NCBI RefSeq assembly: GCF_011764445.1
Contig: NZ_BLPG01000001.1
Coordinates: 1,612,001 to 1,676,000 of the forward strand
Direction: 5' to 3'
Origin: Phytohabitans rumicis
Lineage (GTDB): Bacteria > Actinomycetota > Actinomycetes > Mycobacteriales > Micromonosporaceae
Length of the DNA stretch: 64,000 nucleotides
Shown here piece by piece: positions 1 through 64,000 of this stretch. The notes below the pieces were generated by a model. That model made no database searches. It was not told the DNA's origin and worked only from the letters and a program-made list of their open reading frames with translations. The first letter of the stretch is position 1. Each line of letters begins with the position of its first letter. A program made the position numbers and the translations under genes.

Positions 1-228
1 CGCGACGGCCACCGGTGGCGCAACGAGATCTGGCGCCACGCCGACGGCTCGTTCGCCGAATGGTGACAGCTGCGTGTCAAGGTCCGCCAGTGCGAGGCCG
101 ACGACTGCGTCATGCTGTTCCTGCCCGCCCACCCGCGCCGCCGCTGGTGTTCAGGCGCCTGCTGCGGCAACCGCACCCGCGTGGCGTGGCATTACCAACG
201 CCACGCCGCTTCGACCAGGCAGGCGTAG
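1..228 (+). pseudogene. CGNR zinc-finger protein, 3' end, interrupted by an in-frame TGA
   Basis: The window opens inside a gene read in frame 1. After 21 codons there is a TGA at 64-66. The same frame then continues to a TAG at 226-228 and encodes a complete CGNR zinc finger: two cysteines in RQCEADDC, then RRRWCS and CCGNRTRVAWHYQRH. This domain is the usual C-terminus of actinobacterial ABATE/CGNR proteins, thought to be DNA-binding transcription regulators. The residues before the stop (EIWRHADGSFAEW) join smoothly to the finger, so the TGA falls inside one protein, probably at a former sense codon. It is either a real nonsense mutation or a sequencing error. The 5' part lies outside the window. 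Confidence 0.6.
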
Positions 229-459
229 GGCGCCGGGTGGCCCCCGGTCACGACGCGCTGAGCGTAGCCTTGCCACTTGAACAGGGCGCACGATCGACCA
301 TGGTGGACAGATCATCGACATCATGGTCAGTACCGGTCTCCGCGCCACACTCCGTCCAATTTGGAATCCTTCAAAAGTATTTACTGGTTCCAATGTTTTC
401 GGTTTCTTTTTCGGTTCCGCCTTCATGACAATCACGCCAACTGCTGTCATGATGTTGGA
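229..459 (+). promoter_or_regulatory. AT-rich leader upstream of the two-component operon
   Basis: No gene is supported here. Positions 350-450 are clearly AT-richer than the rest of the window and contain runs such as TCAAAAGTATTT. GGTT-type motifs recur at 386, 401 and 413. A 7-bp inverted repeat, GACCATG (297-303) and CATGGTC (321-327), lies further upstream. This is where I would expect the promoter, and possibly the autoregulatory sites, of the response regulator gene, but no single site is clear. Confidence 0.3.
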
Positions 460-1140
460 GTGGATGAGGGTTCAACCGTCGACTCGCGTCGACTTCTCCT
501 TGTGGAGGATGACGGTGAGCTTGCGGGAATGTTGGTTGACGTGTTCGCCGCCGAGGGTTACCCCACCGACCATGCGTCCGACGGTCAACGCGGACTCCAC
601 TTCGGACTGACCCGGTCGTACCGGCTGATCGTCGTAGATCGAGGGCTGCCGGGAATGGACGGCCTGGACGTCGTCGTACGGTTGCGTCAGCAGGCCGTCA
701 GCGCCCGAATACTCATGTTGACCGCGCTCGGCGGCACCGCCGACCTGGTCGAAGGGCTCGACGCCGGCGCCGACGACTACCTGGCCAAACCATTCGAGGT
801 AGCGGAGTTGCTGGCCCGAACGCGGGCCTTGAGTCGACGCGCGGTCGACGACGCCGAGGTGATTCCGTTGGGTTCGGCGCGGCTCGACGTGACACTACGC
901 GGAGTCCATTTGGCCAGCGGTAAATTCGTCAGTCTGTCCGGCCGGGAGTTCGCACTGATCCGATCGCTGGCGACGCGCCCCCGGGTGGTGCACAGCCGCA
1001 CCCAGCTGCGCGGCAGGGTATTCCGCGGAGCCGACTCCGAGTCCATAGTGGATACGTATGTGCACTATCTGCGACGTAAGCTGGGACCCACCATAGTGCG
1101 TACCGTACACGGGTTGGGTTATCAGATCGGCGCCCTATGA
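460..1140 (+). CDS. OmpR/PhoB-family response regulator
   Basis: This is a 226-residue DNA-binding response regulator. The receiver domain occupies about residues 10-125, with the acidic pair D17-D18, phospho-acceptor D60 (VVDRGLPGMDGL), T88 and K110 (DDYLAKPFE). A winged-helix effector domain follows, ending in the typical VHYLRRKLG and VHGLGYQI elements. GTG at 460 is the first start that gives a normal N-terminus just ahead of the RRLLLVEDD strand. The open frame extends upstream to 277 but that part does not look like protein, and no strong ribosome-binding site is seen. The stop overlaps the kinase start (ATGA at 1137-1140), so the two are translationally coupled. The target genes are not evident, although the adenylation operon follows directly. 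Confidence 0.85.
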   Translation: MDEGSTVDSRRLLLVEDDGELAGMLVDVFAAEGYPTDHASDGQRGLHFGLTRSYRLIVVDRGLPGMDGLDVVVRLRQQAVSARILMLTALGGTADLVEGLDAGADDYLAKPFEVAELLARTRALSRRAVDDAEVIPLGSARLDVTLRGVHLASGKFVSLSGREFALIRSLATRPRVVHSRTQLRGRVFRGADSESIVDTYVHYLRRKLGPTIVRTVHGLGYQIGAL

Positions 1141-2183
1141 TCGGAGCACCCCACAATCGGGAAAGGCGTATTCTGTGCCGGGTCCGACTGGTAGTGGCAT
1201 CGAGCCTCGCCGCCGCGGTCAGCGGCACGGTCCTAATGGTCGGCGGTCTGGCGTGCCTCCTCGTCGGCCTCGTCGTGGCATCGACCTTCGGCGTTCTGGT
1301 CGCCTGGCGGGCGCTGCATCCGATGGTGCAGCTGCTGGACCGGCGCCGGCGGTTCGTCGCGGACGCCAGCCACGAACTGCGGGCACCGCTTACCCGCCTG
1401 CACGTTCGAGGTCAGCTTCTGTTGCGCCGGGCGGAAGAACTGCCCGAGCCGCTCGTGACCGAACTGCGCCGGATGGTAGCGGGCACCCGCGAACTCGGTG
1501 AGGTCCTCGATGACATGCTGCGCACCGCCCGACTATGGTCGGATGCTCCCGGGAGCGAGCGGGTCGACCTGGACGCCGTCGCCACGGACCTGCTAGCGGC
1601 GGAGGCGGGGCGCCTCGCCGAGCGAAAACTGGTCGCGGTCCTGCGGGTCGGGCCTGAGCCGCTCGTCGTGTTGGGAGTCAAGCCCGCCCTACGACGGATG
1701 CTCTCCGCCCTGCTGGACAACGCCATCGGACACACCCCACCCCAGGGTCGGATCACGGTCTCCATCGCGACCGTGGACCACGGCCGAACGGTGGAACTGG
1801 TCGTCGGGGACACCGGCGTCGGCTTCGATCCGGTGCAACACCGCACGATGTTCGACCGGTTCAGCCGGGGCGCCGCTGGTCAGGGTCAGCGGTTCGGTAT
1901 CGGGCTCGCTCTCACCCGGGAGGTGGTCGAAAGCCACGGCGGGACGATCGCCGGCGTCGGCCAGCCTGGGCGGGGCGCGCGATTCATCGTGAGGTTGCCT
2001 GCGGCACCCCCTCGCAGACCTTCTAAGAACATTCTGAGATCTGTCCACAACCATCGATGTAGGTGTGCGGCGGTTGCCGCGCACGCGTCGATCGGAGGGA
2101 CCTGCCGCGATGCATCAGCAGTTGATCGAGCGGACCTCGACAGCGTGGTCCACACCCCTGCTGGACCACCTCTCTGGCCATGA
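1137..2183 (+). CDS. Small sensor histidine kinase lacking an extracellular sensor domain
   Basis: Partner kinase of the preceding regulator. Hydrophobic helices at about residues 18-57 anchor it, and the H-box (ADASHELRAPLTRL, phospho-acceptor H79) follows almost at once. No periplasmic sensor and no clear HAMP are seen. The ATPase domain has the N-box DNAIGHT, G1 DTGVGFD, the F-box FDRF and G2 GIGLAL. As written the frame runs to 2183, 74 bases into the next gene, with a tail unlike protein. One extra C in the run near 2010 would give ...RLPAAPPSQTF and a TAA at 2024-2026. The corrected length is a multiple of three (296 residues). I therefore think the real end is about 2026. Confidence 0.8.
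   Translation: MIGAPHNRERRILCRVRLVVASSLAAAVSGTVLMVGGLACLLVGLVVASTFGVLVAWRALHPMVQLLDRRRRFVADASHELRAPLTRLHVRGQLLLRRAEELPEPLVTELRRMVAGTRELGEVLDDMLRTARLWSDAPGSERVDLDAVATDLLAAEAGRLAERKLVAVLRVGPEPLVVLGVKPALRRMLSALLDNAIGHTPPQGRITVSIATVDHGRTVELVVGDTGVGFDPVQHRTMFDRFSRGAAGQGQRFGIGLALTREVVESHGGTIAGVGQPGRGARFIVRLPAAPPRRPSKNILRSVHNHRCRCAAVAAHASIGGTCRDASAVDRADLDSVVHTPAGPPLWP
2063..2084 (+). terminator. Hairpin between kinase and adenylation gene
   Basis: GTGTGCGGC and GCCGCGCAC form a 9-bp stem, with one G-T pair, around a GGTT loop. It lies after the inferred end of the kinase at 2026 and before the ribosome-binding site at about 2095. No U-tract follows. It could be a weak terminator or attenuator separating the two-component genes from the next operon. 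Confidence 0.3.
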
Positions 2184-3711
2184 CCGCCGGAGGTTCCAGC
2201 TCTTTGGACAGGGGCCGGTCGCGGCGGTACCGGACACCCACATCCACCACGCGTTCGAGCGGCACGCGGCCATCCGCCCGGACGCCACCGCCGCCGAACA
2301 TCACGACGAGACGATCACCTACGGCGAACTGAACCGCCAGGCGAACCGGCTCGCCGCACAACTCGCCCGTCACGGCGTCCACCCCGGCGACAACGTCGCG
2401 GTGTTCGTCCGGCGTGGCATCCCCATGCTGGTCGGAATCCTCGGCGTGCTCAAGGCCGGTGCCGCGTACGTGCCGCAGGACGCGGGCCTGGCCCCGTCCG
2501 CCCACCTCCGCCACGTCATCGGCGCCGCGGCCACCCGGGTCATCCTGACGACGTCCAACGTCGCGGACCGGATACCGGTGCCGACCGGCCATCACCTCAT
2601 CGCCATCGACACCCTGATGACCCAGCCTCTCGGCCCCTCCGACGACCGGTTCCGCCCGCAACGGCCGGGCGACGCCGGCGAGAACTGCTACATACTCTTC
2701 ACCTCCGGCACGACCGGACGCGCCAACGGCGTCGCCGTCACCCACCGCAACGTCTGCAACATCCTGCTCACCGCGCCCGGAGACCTCGGCATCCGCCCGG
2801 GGTGGCGGGTGGGACAGGTGCTCAATGTGGCGTTCGACATGGCGGCGTGGGAGATCCTCGGCTGCCTCAGCCACGGCGCCACCCTCGTCATCCGAGGGCA
2901 GGACATCGCCGAGACCGCTCAGCACGTGGACGTCATCATCGCCACCCCCACCATCCTGAGCGCCCTCGACCCCAAGCGGTGCGGATCGGTGAAGGTGGTG
3001 GCAGTGGCCGGCGAGCCCTGCCCGCGACCACTGGCCGACCGGTGGGCCCGCCGGTGCACCTTCTACAACGCATGCGGACCAACCGAGACCACCATCGTGA
3101 ACACAATGCATCGCCACCACCCGAACGCCGCGCGGCTCACCATCGGGCGGCCAACCCCCAACAACACCGTGTACATCCTCGACCAAACCGGGCATCCCTG
3201 CCCCATCGGCGCCACCGGCGAGATGTGGGCCGGCGGCGACTGCGTCTCCGCCGGCTACCTGGACAACCCGGCGCTGAACGCGGAACGCTACGTCCCGGAC
3301 CCGTTCCTGGGCGGCGGCGGAGTGATGTTCCGTACCCGGGACCTCGGCCGCTGGACCCCGGACGGCCAACTGGAGCACCTCGGCCGGACGGACGACCAGG
3401 TCAAAATCCGCGGATTCCGTGTCGAACTGGACTCGGTCTCGGCCATCCTCGAGTCGGTACCCGGCTGCCGGCGGGCCGTCACCCTCAAGCTCGACGACCG
3501 CAGCCTCGTGTCCTTCGTGGCTCCCAACCAGGTGGACCCTGAGATGGCGAGGCAGGCCGTCGCCTCGGCCCTGCCCTACTACTGCGTCCCGACGGCCGTC
3601 CACCCATTGGCCGCCCTGCCCGAGACCAGCCGCGGAAAAGTCGACAAGGCGGCGCTGCGACACATCGCACTGGCAAACCGCGCCACCAACGGGCTGGAGC
3701 GGACGGCATGA
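2110..3711 (+). CDS. Stand-alone NRPS-like adenylation enzyme (AMP-binding)
   Basis: A 533-residue member of the ANL superfamily, predicted to activate a carboxylic or amino acid as the acyl-adenylate. Core motifs are in order: A3 FTSGTTGRANG (from about residue 197), A4 FDMAAWE, A5 NACGPTETT, A7/A8 RTRDLGRW and DDQVKIRGFRVE, and A10 SRGKVDK with the catalytic lysine K510. The aspartate in FDMAAWE corresponds to the residue that contacts the substrate amino group in amino-acid-activating domains. No carrier-protein domain is attached. ATG 2110 is chosen for its GGAGG-type site at about 2095. The stop overlaps the next gene (ATGA at 3708), so the two products probably act together. In fungal TmpL an AMP-binding domain is fused to a membrane oxidoreductase like the next gene. 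Confidence 0.85.
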   Translation: MHQQLIERTSTAWSTPLLDHLSGHDRRRFQLFGQGPVAAVPDTHIHHAFERHAAIRPDATAAEHHDETITYGELNRQANRLAAQLARHGVHPGDNVAVFVRRGIPMLVGILGVLKAGAAYVPQDAGLAPSAHLRHVIGAAATRVILTTSNVADRIPVPTGHHLIAIDTLMTQPLGPSDDRFRPQRPGDAGENCYILFTSGTTGRANGVAVTHRNVCNILLTAPGDLGIRPGWRVGQVLNVAFDMAAWEILGCLSHGATLVIRGQDIAETAQHVDVIIATPTILSALDPKRCGSVKVVAVAGEPCPRPLADRWARRCTFYNACGPTETTIVNTMHRHHPNAARLTIGRPTPNNTVYILDQTGHPCPIGATGEMWAGGDCVSAGYLDNPALNAERYVPDPFLGGGGVMFRTRDLGRWTPDGQLEHLGRTDDQVKIRGFRVELDSVSAILESVPGCRRAVTLKLDDRSLVSFVAPNQVDPEMARQAVASALPYYCVPTAVHPLAALPETSRGKVDKAALRHIALANRATNGLERTA

Positions 3712-5071
3712 GCGTAATCAGTCCCGTCGACACGTCGACAGCGCCCACCGCTTTCGCAGTCGAGCATGTCGCCCTGCCACCGCCGCCGTCGTCGTCACCT
3801 CTCCGGCGCATCCTCAAACATCCACGGCTGATGCATCACAACCGTCTCGCCGCCCTCGTCCTCATCGCGAACCTGGCACTGCTCGGGCACGCCCTCACCG
3901 GTGGCGGCTGGTGGTCCGGCGACCGCATCGACCTCGCGGCCGTCTCCGCCGCCGTCCTGGCGAACTTCGCGCTCGCCATCCTCATTCGCCAGCAGTACGT
4001 CATCAACCTGCTGTTCTGGCTCGCCACCCGGGCGCCCACCCACTGGCCACTGCGGATCCGGTGGACCCTGGGAAAGGTGTACCACTTTGGCGGGCTGCAC
4101 GTCGGCGGTGCGCTCGCCGGAACGTTGTGGTTCGTCGTCCTCACCGCGTCGATCACCCTCGACACCCTGCGAAGTGCCCCGCCGGTCTCCATCGGTCTAC
4201 TGGTGGTTTCGTACGCGCTGCTGGCTTTGCTGGCCGCCATCGTGCTGACCGCGCGACCGGGCTACCGGGCCAGGCAGCACGACCGGTTCGAGCGGATGCA
4301 TCGGTTCGGTGGTTGGACCGCGCTGGTCCTGTTCTGGACCCAGACCGTCCTGTTCGTACAGACAGGGGATGGGAGCCTGCTGGCCGCGCCGCAGATCTGG
4401 GTACTCGCCCTTCTCACCCTCAGCGTCGCGCTGCCTTGGCTGCGCCTGCGCAAGGTGCCCGTGGCGGTCACCCGGCCCTCCAACCATGTGGCGGTGGCCC
4501 GCTTCAACCATGGGGTGACTCCGTTCGCCGGATCGTCCACCGCGATCAGCCGCCACCCACTGCGGGAATGGCACTCGTTCGCCAACGTGCCCGCTCCCGG
4601 CGAGTCCGGCTTCCGTCTCACCATCTCCCGCGCCGGCGACTGGACCGGATCGTTCATCGACGACATGCCAGCGCACGTCTGGGTCAAGGGCATCACCACC
4701 GCAGGCGTCGCGAACATCGAAACCCTGTTCACCAAGGTGGTCTACGTCGCCACCGGCAGCGGCATCGGCCCGGTGCTGCCGCACCTGCTGGCCCGGAAGG
4801 TGCCATCCCGGCTGGTCTGGGCAACCCGCAGCCCACGAGCCACCTACGGCGACGCGTTGGTGGACGAGATCCTGGCCGGTCAGCCCGACGCGACCGTCTG
4901 GGACACCGCCACGCACGGCAAGCCCGACATGGTCCGGCTGGCCTACGCCGCGTACGCAGCGTTCGGGCCGAGGCCGTCATCTGCATCTCCAACAAGAAGC
5001 TGACCTGGCAGGTCGTCCACGGCCTGGAGCGCCGGGGAATCCCGGCGTACGGCGCCATCTGGGACTCCTGA
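3708..5071 (+). CDS. Six-helix membrane protein with NAD-binding-like C-terminal domain, TmpL-like (one frameshift)
   Basis: The N-terminal half has about six membrane helices: [33 protein letters not shown], then segments near residues 135, 165, 205 and 230. Histidines near helix ends ([18 protein letters not shown]) might bind a cofactor. The C-terminal half looks like a ferredoxin-reductase-type nucleotide-binding domain, with [16 protein letters not shown]. The frame breaks near 4968. One added G restores ...[18 protein letters not shown] and a natural end, [12 protein letters not shown], at 5071 (454 residues). The order adenylation domain, helices, reductase domain matches fungal TmpL, reported to act in redox homeostasis, but here it is split into two genes. 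The substrate is unknown. Confidence 0.7.
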
Positions 5072-5088
5072 GTGAAAGGGAAACCGCT

Positions 5089-5856
5089 ATGGAATACATC
5101 AAGATCGAGCAGCGTGGGCGGGTCGTCACCGTGCACCTGCACCGGCCCGAGGTGCTGAACGCGCTCAACACCGCGCTGATGACGGAACTGGTCGACGCGC
5201 TCCGACCGCTCGACCGGGACCCCGCGGTGGGCTGCTTCGTCATCACCGGCTCCGAACGAGCCTTCGCCGCCGGTGCCGACATCCGCGAGATGGCGCCGAA
5301 GTCCTCCATCGAAATGTTCGCCGAGGACTTCTTCGCCGGCTGGGACGGCTTCACCGCGCTGCGTACGCCGAAGATCGCCGCCGTGGCCGGATACGCGCTC
5401 GGCGGCGGCTGCGAACTGGCCATGATGTGCGACATCATCTTCGCCGCCGACACCGCCCGCTTCGGGCAGCCGGAGATCACGCTCGGCGTCATCCCGGGCA
5501 TCGGAGGGACTCAGCGCCTGACCAGGCTGGTCGGCAAGGCCAAGGCGATGGACATGATCCTCACCGGACGGTTGATGGACGCCGTCGAAGCGGAGCGGTC
5601 CGGCCTGGTCGCTCGGGTGGTTCCCGCCGACCAGCTGCTGCCGCAGACGATGGCCGCGGCCGAGATGATCGCCGCCTACGGCAAGCTGGCCGCGATGACG
5701 GCCCGCGAGGCCGTCGACCGCGCCCTGGAGGTCGGCCTGCGGGAGGGCCTGCTGTTCGAGCGGCGCGTGTTCCACGCCCTGTTCGCCACCGAGGACCAAA
5801 CCGAGGGTATGCAAGCGTTCCTGGAAAAGCGGCCCGCCCGATTCACCGGCCGGTGA
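5089..5856 (+). CDS. Enoyl-CoA hydratase/isomerase family protein
   Basis: A 255-residue crotonase, predicted to hydrate a 2-enoyl-CoA to the 3-hydroxyacyl-CoA. The oxyanion-hole segments ([13 protein letters not shown] and [12 protein letters not shown]) and both catalytic glutamates, E109 in [11 protein letters not shown] and E129 in [13 protein letters not shown], are present. They are 20 residues apart as in true hydratases. The gene starts 17 bases after the membrane protein and probably belongs to the same operon. It then meets the oppositely directed CoA-transferase operon. It could serve fatty-acid or aromatic side-chain beta-oxidation; nothing in the sequence fixes the substrate. Confidence 0.88.
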
Positions 5857-5895
5857 CACGCACGGGGTGCCGGATCGCACCGATCACCGCGGCCG

Positions 5896-6003
5896 TCAGC
5901 GGACCGGCGCCGCCGTCGATCCCCGCCGCACGAACTCCGCACGGACGTGCAGCGGCTCCGGGACGTCGTCGCCGCCGAGGGCGGCGAGGATCTGGTGCAC
6001 CGC
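5896..6003 (-). pseudogene. C-terminal scrap of a LacI-family regulator
   Basis: About 35 codons on the minus strand read VHQILAALGGDDVPEPL, then HVRAEFVRRGSTAAPVR and a stop. The ending (L-elements, then VxRGST) is the typical C-terminus of LacI-type repressors. A TGA at 6004-6006 blocks the frame just upstream, and beyond it lies the CoA-transferase gene. Only a scar of a lost regulator gene remains. Confidence 0.4.
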
Positions 6004-6011
6004 TCACGTAG

Positions 6012-6649
6012 TTACAGCGTGATGCCGAGTCGCTCCGCGAGCTCGTGGGCGCTGACGCCGTACGTCTCGCGGATCCGTACGCCGTTGGGCCCGACGTCGA
6101 AGACGCCGCAGTCCGTGTAGACGCGGCTGACGCAGCCGACGCCGGTGAGCGGGTAGGTGCACTGCGGCACGAGTTTCGGCTCACCGGCGCGGGTGAAGAG
6201 CGCCATCATCACGTAGACGTCCTTGGCGCCGATGGCGAGGTCCATGGCGCCGCCGACGGCAGGAATGTCGTCGGGTTTACCGGTGTGCCAGTTGGCGAGG
6301 TCGCCGTTGAAGGCAACCTGATATGCCCGAGTACGCAGACGTCGAGGTGCCCACCGCGCATCATTGCGAAGGAGTCGGCGTGGTGGAAGTACGCCGCCCC
6401 CGGCAACTCGGTCACCGGGACCTTGCCGGCGTTGGTCAGATCGGGGTCGACCGCGTCGTCCTCGGCCTTCGGACCCATGTTGAGCATGCCGTTCTCGGTG
6501 TGCAGCACGACCCCGGAGTCGGCCGGCAGGTGGTCGGCGACTTTGGTGGGCTGGCCGATGCCGAGGTTGACGAAGGCACCGGCCGGGATGTCGCGTGCGA
6601 TGACGGCGGCGAGCTCGTCCATCGAGCGCTTACGGTCGGCGGTGGTCAT
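6012..6649 (-). CDS. pcaJ: 3-oxoacid (beta-ketoadipate) CoA-transferase subunit B (one frameshift)
   Basis: Subunit B of a family I CoA transferase, which moves CoA from succinyl-CoA to a 3-oxo acid, here most likely beta-ketoadipate. The signature HTENGM with the catalytic glutamate is near residue 50, followed by [19 protein letters not shown] and [11 protein letters not shown]. The frame breaks near 6331. One added G changes the meaningless continuation into CVLGAYQVAFNGDLANWHTG, and the total becomes 213 codons, normal for the family. Its start overlaps the stop of subunit A (ATGA at 6646-6649). It is the last gene of the leftward operon headed by the GlcG-like gene. A paralogous pair lies at 53.7-55.0 kb. 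Confidence 0.85.
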
Positions 6650-7341
6650 CGTGCCCCCTGCACGGTGTAGTGACGGGCCTCCACCTGGACGACCCAGTCG
6701 ACGTAAATAGACGGGGTCACGACGGCCTCGGGGTCGAGCATCCCGGCCTCGACGACCGCTTCGACCTGAACGACGGTCGTCGTCGCGGCCGTGGCCATGA
6801 CCGGTCCGAAGTTGCGGGCGGTCTTTCGATAGATGAGGTTGCCCATCGCATCCGCGACGTGCGCGGCGATCAGCGCGTAGTCACCCTTGATGGGATACTC
6901 CAGCAGGTACTTCCGACCATCGATCTCACGCTCCTCCTTGCCCTCGGCCAGCGGCGTGCCGACCGCGGTCGGGCAGTAGAACGCACCGATACCGGCACCA
7001 GCCGCGCGCATCCGCTCGGCGAGGTTGCCCTGCGGCACCACCTCAAGCTCGATCTTCCCCTCTCGATAGAGTCGGTCGAAGATCCAGGAGTCGACCTGGC
7101 GCGGAAAGGAGCAGATCACCTTGCGCGCCCGGCCGGCAGCCAGCAACGCGGCCAGCCCGACGTCGCCGTTGCCGGCGTTGTTGGACACGATCGTGAGGTC
7201 CTTCGCACCCTGCCGGATCAACGCGTCGATCAGATGGAACGGCATCCCGGCCAAGCCGAAGCCACCAACGAGGATGGTGGAGCCATCCTCAATTCCGGCG
7301 ACCGCCGCATCGGCGCTCTCGACGATCTTCGCCCTGCTCAC
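6646..7341 (-). CDS. pcaI: 3-oxoacid (beta-ketoadipate) CoA-transferase subunit A
   Basis: Subunit A of the same transferase, 231 residues and intact. The family signature GGFGLAGMP is near residue 27, followed by [21 protein letters not shown] and [13 protein letters not shown]. The start is GTG at 7341, overlapping the thiolase stop as GTGA; the open frame continues upstream, but that part is the thiolase in another frame. Subunits A and B form the active enzyme that turns beta-ketoadipate into beta-ketoadipyl-CoA, the step before thiolysis by the preceding gene product. An acetoacetate or other 3-oxoacid substrate cannot be excluded from sequence. Confidence 0.88.
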   Translation of the reverse strand: MSRAKIVESADAAVAGIEDGSTILVGGFGLAGMPFHLIDALIRQGAKDLTIVSNNAGNGDVGLAALLAAGRARKVICSFPRQVDSWIFDRLYREGKIELEVVPQGNLAERMRAAGAGIGAFYCPTAVGTPLAEGKEEREIDGRKYLLEYPIKGDYALIAAHVADAMGNLIYRKTARNFGPVMATAATTTVVQVEAVVEAGMLDPEAVVTPSIYVDWVVQVEARHYTVQGAR

Positions 7342-8542
7342 TGGGCCGGCTCCGTAGCGTCGCAGTTCTCGAGTACGACGGCCAGCCCTTGACCGACCCC
7401 GATGCAGATCGCGGCGACGCCGTAGCGCTGCTTTGTCTCGCGCAGCACCTTGGCCAGCGTGGCGAGGATGCGACCGCCCGACGCGCCCAGCGGGTGCCCG
7501 ATCGCGATGGCGCCGCCCTTCTGGTTGACGATGTCTGGGTCGACCTTCCACGCGTCGAGGCAGGCGAGTGACTGCACAGCGAAGGCCTCGTTGAGCTCGA
7601 CCGCGCCCACCTGCTGCCAGCCGATCCCGGCCCGGACCAACGCACGGTTGGCGGCCTCGACCGGGGCGTAGCCGAATGCCTGCGGCTTCAGCGCCATCAC
7701 GCCGCGGCCGGCGATGCGGGCGATCGGGTTGGCCCCGATCGTAGCCGCGGCCCTCGCGCTGCCTAGCAGCACCGCGGAGGCACCATCGTTGAGCGGGCTG
7801 GCATTGCCCGCGGTGATGGTGCCCCATGCTCTGGTGTACGGAAGACCGGCTTGAGCCCGGCCAGCACCTCCGGCGTGGATCCGGCCCGGATGCTTTCGTC
7901 GCGGGTCAGGTCGACGCCTTCGACCGGCGTCACCAGTTCGTCGTAGAAGCCCGACTCCCACGCCTTGTGGGCGAGTTGGTGGGAGCGCGCGGCGAACTCG
8001 TCCTGCCGCTCGCGAGAGATCCCGAAGCGCTCCTGGAGTTGCTCGTTGGCCTCGCCGAGGCTGACCGTCCACTCCTTCGGCATCCGCGGGTTGACCAGCC
8101 TCCAGCCGAGCGTGGTGGATACCGCGGTGACGTCGCCGGCCGGGTACGGCTTCGCCGACTTAGGCAGCACCCACGGCGCACGCGTCATGGACTCGACTCC
8201 GCCGGTCAACACGACCTCGGCATCGCCGGACTCGATCATCCGGCTAGCCATCATCGCCGCGTCGAGGCTCGAGCCGCAGAGCCGGTTGACCGTGGTGCCT
8301 GGCACGCTCACCGGAAGCCTGGCCAGCAGCGCCCCCATGCGGCCGACGTTGCGGTTCTCCTCGCCGGCGCCGTTGGCGTTGCCCCACACCACGTCGTCGA
8401 TCGCGGCGTGGTCGAGGCCCGGCACGTGGGCGAGCGTCGAGGTGATCGCGGCAGCAGCCAGGTCGTCAGGGCGGACCCCGGCCAACGCACCGTTGAAGCG
8501 GCCGAACGGCGTCCGCGTCGCGGCGTACAGGAAAGCGCTCAT
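7338..8542 (-). CDS. pcaF: Beta-ketoadipyl-CoA thiolase (acetyl-CoA C-acyltransferase, one frameshift)
   Basis: A degradative thiolase of about 401 residues, predicted to split beta-ketoadipyl-CoA into acetyl-CoA and succinyl-CoA. It has the nucleophilic cysteine C89 (NRLCGSS), GGVESMTRAPWV, the histidine motif GHPLGASGGR and the C-terminal cysteine AAICIGVGQG. The frame breaks near 7826, just before GTITAGNAS. One added G (for example GAG to GAGG) rejoins the halves and gives 402 codons. Its place ahead of the CoA-transferase subunits, with overlapping starts, is the standard tail of the beta-ketoadipate pathway. A second, intact thiolase lies at 46.5 kb. Confidence 0.87.
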
Positions 8543-8548
8543 TGGGAT

Positions 8549-8971
8549 CTAGGCAACGATCTCCGCGACCGCATCGCGCGCCTGATTCGCGATGCGGTCG
8601 TCGGTGACGTCGTCCGCCCCGCCCACGCCGATGGCGCCGATGACTTCCCCATCGGCGGTCACGATCGGCACGCCGCCGGCGACCGGCAGGAGGTTGGCAT
8701 CGACCAGGTGGGGAGGCGCCACCCGCATCTGGGGCGACGCGGCGAAGGCCGCGAACTTTGCCGTTGGGACACCGCTCACGGCCGAGGTGTATGCCTTGCG
8801 TCGCGCGGTCTCCACGCCGAGAGGGCCGACGCCGTCGTCACTGAGAAGGATCTTGGTGACGCCACTTCGGTTGACCACGACAGCGCACACCTTGTGCCCC
8901 TCGGCCCTTGCTGCTTGCAGAGCGGCGAGCGCGGCGCCGTGCGCGATCTCGTAGCTGAGCGGCTCTCGCAT
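8549..8971 (-). CDS. GlcG/HbpS-family (DUF336) protein
   Basis: A 140-residue protein of the GlcG/HbpS family. Visible family features are the VCAVVVNRSGVTKILLSDDG strand region, the RRKAYTSA helix, GGVPIV and the glycine-rich IGAIGVGGA. No signal peptide is seen, so it is probably cytoplasmic. I chose ATG 8971 because AGGA lies about 8 bases upstream; ATG 8992 is an alternative. It is the first gene of the leftward operon, 6 bases ahead of the thiolase, and a TetR-type site lies upstream at 9037. Relatives bind haem or accompany catabolic enzymes, and its role here is unknown. Confidence 0.75.
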   Translation of the reverse strand: MREPLSYEIAHGAALAALQAARAEGHKVCAVVVNRSGVTKILLSDDGVGPLGVETARRKAYTSAVSGVPTAKFAAFAASPQMRVAPPHLVDANLLPVAGGVPIVTADGEVIGAIGVGGADDVTDDRIANQARDAVAEIVA

Positions 8972-9036
8972 GGAGCGGTTCCTTCCCTTCACGCTAGGAG
9001 CCCGCTCAGTATGTCGCGTCGCGGCGTAGATGTGAA

Positions 9037-9055
9037 GCGGAACTTACATTCGCAT
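9037..9055. promoter_or_regulatory. Putative TetR operator ahead of the GlcG-pcaFIJ operon
   Basis: GCGGAACTTACATTCGCAT matches, on the opposite strand, the site at 9875-9895 upstream of the Rieske operon. The two copies frame the tetR gene at 9065-9706. This site lies between the tetR stop and the GlcG start at 8971, where it could control the beta-ketoadipate operon. Confidence 0.5.
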
Positions 9056-9064
9056 CACCGAGGC

Positions 9065-9706
9065 TCACCGCGCTGGCGTGCCGAGGAGGTACAGGCAGGC
9101 GACGCCCACGAGCTCGTCGGTGAGTCGGCGCCACGACAGAGGCCGCTTGGACTCGAATCGTTCGCCGTGCAGCACGCGGTTCATACAGGCCGCGTACACC
9201 AAGCGATAGGCGACATCCAGGCGCAACTCCGGCTCTGGATCGTCGATCATCGGCACGATCGGCTCCAGGAACTGCCGGAATACGTGACCGGCATCGACGC
9301 TGGCCTCGGACCCGACCCGAGCCACCGCGGGATCGGTGGTGGCCGCGGTGACGAAGACCCGCATCAGGCGCTCGTGCGCGTGAAACGTCCCGGTAATCCC
9401 GGCGACCGCCGAGGCGACCAGCCCGGTCGGATCTGCGCGCAACGGCTTGAAGCGGCGAATGATGTCAGCGCGAAACTTGTCGATCATGTCGTGCTGCAAG
9501 GCCGCGGTCAGGCGATCCTTGTCGCCGAACCTCCGGTAGACGCTGCCCACCGAGACGCCCGCCCGAGAAGCGACGGCGGCGATGGTGAGCCCCTCGGTGC
9601 CGCCCTCTTCAAGCAAGGCCGTACCGGCCTCCAGGATCCGCTGCTGGGTTACCCGGCTGCGCGCCTGCTGCGCCGGCGGCAGATCGAGCGACGTTTCGGT
9701 ACTCAC
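9065..9706 (-). CDS. TetR-family transcriptional regulator
   Basis: A 213-residue regulator. The N-terminal helix-turn-helix occupies about residues 18-65 (VTQQRILEAGTALLEEGG, then VASRAGVSVGSVYRRFGDKD), followed by an all-helical ligand domain. It lies between the leftward GlcG-pcaFIJ operon and the rightward Rieske operon. A shared near-palindromic sequence occurs on both sides (9037-9055 and 9875-9895), so it probably represses both operons and itself. The inducer is likely an intermediate of the pathway, but that is inference. Confidence 0.85.
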   Translation of the reverse strand: MSTETSLDLPPAQQARSRVTQQRILEAGTALLEEGGTEGLTIAAVASRAGVSVGSVYRRFGDKDRLTAALQHDMIDKFRADIIRRFKPLRADPTGLVASAVAGITGTFHAHERLMRVFVTAATTDPAVARVGSEASVDAGHVFRQFLEPIVPMIDDPEPELRLDVAYRLVYAACMNRVLHGERFESKRPLSWRRLTDELVGVACLYLLGTPAR

Positions 9707-9854
9707 GGCCTCAGCGTAGAGGCAGACCGGCGCCTTTGGCCGCCAGCGTCCGCTCCGGCAGCCCCGTCTCGGCGCTGCTCAGCCGACGACGCGGGGCCGA
9801 GGACGGCCCGGTCAGGGCGTCCCGTGCCAGCCAACGAACGCCTGGAAGTGACCC

Positions 9855-9895
9855 TTGACACGCCACGAAGCAAAATGCGAATGTGAATTCCGCAT
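9855..9895 (+). promoter_or_regulatory. Promoter with overlapping TetR operator upstream of the Rieske operon
   Basis: TTGACA at 9855-9860 is a good -35 element, with a weak -10 (GAATGT) about 18 bases on. The near-palindrome at 9875-9895, core GCGAATGTGAATTCCGC, covers the -10 region and matches the site at 9037. A repressor bound here would block transcription of the oxygenase genes starting at 9991. The 284-bp gap (9707-9990) shows no gene. Confidence 0.5.
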
Positions 9896-9990
9896 TTCAT
9901 TTGAGCGCATGACCGGCCCTCGCGGGTGACCGTTTCGCAGCACCTGCCCACGCCGCCGGCTGTGCGCCAGGCTGCCCGGGAGACAGAACG

Positions 9991-11286
9991 ATGACCACCA
10001 CTTCAGAGGTCGACACCGGCACGGGCTACGGCCGCCCGAAACCCTCATACAACGCCCGCCTGCGCGAGGTCGGGCCCGGTACACCCATGGGCGAGGCGCT
10101 GCGTCGCTACTGGCACCCGATCGCCAGCTCGGAAGCGCTCATCGCCGGTGCCCTGCCGCAGAAGACCCGCGTGCTCGGCGAGGACCTGGTCGTCTTCCGG
10201 GACGGCAACGGCAGGCCCGGTGTCGTGATCGAGCGCTGCGCCCACCGCGGGGCCAGCCTCTACTACGGCCGCGTCGAGGACGACGGCATCCGCTGCTGCT
10301 ACCACGGATGGAAGTTCGACGTCCAAGGCCACTGCATCGAGCAGGCGTGCGAGCCGGGGTTGGGGCGCAAGCGCGACGCCGCCCGCCAGCCGTGGTACCC
10401 GGCCGCGGAGCGGTACGGCCTGGTCTTCGTCTACATGGGCCCGCCCGCGCTCAAGCCCGAGCTGCCCCGCTACGACGCGCTGGAGAACCCCGCGGAGGAC
10501 GAAAGGTACTTCGCGAGCTGGCCTGTCCCCCACGCCGCGGTCACCGGCATGCCGGCGGACTTCAGCTGGCTCAACATCTACGAGAACTCCGCCGACCCCA
10601 CGCACGTCACCTGGCTGCACTCCACGCACAGCGGGTACCAGATGATGGGCACCGGCACCTTCGGCTACCCCGAGAACTTCTTCGACCCGGCCACCATCGC
10701 CGAGCGCTTGACGTACGAGCGCACCGACCACGGCCTGAAGTACACCCAGCGATTCGAGGTCGAGGACGAGGCCGGCGAGGTCACCGAGTACGGCTTCGCG
10801 GTCGAGCAGCAGCTACCCAACGTCTTCGGCCTGCCGGACTACGTGAAGGTGACTCCCGATGGGCGACCGGACCAGTTGCTGTGGGTCGTACCCTCCGACG
10901 ACACCAGCCACCGGCTCTTCTTCTCGATCCGCACGAACGATCCCGAGCGAATGGTCCGCTTCGTGATCGGCATTACGCAGAACGGCAAGCAGAACTTCGA
11001 GCTGACCGACGAGGAGCGCCACCGGTTCCCCGGTGATGCGGAGGCTCAAGGCTCGCAGGGAGCGATCACCCTGGACTCCGAGGAGACCTTGGCCACCGGC
11101 GACCGCGGCGTGGTCATGTTGCGTCGCATGCTTCTCGCGATGGCCGACGACGTCGAGGCCGGGCGCGACCCGATCAACATCATCCGTGATCCGTCGGAGG
11201 TCCACCACACGCAGTCGGGTCTGTTCACCATCGGCAAGCGGCGGGCCGTCGACAGCGCTGACGCCGCGGCCACCGCTGGAGTCTGA
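9991..11286 (+). CDS. Rieske 2Fe-2S aromatic oxygenase, alpha subunit
   Basis: A 431-residue terminal oxygenase of the phthalate dioxygenase/vanillate demethylase type. The Rieske cluster ligands are C83 and H85 (ERCAHRG) and C102 and H105 (CCYHGW). The mononuclear iron site is seen at NSADPTHVTWLH (H205, H210). It should hydroxylate or O-demethylate an aromatic ring, using electrons from the next gene product. No separate small subunit is present, as expected for this single-subunit class. The reductase follows 9 bases on. Expression is probably controlled by the TetR site just upstream. Demethylase and ring hydroxylase cannot be told apart here. Confidence 0.88.
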   Translation: MTTTSEVDTGTGYGRPKPSYNARLREVGPGTPMGEALRRYWHPIASSEALIAGALPQKTRVLGEDLVVFRDGNGRPGVVIERCAHRGASLYYGRVEDDGIRCCYHGWKFDVQGHCIEQACEPGLGRKRDAARQPWYPAAERYGLVFVYMGPPALKPELPRYDALENPAEDERYFASWPVPHAAVTGMPADFSWLNIYENSADPTHVTWLHSTHSGYQMMGTGTFGYPENFFDPATIAERLTYERTDHGLKYTQRFEVEDEAGEVTEYGFAVEQQLPNVFGLPDYVKVTPDGRPDQLLWVVPSDDTSHRLFFSIRTNDPERMVRFVIGITQNGKQNFELTDEERHRFPGDAEAQGSQGAITLDSEETLATGDRGVVMLRRMLLAMADDVEAGRDPINIIRDPSEVHHTQSGLFTIGKRRAVDSADAAATAGV

Positions 11287-11295
11287 GCAGGAACG

Positions 11296-12258
11296 ATGGG
11301 CACCGAGTGGCTCGACACCATCGTGGACGCCCGGTACGACGCGACTGCCCGGATCGTGGTGCTCGACCTGGTCAGTCCCGACGAGGTCGAGCTGCCGGAG
11401 TTCGCCGCCGGCGCCCACGTCGACGTGCTGGTGGACGGCGCCGCCGGTCTGGTCCGCCAGTACTCCCTGTGCGGGCCGCCGCACGAGCGCACCCGATATC
11501 GGCTGGCAGTGCTGGCCGAGACGGCGTCGCGCGGCGGCTCGCTGGGCATGCATCGACTCCGCAAGGGCGACCGGCTGCGGATCTCCCTCCCGCGGAACAG
11601 GTTCGGACTCTCGCACGAGGCACGTCGCCATCTGCTGGTGGCCGGCGGTATCGGCATCACTCCCCTGCTGGCGATGGCGCACGCGCTCGAAGCCAGCGGC
11701 GCGGAGTACGAGTTGCACTACTGCGCTCGAAGCCGGGCAGACTCAGCGTTCCTGACCGAGTTGGAGCACAACCCGCACATTCGGCTCCACTTCGATGATG
11801 GCCCCGACGAGCAGCGGTTCCGCACTGCCACCGACATCGGCCCGCCCGACCCCGAGACGGCGATCTACGTCTGTGGCCCCGGCGGCTTCATGGACTTCGT
11901 GATCTCCGCCGCGCTCGAAGCGGGTTGGCGCGCCGAAGCGATCCACAAGGAGCGCTTCACGCCCGTGCAGGACGCCACCCCAAAGGCTGCCGGCGGGACT
12001 TTCACCGTGCGGCTTGCCAAGACCGGCGGCGAGTACGAGATCAAGGAAGGCGAGAGCATCCTCGACGTCCTGCTCGCCAACGACGTGGACGCCCCCTACT
12101 CGTGCCAGCAGGGAATCTGCGGTGAGTGCATCGTGCGCGTACTCGCCGGAGAGCCGGACCACCGCGACGACATCCTGACCGATCGTGAGCGCGCCGACGG
12201 CATGTTCACCCCGTGCTCATCGCGAGCACACTCACCGATTCTGGAGCTCGACCTATGA
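11296..12258 (+). CDS. VanB/phthalate-dioxygenase-reductase-type oxidoreductase
   Basis: A 320-residue flavin and iron-sulfur reductase. The flavin-binding motif RQYSLCG is near residue 53, the NAD-binding domain has AGGIGITPLLAMAHAL and YVCGPGGFM, and the C-terminal plant-type ferredoxin domain has CQQGICGEC plus a later cysteine (TPCSS) as cluster ligands. The domain order is that of the VanB/PDR class, which carries electrons from NAD(P)H directly to a Rieske oxygenase, here the gene upstream. The stop overlaps the next start (ATGA at 12255). Confidence 0.9.
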   Translation: MGTEWLDTIVDARYDATARIVVLDLVSPDEVELPEFAAGAHVDVLVDGAAGLVRQYSLCGPPHERTRYRLAVLAETASRGGSLGMHRLRKGDRLRISLPRNRFGLSHEARRHLLVAGGIGITPLLAMAHALEASGAEYELHYCARSRADSAFLTELEHNPHIRLHFDDGPDEQRFRTATDIGPPDPETAIYVCGPGGFMDFVISAALEAGWRAEAIHKERFTPVQDATPKAAGGTFTVRLAKTGGEYEIKEGESILDVLLANDVDAPYSCQQGICGECIVRVLAGEPDHRDDILTDRERADGMFTPCSSRAHSPILELDL

Positions 12259-12659
12259 CAACCGCGACGACCGCGACCACCACGACCGTCCAGGCGATCG
12301 AGCAGGCAGAGGCAGCCTGGCTCGTGGCTCTCACCGAGGGCGAAGAAGCGATGACCGCCCTCATGCTGGAGGACAGCCACGTCGTCCATGGCCCGGTCGG
12401 AAAGATCGACGGCCGGGAGAGCTTCGCCCATTTCGCGTCGACCCGCCGCCGCACCGTTTTCGCCAAGGCCGAGGAGCTCGGCATCACCGTGCGGGGCAAT
12501 ACCGCGATCACCACGTGCCTCCAGGAGATGCACATCGTCTTCGACGAGACCCTGCCGCCGTTCCCGATCCAAGAGGCAGTGACTCGGGTCTGGGAGCAGA
12601 CCGCGGAGGGCTGGCGCTTGGCGCACATGCACCAGGCCAAGCGCATGCCGCCGGGCTGA
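12255..12659 (+). CDS. NTF2/SnoaL-like protein
   Basis: A 134-residue protein with the NTF2-like pattern: an N-terminal helix (AIEQAEAAWLVALTEG), a core HVVHGPVGKIDGRESF, and a C-terminal RVWEQTAEGWRLAHMHQAK strand pair. ATG 12255 is chosen because it overlaps the reductase stop. Members act as small hydrolases, isomerases or non-catalytic partners, so the role is unknown. A clear paralogue lies at 20737-21128 (AQAEAAWLVAITKG, VVHGPVGNVHDRERF). Both copies therefore travel with this pathway, one beside the oxygenase and one beside the transporter. Confidence 0.75.
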   Translation: MTTATTATTTTVQAIEQAEAAWLVALTEGEEAMTALMLEDSHVVHGPVGKIDGRESFAHFASTRRRTVFAKAEELGITVRGNTAITTCLQEMHIVFDETLPPFPIQEAVTRVWEQTAEGWRLAHMHQAKRMPPG

Positions 12660-12665
12660 CACCGC

Positions 12666-12682
12666 TGTCCGATCAATGAACA
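12666..12682. promoter_or_regulatory. IclR-type operator, site 1 (ALDH operon, island A)
   Basis: TGTCCGATCAATGAACA differs at only two positions from the site at 58178 (TGTTCGTTCAATGAACA). Both are followed by AC and then GG, and both lie just upstream of the paralogous aldehyde dehydrogenases. It sits in the gap between the NTF2-like gene and the dehydrogenase start at 12773, so it should control the hydroxyquinol genes. Confidence 0.6.
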
Positions 12683-12772
12683 ACGGGGTTCAAGGCTTGA
12701 CGCCGGCCACAGAGAGTTCGACACAACTGGGTTCGTGCGGCGATCGCCGCCGTCGTGGAGGTAAGGCGACAC

Positions 12773-14244
12773 ATGTCAGTTACTGAGACCGAGGTCCGGA
12801 CCTGCGACCTCCTCATCGCAGGCGAGCACGTCGCGGCCAAGGACGGCCGCTACTTCGAGACGACCGAGGCCCTGACCGGCGAACCGATCGCGCGGGTCGC
12901 GGCAGCCTCCGTCGACGATGTCAACCTTGCCGTGGACGCCGCGGCGGCTGCCCTTGCGCAGTGGTCGAGCCTTCCGCCGGCTGCACGGCGGTCGGTGCTG
13001 GAGCGTGCGGCCGTCCTGCTCGGCGAACGCACCGGCGAGATAGTCGCCACGATGAGCCGCGAGATGGGTGCCACGCTCCCCTGGTGCGGCTTCAACGTGC
13101 ACGTCGCGAAGGGCATGCTCGTCGAGGCGGCAGCCCAGGCGTACGCGGCCGTCGGCGAGGTCATCCCGTCGGACGTGCCCGGCCTGACCGCCCTCGGCGT
13201 GCGCCAGCCGGTCGGCGTTGTCGTCGGCATCGCACCGTGGAACGCACCGCTGATCCTCGGCGTGCGCGCCGTCGTGTGGCCGCTGGTGTGGGGCAACACC
13301 GTGGTGCTGAAGTCATCCGAGCAGACGCCACTCACCCAGGCCGCCATCGTCCAGGTGCTGCACGATGCGGGCGTGCCCGCCGGAGCGGTCAACCTCATCA
13401 GCAACGCGCCCGAAGACGGTCCGAGCGTCGTCGAGGCGCTGATCGCCCACCCGGCCGTGACTCGTGTGAACTTCACCGGATCGAGCCGGGTCGGCCGTAT
13501 CGTCGGCGAACTCGGCGGTCGCTACCTGACCCGGGTGGTCCTCGAGCTCGGCGGCAAGGCGCCTCTCCTGGTCCTTCCCGACGCGGACCTGGAGGAGGCC
13601 GCCGCCGCGGCCAGCTTCGGCGCCTTCATGAACCAGGGCGAGATCTGCATGTCGACCGAGCGCGTCATCGTCGACAGCGCTGTCGCCGACGATCTCTCCT
13701 CCCGCCTGGCCGAGCGTGCCGCCAAGCTTGTCGTCGGCCCCCGAGCGATCCCACCTCTCAGATCGGTCCGCTGGTCCACGCCCGCGCCCGCGACCACGTG
13801 ATGGCGCTCATCGAGGACGCCCGTGACAAGGGTGCGCAGATCCTGACCGGTGGCACGGCCGACGGCCTGTTCGTGAAGCCCACCGTGCTGCGCGGTGTCA
13901 CGCCGGACATGCGCATCTACGGCGAGGAGTCCTTCGGACCGGTCGTCTCGATCATCGAGGTGGACTCCACCGACGAAGCCGTCGCGGTCGCCAACGACAC
14001 CGAGTACGGGCTCTCCGCCGCGGTCTTCGGCAGGGATGCGGCCGCCGCGCTCGACGTGGCCCGCCGCATCAAGTCCGGCATCTGCCACATCAACGGCGCC
14101 ACCGTGCACGACGAGCCCCAGATGCCCTTCGGCGGCGTCGGCGCCAGCGGCTGGGGCCGATTCGGCTCCCGCGCCGCGCTGGAAGAGTTCACCGAGCTGC
14201 GCTGGATCACCATCCAGTCCGGATCCCGCCACTACCCCATCTGA
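12773..14244 (+). CDS. Aldehyde dehydrogenase, salicylaldehyde/vanillin-dehydrogenase-like (one frameshift)
   Basis: An NAD(P)-dependent aldehyde dehydrogenase of about 490 residues, predicted to oxidise an aromatic aldehyde to the acid. It has the IAPWNAPLILG segment, FTGSSRVGR, the catalytic glutamate in LELGGKAP and the nucleophilic cysteine in GEICMSTER. The frame breaks in a C run near 13740. Adding one C gives VVGPPSDPTSQIGP and 491 codons. ATG 12773 follows a strong site, GGAGGTAAGG. The intact paralogue at 56659-58113 ends with the same EFTELRWITIQSG segment. It heads a rightward operon with the NTF2-like, maleylacetate reductase and dioxygenase genes. Confidence 0.87.
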
Positions 14245-14284
14245 TGATGCGGCGACTGTCGAAGACCAGATCGGAGATCGCACG

Positions 14285-14881
14285 ATGTCGCAGGCCGACG
14301 ACGACCGCCACGAGATCCGGCAGCTCATCGAGGACTGGGCGCTGTGGCGCGATGCCGGGCAGTGGAGCCGCTTCGCCACGGTCTGGCATCCGCGCGACGG
14401 CTCGATGAGCGCCACCTGGTTCCACGGAAGCGCCACCGACTTCATCAAGGCCAGCCGTGAAGGCTTCGAGAACGGAGTCAGCATCCTCCACTTCCTGGGC
14501 GGCCACGCCGCGGACATCGCCGGCGACCGAGCCATCGCCCAGACGAAAATGACTATCAACCAGCGCGCGAGCATCGACGGCGTCGAGGTCGATGTCGTCT
14601 GCACCGGCCGCTTCTACGACTTCCTCTCCCGCCACGAGGGGCGCTGGACGATCGTGCGCCGGCAGCCGATCTACGAGAAGGACCGGCTCGACGTCGTCGA
14701 CCCCGCTGCCACACTGACGTTGGATCCGGAACTCCTGGGTCGGTTTCCGACCGGATATCGCCACTTGGCCTACCTGCAGACCAAGGCGGGTTTTACGGTG
14801 CGGGAAGGGCTTCCCGGCCTCACCGGCGGGGCGGTCGAGCAACTCTATGCCGACGGCGCGCAATGGCTGGCTGGAGGATGA
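14285..14881 (+). CDS. NTF2-like (SnoaL) domain protein
   Basis: A 198-residue protein with an N-terminal NTF2-like fold, starting DRHEIRQLIEDWALWRDAG and continuing with FATVWHPRDGSMSATWFHG, then IVRRQPIYEKDRLDVVDP. This pattern resembles polyketide cyclase, dehydratase or small dioxygenase beta-subunit folds. It is longer than the two other NTF2-like proteins nearby and not close to them. It lies between the aldehyde dehydrogenase and the maleylacetate reductase, so it probably acts on an intermediate of the same route. No catalytic residue can be assigned. Confidence 0.72.
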   Translation: MSQADDDRHEIRQLIEDWALWRDAGQWSRFATVWHPRDGSMSATWFHGSATDFIKASREGFENGVSILHFLGGHAADIAGDRAIAQTKMTINQRASIDGVEVDVVCTGRFYDFLSRHEGRWTIVRRQPIYEKDRLDVVDPAATLTLDPELLGRFPTGYRHLAYLQTKAGFTVREGLPGLTGGAVEQLYADGAQWLAGG

Positions 14882-14883
14882 CG

Positions 14884-15951
14884 ATGAGGTTCACTCACGA
14901 GACCCTTCCCCAGCGGGTGGTGTTCGCGGCCGGGGCGTCGCCCGCCGCCGTGGCTGCCGAGGTCCAGGCGCTCGGCGGTTCCAAGGTCATACTGATCGCG
15001 TCGGACCGCGAGAAGGAGTTGGCCGACCCCATCGCCAAGCAGATCCCCGTCGTGCTGCGTCACGAGGAGGTCGTGATGCACGTGCCGGTCGAGGTCGCGC
15101 GACGAGCCCGTCATGCGGCGGCCGGCGCGGGCGCGGACATCCTGGTCAGCGTCGGCGGCGGCTCGACCACGGGGCTGGCCAAGGCGGTGGCGATGACCAC
15201 CGGGCTGCCGATCGTCGCGGTACCCACCACCTACGCCGGCTCCGAGGCGACCAACGTGTGGGGCCTGACCGAGGGCGAGACCAAGACCACCGGCATGGAC
15301 AACAAGGTGCTGCCCGCGTCAGTCGTGTACGACGCCAGTCTGCTGACCACGCTGCCCGGTGAGATGACCGTGGCCAGCGGCCTGAACGCGATGGCGCACT
15401 GCGTGGACTCGATGTGGGGGCCACGGACCGACCCGATCGACCGGGCGCTGGCGCACGAGGCCATCCGCGCACTGGCGGCCGGCCTGCCGGCGGTGGCCGA
15501 CGACTCGACGAGCGTCGAGGGCATCGAGCAGACGCTGTACGGCGCCTACCTCGCCGCTGTCGCGTTCGCCTCGGCCGGCTCCGGGATGCATCACAAGATC
15601 TGCCACGTCCTCGGCGGCATGTTCAACCTCCCGCACGCACAGACCCACGCGGTCGTGCTGCCTTACGTGCTGGCCTTCAACGCCTCGCACGCCCCCGAGG
15701 CGGAGGCGCGTATCGCCCAGGCATTCGGCGCGGTGTTCGGCACCCAGACGGCCAGCGCCGGCCTGGCCGCCCTGCGCCAGGTGCTGGACGCGCCGAGGGC
15801 GCTGCGCGACTACGGCATGCCGAAGGTCGGCATTGCCAAGGCGCTCGGGCCGATCATGACGGCGATCCCGGCCAACAACCCCAGCCCCGTCACCGAGGAG
15901 AACCTGACCGCGCTGCTGGAGGCGGCGTGGGCCGGCGACCCGATCAGCTGA
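14884..15951 (+). CDS. Maleylacetate reductase
   Basis: A 355-residue iron-containing alcohol dehydrogenase family enzyme, predicted to reduce maleylacetate to beta-ketoadipate. It has the nucleotide-binding [27 protein letters not shown], and the metal-site histidine region ([23 protein letters not shown]). ATG 14884 is preferred over 14878 because GGAGG is better spaced and the paralogue at 61.1-62.1 kb also starts MRF. The following gene makes its substrate, so the pair converts hydroxyquinol to beta-ketoadipate, which the CoA transferase and thiolase at 6-8.5 kb can finish. Confidence 0.9.
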
Positions 15952-15962
15952 AGGAGCCCGTC

Positions 15963-16900
15963 ATGGCTACCTACGTCAACCCCGGCGCGGCCGAGGCGGG
16001 TGTCCACGGCACGATCTACCGCGAGGTGTCGCCGCAGCAGCAGGCAGTCGAGCAGCGGCTCGTCGACAACGTCGTGGCCTCCTTCGACGCCTGCGCCGAC
16101 CCGCGCCTGAAGGAGCTCATGGTCTGCCTGGTCAAGCACTTGCACTCCTTCATCCGCGAGGTCCGGCTGACCGAGAAGGAGTGGGGGGCGGCGATCGACT
16201 TCCTCACCAAGGCCGGCCACATCACCGACGACGTCCGGCAGGAGTTCATCCTGCTGTCCGACACCCTCGGCGCGAGCATGCAGACGATCAACGTGAGCAA
16301 CCAGGCATACCAGGGCGCCACCGAGGCGACCGTCTTCGGGCCGTTCTTCGTCGAGGATTCCCCGCAGATCGAGTTCGGCGGTGACGTGGCCTTCGGTGCC
16401 CCCGGCGAGCCTTGCTGGGTCGAGGGGACCGTCACCGACACCGACGGCAACCCGCTCGGTGGCGCCCGAATCGAGGTCTGGGAGGCTGACGAGGACGGGC
16501 TCTACGACGTGCAGTACGACGCTGATAAGCGCGCCGGCCGCGGCCATCTCTTCTCCGCGGCCGACGGCAGCTACCGCTTCTGGGGCCTCACTCCGACGCC
16601 GTACCCCATCCCCAACGACGGACCCGTCGGCAAGATGCTCGACGCGGTCGGCCGCTCACCACTGCGCGCCAGCCACCTGCACTTCATGGTGTCCCACGAG
16701 GGGGCGCGCACGCTGGTGACCCACATCTTCCCGGAGGGCGACCCGATCGGCCGCAAGGACACCGTCTTCGGCGTGAAGGACTCACTAATCAAACGGTTCG
16801 AGCGGCAGCCCGCCGGCACGCCAACGCCCGACGGACGCGTCATCGACCGCACGTGGAGCCGGGTGCGCTTCGACATCGTCCTCGCCCCGCGGGCGTGTGA
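15963..16900 (+). CDS. Hydroxyquinol 1,2-dioxygenase (3' frameshift)
   Basis: An intradiol dioxygenase of about 312 residues. An N-terminal helical dimerisation domain holds [16 protein letters not shown]. The catalytic beta domain has [28 protein letters not shown] and SHLHFMV, with two tyrosines and two histidines as iron ligands. It cleaves hydroxyquinol (1,2,4-trihydroxybenzene) to maleylacetate. As written the frame runs on to 17123 over the opposite-strand gene. One added C near 16886 gives the family ending [10 protein letters not shown] and a TGA at 16898-16900, identical to the end of the paralogue at 60223-61110. Chlorocatechol or catechol cleavage is a less likely alternative given the adjacent maleylacetate reductase. 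Confidence 0.88.
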
Positions 16901-16921
16901 CTGCGCCTGCCGCAGCGGTGC

Positions 16922-18625
16922 TCATGCATCGATCTCGATGCCGCCGAACGGACCTCCGCCCATCAGGACACGCTCCTCCGGAGGAACGGGCGCCAGGCTC
17001 ACTCGCACGTCGATACACGTCGGTCGCCGGGCCGCGAGGGCGGCCTCGATCGCCGGGCGAAGCTGGTCCAGTTCCGTGACGTCGACGCCGTCCGCACCGA
17101 GAGCTCGTGCCACGCCGCTGTAGGAGCCATTCTCCAGGCGGTTGTTGGTGACGCGATCCCGTCCGAAGAGCCACTCCTGCGTGTGCAAGGTGGCGCCCCA
17201 GGCTCGGTTATTGAGGACGATCACAACGACCGGAAGTCCCGCCCGGACGAGGGAGTCGAACTCGGCGAGGCTGTAGCCGACAGCGCCGTCGCCGGTGACG
17301 AGGATCGTCGCCTTGTCGGGGGCCGCGTACTGCGCTCCCAGAGCCACGCCAAAGTTGCTGCCCATCGAACTGAGGTAGCCGTGCCCGAGGTAGTGGGCCA
17401 GCGGCGCGAGCGCGATGGTCTCGGACAGCCACAGCTCTGTCAGAGCGCCGTCGACGACCACGGTGGCCCTGTCGGGGACGCACTCAGCAATCGTGCGGAC
17501 CGCGAGGTACGGGTGGATCGCGTCCTCATCCTTCTCCGCCTCGGTGGCGAGTGCGGACCGCCGGGCGGCCGAGACGTCCCGTAGGCTCCTCCGCCAGTCG
17601 TCACGCCCTGAGGGCACGGGGCTGTCGCCTAGGCGCTCGTTCAGGAGGCCGATCGTGCCGACCGGGTCGGCCTGGATGCCGAACTCGACATCCTGCAGAC
17701 GGCCGAGCTCACGGCCGTCGGGGTCGATCTGGAGTATCCGCGCGCTCTTCGGGAGCAGTCGGCCTGTGCCGAACTGGGTGGCCAATCCGAAGCGCAGCCC
17801 GAGCAGAAGGACAACGTCGGGCCGCTCGTCCTCCGGAACGGTGGCCAGGGTCTGGACGAGACCGACGTGCTGCTCGGAGCCGACGATCGCCCCGAGGCCC
17901 TCATAGTCGGAGAAGAGAGGCACTCCGGTGCGCGCGGCGAACTCATGCAACTGTGCCCGTGCCTCGGCGGTGACGAACGACTTGCCGACCAGCGCGATCG
18001 GCCGCTGGGCAGCGCTGAGCGCCTCGAGGATCTGATCGACGCCACGGGCGGGGGCGATGCCGGTGCCGTCGATCTCGAGGCGGTAGTCCTCGACCTCGTC
18101 GACGTCGACCGGCTGGCGAAGGACGTCCCAGGGAATGTCGAGCAGCACCGGGCCCTTGGGCTCGGACTGTGCGATGCGGATCGCCTGGGCGAGCAGGCGA
18201 GGGATCAGCTCGGCACGGGTAATGCGGTGCGCGAACTTGGTCACCGGGGCTGCCATGGCGATCTGGTCGAACCCGGCCTGCTGGTCGTTGACCTGGTCCA
18301 TCTCCAGTGGACCGGAGCCCGCGATATACAGCACCGCGGTCCGGTCCAGATAGGCGTTGGCGACCGAGGTCAAGACGTTGGTGAAGCCGCCACCGGCCGT
18401 GACGACGGCGACACCCAGATTTCCGGTGACCCGCGCATAGCCCTCGGCCGCGTGGCCGGCGTTCATCTCGTGACGCACGTCGACGATCCGAAGCTTGGCG
18501 TCCACGGCATCCTGGAAGATGCCGTCGACGTGTGCTCCGTTCAGGCCGAAGGCCACGTCGACTCCAGCTCGCCGCAGTGTTCGCACGACGAGCCCACTAC
18601 CGGTCGCGGCAACCATTCGCTGCAC
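16922..18625 (-). CDS. ThDP-dependent enzyme (acetolactate synthase/decarboxylase/lyase-like)
   Basis: A 567-residue three-domain thiamine-diphosphate enzyme, intact. The activating glutamate is in [16 protein letters not shown] near residue 50. The central domain runs through [19 protein letters not shown]. The ThDP motif [15 protein letters not shown]...VLNN is in the C-terminal domain. It could be a 2-oxo-acid decarboxylase, a C-C lyase of the benzaldehyde-lyase type, or a 2-hydroxyacyl-CoA lyase. It starts only 6 bases after the flavin monooxygenase, so the two are co-transcribed. Island B has a different ThDP enzyme, benzoylformate-decarboxylase-like, which suggests both islands use ThDP chemistry to feed an aldehyde to the dehydrogenase. 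Confidence 0.75.
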
Positions 18626-18631
18626 CGCCTC

Positions 18632-19855
18632 CTAAGAATGTTCGATGGATGGCTCATTGCCTGACGCTGCGACAGCGACCTCGGGGTCGTACTCGTAGAT
18701 CCAGCCGTTCGCTTCGAGCGGGTCGGCCTTCGAGTACGCCAGGTCGCGCGCCTGCTGCTCAGGGCCGTCGGGAAGGTGGTTGATGTGAGACCTTCCGTGC
18801 GACACCTGCTGCAGGCGTGCCGTGCGGGGTCGACGCAGCTGTTCGTAGCGCCTCAGCGCCGCGACCGGGTTGTCCCGGTCCGCTGCGAGGCAGAGGGCCA
18901 AGACAGCACCGTCCTCGATCGCCTGAGCAGCGCCTTGGGCGAAGAACGGGAACATCGGGTGGGCTGCGTCACCCAGCAGGGTCGCGTTTGCACGGTTCCA
19001 GCGGTCGAGGGGCTCGCGGTCGAGCAGCGCCCAGCGCCCTGGCGTGTCGGCAGCCCGGATCAGCTCCACCAGACGCGGATCCCAACCGGCGAACTCGTCG
19101 AGCAGTTCCTCGACCGTCGCGGTGGCCGTCCACGACTCGACGCTGTTGGCCCCAGCAGGTGCGAAGGCCACCAGGTTGACGTACATCTCGCCGGAGACCG
19201 GGTAATGCACGAGGTGGTGGTCGGGGCCGATCCAGAGGGTCTGGGCGCGCCGCTTGGCGAAGTCGGGTGCCTTCTCCGCCGGCACAAGAGCCCGGAAGGC
19301 GCAGATGCCTGACTCCCCGGCGTGAGTCGGCCCGACGATGGCGGTACGCACTCGTGAGTGGACTCCGTCTGCGCCGATGAGGATGTCCGGGCGAACCGTC
19401 TCGCCATCCTGGAACTGAAGAACCGCCTGGTCGTCTTCGAACTCGACCGAAACGCAGCGCTTGCCGAGGTGGATCGAGTGCTCGGGGACAGCTGACCTCA
19501 AGGCGTCCAGCAGGTCGGCGCGGTGGGCGGTGTAGGTGTGCTCGCCGTACAGGCGCATGCACTCCTCCTCCAAGCTCTCGGCGGAGAGGACGGCGCCGTT
19601 GTCCCAGCGCCGGAACTCCCAACCGATCTCCATCTGGACCGCGCGCTCGATGAACCGATCCAGCACGCCGAGGCGTCGGAGAAGGCGGGCGGCATTGGGC
19701 GCGATCACCAGGCCGGCACCCACCTCAGTCAGGGCGTCCGCCTGCTCGTACACGTCACTGTCCAAGCCCTTGGCCCGAAGGAACGCCGCGGCAGCCAGGC
19801 CCCCGATGCCGCCACCGAGGATCGCGAACTTAGGGCCGTCTTCCGTACTCATCAT
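18632..19855 (-). CDS. FAD-dependent aromatic monooxygenase (salicylate/6-hydroxynicotinate hydroxylase-like)
   Basis: A 407-residue group A flavin monooxygenase. It has the FAD-binding GGGIGGLAAAAFLRAKG near the N-terminus, the DG motif IGADGVHSRVR, and GDAAHPMFPFFAQGAAQAIEDG. This type hydroxylates an aromatic acid, often with loss of CO2. Island context suggests it makes hydroxyquinol, for example from a dihydroxybenzoate. The frame stays open far upstream, over iclR in antisense, but ATG 19855 (or 19852) gives the natural N-terminus. It is divergent from iclR at 19929 with an operator between them. The paralogue at 59050-60213 has the same arrangement. Confidence 0.85.
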   Translation of the reverse strand: MMSTEDGPKFAILGGGIGGLAAAAFLRAKGLDSDVYEQADALTEVGAGLVIAPNAARLLRRLGVLDRFIERAVQMEIGWEFRRWDNGAVLSAESLEEECMRLYGEHTYTAHRADLLDALRSAVPEHSIHLGKRCVSVEFEDDQAVLQFQDGETVRPDILIGADGVHSRVRTAIVGPTHAGESGICAFRALVPAEKAPDFAKRRAQTLWIGPDHHLVHYPVSGEMYVNLVAFAPAGANSVESWTATATVEELLDEFAGWDPRLVELIRAADTPGRWALLDREPLDRWNRANATLLGDAAHPMFPFFAQGAAQAIEDGAVLALCLAADRDNPVAALRRYEQLRRPRTARLQQVSHGRSHINHLPDGPEQQARDLAYSKADPLEANGWIYEYDPEVAVAASGNEPSIEHS

Positions 19856-19893
19856 GCTCTTGTACCCCCGGCAAACCGTTGTAAGGGCCACTT

Positions 19894-19910
19894 CATCCAT
19901 CCAACGAACA
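19894..19910. promoter_or_regulatory. IclR-type operator, site 2 (divergent monooxygenase/iclR)
   Basis: CATCCATCCAACGAACA matches the consensus in one half strongly (AACGAACA) and the other half loosely. Its reverse complement, TGTTCGTTGGATGGATG, is close to the site at 58993 (TGTTCATTGGATGGCCA), which sits in the same position in island B. It lies in the 73-bp gap between the two divergent starts. Confidence 0.5.
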
Positions 19911-19928
19911 TTGAAGTTAGAGTGAGCC

Positions 19929-20708
19929 ATGCCTCGCGCGAACGAGCCAGGACGCTCCGTCAGCTCCCGACTGTGGGATTTGCTGTTTGCCTTCGACCCC
20001 AACCACACCGAGCTGAGCCTCGCTGATCTGGTCCGACGTACTGGCATGCCGCACGCCACCGCCAGGCGCCTCACGCTCGAACTTGTCGAGGCCGGCGCGC
20101 TGGAACGCACCAGCGACAACCGGTTCGTGATCGGCTTGCCGCTGTGGCGTCTCGGCACTCTCGCACCGCGCGCCGAGACGCTTCGTAGCGCCGCGCAGCC
20201 GTTTGTGGAGGACCTATACACGGCACTTCGCCAGCATGTGCAGCTGGCCGTCCTCCAGGGCGACCGAGCCGTGATCATCGAACGACTGTCAGCGGTCAAC
20301 GCCGTTGGTCTGAGGTCGCAGATCGGCGGCCATCTGCCTTTGCATTGCTCAGGTATCGGCAAGGTGCTGCTGAGCCACAGCAGCCCCGCCTTCATCGATG
20401 AGGTGTTGGCGGGAGGGCTGCAGCGCTTCACCCCCAAGACGATCGTGGACCCGGCCGAACTGCGTCGCGAACTGGCGTCCTGTCGCGCGACCGGAACGGT
20501 GGTCGTCAAGGAAGAGTTGAGCGAAGGGGCCGAGTCGGTCGCGACGCGCATCATCGATGGCCGCGGCAACGTCGTCGCGGCCCTGTCTGTTGTGGTAGCT
20601 GCGGGCTCGATCGAACTGCAGGCGGCCGTTCCCTCGCTGGTCGCGAGCGGACTGGGATTGTCCAGGCGTCTCGGCTGGAGGCCCGGCATTCCCATTCGCA
20701 CCTCGTAA
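19929..20708 (+). CDS. IclR-family transcriptional regulator (island A)
   Basis: A 259-residue regulator with an N-terminal winged helix (LSLADLVRRTGMPHATARRL, residues about 27-50) and a C-terminal IclR effector domain (LPLHCSGIGKVLLSH, IIDGRGNVVAALSVVV). It is divergent from the flavin monooxygenase. Its paralogue at 58185-58970 starts with the same EPGRSVSSRL and is placed identically in island B. IclR proteins of aromatic pathways commonly bind palindromes near their target promoters. The six 17-bp sites listed here are the likely targets of one or both proteins. Confidence 0.85.
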   Translation: MPRANEPGRSVSSRLWDLLFAFDPNHTELSLADLVRRTGMPHATARRLTLELVEAGALERTSDNRFVIGLPLWRLGTLAPRAETLRSAAQPFVEDLYTALRQHVQLAVLQGDRAVIIERLSAVNAVGLRSQIGGHLPLHCSGIGKVLLSHSSPAFIDEVLAGGLQRFTPKTIVDPAELRRELASCRATGTVVVKEELSEGAESVATRIIDGRGNVVAALSVVVAAGSIELQAAVPSLVASGLGLSRRLGWRPGIPIRTS

Positions 20709-20736
20709 CCCTTGGCGGGGCGAGGAAACCGGCGCG

Positions 20737-21128
20737 TCATGCCGGCGGTTGCCGCCGGGACAGCTGCATGTGCCCGAGGCGCCATCCCTCGTCGGTCGAG
20801 AACCACAACCGTGTGGCCACCGCCTGAACCAGAAACGGCGGCAGGTCAGGCGAGCGCCGAACGCGCATTTTCTGAAAGCACGTCACGATAGCCCGTCCCC
20901 TCGCTCCAGACACGTCACCGCACTGGTCTCGGCCTCCACGATGGGTCCCATTGATGCGTCGTAACTGAGGAAGCGCTCGCGGTCATGGACGTTCCCGACC
21001 GGGCCGTGAACGACCACACAGTCGGGGAGCATGAGTTCACGCCGCTCCTCGCTGCCCTTTGTGATCGCGACGAGCCAGGCCGCCTCCGCCTGAGCGACCG
21101 TGTCCGGCACGCGGACGTCGGTGGTCAT
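20737..21128 (-). CDS. NTF2/SnoaL-like protein, paralogue of 12255-12659 (one frameshift)
   Basis: A 130-residue NTF2-like protein. The first part (TVAQAEAAWLVAITKG, VVHGPVGNVHDRERF) and the last part (AIVTCFQKM, DLPPFLVQAV, DEGWRLGHMQLSRRQPP) both match the protein at 12255 in order. The join near 20892 needs one more G in GACGGG. The corrected gene is 131 codons and ends with TGA at 20737-20739. AAGGAG lies 8 bases before the start. It follows the MFS transporter gene by 24 bases and is probably co-transcribed. The function is unknown. Confidence 0.7.
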
Positions 21129-21152
21129 CGTTGGACTCCTTTCCGGGTGCGG

Positions 21153-22862
21153 TCAGCCGTTGAGGGTGTGCGGGTCGTCGTCGAGATGGGCCTCGGCTAC
21201 ACCGCCGCGCCCACCCGCGAGAGTGAGTGCCGCCGCCACGAGAGCAGCCACGCCGCCGATCACGTACGCGGTGGAGTAACTGTGGCTGAGAGCGTCGAAA
21301 GCGACGTCCTTAAGTGGGTTGAAGGGCATGACCTGACCATCCGGCAGTGGGATGCTGGCCGGCACCGAGTTGGCGCCGAGCGGGCCCGAGGCTACGGCGT
21401 GAACCGCCGCCTCGAGCTGCGGTCTCTGATCCGCGGGAGCGTTGGCCGCAGAGGCATTGAAAGCCGCATAAGCGTTGCTCAGCTCGGGATTGCCGGCCAT
21501 GTTGCGGGCGATCTCCTTGGCGGCTTGGCCAAGCGCGACAGCACCGATGATCGCGGGGGCGAGGGCGAACCCGAGGTCCCGGATCGTGCTCGTGACACCG
21601 CTTGCCATGCCGGCGAGGTGGTTGGGCAACGTGTTGACCGCGACCGCGCTGATAGCGGAGATGGCCAGCGCCGAGCCGACGCCGACGAGGACTAAGGGCA
21701 CCACGATGGCGCCCAGCGCCCGATTGCTCGCCGGAACGCTGGCGAACCACAGCCCACCAGTGCCGATGAGGGTCAGGCCGGCGAAGAGAACCCACCGGGG
21801 GTTGTAGCGTTCAAGCAGCTTCGAGGTAAGCGGCAGCTGCACGAGGCCAATGCCTCCGAAGAACAGGTAGGCGACGGAGCTCCGCAGCGGGCTGAATCCC
21901 TGGATGGCCGTGAGGCGGATACTGGTGGAGTACATGATCGCGAGGAAGGCGAACATACCGATCAGGGTGACCACCGAGTTCATGGCGAACGCCCGGTTCT
22001 TGAACACGCTCAGGAGCAGGAGCGGCTCGGCCGCACGCCTCTCGGCGAAGACGAACAGCACGAGCAAGACGGCCGCGACGATGAACGCGATGACGATCTG
22101 CGGGCTCCCCCAGCCACTCTCGGGGCCCTGGATCACGGCATACAACAGAGCGAACAGGCCGAGCGCGGCGGTGATTTGACCCGGCCAGTCGATGGATCGG
22201 CCCGCGGGCGAGGCGGAGTTCTGGGCGAGGATCAGCGACACGACGACGCTCACCGCGGCGATGACAAGGACACCGATGTAGGCCCAGCGCCAGTTCGCAT
22301 TACCCGCCCATCCGCTTTGCATCTTGCCGGCGACGCCCGCCAGCAGCGGCCCAAGGAAGCCGCCGACGGAGAGCGCAGTGGCCCAGATCGCCACGCCACG
22401 CGCGCGGGTGGCGATGGTGTGCGTGCCGGCCGCCACCATCGCGAGGCTCGTCGGAAAGACGGCCGCAGCCCCGACGCCGTTGAGGAGTTGGGCGAGGATC
22501 AGCAACCCCACCCGGGTGTTGGTCGAGGATCCTTCACCTGGCACCAGGATCGCGAGAGCCGAGCCCACCACAATGAGCGCGGCGCCCCCCATGAGGAGGC
22601 GCTTGCGACCGAACAGGTCACCGAACACGCCGAAGCCCAGGCCCAACGCGGCGACGGGAAGCATGAAGATGTCGAGAATCCACGTCAGCTGGGCCGAGGA
22701 CGGCGCGAGATCCTGCTGGATCAGCCCCGTGATAAGCGAGGGGACGGAAAGGGCCATCTGTGCAAGGCAGACGGCGAGAACCACCGCCGCCAGAGTGCCG
22801 GCTCTCAGGGTGTATCTCCCACCGGCGCCACTTGCCGCACTGGATGAATCGATCTGGACCAT
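21153..22862 (-). CDS. MFS transporter, DHA2 (14-helix drug:H+ antiporter-like) family
   Basis: A 569-residue membrane protein with about 14 hydrophobic segments and the signatures LDIFMLPVAALGL (helix 2), GDLFGRKRLLMGG (the loop 2-3 motif) and LLNGVGAAAVFPTSLAMV. The family usually exports drugs or metabolites by proton antiport; some members import. A hydrophilic loop near the C-terminus (residues about 465-525) is longer than usual. An IclR-type palindrome lies 140 bases upstream, so it is likely part of the hydroxyquinol regulon, moving a substrate in or a toxic intermediate out. AAGGAG precedes ATG 22862. Confidence 0.85.
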   Translation of the reverse strand: MVQIDSSSAASGAGGRYTLRAGTLAAVVLAVCLAQMALSVPSLITGLIQQDLAPSSAQLTWILDIFMLPVAALGLGFGVFGDLFGRKRLLMGGAALIVVGSALAILVPGEGSSTNTRVGLLILAQLLNGVGAAAVFPTSLAMVAAGTHTIATRARGVAIWATALSVGGFLGPLLAGVAGKMQSGWAGNANWRWAYIGVLVIAAVSVVVSLILAQNSASPAGRSIDWPGQITAALGLFALLYAVIQGPESGWGSPQIVIAFIVAAVLLVLFVFAERRAAEPLLLLSVFKNRAFAMNSVVTLIGMFAFLAIMYSTSIRLTAIQGFSPLRSSVAYLFFGGIGLVQLPLTSKLLERYNPRWVLFAGLTLIGTGGLWFASVPASNRALGAIVVPLVLVGVGSALAISAISAVAVNTLPNHLAGMASGVTSTIRDLGFALAPAIIGAVALGQAAKEIARNMAGNPELSNAYAAFNASAANAPADQRPQLEAAVHAVASGPLGANSVPASIPLPDGQVMPFNPLKDVAFDALSHSYSTAYVIGGVAALVAAALTLAGGRGGVAEAHLDDDPHTLNG

Positions 22863-23001
22863 GGACGACTCCTTGCGCGCAAGCGCTGCTATCGGACCGG
22901 CGTCCGCCGACGGACCTTGCTAATGAAGGACGCCCGGCGTGCTGGCTGAACCGCCGAGCAGCGACAAGTTAGGTTGTGGCTCCCGTCACGCTCAACGGGC
23001 A

Positions 23002-23018
23002 TGTTCATTGGATGAACA
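23002..23018. promoter_or_regulatory. IclR-type operator, site 3 (MFS operon)
   Basis: TGTTCATTGGATGAACA is a near-perfect dyad: TGTTCAT and ATGAACA match exactly around TGG. It lies upstream of the MFS transporter and its NTF2-like partner, with no other gene between. Confidence 0.65.
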
Positions 23019-23044
23019 GGCCACCGCTCAGCAGTCACCGCGAA

Positions 23045-23072
23045 CGGCCATCCCTCGCATAAGGGATGGCCG
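23045..23072 (-). terminator. Hairpin terminator after the lipocalin-like gene
   Basis: CGGCCATCCCT and AGGGATGGCCG form a perfect 11-bp stem with the 6-base loop CGCATA, starting 30 bases beyond the stop of the leftward gene at 23102. There is no long U-tract, as is common in GC-rich genomes. It separates that gene from the MFS promoter. Confidence 0.65.
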
Positions 23073-23101
23073 TCAGGGCTGGTGGGATCGGACTCGGGCG
23101 G

Positions 23102-24169
23102 CTACTGCAAGCTGTTGGTGACTTCGACGTAGCTGGAGCCGGTGGCGCGTCGGCCGTCATATGTCCCGGCGACGGTGGCGCTGGCTTCGAGCACGGATCC
23201 GAGTTCCTGGTTGTTGGCTGTCGCGGTGACCTTGAGCGTGGTGCGGAGGCCAGGGATGGTGACGGTCCAGCGGGTGGGGTAGGTCTTGTGGGTGGCCGGG
23301 CTGGTCCAGGTGCCGGAGAGGTCGGGTGTGATGGTGGCCTCGGTGACGGTTTGGGTACCGTTAGGCGCGAGGGCGGTCACCCACGTGTTCGTCGTGGTGC
23401 TGGTGGTCTTCCATAGGCTCATCCTGGTCCCGTCGGACAGGCTCAGTCCCATCCAGGTCCAGCCGGTCTGTCCCGTGCCCAAGGCAGGTAGAGGGCCCCA
23501 CTGGCGGTCCAGCCAGGACTGGCCGTGCAGTTTCTGTGTGCGTCCGTTGAGGGTGAGGGTGCCTGAGGTGTCGATGGTGGGCAGGGCGTACTCGTAGTTC
23601 GGGTATCTGGCATCGGCGAACATCGGGAAGTAGCCGGTGCCCATGTTGTAGAGGACCGGTCCGCGCGGGCGGAGCGTCACGTCGATCTGTCCCTCGGGAA
23701 CCGTGGCGTGCAGGGTCATTTTGGTCGTGTCGCCGGTCCAGGTGATGTTCTGGGTACGGATGTCCACCCCCGGAGCATGGGAAAGGCCCACTCGCGCGGG
23801 AAGGTTGAGCACCGACTGGGTGTACCACCCGGTGGTCTCATCCGTGATCGACACCTTCGAAGTGGAGGCCCCGCGTGCCGCGTCCCCGAGAGCCACGTAG
23901 TGCGCCACGAATGCGTAGCGGTGTCCGCCGGCGGTGACGTGGGCGGTGAGATACCAGGACTCGTTGCTCCGGTCGGGGTTGGCGGTGAGGTCTGCTTCCG
24001 CGTCGACGAGAACGGGAAGGTTGGTCTGGCTCAACCCGTGCCCGGTGGCGCCGCTCGAGGTGGTGGGTGCGTTCGTTGGGGTGGCCGTCGCGGGCCCCGG
24101 CGCGATGACCGCGGACACGGTGATGACCGCCGCCAGGGCGGCGGCGCCGCCCTTGAATGCCCTGTGCAT
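23102..24169 (-). CDS. Secreted lipocalin-like (CrtC/AttH-type) protein
   Basis: A 355-residue protein with a Sec signal peptide: a short positive N-terminus, then AALAAVITVSAVIAPGPATA. The mature part has blocks typical of the CrtC/AttH lipocalin-like family: a YLTAHVTAGGHRYAFVAHYV strand pair, SWLDRQWGPLP, TGWTWMGLSLSDGT and SSYVEVTNS at the end. Relatives include hydroxyneurosporene synthase (CrtC)-like and AttH proteins, but the chemistry here is unknown. The start at 24169 has AGGAG 7 bases upstream. It follows the solute-binding protein gene on the same strand, so both may handle the same extracellular compound. Confidence 0.7.
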   Translation of the reverse strand: MHRAFKGGAAALAAVITVSAVIAPGPATATPTNAPTTSSGATGHGLSQTNLPVLVDAEADLTANPDRSNESWYLTAHVTAGGHRYAFVAHYVALGDAARGASTSKVSITDETTGWYTQSVLNLPARVGLSHAPGVDIRTQNITWTGDTTKMTLHATVPEGQIDVTLRPRGPVLYNMGTGYFPMFADARYPNYEYALPTIDTSGTLTLNGRTQKLHGQSWLDRQWGPLPALGTGQTGWTWMGLSLSDGTRMSLWKTTSTTTNTWVTALAPNGTQTVTEATITPDLSGTWTSPATHKTYPTRWTVTIPGLRTTLKVTATANNQELGSVLEASATVAGTYDGRRATGSSYVEVTNSLQ

Positions 24170-24222
24170 GGATGGCTCCTCGTCGCTGGATTTGGATGTG
24201 GGTTCAGGTCCAAGACCCGGGC

Positions 24223-25348
24223 TCAGCTGCCGGGGTGTAGTCCGAGCCAGCCGGGTGTGGGTGCCCCCTGGACTTCGCCGAAGTAAAGGGCGAAGGTCTG
24301 CTTCCAACGTTCGACTTCGGCGCGGTCGGCCATGAAGCGGGGAAGCCGTCGAGGTGGGCGTTGGGGTATTGCCAGATCGGCTTGAGGCCGCCGGCGGGGG
24401 TGACGTCGGTGCGGACGGACCAGCCGTCGAAAGCGGCCTGTTGTACGGGCGTGGACAGCTGCCAGTTGAGGTAGAGCTTGGCGGCGGCGGGGTGCTTGGC
24501 GCCGGCGAGGATCGCCGCACGATGTCCCCAGGCCATGAACGGGTGGCGGTCCGGTGCGACCCAGCGCACGCCGGGTACCAGGGGTCCGGTCAGCGAGCCA
24601 AAGCCGCCGATACCGATCAACTTCTGTTTGCTGGCGACCGCGACGACCGGGGTCGGGGTGCCCCGGCCGAACTGTACGTTCTGCGCGGCGAGCCGGCGCA
24701 CCCACTCCCAGCCGTACGCCTGCGTGTACAGCTTGTACAGGTACAGCACGGCGTCGTCGTCGTGCGGGTAGGACGACGCGATCGCGCCCTTCCAACGCGG
24801 GTCGACCAGGTCACGCGGTGAGGCGGGTCCCCCGGCGCCGAGGCTGTCGTCGTACATGTAGCTGAATGCGACGACCGACGTGGCGATCCAGGCGCCGTCC
24901 GGGTCCCTGAAGGCCGGGTACAGCTTGGCGAACCCGGCCGGCTTGTACGGGCGCAGCACCCCCAGGCTCTTCCAGCGGGTGAAGTCCTGCAGCGTCTGCA
25001 ACTGCACCACGTCCGGCACCAGAGTGCCGGTGGCGAGCTGGTTGTCGACGCGAACGTCGTGGTACTTGCTGTAGTCCACGACCAGCGTCAGCTTGATGTC
25101 CGGGAACTGGGCCAGGAACGCCTGTTTGGTGCCGTCCTGCTGGTCGGGGTGTCCCCACCGGCATAGATGACCAGCTCGCCGTCTTCGCGCCGCGCGGCTG
25201 CGTACAACTCCTCCAGCGACTTGGTCTCCTCCGAGACGCGCGCGCCCCCAGTCGCCGCGTCGGCCCGGCCCGCGACCGATGTGGCCAGCGCCGCCGCCCC
25301 GGCCAGCGCGCCCGTGCCGAGCACCCCGCGCCTGCTCATGGTTGCCAT
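24223..25348 (-). CDS. ABC-transporter solute-binding protein (iron/polyamine-type, two frameshifts)
   Basis: An extracellular solute-binding protein of about 375 residues. The N-terminus (MATMSRRGVLGTGALAG) looks like a twin-arginine signal, ending near GRADAA. Later segments include VVDYSKYHDVRVDNQLATG, FAKLYPAFRDPDGAW and RWKGAIASSYPHDDDAVLY, typical of family 1 binding proteins. Two breaks are seen, near 25157 and 24337. Each is repaired by one C, which gives the C-terminus FMADRAEVERWKQTFALYFG and 376 codons. No permease or ATPase gene is adjacent. It is divergent from the MarR gene with two palindromes between. Confidence 0.72.
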
Positions 25349-25373
25349 CAGCAACTCCTCTCCCCTACATGTT

Positions 25374-25423
25374 GTTCAAACTGGAACTACTCGCGGACGC
25401 TAGCACGTGGTTCGAGTTTGAAC
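25374..25423. promoter_or_regulatory. Two MarR-type palindromes in the divergent promoter
   Basis: GTTCAAACTGGAAC (25374-25387) and GTTCGAGTTTGAAC (25410-25423) are both GTTC-N6-GAAC dyads. In addition TTGTTCAAACT and AGTTTGAACAA are exact inverted repeats of each other across the region. They lie between the solute-binding protein start (25348) and the MarR start (25445), a typical autoregulated arrangement. Confidence 0.6.
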
Positions 25424-25444
25424 AACACGTGGTACGGTGAGCCT

Positions 25445-25909
25445 GTGAGCAAGGTCAAGTGGCTGGACCAGCACGAGCAGCAGGCGTGGATTACCTTCGT
25501 CACCGCGAGCGCGCTGCTCAACCGGGTGCTCGACCAGCAGCTGCGCGCCGACGCCGGGCTGTCTCACGCGCAGTACGGAATCTTGACCCGCCTCGCCGAC
25601 GCACCCGACGGGTCGATGCGCATGCTGGCGCTCGCCGAGGCGCTAGCGGTCACCAAGAGCGGCCTGACCTACCAGGTCGCACAACTGGAGAAAGACGGCC
25701 TGGTCGCTCGCGAAGCCTGCACCACCGACGACCGCGGGGTGATCGCCACCATCACCGAACTCGGCATGGAGCTCGTGCGCAGGGCGGCGCCGGGTCACGT
25801 CGCCCTGGTCCGCGAACTGCTGATCGACGCCCTCACCCCACAGCAACTCGACGTCCTGGACGAAGCCTTCGCCGAGGTCCACCGCCGCATCGTCGAGCGC
25901 ACGACGTAG
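25445..25909 (+). CDS. MarR-family transcriptional regulator
   Basis: A 154-residue winged-helix regulator: QAWITFVTASALLNRVLDQQ (dimer helix), GLSHAQYGILTRLADAP, MLALAEALAVTKSGLTYQV (recognition helix) and EACTTDDRGVIATITELG (wing). GTG 45 bases into the 25400 line (25445) is preferred to upstream ATG 25418, which would place the start inside a palindrome. It probably represses itself and the divergent solute-binding protein and lipocalin genes, responding to a small phenolic or acidic ligand as family members often do. Confidence 0.82.
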   Translation: MSKVKWLDQHEQQAWITFVTASALLNRVLDQQLRADAGLSHAQYGILTRLADAPDGSMRMLALAEALAVTKSGLTYQVAQLEKDGLVAREACTTDDRGVIATITELGMELVRRAAPGHVALVRELLIDALTPQQLDVLDEAFAEVHRRIVERTT

Positions 25910-25919
25910 CCTCGCACTC

Positions 25920-25936
25920 TGTTCGTTGAACGAACA
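25920..25936. promoter_or_regulatory. IclR-type operator, site 4 (SDR gene)
   Basis: TGTTCGTTGAACGAACA is a perfect 17-bp palindrome around a central G, the best copy in the window. It lies 88 bases upstream of the SDR start at 26024 and just past the MarR stop at 25909. Confidence 0.65.
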
Positions 25937-26023
25937 GGCCGCCGGTCAACCACGGGCTCGACGCGCAAAATCCGATGGGTGACGGCCTGACCTGGGCCGT
26001 TCGAGCGTCAACCAGGGAGAGTC

Positions 26024-26770
26024 ATGGCTGGAAGATTGGCCGGCAAGACTGCGGTCGTGACCGGGGGCGGTGCCGGTATCGGGCAGGAGATCGCCCGTAG
26101 GCTCGCGTCGGAGGGAGCGGACATCGCGGTCGCGGACGTCAATCCGGCCGACGAGACGCGGGAACTCGTTGCGGAGACCGGCCGGCGATTCTTCAGCGAC
26201 AAGGTCGACATCTCGGACCAGGACGCGATCCACCGCTTTGCCGCGCGGGTCCGAAGTGAGCTCGGGGCCGCCGATATCCTGGTGAACAACGCGGCCGTCG
26301 TGCTGCTGGCTGATATCGACCACGTGACACTCGACGACTGGCGTCGCACCTTCGCCGTCAACGTGGACGGCGCCTTTCTGGCCTCCAAGGCGTTCCTGCC
26401 AGACCTGAAGGAGTCCGGGTCAGGACGGATCGTCAACATCACCTCGTCGAGCTACTGGACGCCGCCGCCTCCATTCGTCTCCTATGTCTCGGCCAAGGGC
26501 GCGCTGAACGGATTCACCTCCGTCCTGGCCGCCAACCTCGCCGCTCACAACATCACCGTCAACGGCGTCGCCGCGAGCCTGGTCCGTACGGCCGCTGCCG
26601 CGGCGAACACGAGCGAGGCGTTCTTCGACCAGACCGTGCGGATCCAGAACATCAAGCGCGTGCAGATGCCGGCCGATGTCTCGGGCGTCGTGGCGTTCCT
26701 CGCCTCCGACGACGCCGCGTTCATCACGGGCCAGATCATCGTCGCGGACGGCGGCAGCACCCGCCGCTAA
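26024..26770 (+). CDS. Short-chain dehydrogenase/reductase
   Basis: A 248-residue classical SDR. It has the cofactor motif TGGGAGIG near residue 13, NNAA near residue 87, and the catalytic serine in NITSSSYW with Y and K in SYVSAKG. The aspartate in VADVN suggests NAD(H) preference. The end, FITGQIIVADGGSTRR, is typical of the FabG-like group. The start has AGGGAGAG 4 to 10 bases upstream. With a perfect IclR-type palindrome in its promoter it is probably co-regulated with the hydroxyquinol islands, perhaps acting on a side-chain alcohol. Confidence 0.87.
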   Translation: MAGRLAGKTAVVTGGGAGIGQEIARRLASEGADIAVADVNPADETRELVAETGRRFFSDKVDISDQDAIHRFAARVRSELGAADILVNNAAVVLLADIDHVTLDDWRRTFAVNVDGAFLASKAFLPDLKESGSGRIVNITSSSYWTPPPPFVSYVSAKGALNGFTSVLAANLAAHNITVNGVAASLVRTAAAAANTSEAFFDQTVRIQNIKRVQMPADVSGVVAFLASDDAAFITGQIIVADGGSTRR

Positions 26771-26810
26771 GGGCGTGAGGTGGGTGTCCGGGCGCCGGCG
26801 AGGACGACCA

Positions 26811-26841
26811 GCGGCGGCTGGCATTGCTGCTCAGCCGCCGC
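26811..26841. terminator. Bidirectional hairpin terminator
   Basis: GCGGCGGCTG and CAGCCGCCGC form a perfect 10-bp stem with an 11-base loop, in the gap between the convergent SDR and rhodanese genes. It can serve both. Confidence 0.6.
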
Positions 26842-26866
26842 CAGCGGTCAACGGCTCTGGCTGGCC

Positions 26867-27193
26867 TCAGAGGGATTCGGTGGGCAGGCCGGCGGCAGTC
26901 CAGTCCTCGATGCCCTCGCGATACTTGCGGACGTTGGTGTAGCCAAGGGCGGTGAGCCGGTCGGCGACCTGTCCGCTGTTAGGGCAGGCCGGGTTGGAGC
27001 AGTACGTGACGATCGCGGCGTCGCGGTCCGGCAGCAGGGCCGAGGCTTGCGCGTCCACCTCGGCAGGGGGCAGGGCGATGGCGCCGGGCAGGTGCTGCTT
27101 GGCGTGGTACTCGCCGCCCAGCGCGTCGACAACGGTGACGGTCCCGGCGCCGATCGCCGCCTTCAGTTCGTCTCGGGTGATCAGTGCGGTCAT
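26867..27193 (-). CDS. Single-domain rhodanese-like protein
   Basis: A 108-residue rhodanese fold: TVVDALGGEYHAKQHLPGAI near the start, then the active-site loop TYCSNPACPNS with the candidate persulfide cysteine, and a C-terminal EGIEDWTAAGLP. It would transfer sulfur from thiosulfate or another donor to a thiol acceptor. It is divergent from a TetR gene, and a 14-bp perfect palindrome sits in the shared promoter, so it is likely that regulator's target. Confidence 0.85.
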   Translation of the reverse strand: MTALITRDELKAAIGAGTVTVVDALGGEYHAKQHLPGAIALPPAEVDAQASALLPDRDAAIVTYCSNPACPNSGQVADRLTALGYTNVRKYREGIEDWTAAGLPTESL

Positions 27194-27213
27194 GTCGCTA
27201 CCTCCAAGGGGAT

Positions 27214-27227
27214 CGGACTATAGTCCG
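27214..27227. promoter_or_regulatory. TetR operator between rhodanese and tetR
   Basis: CGGACTATAGTCCG is a perfect 14-bp palindrome in the 37-bp gap between divergent rhodanese and tetR starts. TetR-family repressors commonly bind such sites and control the neighbour and themselves. Confidence 0.6.
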
Positions 27228-27230
27228 GTT

Positions 27231-27845
27231 ATGCCTGGAGACAGTAGCGGACCACGGTCCGGTTCTGCAATGCCTCTGGAACTGCTCCGTAGCCCGCCGC
27301 CCAAGGAACGAGCGGACGCCGCGCGCAACCGGGCGGCCGTACTCGACGCGGCCGCCCGGCTCTTCGCCGAGCACGGTGTGGCCACGGTCTCCATGGACGA
27401 GATCGCGGCCACTGCCGGGGTAGGCAAGGGCACGTTGTTCCGCCGCTTCGGAGACAAGGCCGGGTTAGCCGCTGCGCTGCTCGACACGCGCGAGCGGGTG
27501 CTGCAGGAGGCCATCCTGCACGGACCGCCGCCACTCGGCCCCGGGGCGCCCCCGGCCCAACGGCTCACCGCATTCCTCGACGCCTATTTGGACTACCTAC
27601 TGGAGCACCTGGACCTGGTACGGATGTCGGAGACCGCCGCACCCGGCGCCCGCTACCGGATCGGGGCCTACCGATTCTGGCACCGGCACCTGGCGATCCT
27701 GCTGGCCGGCGTACCCGACCCGGATCATGCCGCACACGTTCTCCTGGCCGCCCTGGCCGCCGAACACATGGCCGCGCTGCTACCTGAACTCGGCGAGCCG
27801 CGGATCCGCGCCGGGCTGCGCCGAATCGCCGGTCAACTGCGGTGA
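27231..27845 (+). CDS. TetR-family transcriptional regulator
   Basis: A 204-residue regulator with the helix-turn-helix at about residues 28-72 (AAVLDAAARLFAEHG, then IAATAGVGKGTLFRRFGDK). A ligand domain follows with HLDLVRMSETAAPGARYR. ATG 27231 directly after the palindrome is chosen; ATG 27270 is an alternative. It probably represses the divergent rhodanese gene. The last bases overlap nothing, and another TetR gene follows on the same strand. Confidence 0.83.
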   Translation: MPGDSSGPRSGSAMPLELLRSPPPKERADAARNRAAVLDAAARLFAEHGVATVSMDEIAATAGVGKGTLFRRFGDKAGLAAALLDTRERVLQEAILHGPPPLGPGAPPAQRLTAFLDAYLDYLLEHLDLVRMSETAAPGARYRIGAYRFWHRHLAILLAGVPDPDHAAHVLLAALAAEHMAALLPELGEPRIRAGLRRIAGQLR

Positions 27846-27982
27846 GCGCACGGCTACGGCGGGGTCTAGCACTCGTGGTGCTGATCGGCGTGGCCGGCGG
27901 CGATCTGGTCATCCTGCTGCCCTGCCTGCGTACCCCGGGAATGATTCGAGACGCTCGGGCCACGATGGGCTACGGTGCACGC

Positions 27983-28636
27983 ATGGCCGTGCGTAGTGAG
28001 TCCAGCCGCCAGGCGATTCTGCAGGCGACCATCGACCTGCTCGGCGACCAACCGCCCGGCCCAGTCTCACTGCAGAAGCTGTCCATCGAGCGCATCGCCC
28101 GGCAGGCCGGCGTCAGCAAGATGACGATCTACCGGTGGTGGCCGAGCAAGGCGGCTGTGGTCATCGACTCGTTCCTCGACAACCACGTGGCGCAGACGCC
28201 CGTCAAGGCCACCGGGCGGGCCTTGGAGGCGCTTCGCCAGCACATGGCGTCGCTCGCCCGCGTGTACGCCGGACCCGAAGGGCGGTTGGTCGCGCAGCTG
28301 ATCGCCGAGTGCCAGTTCGATCCGGCGACGTTGCAGGAGTTCAAGCAGCGGTTCTGGCAGGGACGACGGGAAGCCGTCACACAGCTCATCGAACGCGCCA
28401 TGCGCGAAGGGGACCTGCGCAGCGACGTCGAGCCCGACGAGGTCGCCGAGGCGCTGTACGCGCCAATCTATTTCCGTCTGCTGTTCCAGACCGGACCGCT
28501 CGACGCCGAGTCCACCGAACGACTCGTCGACGTCGCCTTGGCGGGCTTCGGCCCGAACGCGGCGCCTCGGGTCATCGGCAAGTCGAAGTCCGAGCGCCCG
28601 CAAGCTCGGCCCCGCTCCGCACGCAAAAGCGCGTGA
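27983..28636 (+). CDS. TetR-family regulator, copy 1 of an inverted pair
   Basis: A 217-residue regulator: SSRQAILQATIDLLGD, then the helix-turn-helix IARQAGVSKMTIYRWWPSK, and a TetR C-terminal domain (LARVYAGPEGRLVAQLIAE). ATG 27983 is chosen because the same start is present in the copy at 33682-34335, giving equal lengths. The two proteins differ mainly between residues 10 and 95 and are identical after that. It converges on the ABC importer operon. Upstream GATTCGAGACG resembles half of the site at 34369. It probably shares operators with its twin. Confidence 0.85.
   Translation: MAVRSESSRQAILQATIDLLGDQPPGPVSLQKLSIERIARQAGVSKMTIYRWWPSKAAVVIDSFLDNHVAQTPVKATGRALEALRQHMASLARVYAGPEGRLVAQLIAECQFDPATLQEFKQRFWQGRREAVTQLIERAMREGDLRSDVEPDEVAEALYAPIYFRLLFQTGPLDAESTERLVDVALAGFGPNAAPRVIGKSKSERPQARPRSARKSA
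28260..28632 (+). repeat. 373-bp exact inverted repeat, arm 1
   Basis: These bases, the 3' part of tetR copy 1, are identical by eye to the reverse complement of 33686-34058. Identity stops sharply one codon before the stop codons (TGA here, TAG in the other copy). Upstream parts of the two genes show many differences. Such a mosaic pattern points to gene conversion, or to recent duplication followed by selection on the 5' half. Confidence 0.85.
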
Positions 28637-28646
28637 CGGCCAGAGG

Positions 28647-29681
28647 TCAGAGGCGGTCGCGCAGACGCCGCTGACGGCCGTAGGCCAGTACCACGAGCAC
28701 GATCGCGATTCCGAAAAGGATCCGCGTGTCGCCCTCGCGGAAGCCGAGTCCACTCAAGATCGTGGTGAGCTCGGTCAGGATCAGTGCGCCGAGCACCGTA
28801 CGGAGATAATCGCCACGGGCACTGCCCAACGCGGTGCCCCCGACGAGGACCGCTGCCAATCCCGAGTAGAAGTACGGGTCTCCAGAATACGGTGTCGCCC
28901 CGCTGGAGAAGCCGGCGATGAGCAGGCCGGCCAGGCCGGCGGTCACCGCTGCCACCGCGAAGACCCCCGTCCACACCCACCCGATGCGGATGAGCAGCCC
29001 GCTCGCCGCACGTGGGTTGGCACCCGTCGCGTACAGCCGCCTCCCGAGCGCGGTGCGAGCCAGAACGAGGGACGCGACGACCAGCACGACGACGCAAAGG
29101 ACCACCACGGGCGGCACGGGCAACCCGAACGTCGTGCCGAGGACCGACGTCCACCGCGTCAGTACCGCCGGCGGCGCACCAACGATGTTCGACTTGGTCA
29201 GCACGAGCACCGCGCTGGTCAGCATCGAGTACATGCCGAGGGTCACGACCAGCGACTGCACCGCGAAGTAGTGACAGATCGCTCCGCAGATGCCCCCCGC
29301 TAGGGCGCAGACCACCGTGGTTGACAGCACGACCGCCCACAGCGGCCAGTTCCGCGAACCACCCAGCTCCGCCGCGGCGACCGCGCCGACCGTGATGTAT
29401 CCGGGAACGGCCAGGTCCAAGCCACCGATGAGCACCACCAAGGTCTGCCCGAGCGACGCGAGCGCCAATAGTGAGGCGATGACGAGGGTCGCACGGATGG
29501 CCGGACCGCTCGCGAAGCCGTCGACGACGACGGCCCCCCAACCGAAGACGCCTATCAGGACGGCGATCTGAAGCGCAGGCAGCCGCGTCTGGAGGGCAGC
29601 CACCCGGGCGCGCACCGTCTGCGCTGGTTTGGCGGGCGACTGCCTCGGCTGAGCCGGCGAGGTAGTCAAGGCATCGGTCAC
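28647..29681 (-). CDS. ABC importer permease (ribose/monosaccharide-type), subunit 1
   Basis: A 344-residue inner-membrane permease of the BPD_transp_2 family with about 8-10 helices. It has the family signatures GGLDLAVPGYITVGAVAA, a cytoplasmic TALGRRLYATGANPRAASG and VLVGGTALGSARGD. It starts at GTG 29681, which overlaps the stop of the second permease (GTGA). It is the last gene of the operon binding protein, ATPase, permease, permease. The sugar-type architecture also serves other compounds, and here the neighbours are aromatic catabolic genes. Confidence 0.87.
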   Translation of the reverse strand: MTDALTTSPAQPRQSPAKPAQTVRARVAALQTRLPALQIAVLIGVFGWGAVVVDGFASGPAIRATLVIASLLALASLGQTLVVLIGGLDLAVPGYITVGAVAAAELGGSRNWPLWAVVLSTTVVCALAGGICGAICHYFAVQSLVVTLGMYSMLTSAVLVLTKSNIVGAPPAVLTRWTSVLGTTFGLPVPPVVVLCVVVLVVASLVLARTALGRRLYATGANPRAASGLLIRIGWVWTGVFAVAAVTAGLAGLLIAGFSSGATPYSGDPYFYSGLAAVLVGGTALGSARGDYLRTVLGALILTELTTILSGLGFREGDTRILFGIAIVLVVLAYGRQRRLRDRL

Positions 29682-30685
29682 CGGGCAGCCTCCGATCGGG
29701 TCCGGGCCAGCAGGCTTGCGAGAATCACGCCGATGACGAGGAGTAGGCCGTACACGAATTGCACGTAGTTGGGTGAGACGCCAGTCGCCGACAGCATCTC
29801 CTGGAGTAGGAAGATCGAGCAGGCGCCCAGGAAGGAGCCGAACAGGCCGCCGCGTCCACCCGCAAACGAGGTGCCGCCGAGCGATACGCCGGCGAGGGCG
29901 ATCAGTGAGTACGTGGTGGCAAGCGACGACTCCGAGGATTGGATTACGGCCGTGAGTGCAATCCCCGCGATGGCGGCGAAGACGCCTGCGACGACGTAGG
30001 CGGCGACGCGTATCCCCGCGACGTTGACGCCTGCCGAGAAGGCGGCTACCTCGTCGCCACCCACTGCGCGGAGCGTCCGTACGTACGGCGTCCGGGACAG
30101 GGCCAGCCAGATCACCGCCGCCGCGGCCATGGTGAGTAGTCCGCCCGGAACGCCGCCGACGCTGCGTGCCAGGTCGGTGGTCCAATTCCGCGGTGCCGCC
30201 GTCGGTACCGCGGACAGGTTCAGCGACATGCCGCTCAGGACGAAGAAGGTCGTCAGGGTGGCGATGACCGGCTGCAGGCGGCCCACCACCACAAGCAGGC
30301 CGTTAACCAGCCCGGTGACCACCCCGATCAGGAGCAGGATCGGGATGGACGCAAAAGCGGAACCGAGGCCTGCCGGGATCAGCAGGACGACGAACACGCA
30401 GTTGACCAACGTCGCCAGCGGGCCGACAGAGATGTCGATTCCGCCGCCGCCACCCAGGATGGGCGGTGTGGACGCCAGCGCCACCAACACCAACGGCGCG
30501 AGGGTCCCCAAAAGCACCGGCCAATGCGATGGATCCAGGAACGCCGGTTGCAGCACCACGTTGCCCGCGAGCAGAGCGACAGTCAGCACCAGGGCGAAGG
30601 CCCACGGTCGACGTCGGAAGCCGTCCAGCACGCTCCTGGCCGCGACGGCGCTCTCACGCGTCCGAGGCTGCGTGTTCACCGACAT
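29678..30685 (-). CDS. ABC importer permease (ribose/monosaccharide-type), subunit 2
   Basis: A 335-residue BPD_transp_2 permease with multiple helices. Family landmarks are GGGGGIDISVGPLATLVN, the cytoplasmic TPYVRTLRAVGGDEVAAFSAG and GVSLGGTSFAGGRGG. It is related to but distinct from the other permease, so the membrane channel is probably a heterodimer. It starts 13 bases after the ATPase gene's corrected stop. Confidence 0.87.
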   Translation of the reverse strand: MSVNTQPRTRESAVAARSVLDGFRRRPWAFALVLTVALLAGNVVLQPAFLDPSHWPVLLGTLAPLVLVALASTPPILGGGGGIDISVGPLATLVNCVFVVLLIPAGLGSAFASIPILLLIGVVTGLVNGLLVVVGRLQPVIATLTTFFVLSGMSLNLSAVPTAAPRNWTTDLARSVGGVPGGLLTMAAAAVIWLALSRTPYVRTLRAVGGDEVAAFSAGVNVAGIRVAAYVVAGVFAAIAGIALTAVIQSSESSLATTYSLIALAGVSLGGTSFAGGRGGLFGSFLGACSIFLLQEMLSATGVSPNYVQFVYGLLLVIGVILASLLARTRSEAAR

Positions 30686-30698
30686 CCGGCCCTCCTTC

Positions 30699-32254
30699 TC
30701 AGGTCTGGTTCGCCTCGGTGGTTACGGGGGAACCGAAGTAGGCGCTGACGATCGCCGAACGGGTCAGCCGATCCCGGGGATTTCCGCCACGAGAGCGTGA
30801 TCGCGGAAGACGAGCACCCTGTCCATCAGAGCGACCAGTTCATCCACCTCGGTGGAGAGCATCACGACAACGGTCCCGGAGGCGCACAGATCCTGCAGCA
30901 CGTCGTAGAGATCGTGCTTGGCTGACACGTCGATCCCACGGGTCGGGTCGTTGAGCAGGAGCACCGACGGTCCATCGGCAAGTGTGCGGGCGATGACGAC
31001 CTTCTGCTGATTCCCCCGGACAGCGTGGTGATGGAGTCGCCGGGATCGCGCATCTTCAACCGCAGCGGGCCGGCGTCGCGGGCGAGCCGGCGATCGGTCC
31101 GCCCGGGCCGGATCAAGCCCGCGACGGTGTCCCGGCGCAACGTGGGAAGTCCGTAGTTCTCTCGGATCGACAGCTGCTCGAACAGTCCCTCGCTGCGCCG
31201 CTCGCGCGGAACGTAGCCGATGCCGCGCCTTCGAGCCGTCGCCGGATCGTCGATGACAACAGCGTTGGGGCCGTCGACCCGGGTCACCGTGCCGCCGCCG
31301 GGCGGCCGGAGGCCGCGTAACGCCTTGAGGAAGCCCTCTTGCCCATGCCCTCCAGGCCCGCGACGCCGACCAGCTCGCCGGCGCGCAGCTCGAGGTCAAC
31401 CGGCGGCGCACCGTTCTTCAGCCGAACGTCTCGCACCTGCAGCACAGGGCCGCCGGTAGTCCGTCCGTGCCCCCACGGGCGCCCTCACTCGCCTCGGCCA
31501 TGAGCTGTACCAGCTGGGCCACCGAGGTGCTGCCGATGTCGAGTCGCGAGGCGACCGTCGTGCCGGCGCGCAGCACCGTCACGACGGTGCTGATCTCGAA
31601 CACCTCGTCCATCCGGTGGGAGATGAAGACAACGCCGACACCGCGGGACGTCAACTCCCGGACGACCGAGAAGAGACGGTCGCGGGTCGCGACGTCGAGT
31701 GCGGACGTGGACTCGTCCAGGATGAGGACCTGCGGGTCGGCCACCAACGAGCGAGCGACGCAACAGGCCTGCCGACCGGACAGGGACAGACTCCCGATCG
31801 GTCGGTCGACGTCTACGGGGGCGCCGAGGAGCCGCTCTAGCACGTCGCTCGCGCGTTGTCTCCGCTCGCTGGCGCTTGCACCGGAACGGCGTGCGCCGAG
31901 CCATACGTTTTCGAGAATGGACGATCCGGGAACGGTGAGGACCTCCTGGAAGACCGTCGAGATACCCCGGACCCGGGCCTGGGCAGGCGTGCGCAGGCCG
32001 GTGGCGGTGACACCGTCGATCAGCAGAGAGCCGGCGTCCGGGCGATGCACCCCGGAGAGGATCTTGACCAGCGTGCTCTTCCCGCTGCCGTTCTCGCCCA
32101 TGACCGTGTGCACCTCGCCCGGGCGAACCTCGAGGTCCGCCCGAACGAGTGCCTGCGTCGCACCGAAGGACTTGCTGATGCCCGTGGCGACAACCCGCGA
32201 CCCGGTCGACGCCTCGGGTTCACCGCCACGCACGGCGGCGGTGTGGTCGATCAT
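30699..32254 (-). CDS. ABC importer ATPase with two nucleotide-binding domains, RbsA-like (four frameshifts)
   Basis: A tandem ATPase of about 519 residues. Domain 1 has Walker A GENGSGKST, SLSGRQACCVARSLV and Walker B VLILDESTSAL. Domain 2 has a degenerate Walker A region (GVAGLEGMG), IGYVPRERRSEGLF, LSGGNQQKVVIART and DPTRGIDV. This is the usual RbsA/XylG plan. Breaks lie near 31472, 31347, 31017 and 30777, each repaired by one G in a G run, and four added bases give 520 codons. The repaired end reads IPGDRLTRSAIVSAYFG, stop at 30699. Its start overlaps the binding-protein stop (ATGA at 32251). Confidence 0.85.
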
Positions 32255-33513
32255 CCCTGCACCCTGAAGAAGGCCGCGAGCTCCTGGTCGGTCATGAACG
32301 TGTCGTCCGGCAGGGCGGCGTCACCTGGGCTCGAGGGCTGCCAACCGGGCTTGTAGACCGTGTCGAGGTTCTCCGCGGTGATGTACTTGGGCTGAGTGAT
32401 CATCTGGTTGAGCACCGGGCCATCGCCACGGAGTATCCGAAGGGCCACTTCGGCGAAGACGCGGCCGATGTGGACGTCCGGTGTCGAGGTGCCGAACTGG
32501 GTGTACGTGTCCTTGTTCTGGTAGGCGAACGCGATGCTGCCCTCGGTGGATCCGCCATCGGCGATCGCCGGCACCGGGCGCCCGAGTTGCTGGAAGGCCT
32601 GGATGACGCCGGTGGTCATGACACCCGACTGGAGGACTCCGTCGATACGGCCGGGGTGGGTGGCGAGGAACTGCAACGTGGCGGCCTTGGTGGCGGCCGA
32701 GTTGTAGTTGCCGGTGACTTCACCGGCAATCTTGATGTCCGGGCACAGCGCGAGCGCGGCTTTGAAGCCGGCGAATGCGTCTGAGTCCTGTTGGACACCC
32801 GGGATCCCGTGGACCATCAGCACCGTTCCCTTGCCACCCATCTTCGCGGCGACCTTCGATGCGAGCGTGGCCGCCTGAAGCCAGTTGTTGATGCCGACGC
32901 CGACCGAGTACGCCGAGGGCACCGGGCTCCAGGCAGCGACGACCGGGATTCCGGCCTTGCCCGCCGCATCGATCGCGCCGACGTAGGGCGCTGGGGCGAG
33001 CGGCTCGACGATGATCAGGTCCGGCTTGCTCGCGACGAGCTGGTTGAACAGCTGCAGGTGGCCCGGCACGTCGGCCTGCGACTGAGGTGCGACGCTGGCA
33101 ACGATCTGTACGTTGCCGGACTTCTCAAGGGTGGATTTCAAGGACGCGAGGGTAGCCGTCTGGAAGGCGTTGACCGGCGGATCCCAGACGATGCCCACCT
33201 TGTACGGACCTGGATGACTCGGCTTCCAGTTGGTCCAATGCGACGGGAGAACCTCAGACGTGTAGCCGTTGTAGGCGGCCGCGACGTTCTGCGGCAGTTT
33301 GCCGACGAGATTCTGCGGATCCTTGGGCGCCACGGTCGGGACCGAGCCACAGGTTCCGGCCGCGGCCAGACTTCCCTCCGAGCCGCCTGCCGACGGCGTG
33401 CCGGAGTCGGCCGAGGAGCACGCGCTGAGGAGGAGTGCGGCCGTCGCGGATGCGAGTGCCGCCAGGTGCAGACGTCCGAGCCGACGCGGTGCTCGGGAGA
33501 GGGAAGGCGACAT
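32251..33513 (-). CDS. ABC importer substrate-binding lipoprotein (ribose-type)
   Basis: A 420-residue periplasmic-binding-protein-like lipoprotein. The signal ends in the lipobox LLSAC. The mature fold is of the ribose/ABC sugar type: KVGIVWDPPVNAFQTATLAS, PDLIIVEPLAPAPYVGAID and GIPVVAAWSP. ATG 33513 has GGAG 6 bases upstream. It is the first gene of the importer operon, with the TetR-type site at 33576-33593 in its promoter. Given the neighbours, the cargo may be an aromatic acid or glycoside rather than ribose. Confidence 0.87.
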   Translation of the reverse strand: MSPSLSRAPRRLGRLHLAALASATAALLLSACSSADSGTPSAGGSEGSLAAAGTCGSVPTVAPKDPQNLVGKLPQNVAAAYNGYTSEVLPSHWTNWKPSHPGPYKVGIVWDPPVNAFQTATLASLKSTLEKSGNVQIVASVAPQSQADVPGHLQLFNQLVASKPDLIIVEPLAPAPYVGAIDAAGKAGIPVVAAWSPVPSAYSVGVGINNWLQAATLASKVAAKMGGKGTVLMVHGIPGVQQDSDAFAGFKAALALCPDIKIAGEVTGNYNSAATKAATLQFLATHPGRIDGVLQSGVMTTGVIQAFQQLGRPVPAIADGGSTEGSIAFAYQNKDTYTQFGTSTPDVHIGRVFAEVALRILRGDGPVLNQMITQPKYITAENLDTVYKPGWQPSSPGDAALPDDTFMTDQELAAFFRVQG

Positions 33514-33575
33514 GGGGCGCTCCGTTCGGGATGGGCGATCGTGCGTCGCTGAACGGCTCCAGCAAAGCACGCTCG

Positions 33576-33593
33576 ATACGATACGTCTAGTAT
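33576..33593. promoter_or_regulatory. TetR-pair operator, site 1 (ABC importer)
   Basis: ATACGATACGTCTAGTAT is the exact reverse complement of the site at 45503-45520. Outer arms GCTC and GAGC extend the dyad. It lies 63 bases ahead of the importer's first start codon and near the 3' end of tetR copy 2. The 168-bp gap 33514-33681 holds no gene. Confidence 0.65.
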
Positions 33594-33681
33594 CTGAGCG
33601 CAGGCAGCAATGAACCCGGTTGGATCCACCCAAAGGGGACGGCAAGGGCCGCCGCGTCAGGGATCGGCCGGGTAACGCCGT

Positions 33682-34335
33682 CTATGCGCTTTTGCGTGCG
33701 GAGCGGGGCCGAGCTTGCGGGCGCTCGGACTTCGACTTGCCGATGACCCGAGGCGCCGCGTTCGGGCCGAAGCCCGCCAAGGCGACGTCGACGAGTCGTT
33801 CGGTGGACTCGGCGTCGAGCGGTCCGGTCTGGAACAGCAGACGGAAATAGATTGGCGCGTACAGCGCCTCGGCGACCTCGTCGGGCTCGACGTCGCTGCG
33901 CAGGTCCCCTTCGCGCATGGCGCGTTCGATGAGCTGTGTGACGGCTTCCCGTCGTCCCTGCCAGAACCGCTGCTTGAACTCCTGCAACGTCGCCGGATCG
34001 AACTGGCACTCGGCGATCAGCTGCGCGACCAACCGCCCTTCGGGTCCGGCGTACACGCTGGCCAGCGACGCCATGTGCTGGCGAAGCGTCTCAAGCGGCG
34101 AACCTGTGTCCTCGACGGGCGTCTGCGCCACATGGTTGTCGAGGAACGAGTCGATGACCACAGCCGCCTTGCTCGGCCACCACCGGTAGATCGTCATCTT
34201 GCTGACGCCGGCCTGCCGGGCGATCCCCTCGATGGACAACTTCTGCAGCGACACCGGGCCGGGCGGTTGGTCACCGAGCAGGTCGATGGTCGCCCGCAGA
34301 ATCGCCTCGCGACTCGACTCGCTCCGCACGGCCAT
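33682..34335 (-). CDS. TetR-family regulator, copy 2 of an inverted pair
   Basis: A 217-residue twin of the regulator at 27983-28636. The helix-turn-helix IARQAGVSKMTIYRWWPSK is identical, so both should recognise the same DNA. Differences are confined to the first half, for example EDTGSPLETL versus KATGRALEAL at about residues 75-85. It is divergent from the FAH-family gene at 34463, with a weak and a strong site between (34369, 34431). It probably controls the importer and the ring-cleavage genes. Confidence 0.86.
   Translation of the reverse strand: MAVRSESSREAILRATIDLLGDQPPGPVSLQKLSIEGIARQAGVSKMTIYRWWPSKAAVVIDSFLDNHVAQTPVEDTGSPLETLRQHMASLASVYAGPEGRLVAQLIAECQFDPATLQEFKQRFWQGRREAVTQLIERAMREGDLRSDVEPDEVAEALYAPIYFRLLFQTGPLDAESTERLVDVALAGFGPNAAPRVIGKSKSERPQARPRSARKSA
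33686..34058 (-). repeat. 373-bp exact inverted repeat, arm 2
   Basis: Reverse complement of 28260-28632 with no difference seen. The two arms flank the 4.9-kb ABC importer operon in inverted orientation, so recombination between them could invert it. Confidence 0.85.
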
Positions 34336-34368
34336 CGCTAAACCGTACAGGACCGGCGATCTCATCCT

Positions 34369-34386
34369 GGCCGATGCGTCTCGAAT
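34369..34386. promoter_or_regulatory. Weak TetR-pair operator in the tetR copy 2 leader
   Basis: On the minus strand ATTCGAGACGCATCGGCC matches the strong sites at about 13 of 18 positions. It lies 34 bases upstream of the tetR copy 2 start, suggesting autoregulation. Confidence 0.35.
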
Positions 34387-34430
34387 CACACACCGGGCAA
34401 GGGGTGACGGGGGCCCCGGCGGCCGCTACT

Positions 34431-34448
34431 ATACGAGACGTATCGAAT
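34431..34448. promoter_or_regulatory. TetR-pair operator, site 2 (FAH-family operon)
   Basis: ATACGAGACGTATCGAAT matches the site at 45503 at 16 of 18 positions. It ends 14 bases before the GTG start at 34463, overlapping the probable promoter or leader of the 34-43 kb operon. Confidence 0.65.
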
Positions 34449-34462
34449 AGGTTGGAGGTCCC

Positions 34463-35496
34463 GTGAAATTCGGACGCATTCAGGTCGCCACACCGGACGG
34501 CAACCAGGTTCGTATCGTCGCGGCACAGCCGGAGCACGGCAGGGTGGTGGACCTGGCACGGGCCTATGCGCACACCCTCCAGCGTCGGGGTGCCACGGCG
34601 GAGGCTGCGACCCGGGTGGCGCGGGCTCTGTTCCCGGCGAGCATGGCCGCCGCACTGGCCGCGGGTCCGGCCCTACGCGAGGCGGCCGAGCAGGCCCTGA
34701 GCGCGGCGGACGACGCGGCGACGCCGATCGAGCACGTCACCTGGGTCGCAGCGGTGGACCCGCCGGTGATCCGGGACGGGCTGACCTTCCCGGTGCACAT
34801 GAAGCACTTCAGCGAGAAGGTCGGGGCGGGGCTGCCCAACCCGCAGATCTTCAAGACGCCGCCCTACTTCAAGGGATCGACGGGGTTGTGTACGGCCACG
34901 ACGCCGAGGTCCCGTACCCCTCCTACACGGAGTTCCTCGACTACGAACTCGAGATCGGAGTGGTCGTCGGAGGAGCCGGCCGCAACCTGACCCCGGAAGA
35001 GGCCGAGGACCGCCTGTTCGGGTTCACCATCTTCAACGACTTCTCCGCACGGGACCTGCAGGCGGCGGAGATGGGCATGGGCATGGGTCCACAGAAGTGC
35101 AAGGATTTCGCCTTCGGCATCGGGCCGTGGATCGTGACCCGCGACGAGCTGCCGCCGCTGGCGCAGCTGTCCGGTTCCATCCGGGTCAACGGGGAGCTGT
35201 GGTCGTCATGCACCGCGGACGGCGGGATCTTCTCGCCGGCCGAGCTCATCGCCTGGGTGTCGCTCGGCGACAACCTGCAGCCCGGAGACCTGATCGGCCT
35301 GGGCACCCTCGGCAACGGCTCGGGCCTGGAAATCGACCGCAGGCTCAGCCCGGGCGACGTCCTTGAGCTGCAGCTGGACGGGATCGGCGTCCTCCGCAAC
35401 CGCATCGGCGGTCGCGAGAGCGCCGGGTGGTGGCCGCAGGAAAAGCCCTATCCATTCGGCGCGACCGACGAGCGGAAAGCGGAGGCGGCGGCGTGA
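34463..35496 (+). CDS. Fumarylacetoacetate hydrolase family protein (one frameshift)
   Basis: An FAH-fold hydrolase of about 344 residues. The metal-binding pattern is seen in DYELEIGVVVGGAGR and GFTIFNDFSARDLQ, later GIGPWIVTRDELPP and DLIGLGTLGNGSG. This family includes acylpyruvate hydrolases, hydratases and isomerases acting on ring-cleavage products. The frame breaks near 34878. One added G gives STGVVYGHDAEVPYPS and 345 codons. GTG 34463 follows GGAGG. It heads a long rightward operon and is the first gene after a strong TetR-type site. Its stop overlaps the cupin start (GTGA). Confidence 0.83.
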
Positions 35497-36107
35497 GCGC
35501 CGGTGACGGGAACGTCCGCACCGGGCGCGTCCGGCGGGTGGTGACCGGCATCGACGAGCAGGGCCGCTCGGTCATCCTCAGCGACGGCGAGGCCCCCAAC
35601 GTGTTCCGGTCCCCGACCGTGCCAGGCTTCGGCGCCGTGCAGGTCTGGACCACCGCACCCGGCCCTGTGCGCAACGACGGCGCCGCCGACGCGGCCGGCG
35701 CGGACGTCGAGATCCCCATGTATCCGCCGCTCGGCGGCACGGTCTTCCGTGTCGCAGACTTCCCGCCCGACACCGCCTACGGCGAGGTCGGCAAGGACCA
35801 GCTGTTCTCCGACATCGGCGGCGAGCACGCCCGGGATGGCGCCACGCACAGCGGCGATCGTCACTTCTGGTTTCACAAGACCGACTCGATCGACTTCGGG
35901 GTCGTCCTCGAGGGTGAGATCTGGATGCTGCTCGACGAGGGCGAGTGCCTGCTCAGGGCGGGCGACGTCATCGTCCAGCGGGGCACCGCCCACTCCTGGT
36001 CCAACCGGTCCGGCAAGCCGTGCCGCATCGCGTTTCTGCTGCTCGGCGCCCTACCGGTGGCAGGCATAACCGCGGACGAAGAGACATTCGCGCAATGGCC
36101 GGCATGA
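35493..36107 (+). CDS. Cupin-domain protein
   Basis: A 204-residue single-cupin protein. The two cupin motifs appear as DSIDFGVVLEGEIWMLLDEGE (split here as DSIDFGVVLEGEIWML and LLDEGE) and AGDVIVQRGTAHSWSN, with a HSGDRHFWFHKTD segment before them. GTG 35493 overlaps the previous stop and has GGAGG upstream, which is why the longer frame from 35427 is rejected. Such proteins act as metal-dependent dioxygenases, isomerases or sensors. The metal ligands are incomplete compared with classic dioxygenases, so the role is open. Confidence 0.75.
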   Translation: MSAGDGNVRTGRVRRVVTGIDEQGRSVILSDGEAPNVFRSPTVPGFGAVQVWTTAPGPVRNDGAADAAGADVEIPMYPPLGGTVFRVADFPPDTAYGEVGKDQLFSDIGGEHARDGATHSGDRHFWFHKTDSIDFGVVLEGEIWMLLDEGECLLRAGDVIVQRGTAHSWSNRSGKPCRIAFLLLGALPVAGITADEETFAQWPA

Positions 36108-38073
36108 CCGCGACCGGCACAGACGAGCTGTGGCGGCCCACCGAGGAGCGCGTCCAGAGCAGTGAGCTGATCCGGTTCGCCCGCTGGCTGCGGGATACCG
36201 GAACGGCGGACGACGCCGACGTCGCCGGCTACGTCGAGCTGTGGCGCTGGTCGACCCGGCACCCGGACCGCTTCTGGCGGGCGCTCGCGACGTATGTCGG
36301 GATCGACGTCGACACCCCGAACGATCAGTCCGTCGCGCCCACCGCGATGCCCGGCGGCCGCTGGTTTCCGGGTACGACCCTCAACTACGCCGCCACGGCC
36401 CTGTCCGGCGACGGCGAGGCCGTCGTCGCGATCGACGAGGACGGCGCACGCCGCGCGTTCACCCGGGTCGAGCTGCGACGGCAGGTTGGCGCGCTGGCCG
36501 GCTTCCTCCGCGACAGCGGCGTCCGGCACGGCGACCGGGTCGTCGCGGTACTGCCCAATCGGTTCGAGGCCGTCGTCGGGCTCCTGGCCGCCGCTTCGGT
36601 CGGCGCGGTGTGGTCGATCGTCGCGCCGGAGTTCGGCGCGGGAGCGATCGTCTCCCGTCTCCAGCAGCTCGAGCCGGTGGTCCTCCTCGCCGCGCCCGGC
36701 TACCGGTACAGCGGCCGGATGATCGACCGCAGCGACGTCATGCGGGAGGTACTCGACCAGCTGCCGACCCTGCGCCACATCGTCTGGGTCCACCGCCCTG
36801 CGCTTACGCCGGCGAGCGCGGTCAGGAGCCACGACTGGGACGACGTGGTGGCGGTGGAGCGGGCCTGGACCGCCGACGCGGTGCCGTTCGACCACCCCTG
36901 TGGGTGCTGTACTCCTCGGGAACCACGGGCGTGCCGAAGGGGATCGTCCACGGCCACGGCGGCGTGGTCCTCGAGCACCTGAAGACGCTCACGCTCCACT
37001 CCGACCTGCGGCCCGGGCGGAAGCTGTTCGTCGTCGGCAGCACCAGCTGGGTCGTGTGGAACATGCTCGTATCCGGCCTGCTGCGGGGCGGCACCATCGT
37101 CCTGCTGGACGGCAACCCGGCCCACCCGGACCTCGACCGGGTGTGGCGGGTCGCCGCGGACGAAGGCGTGACGGTGCTCGGCCTCGGAGCGGCGTACGTC
37201 CACGCCAGCACGCGCGCCGGCCTGACTCCCGGACGGGACCACGACCTCACCGCGCTGCGCCAGGTGCAGGTGACCGGATCCCCGCTCTCCCCCGACGCGT
37301 ACCGGTGGATCTACGAGGCCGTCGGCGACGTGTGGCTGGCCTCGGTCAGCGGAGGGACCGACATCGCGTCGATCTTCCTCGGCGGCGCCCCCACCGAACC
37401 CGTGCGCATCGGCCGGCTGCAGCCGCCGGCCCTGGGTGTGGCGGCCGATGCCTGGGACCTCAACGGGCAGCCGGTGATCGGCCAGCCCGGCGAACTGGTG
37501 GTCACCGCCCCGATGCCCTCGATGCCGCTGTACTTCTGGAACGACCCCGACGGCTCCCGGTACCGCGACAGCTACTTCTCGACCTGGCCGGGCGTGTGGC
37601 GGCACGGCGACCTCGTCGAGTTCGACAGCGACCTCAGTTCGGTGATCCTGGGCCGGTCGGACTCCACGTTGAACCGCCACGGGATCCGCCTCGGCCCTGC
37701 CGACATCTACCGGGTCGTCGAGGCCGTACCCGAGGTCGAGGAGGCCTTGATCGTTGGGGTGGAGGAGGGCGACGGCTACTACATGCCGCTGTTCGTGCAC
37801 TTGCGGGACGGCGTGGACCCGGTCGCGGCGACCGACGCCATCAAGAGAGCAATCCGGTCGGGGCTTTCGCCTCGGTACCTGCCCGACGCCATCATCCCGG
37901 TGTCCCGGGTGCCGCACACCCGCACAGGCAAGAAGCTCGAGGTGCCTGTGAAGCGACTGATTCAGGGCCAGCCGCTCGAGTCCGTCGTCGACCCCGGCCT
38001 GGTCGACGACGCCGCGGTCCTCGCCGAGATCCGCGATTCGGCTCGGCGGCACCACCCCACGGTGACGCCATGA
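36104..38073 (+). CDS. Acetoacetyl-CoA synthetase-like acyl-CoA ligase (one frameshift)
   Basis: A 656-residue ANL-superfamily ligase matching acetoacetate-CoA ligase in length and layout: ELWRPTEERVQSSELIRFA at the start, WFPGTTLNYA, SIVAPEFGAGAIVSR, YSSGTTGVPKGIVHGHGG, WVVWNMLVSGLL and the C-terminal lysine motif RTGKKLEVPVKR. The frame breaks near 36894 in a C run. One added C gives FDHPLWVLYSSG. ATG 36104 overlaps the cupin stop; ATG 36095 is an alternative. Acetoacetate is released by fumarylacetoacetate hydrolysis, so this enzyme plus the thiolase at 46.5 kb could recover it as acetyl-CoA. Confidence 0.83.
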
Positions 38074-38504
38074 GCTCCATCGTCCGGCCCGTTCAGCAGA
38101 TGCTGGCGGCCGACCGCACCCTGTCTGGCCTCGGCATCGAGGTCCGCTCCGCCGAGGGTGGCACGGCCGTCGCCACCATGACCGTCCACCCGAACGCCGC
38201 CAACGGCCACGGCATCGCGCACGGAGGACTCATCTACGCGCTGGCCGACACCGCCTTCGCCTGTGCAGCCAACAGCCAGGCTCCCGGCTCGGCGACCGCC
38301 TCGGCGACCATCGTGTACTTCAGCCCGGCCCGCGTGGGCGAGACCTTGACCGCGGAGGCGCAGACCAGGCACACCACCAAGCGTCAGAGTTTGATCGACG
38401 TGACCGTGCGCTGCGGCGATCGTGTGGTCGCCGAGTACCGGGGCCGCAGCGCCCGCCTCGGACCGGTGCCCGCGGAGACCAAGGACCCCGAGGACGGCGC
38501 ATGA
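38070..38504 (+). CDS. PaaI-like hotdog thioesterase
   Basis: A 144-residue hotdog-fold thioesterase. HGIAHGGLIYALADTAFACAA (here as HGIAHGGLIYALADTAF) is the PaaI signature with the nucleophilic aspartate, followed by ATIVYFSPARVGETLTAEA. It would hydrolyse an aryl- or acyl-CoA, often freeing CoA from stalled intermediates. Its start overlaps the ligase stop (ATGA at 38070), so the pair is co-translated. Confidence 0.85.
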   Translation: MSSIVRPVQQMLAADRTLSGLGIEVRSAEGGTAVATMTVHPNAANGHGIAHGGLIYALADTAFACAANSQAPGSATASATIVYFSPARVGETLTAEAQTRHTTKRQSLIDVTVRCGDRVVAEYRGRSARLGPVPAETKDPEDGA

Positions 38505-38525
38505 ACCAGATCGAGGAGCAACGCG

Positions 38526-39494
38526 ATGTTCAAACTCGGCACGTTTGACGCCGGGCACGGCCCATTCCCGGGACTGGTGATCGACGATACCGTTCACGAC
38601 ACCCGCGATGTCCTGCCCCACCCCACCAGCCGTGCCCTGCTCGACAACTGGGCGGCGACGCTGCCGGCTCTTGAATCGAGCGCGGCCGCACCAAGCAGCG
38701 CCGGGCAGCCGCTCGCCAACCTCCGGGTGCTGCCGCCGGTGACCCCTCCGGGCCAGATCTTCGCCGCCGGCGCCAACTACCGCGAGCACGTGGTCCAGAT
38801 GGCCGTGGCGCACAAGCTGGGCGCGCCCGGGGCCACCGAGGAAGAGCTGGCCGAGCAGGCGGCCCGCGACATCGACGAACGCCAGGCCCGCGGCGAGCCG
38901 TACGTGTGGTGCGGTGTCCCATCCGCGGTCACCGGCGCCTACGACGACGTCGTCCTGCCCGCCGTCGGCACCGACCACGACTGGGAGGTTGAGCTCGGTG
39001 TCGTCATCGGGCGCCGAGCCAGCAACGTACCGGTGGCCGAAGCGCTGGACTACGTGGCCGGCTACACGATTTGCAATGACCTGACCACACGCAGCCTCGT
39101 GCCGCGGGACGACATTCCGATGATGGGCACCGACTGGATGCGCGCGAAGAACTTTCCGACGTTCTTCCCCACCGGGCCATGGCTGGTGCCCGCGAGCTTC
39201 GTCCCGGATCCGCTCAACCTCGGCATCACGCTCAGGCTCAACGGCACCACCATGCAGAAGAGCAACAGCGGGGACATGATCTTTGGGCCGGCACAGCTGA
39301 TTTCCTACATCTCCCGGCACGCGATCCTGCAGCCTGGCGACATGGTCCTGACCGGCTCTCCGCCCGGCAACGGCTCGCACTGGGGCCGCTACCTGCAGCC
39401 GGGCGACGTCATGGAATGCGAGATCGACGGGCTCGGTGTTCAGCGCACGCGGTGCGTTGGGGGCCAGCGGCTGATTCGGAGGACCCGGACATGA
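38526..39494 (+). CDS. Fumarylacetoacetate hydrolase family protein
   Basis: A 322-residue FAH-fold enzyme, intact. Metal-site residues are visible in DWEVELGVVIG and GYTICNDLTTRSLV, then FPTGPWLVPASFV and the lysine-containing TMQKSNSGDMIFGP. GAGGAG lies upstream of ATG 38526. It resembles 2-keto-4-pentenoate hydratase/acylpyruvate hydrolase relatives more than true fumarylacetoacetase, which is present separately at 52465. It may act on the extradiol ring-cleavage product made by the VOC enzyme at 43 kb. Confidence 0.83.
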   Translation: MFKLGTFDAGHGPFPGLVIDDTVHDTRDVLPHPTSRALLDNWAATLPALESSAAAPSSAGQPLANLRVLPPVTPPGQIFAAGANYREHVVQMAVAHKLGAPGATEEELAEQAARDIDERQARGEPYVWCGVPSAVTGAYDDVVLPAVGTDHDWEVELGVVIGRRASNVPVAEALDYVAGYTICNDLTTRSLVPRDDIPMMGTDWMRAKNFPTFFPTGPWLVPASFVPDPLNLGITLRLNGTTMQKSNSGDMIFGPAQLISYISRHAILQPGDMVLTGSPPGNGSHWGRYLQPGDVMECEIDGLGVQRTRCVGGQRLIRRTRT

Positions 39495-40468
39495 CACTCC
39501 TGCTCGACGACGCCACCGTCCAGTCGGTGTTCGACTGGAAACTCGCCATCGACGCGGTGCGGAACGCCTACGCGGCGGCCGACGATGACGCCCGCTATCC
39601 CACCCGGGTCATCGCGCGGGGCGGCAGCAACTGGCTGCGCACGCTCAGCGGCGTTCCGGGCGACGGGGGGCTGATGGGGGCGAAGACCATCGCCGGCGCG
39701 ATGAGCGTGCGCGAGTTCACTTACCTGATCTCACTGTTCGACCAGGCATCGGCTGAACTCGTGGCGCTCCTCGACGGAAACTCGATCACGGGGTACCGCA
39801 CCGCCGCCACGTCGGCGCTGGCAGCCGACATGCTGGTGGCGCCCGGCCCGCTGACGGTCTCGATGCTCGGCTCAGGCTTCGAGGCCAAGAAGCACGTCCA
39901 GGCCCTCGCCGCGGTACGTGAGCTGAACTCGGTGCAAGTGTTCAGCCCGCGACCAGAGAGCCGGGAACGCTTCGCCCGAGACCTCGACGACCTGGAAACG
40001 GCGATCATCCCGGCGAACTCGCCCGCGAAAGCAGTAGCGGGCACCTCGTTGGTGATCTGCGCGGCACGTTCCTACGACGAGACCCCGATCCTGCTCGGCC
40101 GGTGGCTCGAGCCGGGCATGACCGTCGTCTCGATCGGCTCGACCGTCACGGAGCAGCGCGAGGTCGACCCCGAGGTGATCGCCCGCGCCGACGTGATCAT
40201 CGCCGACGTCCTCCACGAGGTGCTCAACGACAGCGGCGACCTGATCGCGGCGCGAGAGGAAGGGGTCGACCCGAACCGGATCGCCTCCTTGGCCGACCTC
40301 GTCGGCGGACACGCGCCCGGCCGTACGAACACGGAGCAGATCGTCATATACAAGTCCGTCGGCTCGGCGGTCCAGGACCTCGCCGTTGCCGCGATGTGCG
40401 TGCGTAGAGCTCGGGAATCCGGACTCGGCGCGACGCTGCCCATCCGCATCCAGCCGGTCCGGAAGTGA
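39491..40468 (+). CDS. Ornithine cyclodeaminase/mu-crystallin family protein
   Basis: A 325-residue NAD(P)-binding protein. The Rossmann motif is MLGSGFEAKKHVQAL near residue 125, preceded by GYRTAATSALAA and followed by VVSIGSTVTEQREVDPEV. The family covers ornithine cyclodeaminase, ketimine reductases and alanine dehydrogenases. In an aromatic operon a reductase or deaminase acting on an imine or amino acid is plausible but unproven. Its start overlaps the previous stop (ATGA). Confidence 0.8.
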   Translation: MTLLLDDATVQSVFDWKLAIDAVRNAYAAADDDARYPTRVIARGGSNWLRTLSGVPGDGGLMGAKTIAGAMSVREFTYLISLFDQASAELVALLDGNSITGYRTAATSALAADMLVAPGPLTVSMLGSGFEAKKHVQALAAVRELNSVQVFSPRPESRERFARDLDDLETAIIPANSPAKAVAGTSLVICAARSYDETPILLGRWLEPGMTVVSIGSTVTEQREVDPEVIARADVIIADVLHEVLNDSGDLIAAREEGVDPNRIASLADLVGGHAPGRTNTEQIVIYKSVGSAVQDLAVAAMCVRRARESGLGATLPIRIQPVRK

Positions 40469-40475
40469 GGGCCCG

Positions 40476-41956
40476 ATGAGCGCGTCGACCATCTCAGCGG
40501 GTGCTCTTCATGACAAGTCGCTCCTGCGCGACTCGGCGTACATCGACGGCGCATGGGTCGGTCACGGGGAATCGGGGCGTTTCAGCGTCCACAACCCCTC
40601 GACCGGCGAGCAGATCGCCGACCTACCCGCACTGAGCCGGGCCCAGGTCGTCGAAGCCATCGACGCGGCCAGGCGGGCACTGCCGGGCTGGCGCGCGCGG
40701 TCCGGCAAGCAACGAGCCCAGGTCCTTCACCGGTGGTTCGACCTCGTGGCCGAGCACGCGGAGGATCTGGCCCGCCTGATCACTCTCGAAGAGGGCAAGC
40801 CCCTCGCCGAAGCACGCGGCGAGGTGGCCTATGCGGCCTCTTTCATCGAGTGGTTCGCCGAGGAAGCCAAGCGCGTGCGCGGCGACATCTTCCCCGCACC
40901 CGATCCGTCCCGGCGCATCCTCGTGCTCAAGGAGCCCGTCGGCGTCTGTGTCGCCATCACACCATGGAACTTCCCCGCCGCCATGATCACGCGCAAGGCC
41001 GCTCCAGCACTGGCCGCCGGCTGCACCATGGTGGTCAAGCCTGCCGAGCAGACGCCGCTAACCGCGCTCGCACTTGCCGAGCTCGCCACGCGCGCTGGTG
41101 TTCCAGCCGGCGTCTTGAACGTGGTCCTGGGCAATGCGCGCGAGATCGGCCCAGAGCTGACGGGCAACCCTGCCGTAGGCAAGGTGAGCTTCACCGGCTC
41201 GACCGAGGTCGGCCGCCTCCTGCTCGCCCAATCGGCCCAGACGGTGAAGAAGGTCTCCATGGAGCTCGGGGGAACGCGCCCGTCCTGGTGTTCGACGATG
41301 CCGACCTGGACGTGGCTGTCTCCGGCGTCCTCGCGGCCAAGTACCGCAACACCGGCCAGTCGTGCATCGCCGCCAACCGGGTGTACGTCCAGACCGGCAT
41401 CTACGTCCGCTTCGCCGATGAGCTGGCCAAGCGCGTCAGCGAGTTGTCTGTCGGCGACGGGTTCGACCCCGGCGTGGCACAGGGACCGCTCATCGACAGC
41501 AGTGCCGTCGCCAAGGCCGAAGGGCACGTCACCGATGCCATCGAACGCGGCGCGCGTGTTCTGTGCGGCGGGTCGCGCCACGAGCGGGGCGGGCTCTTCT
41601 TCCAACCCACGGTGCTCGCCGACGTCACCCCCGAGATGTTGATCACCCGGGAGGAGACTTTCGGGCCGATCGCCCCGCTCATCCGCTTCGAGGACGAGGC
41701 AGACGCGATCCGCATGGCCAACGACACCGAGTACGGGCTCGCGGCGTACCTGTTCAGCCGCGACGCCCAGCGGATCTGGCGGGTCGCCGCCGCGATCGAG
41801 GCCGGCATGGTCGGCATCAACTCCGGGCTGATCTCCAACGAGGTCGCCCCCTTCGGCGGCGTCAAGCAGTCCGGCCTCGGACGCGAGGGCTCCGTCTACG
41901 GCATCGACGAATACCTGGAGATGAAGTACCTGTCCTGGGAAGGCGCTCTCATCTGA
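40476..41956 (+). CDS. Aldehyde dehydrogenase, succinate-semialdehyde-dehydrogenase-like (one frameshift)
   Basis: An aldehyde dehydrogenase of about 493 residues. It has ITPWNFPAAMITRKAAPALA, FTGSTEVGR, the catalytic glutamate in MELGG, the cysteine in NTGQSCIAANR and FGGVKQSGLGREGS. The GabD-like pattern (FIEWFAEEAKR, SGLGREGS) suggests short-chain semialdehydes, though aromatic aldehydes are possible. The frame breaks near 41270. One added G gives MELGGNAPVLVFDDAD and 494 codons. Next to an aldolase-type enzyme, it could oxidise the aldehyde that the aldolase releases. Confidence 0.86.
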
Positions 41957-41973
41957 CATCGAAAGGAACTGGA

Positions 41974-42993
41974 ATGTCCGCGTATAGCCGCGCCGAGGCC
42001 CGTGAGTGGGCGCGCGAGAAGCTCGTCGGGGCCGTTAACTGCACCATCCCCTCGTTCACCAACGACCTGCGGGGCATGAACGAGAGGGCCATCCGCCACG
42101 ACATCCGCCTCGCCAAAAAGCACGGCTTCATCGGCACCCTCGGCGTGTCGGAGGTCAGCATCAGCCTGCCCGAGTACCTGGAGTTCCTACGGATCTGCAA
42201 GGAGGAGGCGGGTGAGGACTTCTACGTCGTCCATCACGCGAGCTGGAACGACCTGGAGCAGAACCTCGAAGCGGTCCGTGGCGCCGAGGAGGCGGGGGCG
42301 GACCTGGTGTTGCTCGCCTATCCGCCGAACTTCTACCCGGAGTCCGAGCCGGAGGTCTACGGGTACACGAAGGCCGTCTGCGACGCAACGAGCCTCGGGA
42401 TCATCCTCTTCCCGATGACGATCTGGAACTTCAGTGCTCGCATCCACCCCTCCGACATCCCGACCCGGCTGATCCGTCGACTGATCGACGACATACCCAA
42501 CGTCGCGGTCATCAAGGCCGAAGGCGGCTACCCCAATATCCAGAGCGCCGTGGAATGCAACCGGCTCTTCGGGAACGAGGTCGTCATCTCGGTGCCGATC
42601 GAGGGCGACCTGATTCCGTTGTCGCAGGTGATGCCCATCCAGCTCTCGGCTACCAGCGACCACGAGTTCTACGGCCCGATGATCCCGCGCGTCATGCGGT
42701 TGCTCCGGGACGGAAAGTTCGACGACGCGACCGAGATCTACTGGCAGCTGCACCCGGCCCGCAAGGTCAAGGCCGCCCTCTTCCCGGGGCTGCACGGCGG
42801 GTCCGTCCTCAACCGCCAGGCATGGAAGTTCCAGGGCTGGCTCCAGGGGTACAACGGCGGCCCGCTCCGTCAACCAACCATGCGCCTGCAGGACAACCAG
42901 ATGGCCGCGCTGCGCAAGTGCCTCGTCGACGCCCGGCTCGAGCCGAGCATGGACCCTTTCCGCGAGTTCTTCATCGGTCGCAATCCGGCGTGA
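41974..42993 (+). CDS. Dihydrodipicolinate synthase/N-acetylneuraminate lyase family aldolase
   Basis: A 339-residue TIM-barrel aldolase. The Schiff-base lysine is K181 in NVAVIKAEGGYPN, with GAVNCTIPSFTNDL at the N-terminus and LLAYPPNFYP in the middle. The expected LYN tyrosine is not evident; the aligned stretch reads LFPMTIWNF. The C-terminal third (ALFPGLHGGSVLNRQAWKFQ) is not typical of DapA. In length it resembles hydratase-aldolases of polycyclic-aromatic pathways (NahE type), which cleave a pyruvate side chain to give an aromatic aldehyde. This and the adjacent aldehyde dehydrogenase support a similar role, as an inference. Confidence 0.75.
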   Translation: MSAYSRAEAREWAREKLVGAVNCTIPSFTNDLRGMNERAIRHDIRLAKKHGFIGTLGVSEVSISLPEYLEFLRICKEEAGEDFYVVHHASWNDLEQNLEAVRGAEEAGADLVLLAYPPNFYPESEPEVYGYTKAVCDATSLGIILFPMTIWNFSARIHPSDIPTRLIRRLIDDIPNVAVIKAEGGYPNIQSAVECNRLFGNEVVISVPIEGDLIPLSQVMPIQLSATSDHEFYGPMIPRVMRLLRDGKFDDATEIYWQLHPARKVKAALFPGLHGGSVLNRQAWKFQGWLQGYNGGPLRQPTMRLQDNQMAALRKCLVDARLEPSMDPFREFFIGRNPA

Positions 42994-43002
42994 CGCGCGT
43001 GG

Positions 43003-43941
43003 TTAGACCGGTGGAGCGGCGAAGAGTCCCTTGTCCGGGTCGTTGAACATCTGCTTGCTGACGAACTCGTTCATAGGGTTGGCGGTGCCCCATTGGTCCG
43101 CGACCTCGGGCCGGCTGGTGTCGTGGAGACTGGGGTGCCAGGTGTCCTCGTCGATGACCTCGAGTGCGGTGGTGTACTCCATCGTGTTGCCGTTGGGGTC
43201 GTGGAAGTACGTGAACGTGTTGTCGCCGGCGAGGTGACGTCCCGGGCCCCAGATCTTCGGGATTCCGTCCCGCATCAGGCGTCCGCTGCCCCGCATGTAC
43301 TCGTCGATGCCACGCAGCTCGAACGAGATGTGGTGCAGAGCCGGGTGCGGGCATCGGGCGACGGCCAGGCTGTGGTGCTGCGGATTGCACCGCATGAACC
43401 ACATCAGCCCGCCGAGGTGCGGGTGAACGAGGGTGTCGGAGAGCCGGAAGCTGAGGTGCTTGTCGTACCAGGCCAGCATCTTCTCCGGTTCCGGCGAGTT
43501 GAGGACGACGTGCGACAGGCGCACGGGGACATCCTCCCTCTCCTCGACCCTGCGGTGTGCCCGGTCCTCGACCTCGGTCGAGACCTCGATGGTGCGTCCT
43601 TCGACGTCGAAGAAGCGGAAGCCGTAGCCGCCGCCCGGAGTCTGCAGGCTTCCGGGCTCATTGACCAGCCGGACACCGTCGCTCGCCAGGCGGGCGGCGA
43701 GGCCGTCGACCGCCTGCCGGTCGGCTGCGCCGAAGGCGACCAGGTCCAGGCGCTTCTCCGGCGCGCGGCGGACCCGCACGATGTACTGCTCAGGGGAACC
43801 GACGGCGGCGAAGTACGTCACCCCACTGTCGCGGCCGACCTCGGCCAGGCCCCACTTCTGGGAGTAGAAGGCGACCTGCTTGTCATAGTCCGGGACGGCG
43901 ATGTCGACGTGACGCAGGTGAGTGATGGGACGTTCGGACAC
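43003..43941 (-). CDS. VOC-fold extradiol ring-cleavage dioxygenase
   Basis: A 312-residue two-module vicinal-oxygen-chelate protein. The probable iron ligands lie in the second module: H144 (RLSHVVLNS), H203 or H204 (ALHHISFEL) and E255 (NTMEYTT), with spacing like the catechol and 2,3-dihydroxybiphenyl dioxygenases. It should open a catechol-type ring at the meta position. The gene starts 15 bases after the FAD hydroxylase on the same strand, so the hydroxylase probably supplies its substrate. A hydrolase or hydratase from the FAH family would act next. Confidence 0.83.
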   Translation of the reverse strand: MSERPITHLRHVDIAVPDYDKQVAFYSQKWGLAEVGRDSGVTYFAAVGSPEQYIVRVRRAPEKRLDLVAFGAADRQAVDGLAARLASDGVRLVNEPGSLQTPGGGYGFRFFDVEGRTIEVSTEVEDRAHRRVEEREDVPVRLSHVVLNSPEPEKMLAWYDKHLSFRLSDTLVHPHLGGLMWFMRCNPQHHSLAVARCPHPALHHISFELRGIDEYMRGSGRLMRDGIPKIWGPGRHLAGDNTFTYFHDPNGNTMEYTTALEVIDEDTWHPSLHDTSRPEVADQWGTANPMNEFVSKQMFNDPDKGLFAAPPV

Positions 43942-43955
43942 GGGAACTCCTTGGA

Positions 43956-45478
43956 CTACCGGCTCGGTGGAACGGGGACGGCCGCCGCGTCGCCTCGCGG
44001 CGACGTCATGGGCAGGAGCCGAAGCAGCGACTCCAGGTCGGCCGCCGTGTCCGCCACGCCGAGGATGTAACGGTCCGGACGGACCACGACGGCTGGGGCC
44101 TCGACCGAGGCGAGCAGCTGGCCGACCTGTTTCGGCGCGGTGAGGACCACGGTCTCCGGGTCGGCCTCGACGGCGGCTCGCGTGTCGGGTGCCAGCCCGT
44201 CGAGCAGCTGCGGAGAGGTCGCCAACAGGAAGCGGACGCCGACCAGGTCGTCGAGGCGCTGCCCGTCCGCGAGCACGGGTTGTATCGAGAGGCGCCCTGC
44301 GCGCTCATCCCGGGCGCCAGTGTGCAGCCCAGGGCCGAGCGGGGGTGCCGGCGGCGGCGCGGCGGCCGCCGGGTTGGCGCGCAGGTGGGCGTCGCGGCCG
44401 GCGGCCGTATCCGGGTCGGTGGTCTGTATGAGGCCGGCCATCGTCGCCGCCCGCTCCACCCAGTACCGGGCGTGCGGGCGGCGTTCGCTCTCGTAGGTGT
44501 CGAGCAGGTCCTCGCTCGCCCGGCCGGTGGCTACCAGCCGCAGCTTCCAGGCGAGATTGACCACGTCTCGCAGTCCGGCGCACAGCCCCTGCCCGAACAG
44601 CGGCGGCGCCTGGTGGCTGGCGTCCCCGGCGAGGAAGACATTGCCGACCCGCCATCGCTCGGCCACGAGGGCGCGGAAGGTGTAGACCGCCGTCCGGTCC
44701 GGGGTGAAGTTCTCCGGGGTCAGCACGCCGCGGCTGATCCGTGCGATCGCCGCCGGCGTCACGATCTCCTTGCGGTCGTCGCCCGGCATGATCTTGAACT
44801 CCATGCGAACCCGGTCACCGGTAAGCCTCACCCACAGGGCAGGGCGCGTGTAGTGGCCGAGGAAGACCATGTCGCCGGGGATCCCGGGGCTGTCGCGCAG
44901 ACAACCGTCGACGACCAGCCACGGATCATCCGTGCCCAGGCTCTCGAGGGGATACCGAGCAGACCACGCACCGTCGACCACGCGCCGTCGCATCCGATGA
45001 CCCACCGCGCGGCGAGCACCTCCGAGGTGCCGTCGGCGTTCTGCACACGGCAGTGCGCACGCCGGTCGTCCTGCTCGAGCCCCACCAGGGTGGTGCCCAG
45101 TCGCAGCTCGACGCCGGGCAGCCGCTCCACCTCGGCGCGCAGCAGCGCGTCCACCTCCGGCTGGTGGAACATCACGTCGTCATGCCATGCCTGCGGACCG
45201 CGCTGACCGGTCGGCTGTGCCATCAGCGTCTCGCCGGCCTCGTTCTCCATCCGCACGTTGGTCATCGGCCGGCACCGGGCGAGCACCTGATCACCGATGC
45301 CGATGCCCTGCAGGGCGCGCATGGTTTCGCCGTCGAAATGTACGGCACGGGCCTGCGACCACAGGTCCACGTCGCGCTCGATCCCGACCGCGTGGATGCC
45401 GGCGTGGCCGAGCAGGGCCAGGGCCACCGTGCCGACCGGCCCACCCCCGATGACAACCACTTCATAGTTTCGGGTCAC
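43956..45478 (-). CDS. FAD-dependent aromatic hydroxylase, MhpA/PheA-type (one frameshift)
   Basis: A group A flavin monooxygenase of about 507 residues. FAD-binding VVIGGGPVGTVALALLG is near residue 8, the DG motif is WVIGCDGAWSTVRG, and GNVFLAGDASHQAPPLFGQG precedes a thioredoxin-like C-terminal domain (residues about 370-500). The frame breaks near 44953. One added C gives LLGIPLESLGTDDPW and 508 codons. The class hydroxylates phenols or phenylpropionates to catechols. It is divergent from the gene at 45610, with a strong TetR-type site in the 131-bp gap. Confidence 0.85.
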
Positions 45479-45502
45479 CTGAACTCCGATTCAGCCGGTC
45501 CT

Positions 45503-45520
45503 ATACTAGACGTATCGTAT
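45503..45520. promoter_or_regulatory. TetR-pair operator, site 3 (FAD hydroxylase / rightward operon)
   Basis: ATACTAGACGTATCGTAT lies 25 bases upstream of the leftward hydroxylase start and before a TACTAT-type -10 at about 45531 for the rightward operon. It equals the reverse complement of 33576-33593 exactly. The match over such distance argues for a common regulator. Confidence 0.65.
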
Positions 45521-45609
45521 TGGACCGCTCTACTATAAGGACCAGCGGCGACGTTGCACAATCCCCGGAGCCTTCGTAGGGGCGCCGCCCGCTTCACGAG
45601 GAAGGTGCG

Positions 45610-46485
45610 GTGTTGAACGTGCGCCAGGCGGTGTTCCTTATCCCCGCAGTCGTGGAGGTGGCCCGCCGCCGCGCCCTGTTCACGGCCGCCGGGATCGATG
45701 TGACCACCGCGATCGTCGCCTCCTCTCACGCGCAGCAGCAGGATCTCGACGACGGCCGGGTCGATCTGGCGATCACGGCCACCGACAACCTATTCGCCTG
45801 GAACGCGGCCGGTTCCGACATCGCGCTGGTGGCCCAGATCGAGACGACGACAGATCTGGCGCTGATGCTCCGGCCGGGCTTGCCCTCGCTTGACGACCTC
45901 GACCCCGTCCGACTGGCGGTGGACGCCCCTGCCAACGGTTTCGCGATCGTGGCGTACGCGATGATGTCCCGCCTGGGCCGCGTGCCAGCGCAGTACGAGG
46001 TGGTCGAGGTCGGCGGGGTGCGCGAGCGGTTCGAGGCGCTCACCCAGGGGACCGTCGACGCCTCGCTGCTTGCTCCGCCATTGGACGAACTCGGTCGCGG
46101 GCGCGGGATGACCGTGGCCATTCGTGTCCATCAGTTGACGCCGTCGTATCCGGGCCTCGGCGTGGTGGCCAGCCGGTCGAGGCTCGAGGCGCGCCTCGAC
46201 GAGGTGGCGGCCTATCTGCACGCGCTGGACGCGGCACGGCGTTGGCTGCGCGAGGCGCCGAGGGACGAGGTCGCACGCGAGCTCGGGTCCGCGGGTTTCG
46301 GGCCCTCCACCGTCGCCTCCGCACTGGCGACCGCGCCAACCAGCTTGGTGCCGTCCGATGACGGCCTCAAGGCGTTGACGAGACTGCGCGAGGAGCTCGA
46401 CATGACCGTCGCGGGCGCGCCCGACGCCGCCGACTTCGTGGAGCTGCGGCCGCTACGGGTCGCCGGCCTCGTGCCGGCCTCCTGA
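45610..46485 (+). CDS. NMT1/SsuA-type substrate-binding-like protein without signal peptide
   Basis: A 291-residue protein with the periplasmic-binding fold of the NMT1/THI5/SsuA class: VVEVARRRALFTAAGIDVT, a DGRVDLAITATDNLFAW segment and LVAQIETTTDLALMLRPG. GTG 45610 begins directly in the mature fold, so no secretion or lipoprotein signal is present. No permease or ATPase gene adjoins it. It may be a cytoplasmic ligand sensor or carrier, or an enzyme derived from a binding protein. It is the first gene of a rightward operon with thiolase, MBL protein and hydroxylase. Confidence 0.7.
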   Translation: MLNVRQAVFLIPAVVEVARRRALFTAAGIDVTTAIVASSHAQQQDLDDGRVDLAITATDNLFAWNAAGSDIALVAQIETTTDLALMLRPGLPSLDDLDPVRLAVDAPANGFAIVAYAMMSRLGRVPAQYEVVEVGGVRERFEALTQGTVDASLLAPPLDELGRGRGMTVAIRVHQLTPSYPGLGVVASRSRLEARLDEVAAYLHALDAARRWLREAPRDEVARELGSAGFGPSTVASALATAPTSLVPSDDGLKALTRLREELDMTVAGAPDAADFVELRPLRVAGLVPAS

Positions 46486-46517
46486 AACCCTCTGCAAGCC
46501 CAACCCCAGGAGATGCC

Positions 46518-47735
46518 ATGCCCGAGGCCGTCATCGTCGCGACCGCCCGCTCACCCATCGGCCGCGCCCACAAGGGGTCGCTGATCCAGATGCGGCCGGA
46601 CGACCTCGCCGTCCAGATGCTGCGAGCGGCACTGGCCAAGGTGCCCCAACTCGACCGACGCGACATCGACGACCTGATGGTCGGCTGCGCCCAGCCGGGG
46701 GGTGAGGCCGGGTTCAACCTCGCCCGGGTCGTTGCCGTACTCGCCGGGATGGACCATCTGTCGGGGACCACCGTCAACCGCTTCTGCGCGTCAGGCCTGC
46801 AGGCGATCCGGATGGCGTTCCACGCGATCAAATCCGGTGAGGGCGACGTCTTCGTCGCCGCGGGCGTGGAGGCGGTGAGCCGATACGTCAAGGGCAACGC
46901 CGACAGCCACCCAGATACCGACAACCCGGCCTTCATCGCGGCGAAGGCGCGAACCGGGCAGCTAGCGGCCGGGGTCCGGGCTTGGTCCGACCCGCGGGAC
47001 AGCGGCGAACTGCCGGACATCTACATGGCCATGGGCCAGACTGCGGAGAACGTGGCCGAGCTCGAAGGCGTCAGCCGGGAGGCACAGGACGAGTTCGCTG
47101 TCCGGAGCCAGAACCGGGCCGAGAAGGGCATCGCCGACGGGTTCTGGGAGCGCGACCTCACACCCGTCAGGCTGCCGGACGGCACCGTGGTCTGCCGCGA
47201 CGACAGCCCGCGGCCGGGTGTGACCCTGAAATCGGTCGCGCAGCTCAAGCCCGCGTTCCGCGCGAACGGGACGGTGACGGCCGGCAACGCGTGCCCCGTG
47301 AGCGACGGCGCGGCGGCGGTCATTGTCATGTCGGACACGAAGGCCGCGCAGCTCGGCATCACGCCACTCGCCCGGATCATCAGCACCGGGCAGTCCGCCC
47401 TATCGCCGGAGATCATGGGGCTGGGCCCGATAGAGGCGACGAGGCGGGCTCTCGACAGAGCCGGCTTGTCAATCGCAGACGTCGATCTCGTGGAGATGAA
47501 CGAGGCGTTCGCGGCTCAGGTCGTCCCGTCGGCGCGCCGACTCGGCATCGACGAGGAGCGGCTCAACGTGTACGGGGGCGCGATCGCCCTCGGGCATCCC
47601 TTCGGGATGACCGGAGTTCGCATCGCGACCACACTCATCCACGCCCTCCAGGAGCGGGACGGCCAGTTCGGCCTCGAGACGATGTGCGTGGGCGGAGGGC
47701 AAGGCATGGCCATGGTCATCGAGCGGCTCTCTTAA
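46518..47735 (+). CDS. Acetyl-CoA C-acyltransferase (thiolase)
   Basis: A 405-residue intact degradative thiolase: C90 in [13 protein letters not shown]-equivalent [35 protein letters not shown] and the second cysteine in [15 protein letters not shown] lies 6 bases ahead of ATG 46518. It could cleave acetoacetyl-CoA made by the ligase at 36104, or a beta-ketoacyl-CoA from side-chain oxidation. It is only distantly like the thiolase at 7338, so it is not a recent duplicate. Confidence 0.88.
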
Positions 47736-47782
47736 CACAACGGATGACATCTAATAGATCCTTGATCAGGAGGCGCATCGCG

Positions 47783-48744
47783 ATGAATGCGAAGCCGTTC
47801 GCTTCTGCCGCCGACACCGGCGTGAAGACCGAAACGCTGGAGGTGTTGGCCGACGGCGTCTATGCGCTGACCGCGGAGGGCGACCCCAACGTCGGCGCCA
47901 TCGAGGGCGAAGAGTTCGTCGTCGCGTTCGAGGCCAGGGCCACCCCGGTGATGGCCCGGCAATGGCTGGACAAATTGCGGGAGCACACCGACAAGCCGGT
48001 CAAGTACCTGGTGCTGTCGCACTACCACGCGGTGCGGGTGCTGGGCGCGGCCGCCTTCGACGCCGACGTGATCATCGCACATGAGGCGACGCGCAGGCTG
48101 ATCGCCGAGCGGGGCAAGGAGGATTGGGACTCCGAGGCAGCCCGCATGCCGCGGTTGTTCAAGGGCGCCGACACCATTCCGGGGCTGACCTGGCCCGACC
48201 TCACCTTCTCCGACCGGTTGACCATCGACCTCGGCGGCAACCGCGGCGAGCTGGTGTTGCAGCACTGCGGGCGCGGCCACACCGCCGGCGACCTGGTCGC
48301 CTGGCTGCCGTCCCAGGGGTGTTGTTCGCCGGCGATCTGGTGGAGGCGCACGCCGCGCTCTACACGGGGGACGCGTTCCACGCCGACTGGTCGACCGGCA
48401 CGCTCGACCGGGTCAAGGCGTTCGGCGCCGATGCCCTCGTCGGTGGTCGGGGCGATGTGGCCCGCGGGCGGGACACGGTCGACGCGGCGATCGAGCAGAC
48501 CCGTGACTTCCTGCTGGTGATGCGCCGGATCGTCGGTGACGTCCACGGCAGCGGTGGCACGCTGAAGGACGCCTTCACCGCGACCCATGAAGCCCTCGCA
48601 CCGAAGTACGGCAAGTGGCCGATCTTCGAGCACTGCCTGCCGTTCGACGTGCAGCGTCTGTGGGACGAGCTCGACGGAATCGACTGGCCGCGGATCTGGA
48701 CCGCGCAGCGCGACCGCGAGGTCTGGGACCAGCTGCAGGGGTGA
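47783..48744 (+). CDS. Metallo-beta-lactamase-fold protein with altered metal motif (one frameshift)
   Basis: An MBL-fold protein of about 320 residues. The usual HxHxDH motif reads SHYHAVRVLGA: the first two histidines stay, but aspartate and the third histidine are replaced by V and R. A later histidine motif, HCGRGHTAGD, and LFAGDLVEAHAAL are kept. The frame breaks near 48317. One added G gives PSQGVLFAGDLV and 321 codons. Classic hydrolase activity through two metals looks unlikely. It may bind one metal or act on a different substrate. The next gene starts at its stop. Confidence 0.75.
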
Positions 48745-48749
48745 CGGGC

Positions 48750-50372
48750 ATGGCAGAGAAGGCCGGCGGATACGCCGGTGAGGCAGTGGCCGTCATCGGG
48801 AATGGACCGGTCGGCCAGACAACGGCGTTGTTGCTCGCCCGTTGGGGGATCCCGGTCGTGCTGCTCGATGTCCGGCCGGCCCGGTCGGCGGTCGGCTCCA
48901 AGGCCATCGTTCAGCAGCGTGACGTCCTCGACGTCTGGGAGTCCGTCGGGGCGGGGCGCCACATCGCCGCCGAGGGCCTCACCTGGACCCGCGCCCGCAC
49001 CTTCTACAGGAACCATGAGCTGTTCTGTCTGGAGTTTCGCGACCCGGGACGGTCGACCTTCCCGCCTTTCGTCAACATCTCGCAGAGCCGAACCGAGGAG
49101 ATCCTCGACGAGCGGATCGCCGCCGAGCCGCTGATCAAGTCGCGGTGGGCAACGGAGGTCACCGGTGTCTCGCAACACGACGCGGGCGTGACGCTCACCT
49201 GTCAGGCACCGGACGGGGTGCAGACCATCCGGGCGCCGTTCGTGGTGGCCTGTGGCGGCCCCCGCAGCGACCCGTTACGCGCCGCGCTCGGCCTGCGGTT
49301 CCCCGGCCGTACCTTCGAGGACCACTTCCTCATCTGCGACATCCGCACCGAGCTTCCGGGCTGGGAGCGGGAGCGCCGGTTCTACTTCGACCCGGAGTGG
49401 AACCCGGGCCGGCAGGTGCTGATCCACCCGTGCCCTGATTCGGTGTTTCGGATCGACTGGCAGGTGCCGCCCGACTTCGACCTGGCCCGCGAGGAGACCA
49501 ACGGGGGCCTCGATCGCCGGATCCGGCACGTCATCGGAGACCGCGACTATCAGCTCGTGTGGCACTCGGTGTACCGGTTCCACGCCCGGCACGTCGACCG
49601 GATGCGAATCGAGCGGGTCCTCGTGGCCGGCGACTGCGCGCACCTGGTGTCGCCGTTCGGCGCCCGCGGGCTGAACTCCGGTGTGCAGGACGCCGAAAAC
49701 GCGGCCTGGAAAATCGCCTTTGTGCTCAACGGCTGGGCCGATGACGGACTACTGGAGAGCTACCACGACGAGCGGCTCGCCGCCGCGATCGAAAACATCA
49801 ACGTCACCAGCGACACGATGGACTTCCTCGTCCCACAGAGCACCGAGTCGTGGTCGTACCGGCGCAACGTGCTCGAGCGGGCGGTCGACGATCCGTCCGC
49901 CCGCGCACTTGTCGACTCCGGCCGGCTCGCCGAGCCGTTCTGGTACGTCGACTCGCCGTTGACCACCCCCAACCCGGAACGGCGGTTTCCGGGGCGGCCG
50001 CCACGCGGCCAGGCGCCGGCGATCGCGCCTGGGGTCATCCTCCCCGACGTGCCCATCCGGATCCCGGGATCAGCGCGGATCTCCCGTACCCGCGAGATAG
50101 CCCGGGACGGCCTACTGGCGCTGACCACTAACGGCGTGGACGTCTCGGAGGTGTCTGCGGTGATCGGCGCCGCCACGTCGGCGCCATTTCGCGTGCTGCC
50201 GCTGGCCGACATCGACGACGGCACGCTCGCCGACGTGATCGAGGCGAAGCCGGGCGAGGTCTGGCTCATTCGCCCCGACGCCCACATCGCAGCCGCCGTA
50301 GTCGCGACGCCCGACATCCTCCACGCTGCGGTCAAGCGATGCCTGGGCAGCCCCGTGACCATCCGCACCTGA
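48750..50372 (+). CDS. FAD-dependent aromatic hydroxylase (3-(3-hydroxyphenyl)propionate/HPA-type)
   Basis: A 540-residue group A flavin hydroxylase, intact. It has VAVIGNGPVGQTTALLLARWG (here VAVIGNGPVGQTTALLLA), a variant DG motif in VVACGGPRSDPLR, and RVLVAGDCAHLVSPFGARGL, then a thioredoxin-like C-terminal domain. ATG 48750 is preferred; GTG 48741 overlaps the previous stop and is possible. It directly precedes homogentisate dioxygenase, so it may make homogentisate or a related hydroquinone from a hydroxyphenylacetate, for example by ring hydroxylation with a side-chain shift. That is inference from position. Confidence 0.83.
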   Translation: MAEKAGGYAGEAVAVIGNGPVGQTTALLLARWGIPVVLLDVRPARSAVGSKAIVQQRDVLDVWESVGAGRHIAAEGLTWTRARTFYRNHELFCLEFRDPGRSTFPPFVNISQSRTEEILDERIAAEPLIKSRWATEVTGVSQHDAGVTLTCQAPDGVQTIRAPFVVACGGPRSDPLRAALGLRFPGRTFEDHFLICDIRTELPGWERERRFYFDPEWNPGRQVLIHPCPDSVFRIDWQVPPDFDLAREETNGGLDRRIRHVIGDRDYQLVWHSVYRFHARHVDRMRIERVLVAGDCAHLVSPFGARGLNSGVQDAENAAWKIAFVLNGWADDGLLESYHDERLAAAIENINVTSDTMDFLVPQSTESWSYRRNVLERAVDDPSARALVDSGRLAEPFWYVDSPLTTPNPERRFPGRPPRGQAPAIAPGVILPDVPIRIPGSARISRTREIARDGLLALTTNGVDVSEVSAVIGAATSAPFRVLPLADIDDGTLADVIEAKPGEVWLIRPDAHIAAAVVATPDILHAAVKRCLGSPVTIRT

Positions 50373-50400
50373 GTTCAGCCAGGTCCACGAGGAGAGACAC

Positions 50401-51620
50401 ATGCCGCACTACCGCACCGTCGGCGACATCCCCCGCAAGCGACACACCCAGTTCCGGCGTCCGGACGGAGCCCTGTACCACGAGGAGCTGATGGAGAGGA
50501 GGGGTTCTCCGACGACTCCGCCCTCCTGTACCACCTCAACCCGCCCACGGCCATCGTCGACAGCGTCGCCTTCGACGGTCCGGCCTGGCCGCGGAGCGGG
50601 AACAAGCCGCTGAAGCCCCGGCATTTCAAAACGCACAAGCTGGACGGCCGCAATACCGACCCGGTGCTCGGCCGCCGGCACCTGTTGGCCAACTCCGACC
50701 TCCGCATCTCGTACGCGGCCGCCGACCGGCCCTCGCCGTTGTACCGCAACGCCATTGGCGACGAGTGTGTCTACATCGAATCGGGCGCGGCCACTCTGGA
50801 GACGATCTTCGGAGGCCGCCCAGGACGTGCGGATCCAGCTCGGTCGATCAACGTCGGGCCGGGCGACCACGTGCTGATCCCGGCGTCGGCGACCCACCGG
50901 TGGGTGCCGACAGCGGGTGAGCCGCTGCGGACGCTGGTGGTTGAGGCCGCCGGCGGCGGACACATCAACCCGCCGAAGCGATATCTGTCCCGGCACGGGC
51001 AGTTCCTGGAGCACGCCCCCTACTGCGAGCGGGACCTGCGCGCCCCGACCCAGTCGCACCTCGTGGAGGGTACCGACGTGGAGGTATACGTGCAGCACCG
51101 GCACGGCTGGACGGTGTTCACCTACGCCACGCACCCCTTCGACGTCGTCGGGTGGGACGGAAACAACTACCCGTACGCGTTCAACATCGCCGACTTCGAG
51201 CCGATCACCGGGCGCATCCACCAGCCGCCGCCGGTGCACCAGGCCTTCGAGCTGCCGGGTGCGGTGATATGCGCGTTCGTTCCCCGCAAGTTCGACTACC
51301 ACCCGCAGGCGATCCCGGCCCCGTATAACCACGCCAACGTGGACAGCGACGAGATCCTGTTCTATGTCGGCGGCGACTTCATGTCCCGCAAGGGCGCCGG
51401 CATCGAGATGGGCTCCGTCACCCTTCACCCCGCCGGGTTCATCCACGGTCCCCAGCCAGGTTCGGTAGAAGCCAGCATCGGCGAAGAGGGCACCACCGAG
51501 TACGCCATCATGATCGATACATTTCGACCACTGGAACTGTGCGAGCCGGCCTTCGCCTGCGAGGACACCTCGTATGCCTGGAGCTGGTCAGGACGCGCTC
51601 CCGCGGAGCCGACGCAGTGA
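50401..51620 (+). CDS. hmgA: Homogentisate 1,2-dioxygenase (one frameshift)
   Basis: A homogentisate dioxygenase of about 406 residues, opening homogentisate to maleylacetoacetate. Recognisable blocks are HPFDVVGWDGNNYPYAFNI, HQPPPVHQAFEL, CAFVPRKFDYHPQAIPAPY and TLHPAGFIHGPQPG, which include the histidine and glutamate iron ligands. The frame breaks near 50488. One added G gives ELMGEEGFSDDSALLYH and 407 codons. It is followed, with overlapping starts, by an unknown gene and fumarylacetoacetase. No maleylacetoacetate isomerase was found, unless the unknown gene does that step. Confidence 0.88.
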
Positions 51621-52468
51621 CGACCCGCGGCGGCTTGTTTGCAGCGCTTGTCGACGACGCAGGGCTGTTTCCTCCAATGCAGCTACCGATGCTGGCCGCG
51701 ATGAACCGGCATCGAGCCGACGGGAAAGCCGGAGAACCGGTGTTGACGCACCGGTTCCTGTGCCCAGCGAGCGCGGTGTCCAACCTGCGTGACCGCCTCC
51801 GCCCGCAGGAGCCGTGGCGGCTCGGGCTCATCGTCGACGTCGAGCTGAGCGACCTACCACACGTCCTCGACGCGGTGGCACACGATACCCGGCTCGAACT
51901 GGAAACGGTGGAACTGCGCCTGCCGGGCAAAGATCGGCCGGCGCATGCGGTTGACGCGGCGCGCGCACCCCTTGGTTCAACCGACGCATCCACCTACCTC
52001 GAGTTAGCCCCAGCTTCCCCGGCGGTTCCGGACACGCTTGCCGCATGCGCCGACCGGGGCTTCGGGGCAAAGATCCGCTGCGGCGGCACGACAGCGGCCG
52101 CCTTCCCCACCGCCGCGCAACTAGCCGGATTCCTCCTCGCCGCGGTAGGACTCGCTGTGCCGTTCAAAGCAACCGCCGGACTGCACCACGCGGTGCGTTA
52201 CCAGGATCCGGTCACCGGATTCAAGCACCACGGGTTCCTCAACCTACTGGTGGCGGTCTGCCACGCGGTGGAAGGCGCCGACCCGAAGGAGGTTGAGGCC
52301 GCGCTGCTCATCGACGACGGCCCGACGCTGGCGGCACGGGCGCGCGGCGTTCCCGACCATACCGCGACACGAGCCCGGCAACTCTTCGTCGCATACGGAT
52401 CGTGCAGCACATCCGAGCCCGTCGATGACCTCGCTGGCCTCGGACTCCTCGAATCGAGGCTCGCATGA
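51617..52468 (+). CDS. Conserved protein of unknown function between hmgA and fahA
   Basis: A 283-residue protein, start GTG 51617 overlapping the hmgA stop (GTGA) and its own stop overlapping the fahA start (ATGA). I do not recognise a characterised family. Visible features are an N-terminal LFAALVDDAGLFPPMQLPM, a middle GFGAKIRCGGTTAAAFPTA, then VPFKATAGLHHAVRYQDP and GFKHHGFLNLLVAVCHA. Conserved-looking K, R, H and G residues and alternating strand-helix pattern suggest a TIM-barrel-like enzyme. Its tight coupling implies a step between maleylacetoacetate and fumarylacetoacetate, or repair of a side product. Confidence 0.7.
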   Translation: MTTRGGLFAALVDDAGLFPPMQLPMLAAMNRHRADGKAGEPVLTHRFLCPASAVSNLRDRLRPQEPWRLGLIVDVELSDLPHVLDAVAHDTRLELETVELRLPGKDRPAHAVDAARAPLGSTDASTYLELAPASPAVPDTLAACADRGFGAKIRCGGTTAAAFPTAAQLAGFLLAAVGLAVPFKATAGLHHAVRYQDPVTGFKHHGFLNLLVAVCHAVEGADPKEVEAALLIDDGPTLAARARGVPDHTATRARQLFVAYGSCSTSEPVDDLAGLGLLESRLA

Positions 52469-53673
52469 CGTGGGCGTCGGTCCCACCAGGCTCCGACTTT
52501 CCGGTCGAGAACCTGCCCTACGGTGTGTTCTCCGCCGACGGCCGCGCACCGCGGGTGGGCGTCGCCATCGGCGACCACATCCTGGATCTGGCGCCGGTAC
52601 TCGACGAACCGGTCTTCGCCGAGCCCACGCTCAACCGGTTCCTCGGCCAAGGCCGGCGCCGCTGGCAGCAAATCCGGAACCACGTGACCGATCTGCTCAC
52701 CGACCCGGCGCACCGGCCGGTCGTGCAGCCCCATCTCCTGCCGCAGGCGTCGGTCACCATGCATATGCCGTTCGAGGTCGCGGACTATGTGGACTTCTAC
52801 GCATCGGTTGACCACGCCACCAATCTGGGCCGGATCTTCCGTCCCGATCAGGAGCCGCTGACGCCGAACTGGCGCTGGCTGCCGATCGGCTACCACGGTC
52901 GGGCCGGCACCGTCGTCGCATCCGGCACCCCCGTCACGCGTCCCTGCGGGCAATGCAAACGGACATTGGAGGCCGCGCCCGCCTTCGGCCCCAGCGAACG
53001 GTTGGACATCGAAGCCGAACTCGGTTTCGTCGTCGGCATGCCCAGCGAACTAGGCAAGCCAGTGCCGATCGACCGGTTCCGCGATCACGTGTTCGGCGTC
53101 GTACTGGTAAACGACTGGAGCGCGCGCGATATGCAGGCCTGGGAGTATGTCCCGCTAGGGCCGTTCCTCGGCAAAAGCTTCGCCACATCGGTATCGCCCT
53201 GGGTAATTCCGCTTGATGCCCTGGACGCCGCGATGGTGACGCCGCCGCCCCAGCAGCCACAGCCGCTGCCGTACCTGCGCGACCCGGACGTCTGGGGCCT
53301 CGACATCGAGCTGGAGGTTCGGCTCAACGGGCATGTCGTGTCCCGACCGCCGTACCGCGCCATGTACTGGACACCGGCCCAGATGCTCGCCCACATGACC
53401 GTCAACGGCGCGTCGCTGCGAACCGGGGACCTGTTCGCCTCCGGAACCATCTCAGGTCCCGATCGCACCCAACGTGGCTCCTTCATCGAACTCAGCTGGA
53501 ACGGCGCCGAGCCCTTCGACCTTGCCGATGGCACCACACGCACATTCCTTCAGGACGGCGACCACGTCGCGATCGCGGCCCGAGCCCCGGCGCGGAACGG
53601 TGTAAGCATTGGGTTCGGCGAGGTGACCGGCGCTGTCAGTCCCGCACAGTTGGATCCGCGGGTTCGGGGGTAG
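52465..53673 (+). CDS. fahA: Fumarylacetoacetase
   Basis: A 402-residue, full-length fumarylacetoacetase. The N-terminal SH3-like domain contains FPVENLPYGVFS and the catalytic FAH domain YVDFYASVDHATNLG, LPIGYHGRAGTVV, LDIEAELGFVVG, NDWSARDMQAWEYVPLGPF and GKSFATSVSPWVI. It cleaves fumarylacetoacetate to fumarate and acetoacetate. It is the last gene of the rightward operon, meeting the leftward CoA-transferase genes of island B. Confidence 0.92.
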   Translation: MTWASVPPGSDFPVENLPYGVFSADGRAPRVGVAIGDHILDLAPVLDEPVFAEPTLNRFLGQGRRRWQQIRNHVTDLLTDPAHRPVVQPHLLPQASVTMHMPFEVADYVDFYASVDHATNLGRIFRPDQEPLTPNWRWLPIGYHGRAGTVVASGTPVTRPCGQCKRTLEAAPAFGPSERLDIEAELGFVVGMPSELGKPVPIDRFRDHVFGVVLVNDWSARDMQAWEYVPLGPFLGKSFATSVSPWVIPLDALDAAMVTPPPQQPQPLPYLRDPDVWGLDIELEVRLNGHVVSRPPYRAMYWTPAQMLAHMTVNGASLRTGDLFASGTISGPDRTQRGSFIELSWNGAEPFDLADGTTRTFLQDGDHVAIAARAPARNGVSIGFGEVTGAVSPAQLDPRVRG

Positions 53674-53713
53674 ATCGGGCCGTCGCCACGACAGCCGGGC
53701 CAATCCGGCGTGG

Positions 53714-54370
53714 TCAGCGGCCGGATGTGTGGAGGGGGACGGCCAGCTGTTGTGCCAGTTGGTCGAATGAGACGCCGTGCAGGTCCCGCACGTACACCCC
53801 GTCGGGAGCGATGTCGAAGGTGGCCAGGTCGGTGTAGACCCGGGTCACCGAGCCCACGCCAGTGAGGGGTAGGTACACGTCGGCACGAGCTTGGGGCTGC
53901 CGTCGTTGGCGAACAGCGTCATCATGACCCAGACCTGTTTGGCGCCGATGGCGAGATCCATCGCGCCGCCGACTGCCGGGATCGCGTCCGGGTTGCCGGT
54001 GTGCCAGTTGGCGACGTCGCCGGCCGCCGATACCTGGAACGCGCCGAGCACGCACACGTCGAGGTGACCGCCCCGGATCATGGCGAAGCTGTCGGCGTGG
54101 GGAAGTACGACGCGCCCGGCAGTTCGCTGATCGGAGCTTTGCCCGCGTTGATCAGGGGTCGACGTGGCTGCCTTCGGCGGCCGGTCCCATGTGGAGCATG
54201 CCGTTCTCGGTGTGCAGGACGACGTTCGCGTCGGTGGCCACATGGTCGGCCACCAGTGTCGGTAGGCCGATGCCGAGGTTGACGTAGGCGCCGCGGGGTA
54301 TGTCCGCGGCGATCGCCGCAGCGAGCTCATGCTTGCCCCGTGAGGCGCCACCAGCGGCTATCGCGGTCAT
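53714..54370 (-). CDS. 3-oxoacid CoA-transferase subunit B, island B (three frameshifts)
   Basis: Paralogue of 6012-6649. [11 protein letters not shown] carries the catalytic glutamate; [19 protein letters not shown] and [17 protein letters not shown] follow. Breaks lie near 54157, 54102 and 53875, each solved by one C in a C run (giving [25 protein letters not shown] and [14 protein letters not shown]). The corrected gene has 220 codons. The start overlaps the subunit A stop (ATGA at 54367-54370). It should activate beta-ketoadipate made by the island B genes. Confidence 0.8.
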
Positions 54371-55027
54371 ACCGCCACCACCCGGTTGACGTAGATGCTG
54401 GGGGTCACGATCACCTCGGGTCGAGGTCTCCCACCGCGACCACGTGCGAGACCTGGGCGACGACGACCGTCGCCGCCGTGGCCATCACGGGGCCGAAGTT
54501 GCGGGCTGTCTTGCGGTAGACGAGGTTGCCCATGCGGTCGGCCAGGTGGGCGCCGATGAGCGCGACGTCCCCCTTGATGGGGTACTCCAGAACGTGGGTG
54601 CGGCCGTCGATTTCCCGCGTCTCCTTGCCCGCCGCCAAGGGAGTGCCTGCACCGGTGGGTGTGAAGAAGACACCGATGCCGGCGCCGGCCGCGCGGATCC
54701 GCTCGGCCAGGTTGCGCCCTGTGGCACGAGTTCCAGCTCGATCTCTCCTGCGCGGTACAGGCCGTCGAACACCCACGAGTCAGGCTGCCGCGGAAAGGAG
54801 CAGACGATCCTGCGTACGCGTTTGGCGGCGAGGAGGGCGGCCAGGCCGGTGTCGCCGTTGCCGGCGTTGTTCGAGACGATCGTGAGGTCGGTGGCGCCTT
54901 GGCGGATCAGCGCGTCGATGAGCTGCGCCGGCATGCCTGCCGCTCCGAAGCCGCCGACGAGGATCGTCGAGCCGTCCTCGACACCCGACACCGCCTGGTC
55001 CGTCGTGGCGCAGATGGTCGCCGTCAC
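54367..55027 (-). CDS. 3-oxoacid CoA-transferase subunit A, island B (two frameshifts)
   Basis: Paralogue of 6646-7341 with [57 protein letters not shown] and [17 protein letters not shown]. Breaks near 54718 and 54424 are each repaired by one base ([27 protein letters not shown]), giving 221 codons. GTG 55027 lies 3 bases after the decarboxylase stop. No thiolase lies in island B, so the one at 7338 or 46518 must finish the pathway. Confidence 0.82.
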
Positions 55028-55030
55028 GCG

Positions 55031-56633
55031 TCAGCCATAGGAGCGGTCCGGTGCGACCGCTATGTCGATCAGCAGGGGGCTGGTGCGTCCGGCGAGTCCG
55101 GGTAGGACCTCCCGAGGACCTCGACGAGCTTCTCGTACGTGTCGACCCGGATCGCCGGACAGCCGAGTCCTCGGGCGACCTCCGATACACGCACCTCCGT
55201 GAACGACGGCCATGGTGCCTTGCCCAGCCCGGATCGCTCGGCGAGCCGGTCCATGATGGCGTAGCCGCCGTTGGCCATGACGATGAACAGGGCGCCGACC
55301 TGATAGTGCGCCGCGCTCCACAGTCCTTGGATGCCGTAGAGGGAGGATCCGTCACCGAGGACCGCGATCACCGGGCGGGCTGGCTGGCCCATCTTGAGCC
55401 CGATCGCGGCCGGAAGGCCGAAGCCGAGTCCGCCGGCGGCGGCGCTGACGAAGCCCAACGGAGTCCGGGCGGGAACACGGCGGTGGAGTTCGGGACGGCT
55501 GGAGGGCGACTCCTCGACGAGGATCGTGTCGGCTGGCAGCCCGGCAGCGAGCAGGTCGAAGACATGTGCGGGTCGCAGGGGTTCACCGGTCGCCGGGGCG
55601 GTGCCGCCGCGAGCGCGGGTCGGCCCGCTGCGGCAACCCCGCGTGAGCGGACGCGCACGGCGAGCTGCCGGCAGGTCTCGGCGGGGTCAGCGATCACCGC
55701 GACGTCGGCCACGCTGTTGTGCGCCTCATCCGGGTACTGCGTCACCTGTAGCACCGTCGTGCCGGCCGGGATGAGGTCTCCGTGCTCGAATGGATACTGC
55801 CGCAGCGCGGGTGCGCCGATGACGAGCACCACGTCGTGTCCGCCGAGCACGTCACGCACCGCGGAGCGCCCTGGCGGGAGATGACCGGCGAACGCCGGAT
55901 GGTCCTGTGGGAAGCCCGCGCGAGCACCGAACGCCTCTTGCCAGACCGGCGCTCCCAACCGTTCCGCCAGATCCACCAGAGCACTCCAGGTGGCCTGATC
56001 GTCGGCTCCCGCGCCGGCAATGATGGCGGGCCGGCGCGCCTGGTCGACCACAGTGGACAACTCATCGACGCGGTCTGTCAAGGCGGCGCTCCCCCACCGC
56101 ACCTCCAGCGGTGCGGCGCCGCGTTCGGCCGCTGCGGGCTTGCTCCAGTCGTCCATCGGCACCACGACGATCGCCGGTCCGGCGCCGGTTACCGCCTCGT
56201 GGTGCGCGCGGGCGATCGCCGCGGGGACGTCTTCCGCGCGCGCCGGCTGCCCGGTCCACACTGGATAGTCGCCGACGAGACCGTCGAGCCGGCCGGCCAG
56301 AAACGGCTCGTGTGCGAGGTGCCGCCGATCCTGCTGGCCGACCACGACGACCAGCGGCGCTCGGTTCGTACGGGCGGAGGCGAGCGCCGCCGCGGCGTTG
56401 GCCAGCCCGGCCGTGGTGTGCAGGTTGACGAACGCCGGCCTTCCCATCGCCAACGCCCATCCCGTCGCCATGCCGACGACCGAGCCTTCGTGCAGGGCGA
56501 GCCGGAAGTCGATGTCGTCCGGTAGACCCGGTAGGAAGGTGATCTCCGTCGAGCCGGGATTGGCGAAGATCGTCGTCATCCGAAAGTGCCGCATCGTCTG
56601 GAAGACGGCGTCCCGGACGGTCATGCCAGTCAT
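55031..56633 (-). CDS. Benzoylformate-decarboxylase-like ThDP enzyme (two frameshifts)
   Basis: A ThDP-dependent 2-oxo-acid decarboxylase of about 534 residues. The N-terminal FANPGSTEITFLPGLPDD and the glutamate in LHEGSVVGMATG match benzoylformate decarboxylase, as does the histidine in NLHTTAGLANA (His70 there). The ThDP motif GDGSSLYGIQGLWSA...MANGGY is in the last third. Breaks near 55640 and 55108 are each repaired by one base, giving 535 codons. It would convert an arylglyoxylate to an aromatic aldehyde, which the adjacent aldehyde dehydrogenase could oxidise. GGAGG precedes ATG 56633. Confidence 0.8.
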
Positions 56634-56658
56634 CACTGTCGTTTCCTCCGGCGGCCGA

Positions 56659-58113
56659 TCAGATCGGGTAGTGGCGTTCGCCCGACTGGATGGTGATCCA
56701 GCGCAGTTCGGTGAACTCCTCGAGCGCGGCGCGGGAGCCGAACCGTCCCCAGCCGCTCGCGCCGACTCCGCCGAACGGCATCCGCGGTTCGTCGTGCACC
56801 GTCGCACCGTTGACGTGGCATATCCCGGACCGGATCCGCCGGGCGACGTCGAGACCGTTCGTGCCGTCGCGGGTGAACACGGCGGCGGCCAGTCCGTAGT
56901 CGGTGTCGTTCGCCGCCCGGACGGCGTCGTCGGCCCCGTCGACCTCGATGATCGCGACGACCGGGCCGAAAGACTCCTCGCTGTGGATGCGCATCTGCGG
57001 TGTCACGCCGCGCAGCACTGTCGGCGCGACGTACAGGCCGTCGGCCGTGCCTCCGGTGAGTATCTCGGCGCCGAGCTCGCGTGCCTCGTCGATCAGGGCC
57101 AGTACGTGGCCGCGGGCGCCGGCGTGGACGAGCGGCCCGATCTGCGAGGTGGGGTCGTCGGGTGGGCCGACGACGAGCTTGGCGGCCCGGTCGGCCAATC
57201 GTGCGCTGAAGTCGTCGGCGACGGCGCGATCGACGATCGCCCGCTCGGTCGACATGCAGATCTGGCCGGCGTTCATGAACGCGCCGAAGCTGGCGGCCGC
57301 GGCGGCCTCGTCCAGGTCGGCGTCGGCGAGCACGACGAGCGGCGCCTTGCCGCCCAGTTCCAGGACGGCGCGGGTCAGATGCCGGCCGGCCAGCTCGCCG
57401 ATGATCCGGCCGACGCGGGTCGAGCCGGTGAAGTTGACCCGGGCGACCTGCCGGTGCGCGACGAGCGCTTCCACGATCGTGGCCGCGTCTTTCGGAGCGT
57501 TGGTGATGAGATTGACCGCGCCGGCCGGTGCGCCGGCCTCGTGCAGGATCTCGATGATCGCCGCCTGTGTGCAGGGTGTCTGCTCGGAGGCTTTGAGGAC
57601 GACTGTGTTGCCGTAGACCAGTGGCATGGCCACCGCGCGTACGCCGAGGATCAGTGGCGCGTTCCACGGTGCGATACCGACAACCACGCCGACGGGCTGC
57701 CGGATGCCGAGAGCGGTAAGGCCGGGCACGTCCGAGGGGATCACCTCGCCGACGGCGGAGTACGCCTGCGCGGCGGCCTCCACCAGCATCCCCTTCGCGA
57801 CGTGGACGTTGAACATGCACCACGGCCGGGTGGCGCCCATCTCCCGGCCCATCAGCGCGGACAGCTCGTCGGCCCGCTCACCCAGCAGGGCCGCGGCCCG
57901 TTCGAGCACCTGCCGGCGGCGGGCCGGCGGCAGGGCTGACCACTCGGCCAGCGCCCCGGCCGCGGCGTCGACGGCACGCTCCGCGTCCGCGACGGAGGCC
58001 GCCGCGACCCGCGCGATGGGCTCGCCGGTGAGTGCCTGCACGGTCTCGACGTAGCGGTCGCCTTCGGCGGGGACGCGGTTGCCGTCGATGAAGAGATCGG
58101 AGATTGCTGGCAT
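56659..58113 (-). CDS. Aldehyde dehydrogenase, aromatic (island B)
   Basis: A 484-residue intact aldehyde dehydrogenase, paralogous along its length to 12773-14244. It has GIAPWNAPLILGVRAVAMPL, FTGSTRVGR, catalytic glutamate LELGGKAP and cysteine GQICMSTER, and the shared FGGVGASGWGRFGSRAALEE. It should oxidise a benzaldehyde to the benzoate, fed by the decarboxylase 26 bases downstream. GGAGG lies just ahead of ATG 58113, and an IclR-type site lies at 58178. The frame stays open upstream over iclR in another frame, which I discard. Confidence 0.9.
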   Translation of the reverse strand: MPAISDLFIDGNRVPAEGDRYVETVQALTGEPIARVAAASVADAERAVDAAAGALAEWSALPPARRRQVLERAAALLGERADELSALMGREMGATRPWCMFNVHVAKGMLVEAAAQAYSAVGEVIPSDVPGLTALGIRQPVGVVVGIAPWNAPLILGVRAVAMPLVYGNTVVLKASEQTPCTQAAIIEILHEAGAPAGAVNLITNAPKDAATIVEALVAHRQVARVNFTGSTRVGRIIGELAGRHLTRAVLELGGKAPLVVLADADLDEAAAAASFGAFMNAGQICMSTERAIVDRAVADDFSARLADRAAKLVVGPPDDPTSQIGPLVHAGARGHVLALIDEARELGAEILTGGTADGLYVAPTVLRGVTPQMRIHSEESFGPVVAIIEVDGADDAVRAANDTDYGLAAAVFTRDGTNGLDVARRIRSGICHVNGATVHDEPRMPFGGVGASGWGRFGSRAALEEFTELRWITIQSGERHYPI

Positions 58114-58177
58114 CGCTTCCTCCCGGGGTCGGCTGCCCCGTGAGTGTCCAGCGCTCGTTGGGCCGCGATTACGCACC

Positions 58178-58194
58178 TGTTCGTTCAATGAACA
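58178..58194. promoter_or_regulatory. IclR-type operator, site 5 (ALDH operon, island B)
   Basis: TGTTCGTTCAATGAACA is a near-perfect palindrome, 65 bases upstream of the aldehyde dehydrogenase start and overlapping the iclR stop codon. It corresponds in sequence and position to site 1 at 12666. Confidence 0.65.
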
Positions 58195-58970
58195 ACGGAG
58201 GAGGCCTTGATGCCGGGGTGCCAGCCGAGCCGGCGGGACAGGCCGAGTCCGCTGGCGATGACGGTGGGCAGCACCGCCTGGTGGCTTACCGAGCCGGACC
58301 GCACGACCACCGACAGCGCGGCGACCACCCGGCCCTGGCCGTCCATGATGCGTGTGGCGACGGAGTCGGCGCCGGGGGTCAGTTCCTCGCGGACGGTCGC
58401 CGTGCCGGTCAGTCGGCAGTCGGCGAGCTCTTTCCGCAGCGCGGCGGTGTCCACTGTGGTCTGTGGCGTGTAGCGTCGTAGTGGGCCGGACAGGACGCTC
58501 TCGACCAGCTCCGCGCCGCCGTGGCTGAGCAGCACCTTGCCCACTCCTGAGCAGTGCAGGGGCAGCCGACCGCCGACCTGGGAGACCAGGCCGAGCGCGG
58601 CCGGTGCGGACAGCCGTTCGATGATGACCGCCTGCTCGCCTTCCAGGACCGCGAGCTGGACGTGCTGGTGCAGCGCCGTGTACAGGTCTTCGATGAACGG
58701 CTGCGCCGCCGTCCGCAGCGACTCGGTCAGCGGCGCCAGCGTGCCGAGCCGCCACAGGCGCAAGCCGATGGTGAACCGGCCGTCATCCCGCCGGCTCAAC
58801 GCCTCAGCGCTGCTAAGCTCCACCACCAGGCGGCGGACCGTCGCGTGCGGCAGACCCGTCTTCCGCACGATCTCGGCGAGGCTCAGATGGGGCTGCTCGG
58901 GCGTGAACGCGAACAGCACCTCCAGCAGGCGGGAGCTCACACTCCGGCCGGGTTCACCGGTGCGAGGCAT
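58185..58970 (-). CDS. IclR-family transcriptional regulator (island B)
   Basis: A 261-residue paralogue of 19929-20708, with EPGRSVSSRLLEVLFAF, the winged helix LSLAEIVRKTGLPHATVRRL, LPLHCSGVGKVLLSHGG and MDGQGRVVAALSVVVRSG. ATG 58970 is chosen by alignment with the paralogue start. It is divergent from the flavin monooxygenase at 59050 and lies upstream of the aldehyde dehydrogenase, with an IclR-type site on each side. The recognition helices of the two paralogues are very similar, so cross-regulation between the islands is likely. Confidence 0.86.
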   Translation of the reverse strand: MPRTGEPGRSVSSRLLEVLFAFTPEQPHLSLAEIVRKTGLPHATVRRLVVELSSAEALSRRDDGRFTIGLRLWRLGTLAPLTESLRTAAQPFIEDLYTALHQHVQLAVLEGEQAVIIERLSAPAALGLVSQVGGRLPLHCSGVGKVLLSHGGAELVESVLSGPLRRYTPQTTVDTAALRKELADCRLTGTATVREELTPGADSVATRIMDGQGRVVAALSVVVRSGSVSHQAVLPTVIASGLGLSRRLGWHPGIKASSVVH

Positions 58971-58992
58971 TCCGCGTCCCATCCCTTCGACA

Positions 58993-59009
58993 TGTTCATT
59001 GGATGGCCA
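58993..59009. promoter_or_regulatory. IclR-type operator, site 6 (divergent iclR/monooxygenase)
   Basis: TGTTCATTGGATGGCCA has one strong half (TGTTCATT) and one weaker half. It sits in the 79-bp gap between iclR and the monooxygenase, as site 2 does in island A. Confidence 0.5.
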
Positions 59010-59049
59010 CGCACGCCCGTCGCCGTGGTTTCCCCGCCAGAGTACGGAA

Positions 59050-60213
59050 ATGATCGCAATCGTCGGGGGCGGTATCGGCGGTCTTGCGGCCGCCGCGTTC
59101 CTCCACCGGGCCGGGCTCCCGGTCACGGTGTACGAGCAGGCGGGGCAGCTGAAGGAGGTCGGCGCCGGCGTGGTCGTGGCGCCCAACGCCGCCCGTCTGC
59201 TTCGCCGGCTCGGCGTGATGGACGAGTTGCTGAGCCGGTGCGTGCGCCTTGAGGTCGGATGGGAGTTTCGGCGGTGGCGCGACGGCACGGTGCTGTCGGC
59301 CGAGGACCTCGAATCGTCCTGCGAACGTCTGTACGGCGAGCACACCTACACCGCCCACCGCGCCGATCTGCTGGAGGTCATCAGGCGCGCCGTCCCGGAC
59401 GAGGCGATCCGGCTGGGCAAGCGCTGCGTCGACGTGGTCACGCGTGCGGACCGGCCCGTGCTGCGGTTCGACGACGGCGAGGTGGCCGAGGCCGATGTGG
59501 TGGTCGGGGCGGACGGCGTCCACTCGGCCATTCGCGGAGCCCTCGCCCCGGCGGTGCCAGCGGCCTACTCCGGCATCTGCGCCTTCCGCGCCCTGGTCCC
59601 GGCCGAGCAGGCGCCACCGTTCGCCCGGCGGCGCGCGCAGACGCTGTGGATCGGCCCGGGTCACCACCTGGTGCACTACCCGATCTCCGCGGGAAAGTTC
59701 GTGAACCTCGTGGCCTTCGCCCCGGCGGGCGACTATTCCGTCGAGTCGTGGACGGCGACCGCGACCGTCGAGGAGTTCCTCGCCGAGTTCGACGGGTGGG
59801 ATGCCCGCCTCGTCGACCTGATCCGATCGGCTGGCACACCGGGACGCTGGGCGCTGCTGGACCGGGCGCCGCTGCCCCGGTGGACGTACGGCACGGTCAC
59901 CCTGCTCGGTGACGCCGCGCACCCGATGTTTCCGTTCTTCGCGCAGGGAGCGGCTCAGGCGATCGAGGACGCGGCCGTGCTGGCCCGCTGCCTGGCCGTT
60001 GATCCGGCCGATCCGGCCGACGCTCTGCGGCGGTACGAGGAGCTGCGGATCCCGCGGACGTCGCGGATACAGCAGGTGAGCCACGCCCGGTCGCACGTCA
60101 ACCATTTGCCCGACGGCCCGCAGCAGCGGGCCCGGGACGGCGCGCTCGCGAAGGACGACCCGCTCGTGGCCAACGGCTGGATCTACGGCTACGACCCCGA
60201 AGCCGAGTTGTAG
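59050..60213 (+). CDS. FAD-dependent aromatic monooxygenase (island B)
   Basis: A 387-residue group A flavin monooxygenase, intact, paralogous to 18632-19855. It begins MIAIVGGGIGGLAAAAF and contains VVGADGVHSAIRG, QTLWIGPGHHLVHYPI and GDAAHPMFPFFAQGAAQAIED. It probably hydroxylates a hydroxybenzoate, with decarboxylation, to hydroxyquinol. It is monocistronic and divergent from iclR. It converges on the dioxygenase gene, whose product would use hydroxyquinol. Confidence 0.87.
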   Translation: MIAIVGGGIGGLAAAAFLHRAGLPVTVYEQAGQLKEVGAGVVVAPNAARLLRRLGVMDELLSRCVRLEVGWEFRRWRDGTVLSAEDLESSCERLYGEHTYTAHRADLLEVIRRAVPDEAIRLGKRCVDVVTRADRPVLRFDDGEVAEADVVVGADGVHSAIRGALAPAVPAAYSGICAFRALVPAEQAPPFARRRAQTLWIGPGHHLVHYPISAGKFVNLVAFAPAGDYSVESWTATATVEEFLAEFDGWDARLVDLIRSAGTPGRWALLDRAPLPRWTYGTVTLLGDAAHPMFPFFAQGAAQAIEDAAVLARCLAVDPADPADALRRYEELRIPRTSRIQQVSHARSHVNHLPDGPQQRARDGALAKDDPLVANGWIYGYDPEAEL

Positions 60214-60222
60214 TCACGAGGG

Positions 60223-61110
60223 TCAGACCCCGGCGGGCGCGAGCACGATGTCAAACCGCACCGTCGACCAAGGGCCTTCGATCGCCCTGCCGTCGGGGGT
60301 GGCCGTGCCGGCCGGCTGCCGCTCGAAGCGCTTGACGAGCGATTCCTTGACGCCGAAGACCGTGTCCGAGCCGAGCAGTTCGTCGCCGTCGACGAAGATG
60401 TGCGTGACGAGCGTGCGCCGGCCCGGATGCTTCACCATGAAATGCAGGTGCGAGGCGCGCATCGGCAAACGGCCGGTCGCCTGGAGAAGCTGCCCGACAG
60501 GCCCGTCGTGCGGGATGGGATAGGGCGTGGGGGTGACCGCCCAGAAGGCGTACCTCCCCCGCTCGTCGGTGTGCAGGTGGGCGCGGGCAGCCGTTCGGTC
60601 GTCGTCGTACTGCACGTCGTAGAACCCGTCCGCGTCCGCCTCCCACACCTCGATCAGCGCACCGGCCAGGTGCTCGCCGTCGGTGTTGGTCACGGTCCCC
60701 TCGACCCAGCAGGGCTCACCGGCCGCGCCGTGCGCGATGTCGCCGCCGATCGGCACCTCGGGCGAACCCTCCACAAAGAACGGTCCGAACACGGTCGCCT
60801 CGGTCGCGCCGCGATAGGCCTCGTTGTTGACTGCGATGGTCTGCATGGAGGCGCCGAGCACGTCGGAGAGCAGGATGAACTCCTGCCGCTTGTCGTCGGT
60901 GATGCGGCCGCAGCGGGCGAGGAAGTCGACGGCGGCGTTCCACTCCTCGCCGGTGAGCCGGACGTCCCGGATGTAGGCGTGCACGTGGTGCGCCAGGCCG
61001 ACCATCAGCTGCTTCAACCGCGGGTCGGTGCAGGCGTCGAACGAGCGCACGACGCGTTCGACCAGGTCGTCCTCGCGGGCCCGCTGTTGGGCGCTGATCT
61101 GTCCAGTCAT
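60223..61110 (-). CDS. Hydroxyquinol 1,2-dioxygenase (island B)
   Basis: A 295-residue intact intradiol dioxygenase, paralogous to 15963-16900. Landmarks are [46 protein letters not shown] and SHLHFMVKH; two tyrosines and two histidines provide the iron site. The N-terminus is shorter than the island A copy by about 17 residues. It converts hydroxyquinol to maleylacetate, the substrate of the enzyme encoded just upstream. Start and previous stop overlap (ATGA at 61107-61110). Confidence 0.9.
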
Positions 61111-62148
61111 CGGGACGGGGCTCCTTCCCAGGCCGCATCCAGCAGGGCGGTGAGGTTGTCAGGTGTGACGGGCACGGGGTTGTCCGGTGGGGTGGCGGCG
61201 AGTATCGCCTCCACGGCGCTCGCGATGCCGTCCCGCGGCATCCCGTAGTCGCGTAAGGCGATCGGGGCGTCCAGCGCCGCGCGCAGCGCGGCCAGTCCTT
61301 CGCTCGCGGAGTGGGCGGCGAACGCGGCGGCGATGCGCTGCTCCACCTCCGGCGCGGCGGGGGCGTTGAGCGCTAGCACGTGTGGCAGCACGACGGCGTG
61401 GGTCTGCGCGTGCGGCAGGTCGAAGAGCCCGCCGAGGACGTGGCAGATCTTGTGGTGCAACCCGGAGTCCGCCGAGGCGAACGCGACAGCCGCGAGGTAT
61501 GCGCCGTACAGCGTCTGCTCCCGGCCCGGAAGCCCGGTGGGGTCGGCGGCGACCGCCGGCAGCCTGGCGTTGAGCGCACGGATCCCCTCCCCTGCCAGCG
61601 CGGCGTTGATCGGATCGGCCCGCGGCGCCCACAGCGAGTCGACGCAGTGCGCCAACGCGTTGAGACCGGATGCCACCGACATCGGCACCGGCAGGCCGAG
61701 GGTCAGCGACGCGTCGTAGACGACCGCCCGGGGCAGGACACGGCCGTCGGAGCCCGTCGTCTTGCGTCCGGCGTCGGTCAGCCCCCAGACATTGGTCGCC
61801 TCGGAGCCGGCGTACGTGGTCGGCACCGCGACAATGGGCCGGCCCGTGGTCAACGCGATCGCCTTCGCCAGCCCGGTCGTCGAGCCGCCGCCGACCGGGA
61901 CCAGCGCGTCGACGTCGTGCGCGGTGGCGGCCGCGCGGGCCCGCTCGGCCACGTCGACCGGCACGTGCATGACGACCTCGTCGTGCCAGGCCGCCGGCGA
62001 CCCGCTCGGCCAGACCTCGCTCCGCATTGGCGGCGATCACCATCACCCGGCAGGCCCCCAGCTCCCGGATCTCCTCGGCCAGCTGGGTGGCGGCCTCGCC
62101 GGTGGCGAACCGGACCCGCTGCGGCAGTGTGTCATGAACGAACCGCAT
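61107..62148 (-). CDS. Maleylacetate reductase (island B, frame disrupted)
   Basis: Paralogue of 14884-15951. The first 45 residues ([39 protein letters not shown]) are in one frame. The rest ([56 protein letters not shown]) is in another. The join near 62000 needs a net change of two added bases or one removed. Even then about four residues are missing relative to the paralogue, so this break is less simple than the others. It may be a true small deletion. The metal-site histidines are intact. It overlaps the ROK gene end. Confidence 0.78.
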
Positions 62149-63295
62149 CAGCGCACCCCCATACCACGTCAACGTTCCAGGGCACGGACCGGCCGGAAGG
62201 CGTCGGTCGTTGCATGACCATGGGGGCGCCGAAGGCCACCTCGCTTGCCAGCACGGCGGCGCCCACGACCCCAGCGCGTGGGCCGAGCTGGGACAGCACG
62301 ACCGGCAGGTTGCCGGTGGCCAGCGGCGACGACCGGCGGTACACGGCGCCGCGGATCTCGGCGAGCATCAGGGTGCCCAGGCCGGCGACGCCGCCGCCGA
62401 TCACGATCATCGACGGGTTGAGGAAGTTGACCAGCATCGCAAGTACGGTGCCCAGCCGGCGGGCGCCTTCCCGGATCAGGTTGATGGACGTCAGGTCGCC
62501 CTCGGCCGCGCCGCGGGCGATGTCTTTGGCGGTAAGGGAGCTGAGCACCGCCGCCAGGCAACCGGTGTTGCCGCAGGAGCAGACCGGACCGTGCGGGTCG
62601 ACCTGGATATGGCCGATGTCGCCGGCCCGGCCGTCCGGACCGCGGTACACCTCGCCGCCGACGTGGATGCCGCAGCCGATGTCGGTGTCGATCTTCACGA
62701 AGAGCTGGTTGTCGACCGGGCCTTCGACTCCGGCGTGCCGCTCGCCGATCGCCATTACCCTGACGCCCTCGTCGACCGCGACCGGACAGCCGTGCTGGCG
62801 GCCCAGGGATTCGCACAGCGGATAGCGGTCCCAAACTGGAAGGCTCGGCGAGATCGGGAGGCCACCGTGCACCCTCACCCGCGCCGGCATCCCGATGCCG
62901 ATCGCGGAGAGCCGTTCGTACACACCGTCTGTCTTGAACGAGGCGAGGATCTCGTCGACGCGCGTCAGCATCGGCCTGGGCCCGCGCGCGGCGTCGGCCG
63001 GCTCGGAGTATGACGCCACCGGCCGCAGCGAGCCGTCGGTGATCTCGACGTCGATCGAGGTCAGGCCGAGGTCGATCGCGGCGAACCGGATGTGTGGATC
63101 CAGCTCGATCAGGGCTGGTCGTCGCCCGCCGTGCGACGGTGCCGGACCGGTCTGACGGACCTTCCCGGCCGCGGTCATGCGACCGATCTCGACGCCCAGC
63201 CGCGGTCGCGACAGGTCCAACCGATCCGCCAGCTCGGTACGCGACATCGGCCCTTCGTCGCGCAGCAGGGACAGGACTTGGTACATGAGGGTCAC
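62132..63295 (-). CDS. ROK-family protein with N-terminal winged helix (transcriptional regulator)
   Basis: A 387-residue ROK protein. The N-terminal winged helix (MYQVLSLLRDEGPMSRTELA, then RLDLSRPRLGVEIGRM) marks it as a NagC/XylR-type regulator rather than a simple sugar kinase. The ROK core has AAIDLGLTSIDVEI, GHIQVDPHGPVCSCGNTGCL (zinc motif) and IVIGGGVAGLGTLML. The glutamate usually following the zinc motif is alanine here. GTG 63295 overlaps the stop of the upstream oxidoreductase (GTGA). A sugar or sugar-derivative is the likely effector, suggesting that a glycosylated aromatic feeds island B. Confidence 0.82.
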   Translation of the reverse strand: MTLMYQVLSLLRDEGPMSRTELADRLDLSRPRLGVEIGRMTAAGKVRQTGPAPSHGGRRPALIELDPHIRFAAIDLGLTSIDVEITDGSLRPVASYSEPADAARGPRPMLTRVDEILASFKTDGVYERLSAIGIGMPARVRVHGGLPISPSLPVWDRYPLCESLGRQHGCPVAVDEGVRVMAIGERHAGVEGPVDNQLFVKIDTDIGCGIHVGGEVYRGPDGRAGDIGHIQVDPHGPVCSCGNTGCLAAVLSSLTAKDIARGAAEGDLTSINLIREGARRLGTVLAMLVNFLNPSMIVIGGGVAGLGTLMLAEIRGAVYRRSSPLATGNLPVVLSQLGPRAGVVGAAVLASEVAFGAPMVMQRPTPSGRSVPWNVDVVWGCADAVRS

Positions 63296-64000
63296 CGTTC
63301 GAGCTTTGCGGTCAGGTGTCCGGCGGCGATGACGGCCAACGCCACGGCCGTGGCCGTCGGGTTGCACGCTGTCGCGGTCGGGATGACGCCGTTGCCTCCG
63401 ATGTAGAGGTTGTGGAACCCCCACACGCGGCTGTGCGGGTCGCAGACGGATGCGCCGTCGTGGCTCTGTCCCATCCGTACGGTGCCTTGGTAGTGCAGCG
63501 AGCTGCCCGCCGGCAGCAGGCGTGGCTGGCTGCCGGGGAAGAAGTCGCCGACGGCTTCGGCCTGCGCGACCATGTCTCGCTTGGCCCGGGTGATGGTGGC
63601 CCGGTCACGCTCGGTCAGTCCATAGTGGATCGACATCCTGGGCATGCCGAAGTCGTCGAGGTCGGTGTCCGAGAACTCGACTCGGTCCTCAGGTCGGATC
63701 TCCTTGGTGGTGAACCGGCCCCAGGTCACGACCGGCCGGTCGAGAACAGCGGCACCCGGTACGTCGATTGGCGTGGTGCCGACCTGCATGACCTGGGTGT
63801 GGAAGGGGAAGTCCGGCTCGTGGAAAGGGATCCAGAGTACGCCGGTCAGCAGGTCCCGGCGGTCGGCCGTTTCGCGCGCCGGGCCGGGCGGCGTGGTGAC
63901 GCCGTTCTCGCGGAGCGCGAGGGCGCTGACGATCTGCGGTTGGTCGTTGAGGTGTTTCCCGAGGGCCGGTGGCCGGATGCCGGAGGCCCACAACAGCTGG
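63292..64000 (-). CDS. GMC-family oxidoreductase, C-terminal part (pyranose-oxidase-like; 5' end outside window)
   Basis: The last 235 or so residues of a glucose-methanol-choline oxidoreductase. The C-terminal substrate domain shows SSLHYQGTVRMG, with a candidate catalytic histidine, and NLYIGGNGVIPTATACNPT, with the paired asparagine. This His/Asn pair and the NGVIPT context resemble pyranose 2-oxidase and related bacterial glycoside 3-oxidases more than choline dehydrogenase. The FAD-binding N-terminus lies beyond 64000. It is the upstream partner of the ROK, maleylacetate reductase and dioxygenase genes, with overlapping ends. Confidence 0.75.
   Translation of the reverse strand, partial: QLLWASGIRPPALGKHLNDQPQIVSALALRENGVTTPPGPARETADRRDLLTGVLWIPFHEPDFPFHTQVMQVGTTPIDVPGAAVLDRPVVTWGRFTTKEIRPEDRVEFSDTDLDDFGMPRMSIHYGLTERDRATITRAKRDMVAQAEAVGDFFPGSQPRLLPAGSSLHYQGTVRMGQSHDGASVCDPHSRVWGFHNLYIGGNGVIPTATACNPTATAVALAVIAAGHLTAKLER

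Follow-up and report, generated by a model that had tools for sequence, protein, structure and literature searches.

Gamma-resorcylate is degraded via hydroxyquinol. TsdR, the gamma-resorcylate regulator of Rhodococcus jostii RHA1, belongs to the IclR family, and its operator is given as GTGTGRYTSSMRTCAYAC in Table 1 of PMC8222616. The same source describes a group-1 class of IclR operators with consensus TGTYCRYW3RYGRACA and TGT and ACA ends 11 apart, and it reports that aromatic-catabolism genes are over-represented in this TGT-11-ACA class (PMC8222616, Suvorova and Gelfand 2021). Its Table 1 also gives the operators of PcaU (TTTGTTCGATWATCGMACAMA) and PobR (TTGTCCGATSATCGGACAR).

The window, a stretch of 64,000 nucleotides from Phytohabitans rumicis, carries six 17-bp dyads, which very probably represent operators of two sister IclR regulators and form one regulon (Table 1). 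The strong sites fit the group-1 TGT-11-ACA class of PMC8222616, while one half is degenerate at 19894 and 58993. The 17-bp frame is the same as in the operators of PobR, PcaU and PcaR (Acinetobacter baylyi, Pseudomonas putida); compared with the PcaU and PobR operators in that table, the main difference is the inner symmetric pair, CGAT-W-ATCG there and CGTT-N-AACG in our strong sites. The pathway is also different, protocatechuate there and hydroxyquinol here, and the third half-site adjoining the operators of those systems is absent here. Extra half-sites scoring at least 7 within 60 bp were limited to one of 8.8 at +41 from 23002 and one of 8.1 at +56 from 58993, and the single tandem pair among 79 loci of relatives was in L026, 19 bp apart. 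A half-site-like GTTCA, scoring below the half-site threshold, is conserved about 22 bp after the start of the ALDH operator. TsdR is likewise an IclR-family regulator of an aromatic pathway, but its operator as listed in PMC8222616 is unlike the sites here.

Table 1. Putative operators and genes of the two islands (mismatches to TGTTCRTTNAAYGAACA; pairs, palindromic base pairs; matrix, score with the matrix from relatives)
Feature	Position	Strand	Remarks
Operator TGTCCGATCAATGAACA	12666..12682	.	ahead of ALDH1-SnoaL4-MAR1-DIOX1; 2 mismatches; 5/8 pairs; matrix 21.2, window rank 6
ALDH1, aldehyde dehydrogenase 1	12773..14244	+	PF00171; two frames
SnoaL_4-like protein	14285..14881	+	PF13577 1e-14
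MAR1, maleylacetate reductase 1	14863..15951	+	PDB 3iv7 E 9e-136; maleylacetate reductase 3w5s E 9e-68
DIOX1, hydroxyquinol 1,2-dioxygenase 1	16023..16889	+	tblastn 70% to DIOX2
ThDP enzyme like benzaldehyde lyase	16922..18625	-	PDB matches; directly adjoins FMO1
FMO1, FAD monooxygenase 1	18632..19852	-	decarboxylative hydroxylase / tropone monooxygenase-like; PDB 8rqh, 8r2t, 8x38
Operator CATCCATCCAACGAACA	19894..19910	.	divergent FMO1/iclR1 promoter; 4 mismatches; 3/8 pairs; matrix 21.7, rank 5
iclR1	19929..20708	+	PF09339 1e-9, PF01614 5e-36; TIGR02431 below cut-off
SnoaL-like gene downstream of MFS	20743..21098	-	tblastn, matched in two pieces
DHA2-type MFS transporter	21153..22862	-	PF07690; TIGR00711 below cut-off
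Operator TGTTCATTGGATGAACA	23002..23018	.	ahead of MFS; 1 mismatch; 7/8 pairs; matrix 29.3
Operator TGTTCGTTGAACGAACA	25920..25936	.	ahead of SDR; perfect palindrome, 8/8 pairs; 0 mismatches; matrix 29.3
SDR	26024..26770	+	closest solved relative (S)-1-phenylethanol dehydrogenase, 2ew8 E 1e-68
ALDH2, aldehyde dehydrogenase 2	56659..58113	-	PF00171 1e-149
Operator TGTTCGTTCAATGAACA	58178..58194	.	ahead of ALDH2; 0 mismatches; 7/8 pairs; matrix 30.9, rank 1
iclR2	58185..58970	-	PF09339 4e-9, PF01614 1e-34; 68% identical to iclR1
Operator TGTTCATTGGATGGCCA	58993..59009	.	divergent iclR2/FMO2 promoter; 3 mismatches; 5/8 pairs; matrix 23.7, rank 4
FMO2, FAD monooxygenase 2	59050..60213	+	PDB 8rqh E 9e-85, 8x38 E 4e-71
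DIOX2, hydroxyquinol 1,2-dioxygenase 2	60223..61110	-	1tmx E 5e-147; no operator found ahead

Both regulators have the architecture of the IclR family, an N-terminal HTH_IclR and a C-terminal IclR_C domain in about 250 amino acids, and they have the recognition helix PHATxRRL in common. TIGR02431 (pcaR_pcaU) is the best NCBIfam family for both; the scores of 138.9 and 141.5 bits are about half the curated score and far under the cut-off of 284.75, so that neither protein is assigned to the PcaR/PcaU/PobR subfamily. Each iclR gene has a site in its own promoter, with centres 27 and 31 nt upstream of the two start codons.

All six 17-mers listed in the earlier note are present at their positions, and its three strongest copies, 23002, 25920 and 58178, are near-perfect palindromes. 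The pattern TGTTCRTTNAAYGAACA with at most 3 mismatches had five matches in the window against 0.07 expected, a number reached by 0 of 100 shuffles. The whole genome (10.7 Mb) contains 12 such sites (four with the reversed control pattern), and five of the 12 fall in the window, including all four with 0-2 mismatches, where chance would give 0.05 in 46 kb. The genome scan proposed by the earlier note as a check therefore shows that, at this stricter pattern, the motif is not equally common elsewhere. The looser pattern TGTYCRTYSRAYGRACA with at most 3 mismatches was unspecific genome-wide (241 places, 205 for the control). In 83 loci, sites numbered 126 against 1 for the control.

Motif discovery was carried out on 81 iclR promoters, 79 from relatives and two from the window, with the consensus withheld. 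It found TGTTCATTGAATGAACA with a best score of 715 (40 starts), against 26, 27 and 35 in three shuffled sets (15 starts each), and the estimated share of the 81 promoters bearing a site was 0.91. A matrix built on the relatives' iclR-promoter sites, 53 of them distinct, put exactly the six sites at the top of the window (21.2-30.9, the next being 14.0), and the top score across 30 simulated windows was 18.8. A seventh candidate at 62204, with 4 mismatches and a score of 11.2, lies within a ROK coding sequence and was discarded. Among the matches listed for both patterns, 17 genome places outside the window were scored with the matrix. C1:3929815, where a 141-aa open frame of no apparent relation begins, reached 22.4, as high as window sites; C1:7533052 (19.6) falls inside an open frame and was rejected as a further site; and the remaining 15 scored at most 15.5.

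In relatives the corresponding genes are also preceded by a conserved site: FMO1 in 17/17, the MFS gene in 17/17, the SDR gene in 14/14, the lyase-like (TPP) gene in 18/19, ALDH in 9/12 (absent in three) and FMO2 in only 7/11. None precedes SnoaL4 (0/22) or DIOX (0/37) in relatives, and in the window the matrix revealed no operator upstream of the Rieske or DIOX2-MAR2 genes, so the regulon does not cover all pathway-like genes. The relatives' loci were anchored on iclR and the MFS and SDR genes frequently have one site in common, and their two counts are therefore not independent. When the search did not start from iclR, the site was found with 9/9 close SDR orthologues (at least 84%) and with 9/10 lyase genes, the lyase locus without a site being L117; MFS homologues of 48-58% had it in 0/7. 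The prediction that the MFS transporter and the SDR belong to the pathway's regulon is supported by the counts for these genes. The SDR was present in 8 of 295 genomes, all within the nine holding the lyase. The exact motif occurred in 0 of the five other genomes of the same genus, where iclR1 has a single match at E <= 1e-50, of 47%; because of this scarcity both islands look accessory.

The individual sites corrected the earlier note in two points. The sites were said to be all intergenic, but 58178 covers the iclR2 stop codon (58185-58187) and is not purely so. Sites directly 3' of iclR2 also occur in L036, L040, L042, L047 and L051; ALDH is the gene matched next in L051, and in L036 it is DIOX. 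Sites at equivalent places were said to be most alike, which holds for 12666 and 58178 (2 mismatches; same strand, yet opposite orientation relative to their genes), and not for the other pair: the site nearest in sequence to 58993 is 23002 (2 mismatches), and 19894 differs by 4 from both. Site 19894, whose weak half faces the FMO side, was accepted despite its departures because an identical 17-mer precedes iclR1 in five relatives (L005, L011, L021, L022 and L024). At the position equivalent to 12666, TGTTCGATGAAYGGACA is found in L011, L013, L015, L016, L017 and L021.

The operator sequence co-varies with the IclR recognition helix. Proteins with the R/H helix have C at position 4 of both half-sites in 12/12 cases and those with the P/R helix in 2/53, four proteins with other helix combinations being left aside; the R/H change probably belongs to one clade and hence to one event. 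Four P/R-helix loci (L016, L048, L050 and L065) were without a site within 160 bp before iclR. Motif discovery, the relatives' matrix, the gene-specific presence and absence of sites and this co-change together support the reading as IclR operators and a regulon, which is solid and conserved, but of an ordinary bacterial kind.

The presence of a dioxygenase and a maleylacetate reductase, as judged from sequence, points to a hydroxyquinol (1,2,4-trihydroxybenzene) pathway; PDB 3iv7, a MAR1 match, carries the name alcohol dehydrogenase IV. The ThDP gene resembles benzaldehyde lyase: the unnamed TPP-binding proteins 8y8m and 8y7s (E about 1e-195) come before benzaldehyde lyase 3d7k and 2ag0 (E about 1e-170 over about 555 aa). 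SnoaL-like matches comparable to that beside the MFS gene sit between iclR1 and MFS in relatives. The ALDH1 frame breaks near 13740, next to five consecutive C, the MAR2 frame near 62020, and an ALDH-like gene at 40.5-41.9 kb is likewise split between frames. Because several window genes are split, sequencing indels are likelier than decay for ALDH1 and MAR2.

Could the dyads have arisen by chance, or from low sequence complexity caused by high GC? Site 19894 departs from the consensus as often as the coding-DNA match at 62204, and the loosest pattern has no clear genome excess; but the shuffles, the stricter-pattern genome scan with its reversed control, the matrix ranking and the contrast with the control in the 83 loci contradict this explanation, whose probability is practically nil and which we regard as ruled out. 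It is also very improbable that the MFS and SDR sites serve the MarR gene (25418-25909) or the TetR genes (26.9-28.6 kb) through a similar palindrome. The MarR gene ends 10 bp upstream of site 25920, and in six other genomes of the family TGTTCRTTNRAYGAACA has matches that sit between TetR-type and MFS genes, the TetR-type gene being called by Pfam in four genomes and by the same sequence in two. These promoters (L084-L089) carry a palindrome TGTTCGTT-N-RACGAACA like the sites here, so the sequence alone is not IclR-specific; they differ in extra flanking GAAC/GTTC repeats, e.g. GAACAGTGTTCG...CGAACACTGTTC in L084, and in the adjoining TetR-type gene, and our pathway queries other than MFS were unmatched there. 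Against such another regulator, the two TetR queries of the window had no match at 1e-15 in L005-L083, where the site is conserved; the MarR promoter bears a different inverted repeat of its own with 24-nt arms (25367-25430); and the same motif precedes iclR/FMO in L029, L047 and L056, where the MFS, SDR, MarR and TetR queries had no match.

The assignment to the IclR proteins being preferred, the two islands might still be separate regulons, IclR1 being confined to island 1 (9.9-27 kb) and IclR2 to island 2 (56-61 kb), with the shared motif due to ancestry. A divergent iclR/FMO pair is present in either island, the relatives' stretches of about 20 kb mostly show one such pair, and according to PMC8222616 an IclR protein generally controls its own expression and that of one or two operons next to it. 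Yet the PHATxRRL positions are identical in both proteins, the strongest sites differ between the islands by only 1-2 bases (25920/58178 and 23002/58178), and in the locus stretch L017 an operator accompanies an FMO and a dioxygenase of the island-2 type, which sit beside the island-1 MFS gene, next to an iclR1 orthologue. We consider separate regulons rather unlikely. Since the recognition helix is common to both, each IclR protein can be expected to bind the sites of both islands, and from the sequences we think this probable.

In the single regulon, IclR1 and IclR2 would act as dimers, each monomer reading one half-site. It would take in the ALDH1-SnoaL4-MAR1-DIOX1 operon and the genes of the MFS transporter, the SDR and ALDH2, together with both iclR genes and their partners, FMO1 and the benzaldehyde-lyase-like gene for iclR1 and FMO2 for iclR2. 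The iclR genes would be autorepressed and the structural genes under effector-dependent control, the effector probably being an aromatic acid or aldehyde from the pathway. No promoter was detected when 12600-26100 was scanned with a sigma-70-type consensus. The MFS site ends 6 nt upstream of a conserved promoter-like TTGAGC-N17/18-TAnnTT, and activation is somewhat favoured for MFS because of this spacing. In the proposed pathway an aryl carbinol would be oxidised by the SDR, the resulting aryl acyloin split by the lyase to an aromatic aldehyde, and the aldehyde converted to the acid by ALDH; FMO would then hydroxylate the acid with loss of CO2, and hydroxyquinol would be cleaved to maleylacetate, which would be reduced to 3-oxoadipate.

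The route from aryl alcohol through acyloin cleavage to hydroxyquinol may be undescribed: in the open-licence PMC literature, the matches listed held no description of the regulon or of a lyase-to-hydroxyquinol route, which is weak evidence of absence. We hold only tentatively, at somewhat less than even chance, the whole picture of sister IclR proteins with the same helix serving one operator set over two islands for an undescribed route from aryl carbinol via acyloin and aromatic acid to hydroxyquinol. If true, it would give benzaldehyde lyase a physiological role in actinomycetes. What the analysis yields for an actinomycete hydroxyquinol pathway is an operator and a regulon with two candidate regulators; it links a transporter and an alcohol dehydrogenase to this pathway and predicts a role for the benzaldehyde-lyase-like enzyme. 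The P/R and R/H recognition helices, with their matching operator changes, form a natural series among IclR proteins. The mechanism is of no new kind, and the value lies in a useful and testable annotation.

All six 17-bp dyads that the earlier note had read as operators of one IclR regulon over both islands were found where it had placed them. Five of them lie in intergenic gaps, as was claimed for every site, but the site at 58178 overlaps the end of the iclR2 gene.

Placement of the six sites in the window and their scores with the matrix built from relatives
Site	Placement	Matrix score
12666	between SnoaL-like gene (end 12659) and ALDH1 (start 12773)	21.2
19894	gap separating FMO1 (start 19852) from iclR1 (start 19929), divergent genes	21.7
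23002	~140 bp upstream of MFS (start 22862)	29.3
25920	between MarR (end 25909) and SDR (start 26024)	29.3
58178	over iclR2 stop codon (58185-58187); 64 bp upstream of ALDH2 (start 58113)	30.9
58993	gap separating iclR2 (start 58970) from FMO2 (start 59050), divergent genes	23.7

The pattern TGTTCRTTNAAYGAACA at up to three mismatches matches five of the six sites in the window, and dinucleotide shuffles of the window gave 0.07 matches on average and reached five in 0 of 100. The whole genome (10,714,690 bases, 3 contigs) has 12 sites with no more than three mismatches versus 4 for the reversed control pattern, and the four best (0, 0, 1 and 2 mismatches) are all within the 46-kb stretch of the window. 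Equal abundance of the motif elsewhere, which the earlier note would have counted against a regulon, was thus not found. The probability of at least 5 of the 12 sites in a preset 46 kb is ~1e-9, or ~3e-7 corrected for all such stretches, and held-out tests weigh more than this clustering because the pattern was drawn from the same sites it scores. A looser pattern lost specificity over the whole genome (241 places versus 205 for the control).

IclR1 shares 68% identity with IclR2. Searching with the alignment of the two gave 96 relatives; the best 80 were retained and correspond to 79 loci of named organisms (Streptomyces, Nonomuraea, Actinomadura, Actinoplanes and others). With four stretches of the window's own genome added, the set came to 83 loci. 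At a limit of three mismatches it contained 126 sites (5 of them from that genome) versus 1 for the reversed pattern. Palindrome-constrained motif discovery in 160-bp iclR promoters (79 from relatives, 2 from the window), with the consensus withheld, returned TGTTCATTGAATGAACA with a score of 715 (40 starts) and a site fraction of 0.91; three shuffled sets (15 starts each) scored 26, 27 and 35. A matrix built on counts over 53 distinct sites in the relatives' iclR promoters placed exactly the six sites at the top of the window. Position 20272 came next (14.0), and the highest score reached in 30 simulated windows was 18.8.

With this matrix (threshold 12, 300 bp upstream) we counted sites ahead of genes in relatives, keeping those with at least 60% identity, an alignment starting no more than 12 residues from the N-terminus and 120 bp or more of upstream sequence, and leaving out other rows. 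Sites were present upstream of the MFS gene in 17/17 and of the SDR gene in 14/14, which supports their predicted membership in the regulon. The same was found for the FAD monooxygenase gene FMO1 (17/17), the benzaldehyde-lyase-like gene (TPP; 18/19), ALDH (9/12) and FMO2 (7/11). The maleylacetate reductase gene MAR1 had a site in 6 of 30, all six from a distant clade where MAR1 is divergent from iclR, and no site was found within these 300 bp at threshold 12 for SnoaL4 (0/22), the dioxygenase DIOX (0/37) or Rieske (0/1). PMC8222616 describes IclR proteins as generally controlling themselves plus one or two neighbouring operons; the regulon proposed here is larger.

The arrangement of the genes varies. 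In 11 of the 14 iclR1-type loci showing both MFS and SDR, the two genes are divergent around one common site; in L006, L008 and L010 (loci from other genomes) SDR has the opposite orientation and there is a separate site for each gene. In the window the two are ~3 kb apart, also with a site each, and CrtC-like, solute-binding and MarR genes lie in between. The CrtC/lipocalin-like gene (23102-24520) has 52-65% matches in the same island of L005, L015 and L060. In relatives an extra site separates FMO from the lyase gene; it is absent in the window because the two genes are only 6-7 bp apart there. At L017:13338-15822, FMO and dioxygenase genes of island-2 type and an operator (13611) adjoin the island-1 MFS, and no FMO1 match was shown in this neighbourhood. 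Streptomyces griseorubiginosus resembles the window in having an iclR1-type locus (L008) and a second iclR/FMO locus (L057) on a single contig, of 62 kb.

Other repeats were also observed. A perfect palindrome, GCGGCGATCGCCGC (12737-12750), stands ~22 bp upstream of the ALDH1 start and is kept in 7/7 aligned upstream stretches. Directly upstream of the MarR gene (25418-25909), an inverted repeat at 25367-25430 (24-nt arms, 88% complementary) is unlike the IclR sites and probably serves as the operator of MarR itself. A 662-nt inverted repeat (27971-28632 / 33686-34347; 95% alike, two TetR gene copies) encloses a segment of ~5 kb that contains branched-chain-type ABC permease and ATPase genes.

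SDR membership was also supported without iclR as anchor, in 295 genomes of the genus of genome G355, a set that may overlap in species with the relatives found by the IclR scan. The lyase (E ≤1e-200) was in 9/295 genomes and SDR (E ≤1e-100) in 8/295, all eight among the nine; one of the eight has only a 67% SDR, and for the other seven inside the nine P = 1e-12, kinship uncorrected. An upstream site scoring at least 24 was present at 9/9 SDR loci with 84% identity or more. Of the three SDR paralogues at 67-68%, one had no site and the other two had nothing beyond 16-point sites of a different type. The lyase site was present in 9 of 10 loci (L104, L114-L122; the window's own excluded), L117 being without it, and MFS homologues at 48-58% identity had a site in 0/7.

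A look-alike palindrome occurs at TetR/MFS promoters. Of 150 genomes of the family, 7 contain the exact pattern TGTTCRTTNRAYGAACA: that of the window and six more (L084-L089). In these six it is upstream of an MFS gene that shares 25-30% identity with the window's MFS. This look-alike form, TGTTCGTT-N-RACGAACA, has a TetR-type gene on one side and MFS on the other; Pfam TetR_N and TetR_C_1 were detected in L084, L086, L087 and L089, and L085 and L088 have the same TetR-type sequence within longer frames. Because the exact pattern also occurs at these promoters, the palindrome alone is no proof of IclR, and gene context carries the assignment.

For reading by IclR proteins, helix and site change together, probably with one event behind the correlation. 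Proteins with the helix xPxxTxRRL have mostly TGTTCATT-like sites, and those with LRHATAHR (n=12) mostly TGTCCGNT. C at position 4 in both half-sites was found for 12/12 LRHATAHR proteins versus 2/53 of the P/R-helix proteins that have a site; four proteins whose combinations differ from both were placed in neither group. Among seven PL[AST][TS]xHRL-type proteins, six had no site and one a different site. The correlated change agrees in kind with PMC8222616, where most predicted contacts come from the recognition helix; the sites in the window also fit its TGT-11-ACA class and resemble the PcaU and PobR operators listed in its Table 1. Both regulators have TIGR02431 as best match, yet at half its cut-off, so we did not adopt the label PcaR/PobR. 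The next closest IclRs of the same genome are 48% and 43% identical and their helices differ.

In the two iclR promoters the site centres lie 27 and 31 nt upstream of the start codons, which would suit autorepression. At MFS, a conserved TTGAGC-N17/18-TAnnTT starts 6 nt past the site (8/9 aligned rows by eye, L018 without -10); this promoter-like sequence would suit IclR as activator, and a consensus promoter scan did not call it a promoter.

ALDH1 (~13740), MAR2 (~62020), another ALDH-like gene (40539-41935) and possibly a SnoaL-like gene (20743-21098) are divided among frames or pieces, probably through sequencing indels. By its closest solved relatives, the product of the TPP gene is benzaldehyde-lyase-like (E ~1e-170, after two unnamed TPP-binding proteins). 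The closest solved relatives are (S)-1-phenylethanol dehydrogenase for SDR (E 1e-68), hydroxyquinol 1,2-dioxygenase for DIOX2 (E 5e-147) and maleylacetate reductase for MAR1; for both FMO1 and FMO2, tropone 2-monooxygenase and decarboxylative vanillate hydroxylase are nearby. From these relatives we infer that the enzymes may form a route from aryl carbinol through acyloin, aldehyde, acid, hydroxyquinol and maleylacetate to 3-oxoadipate.
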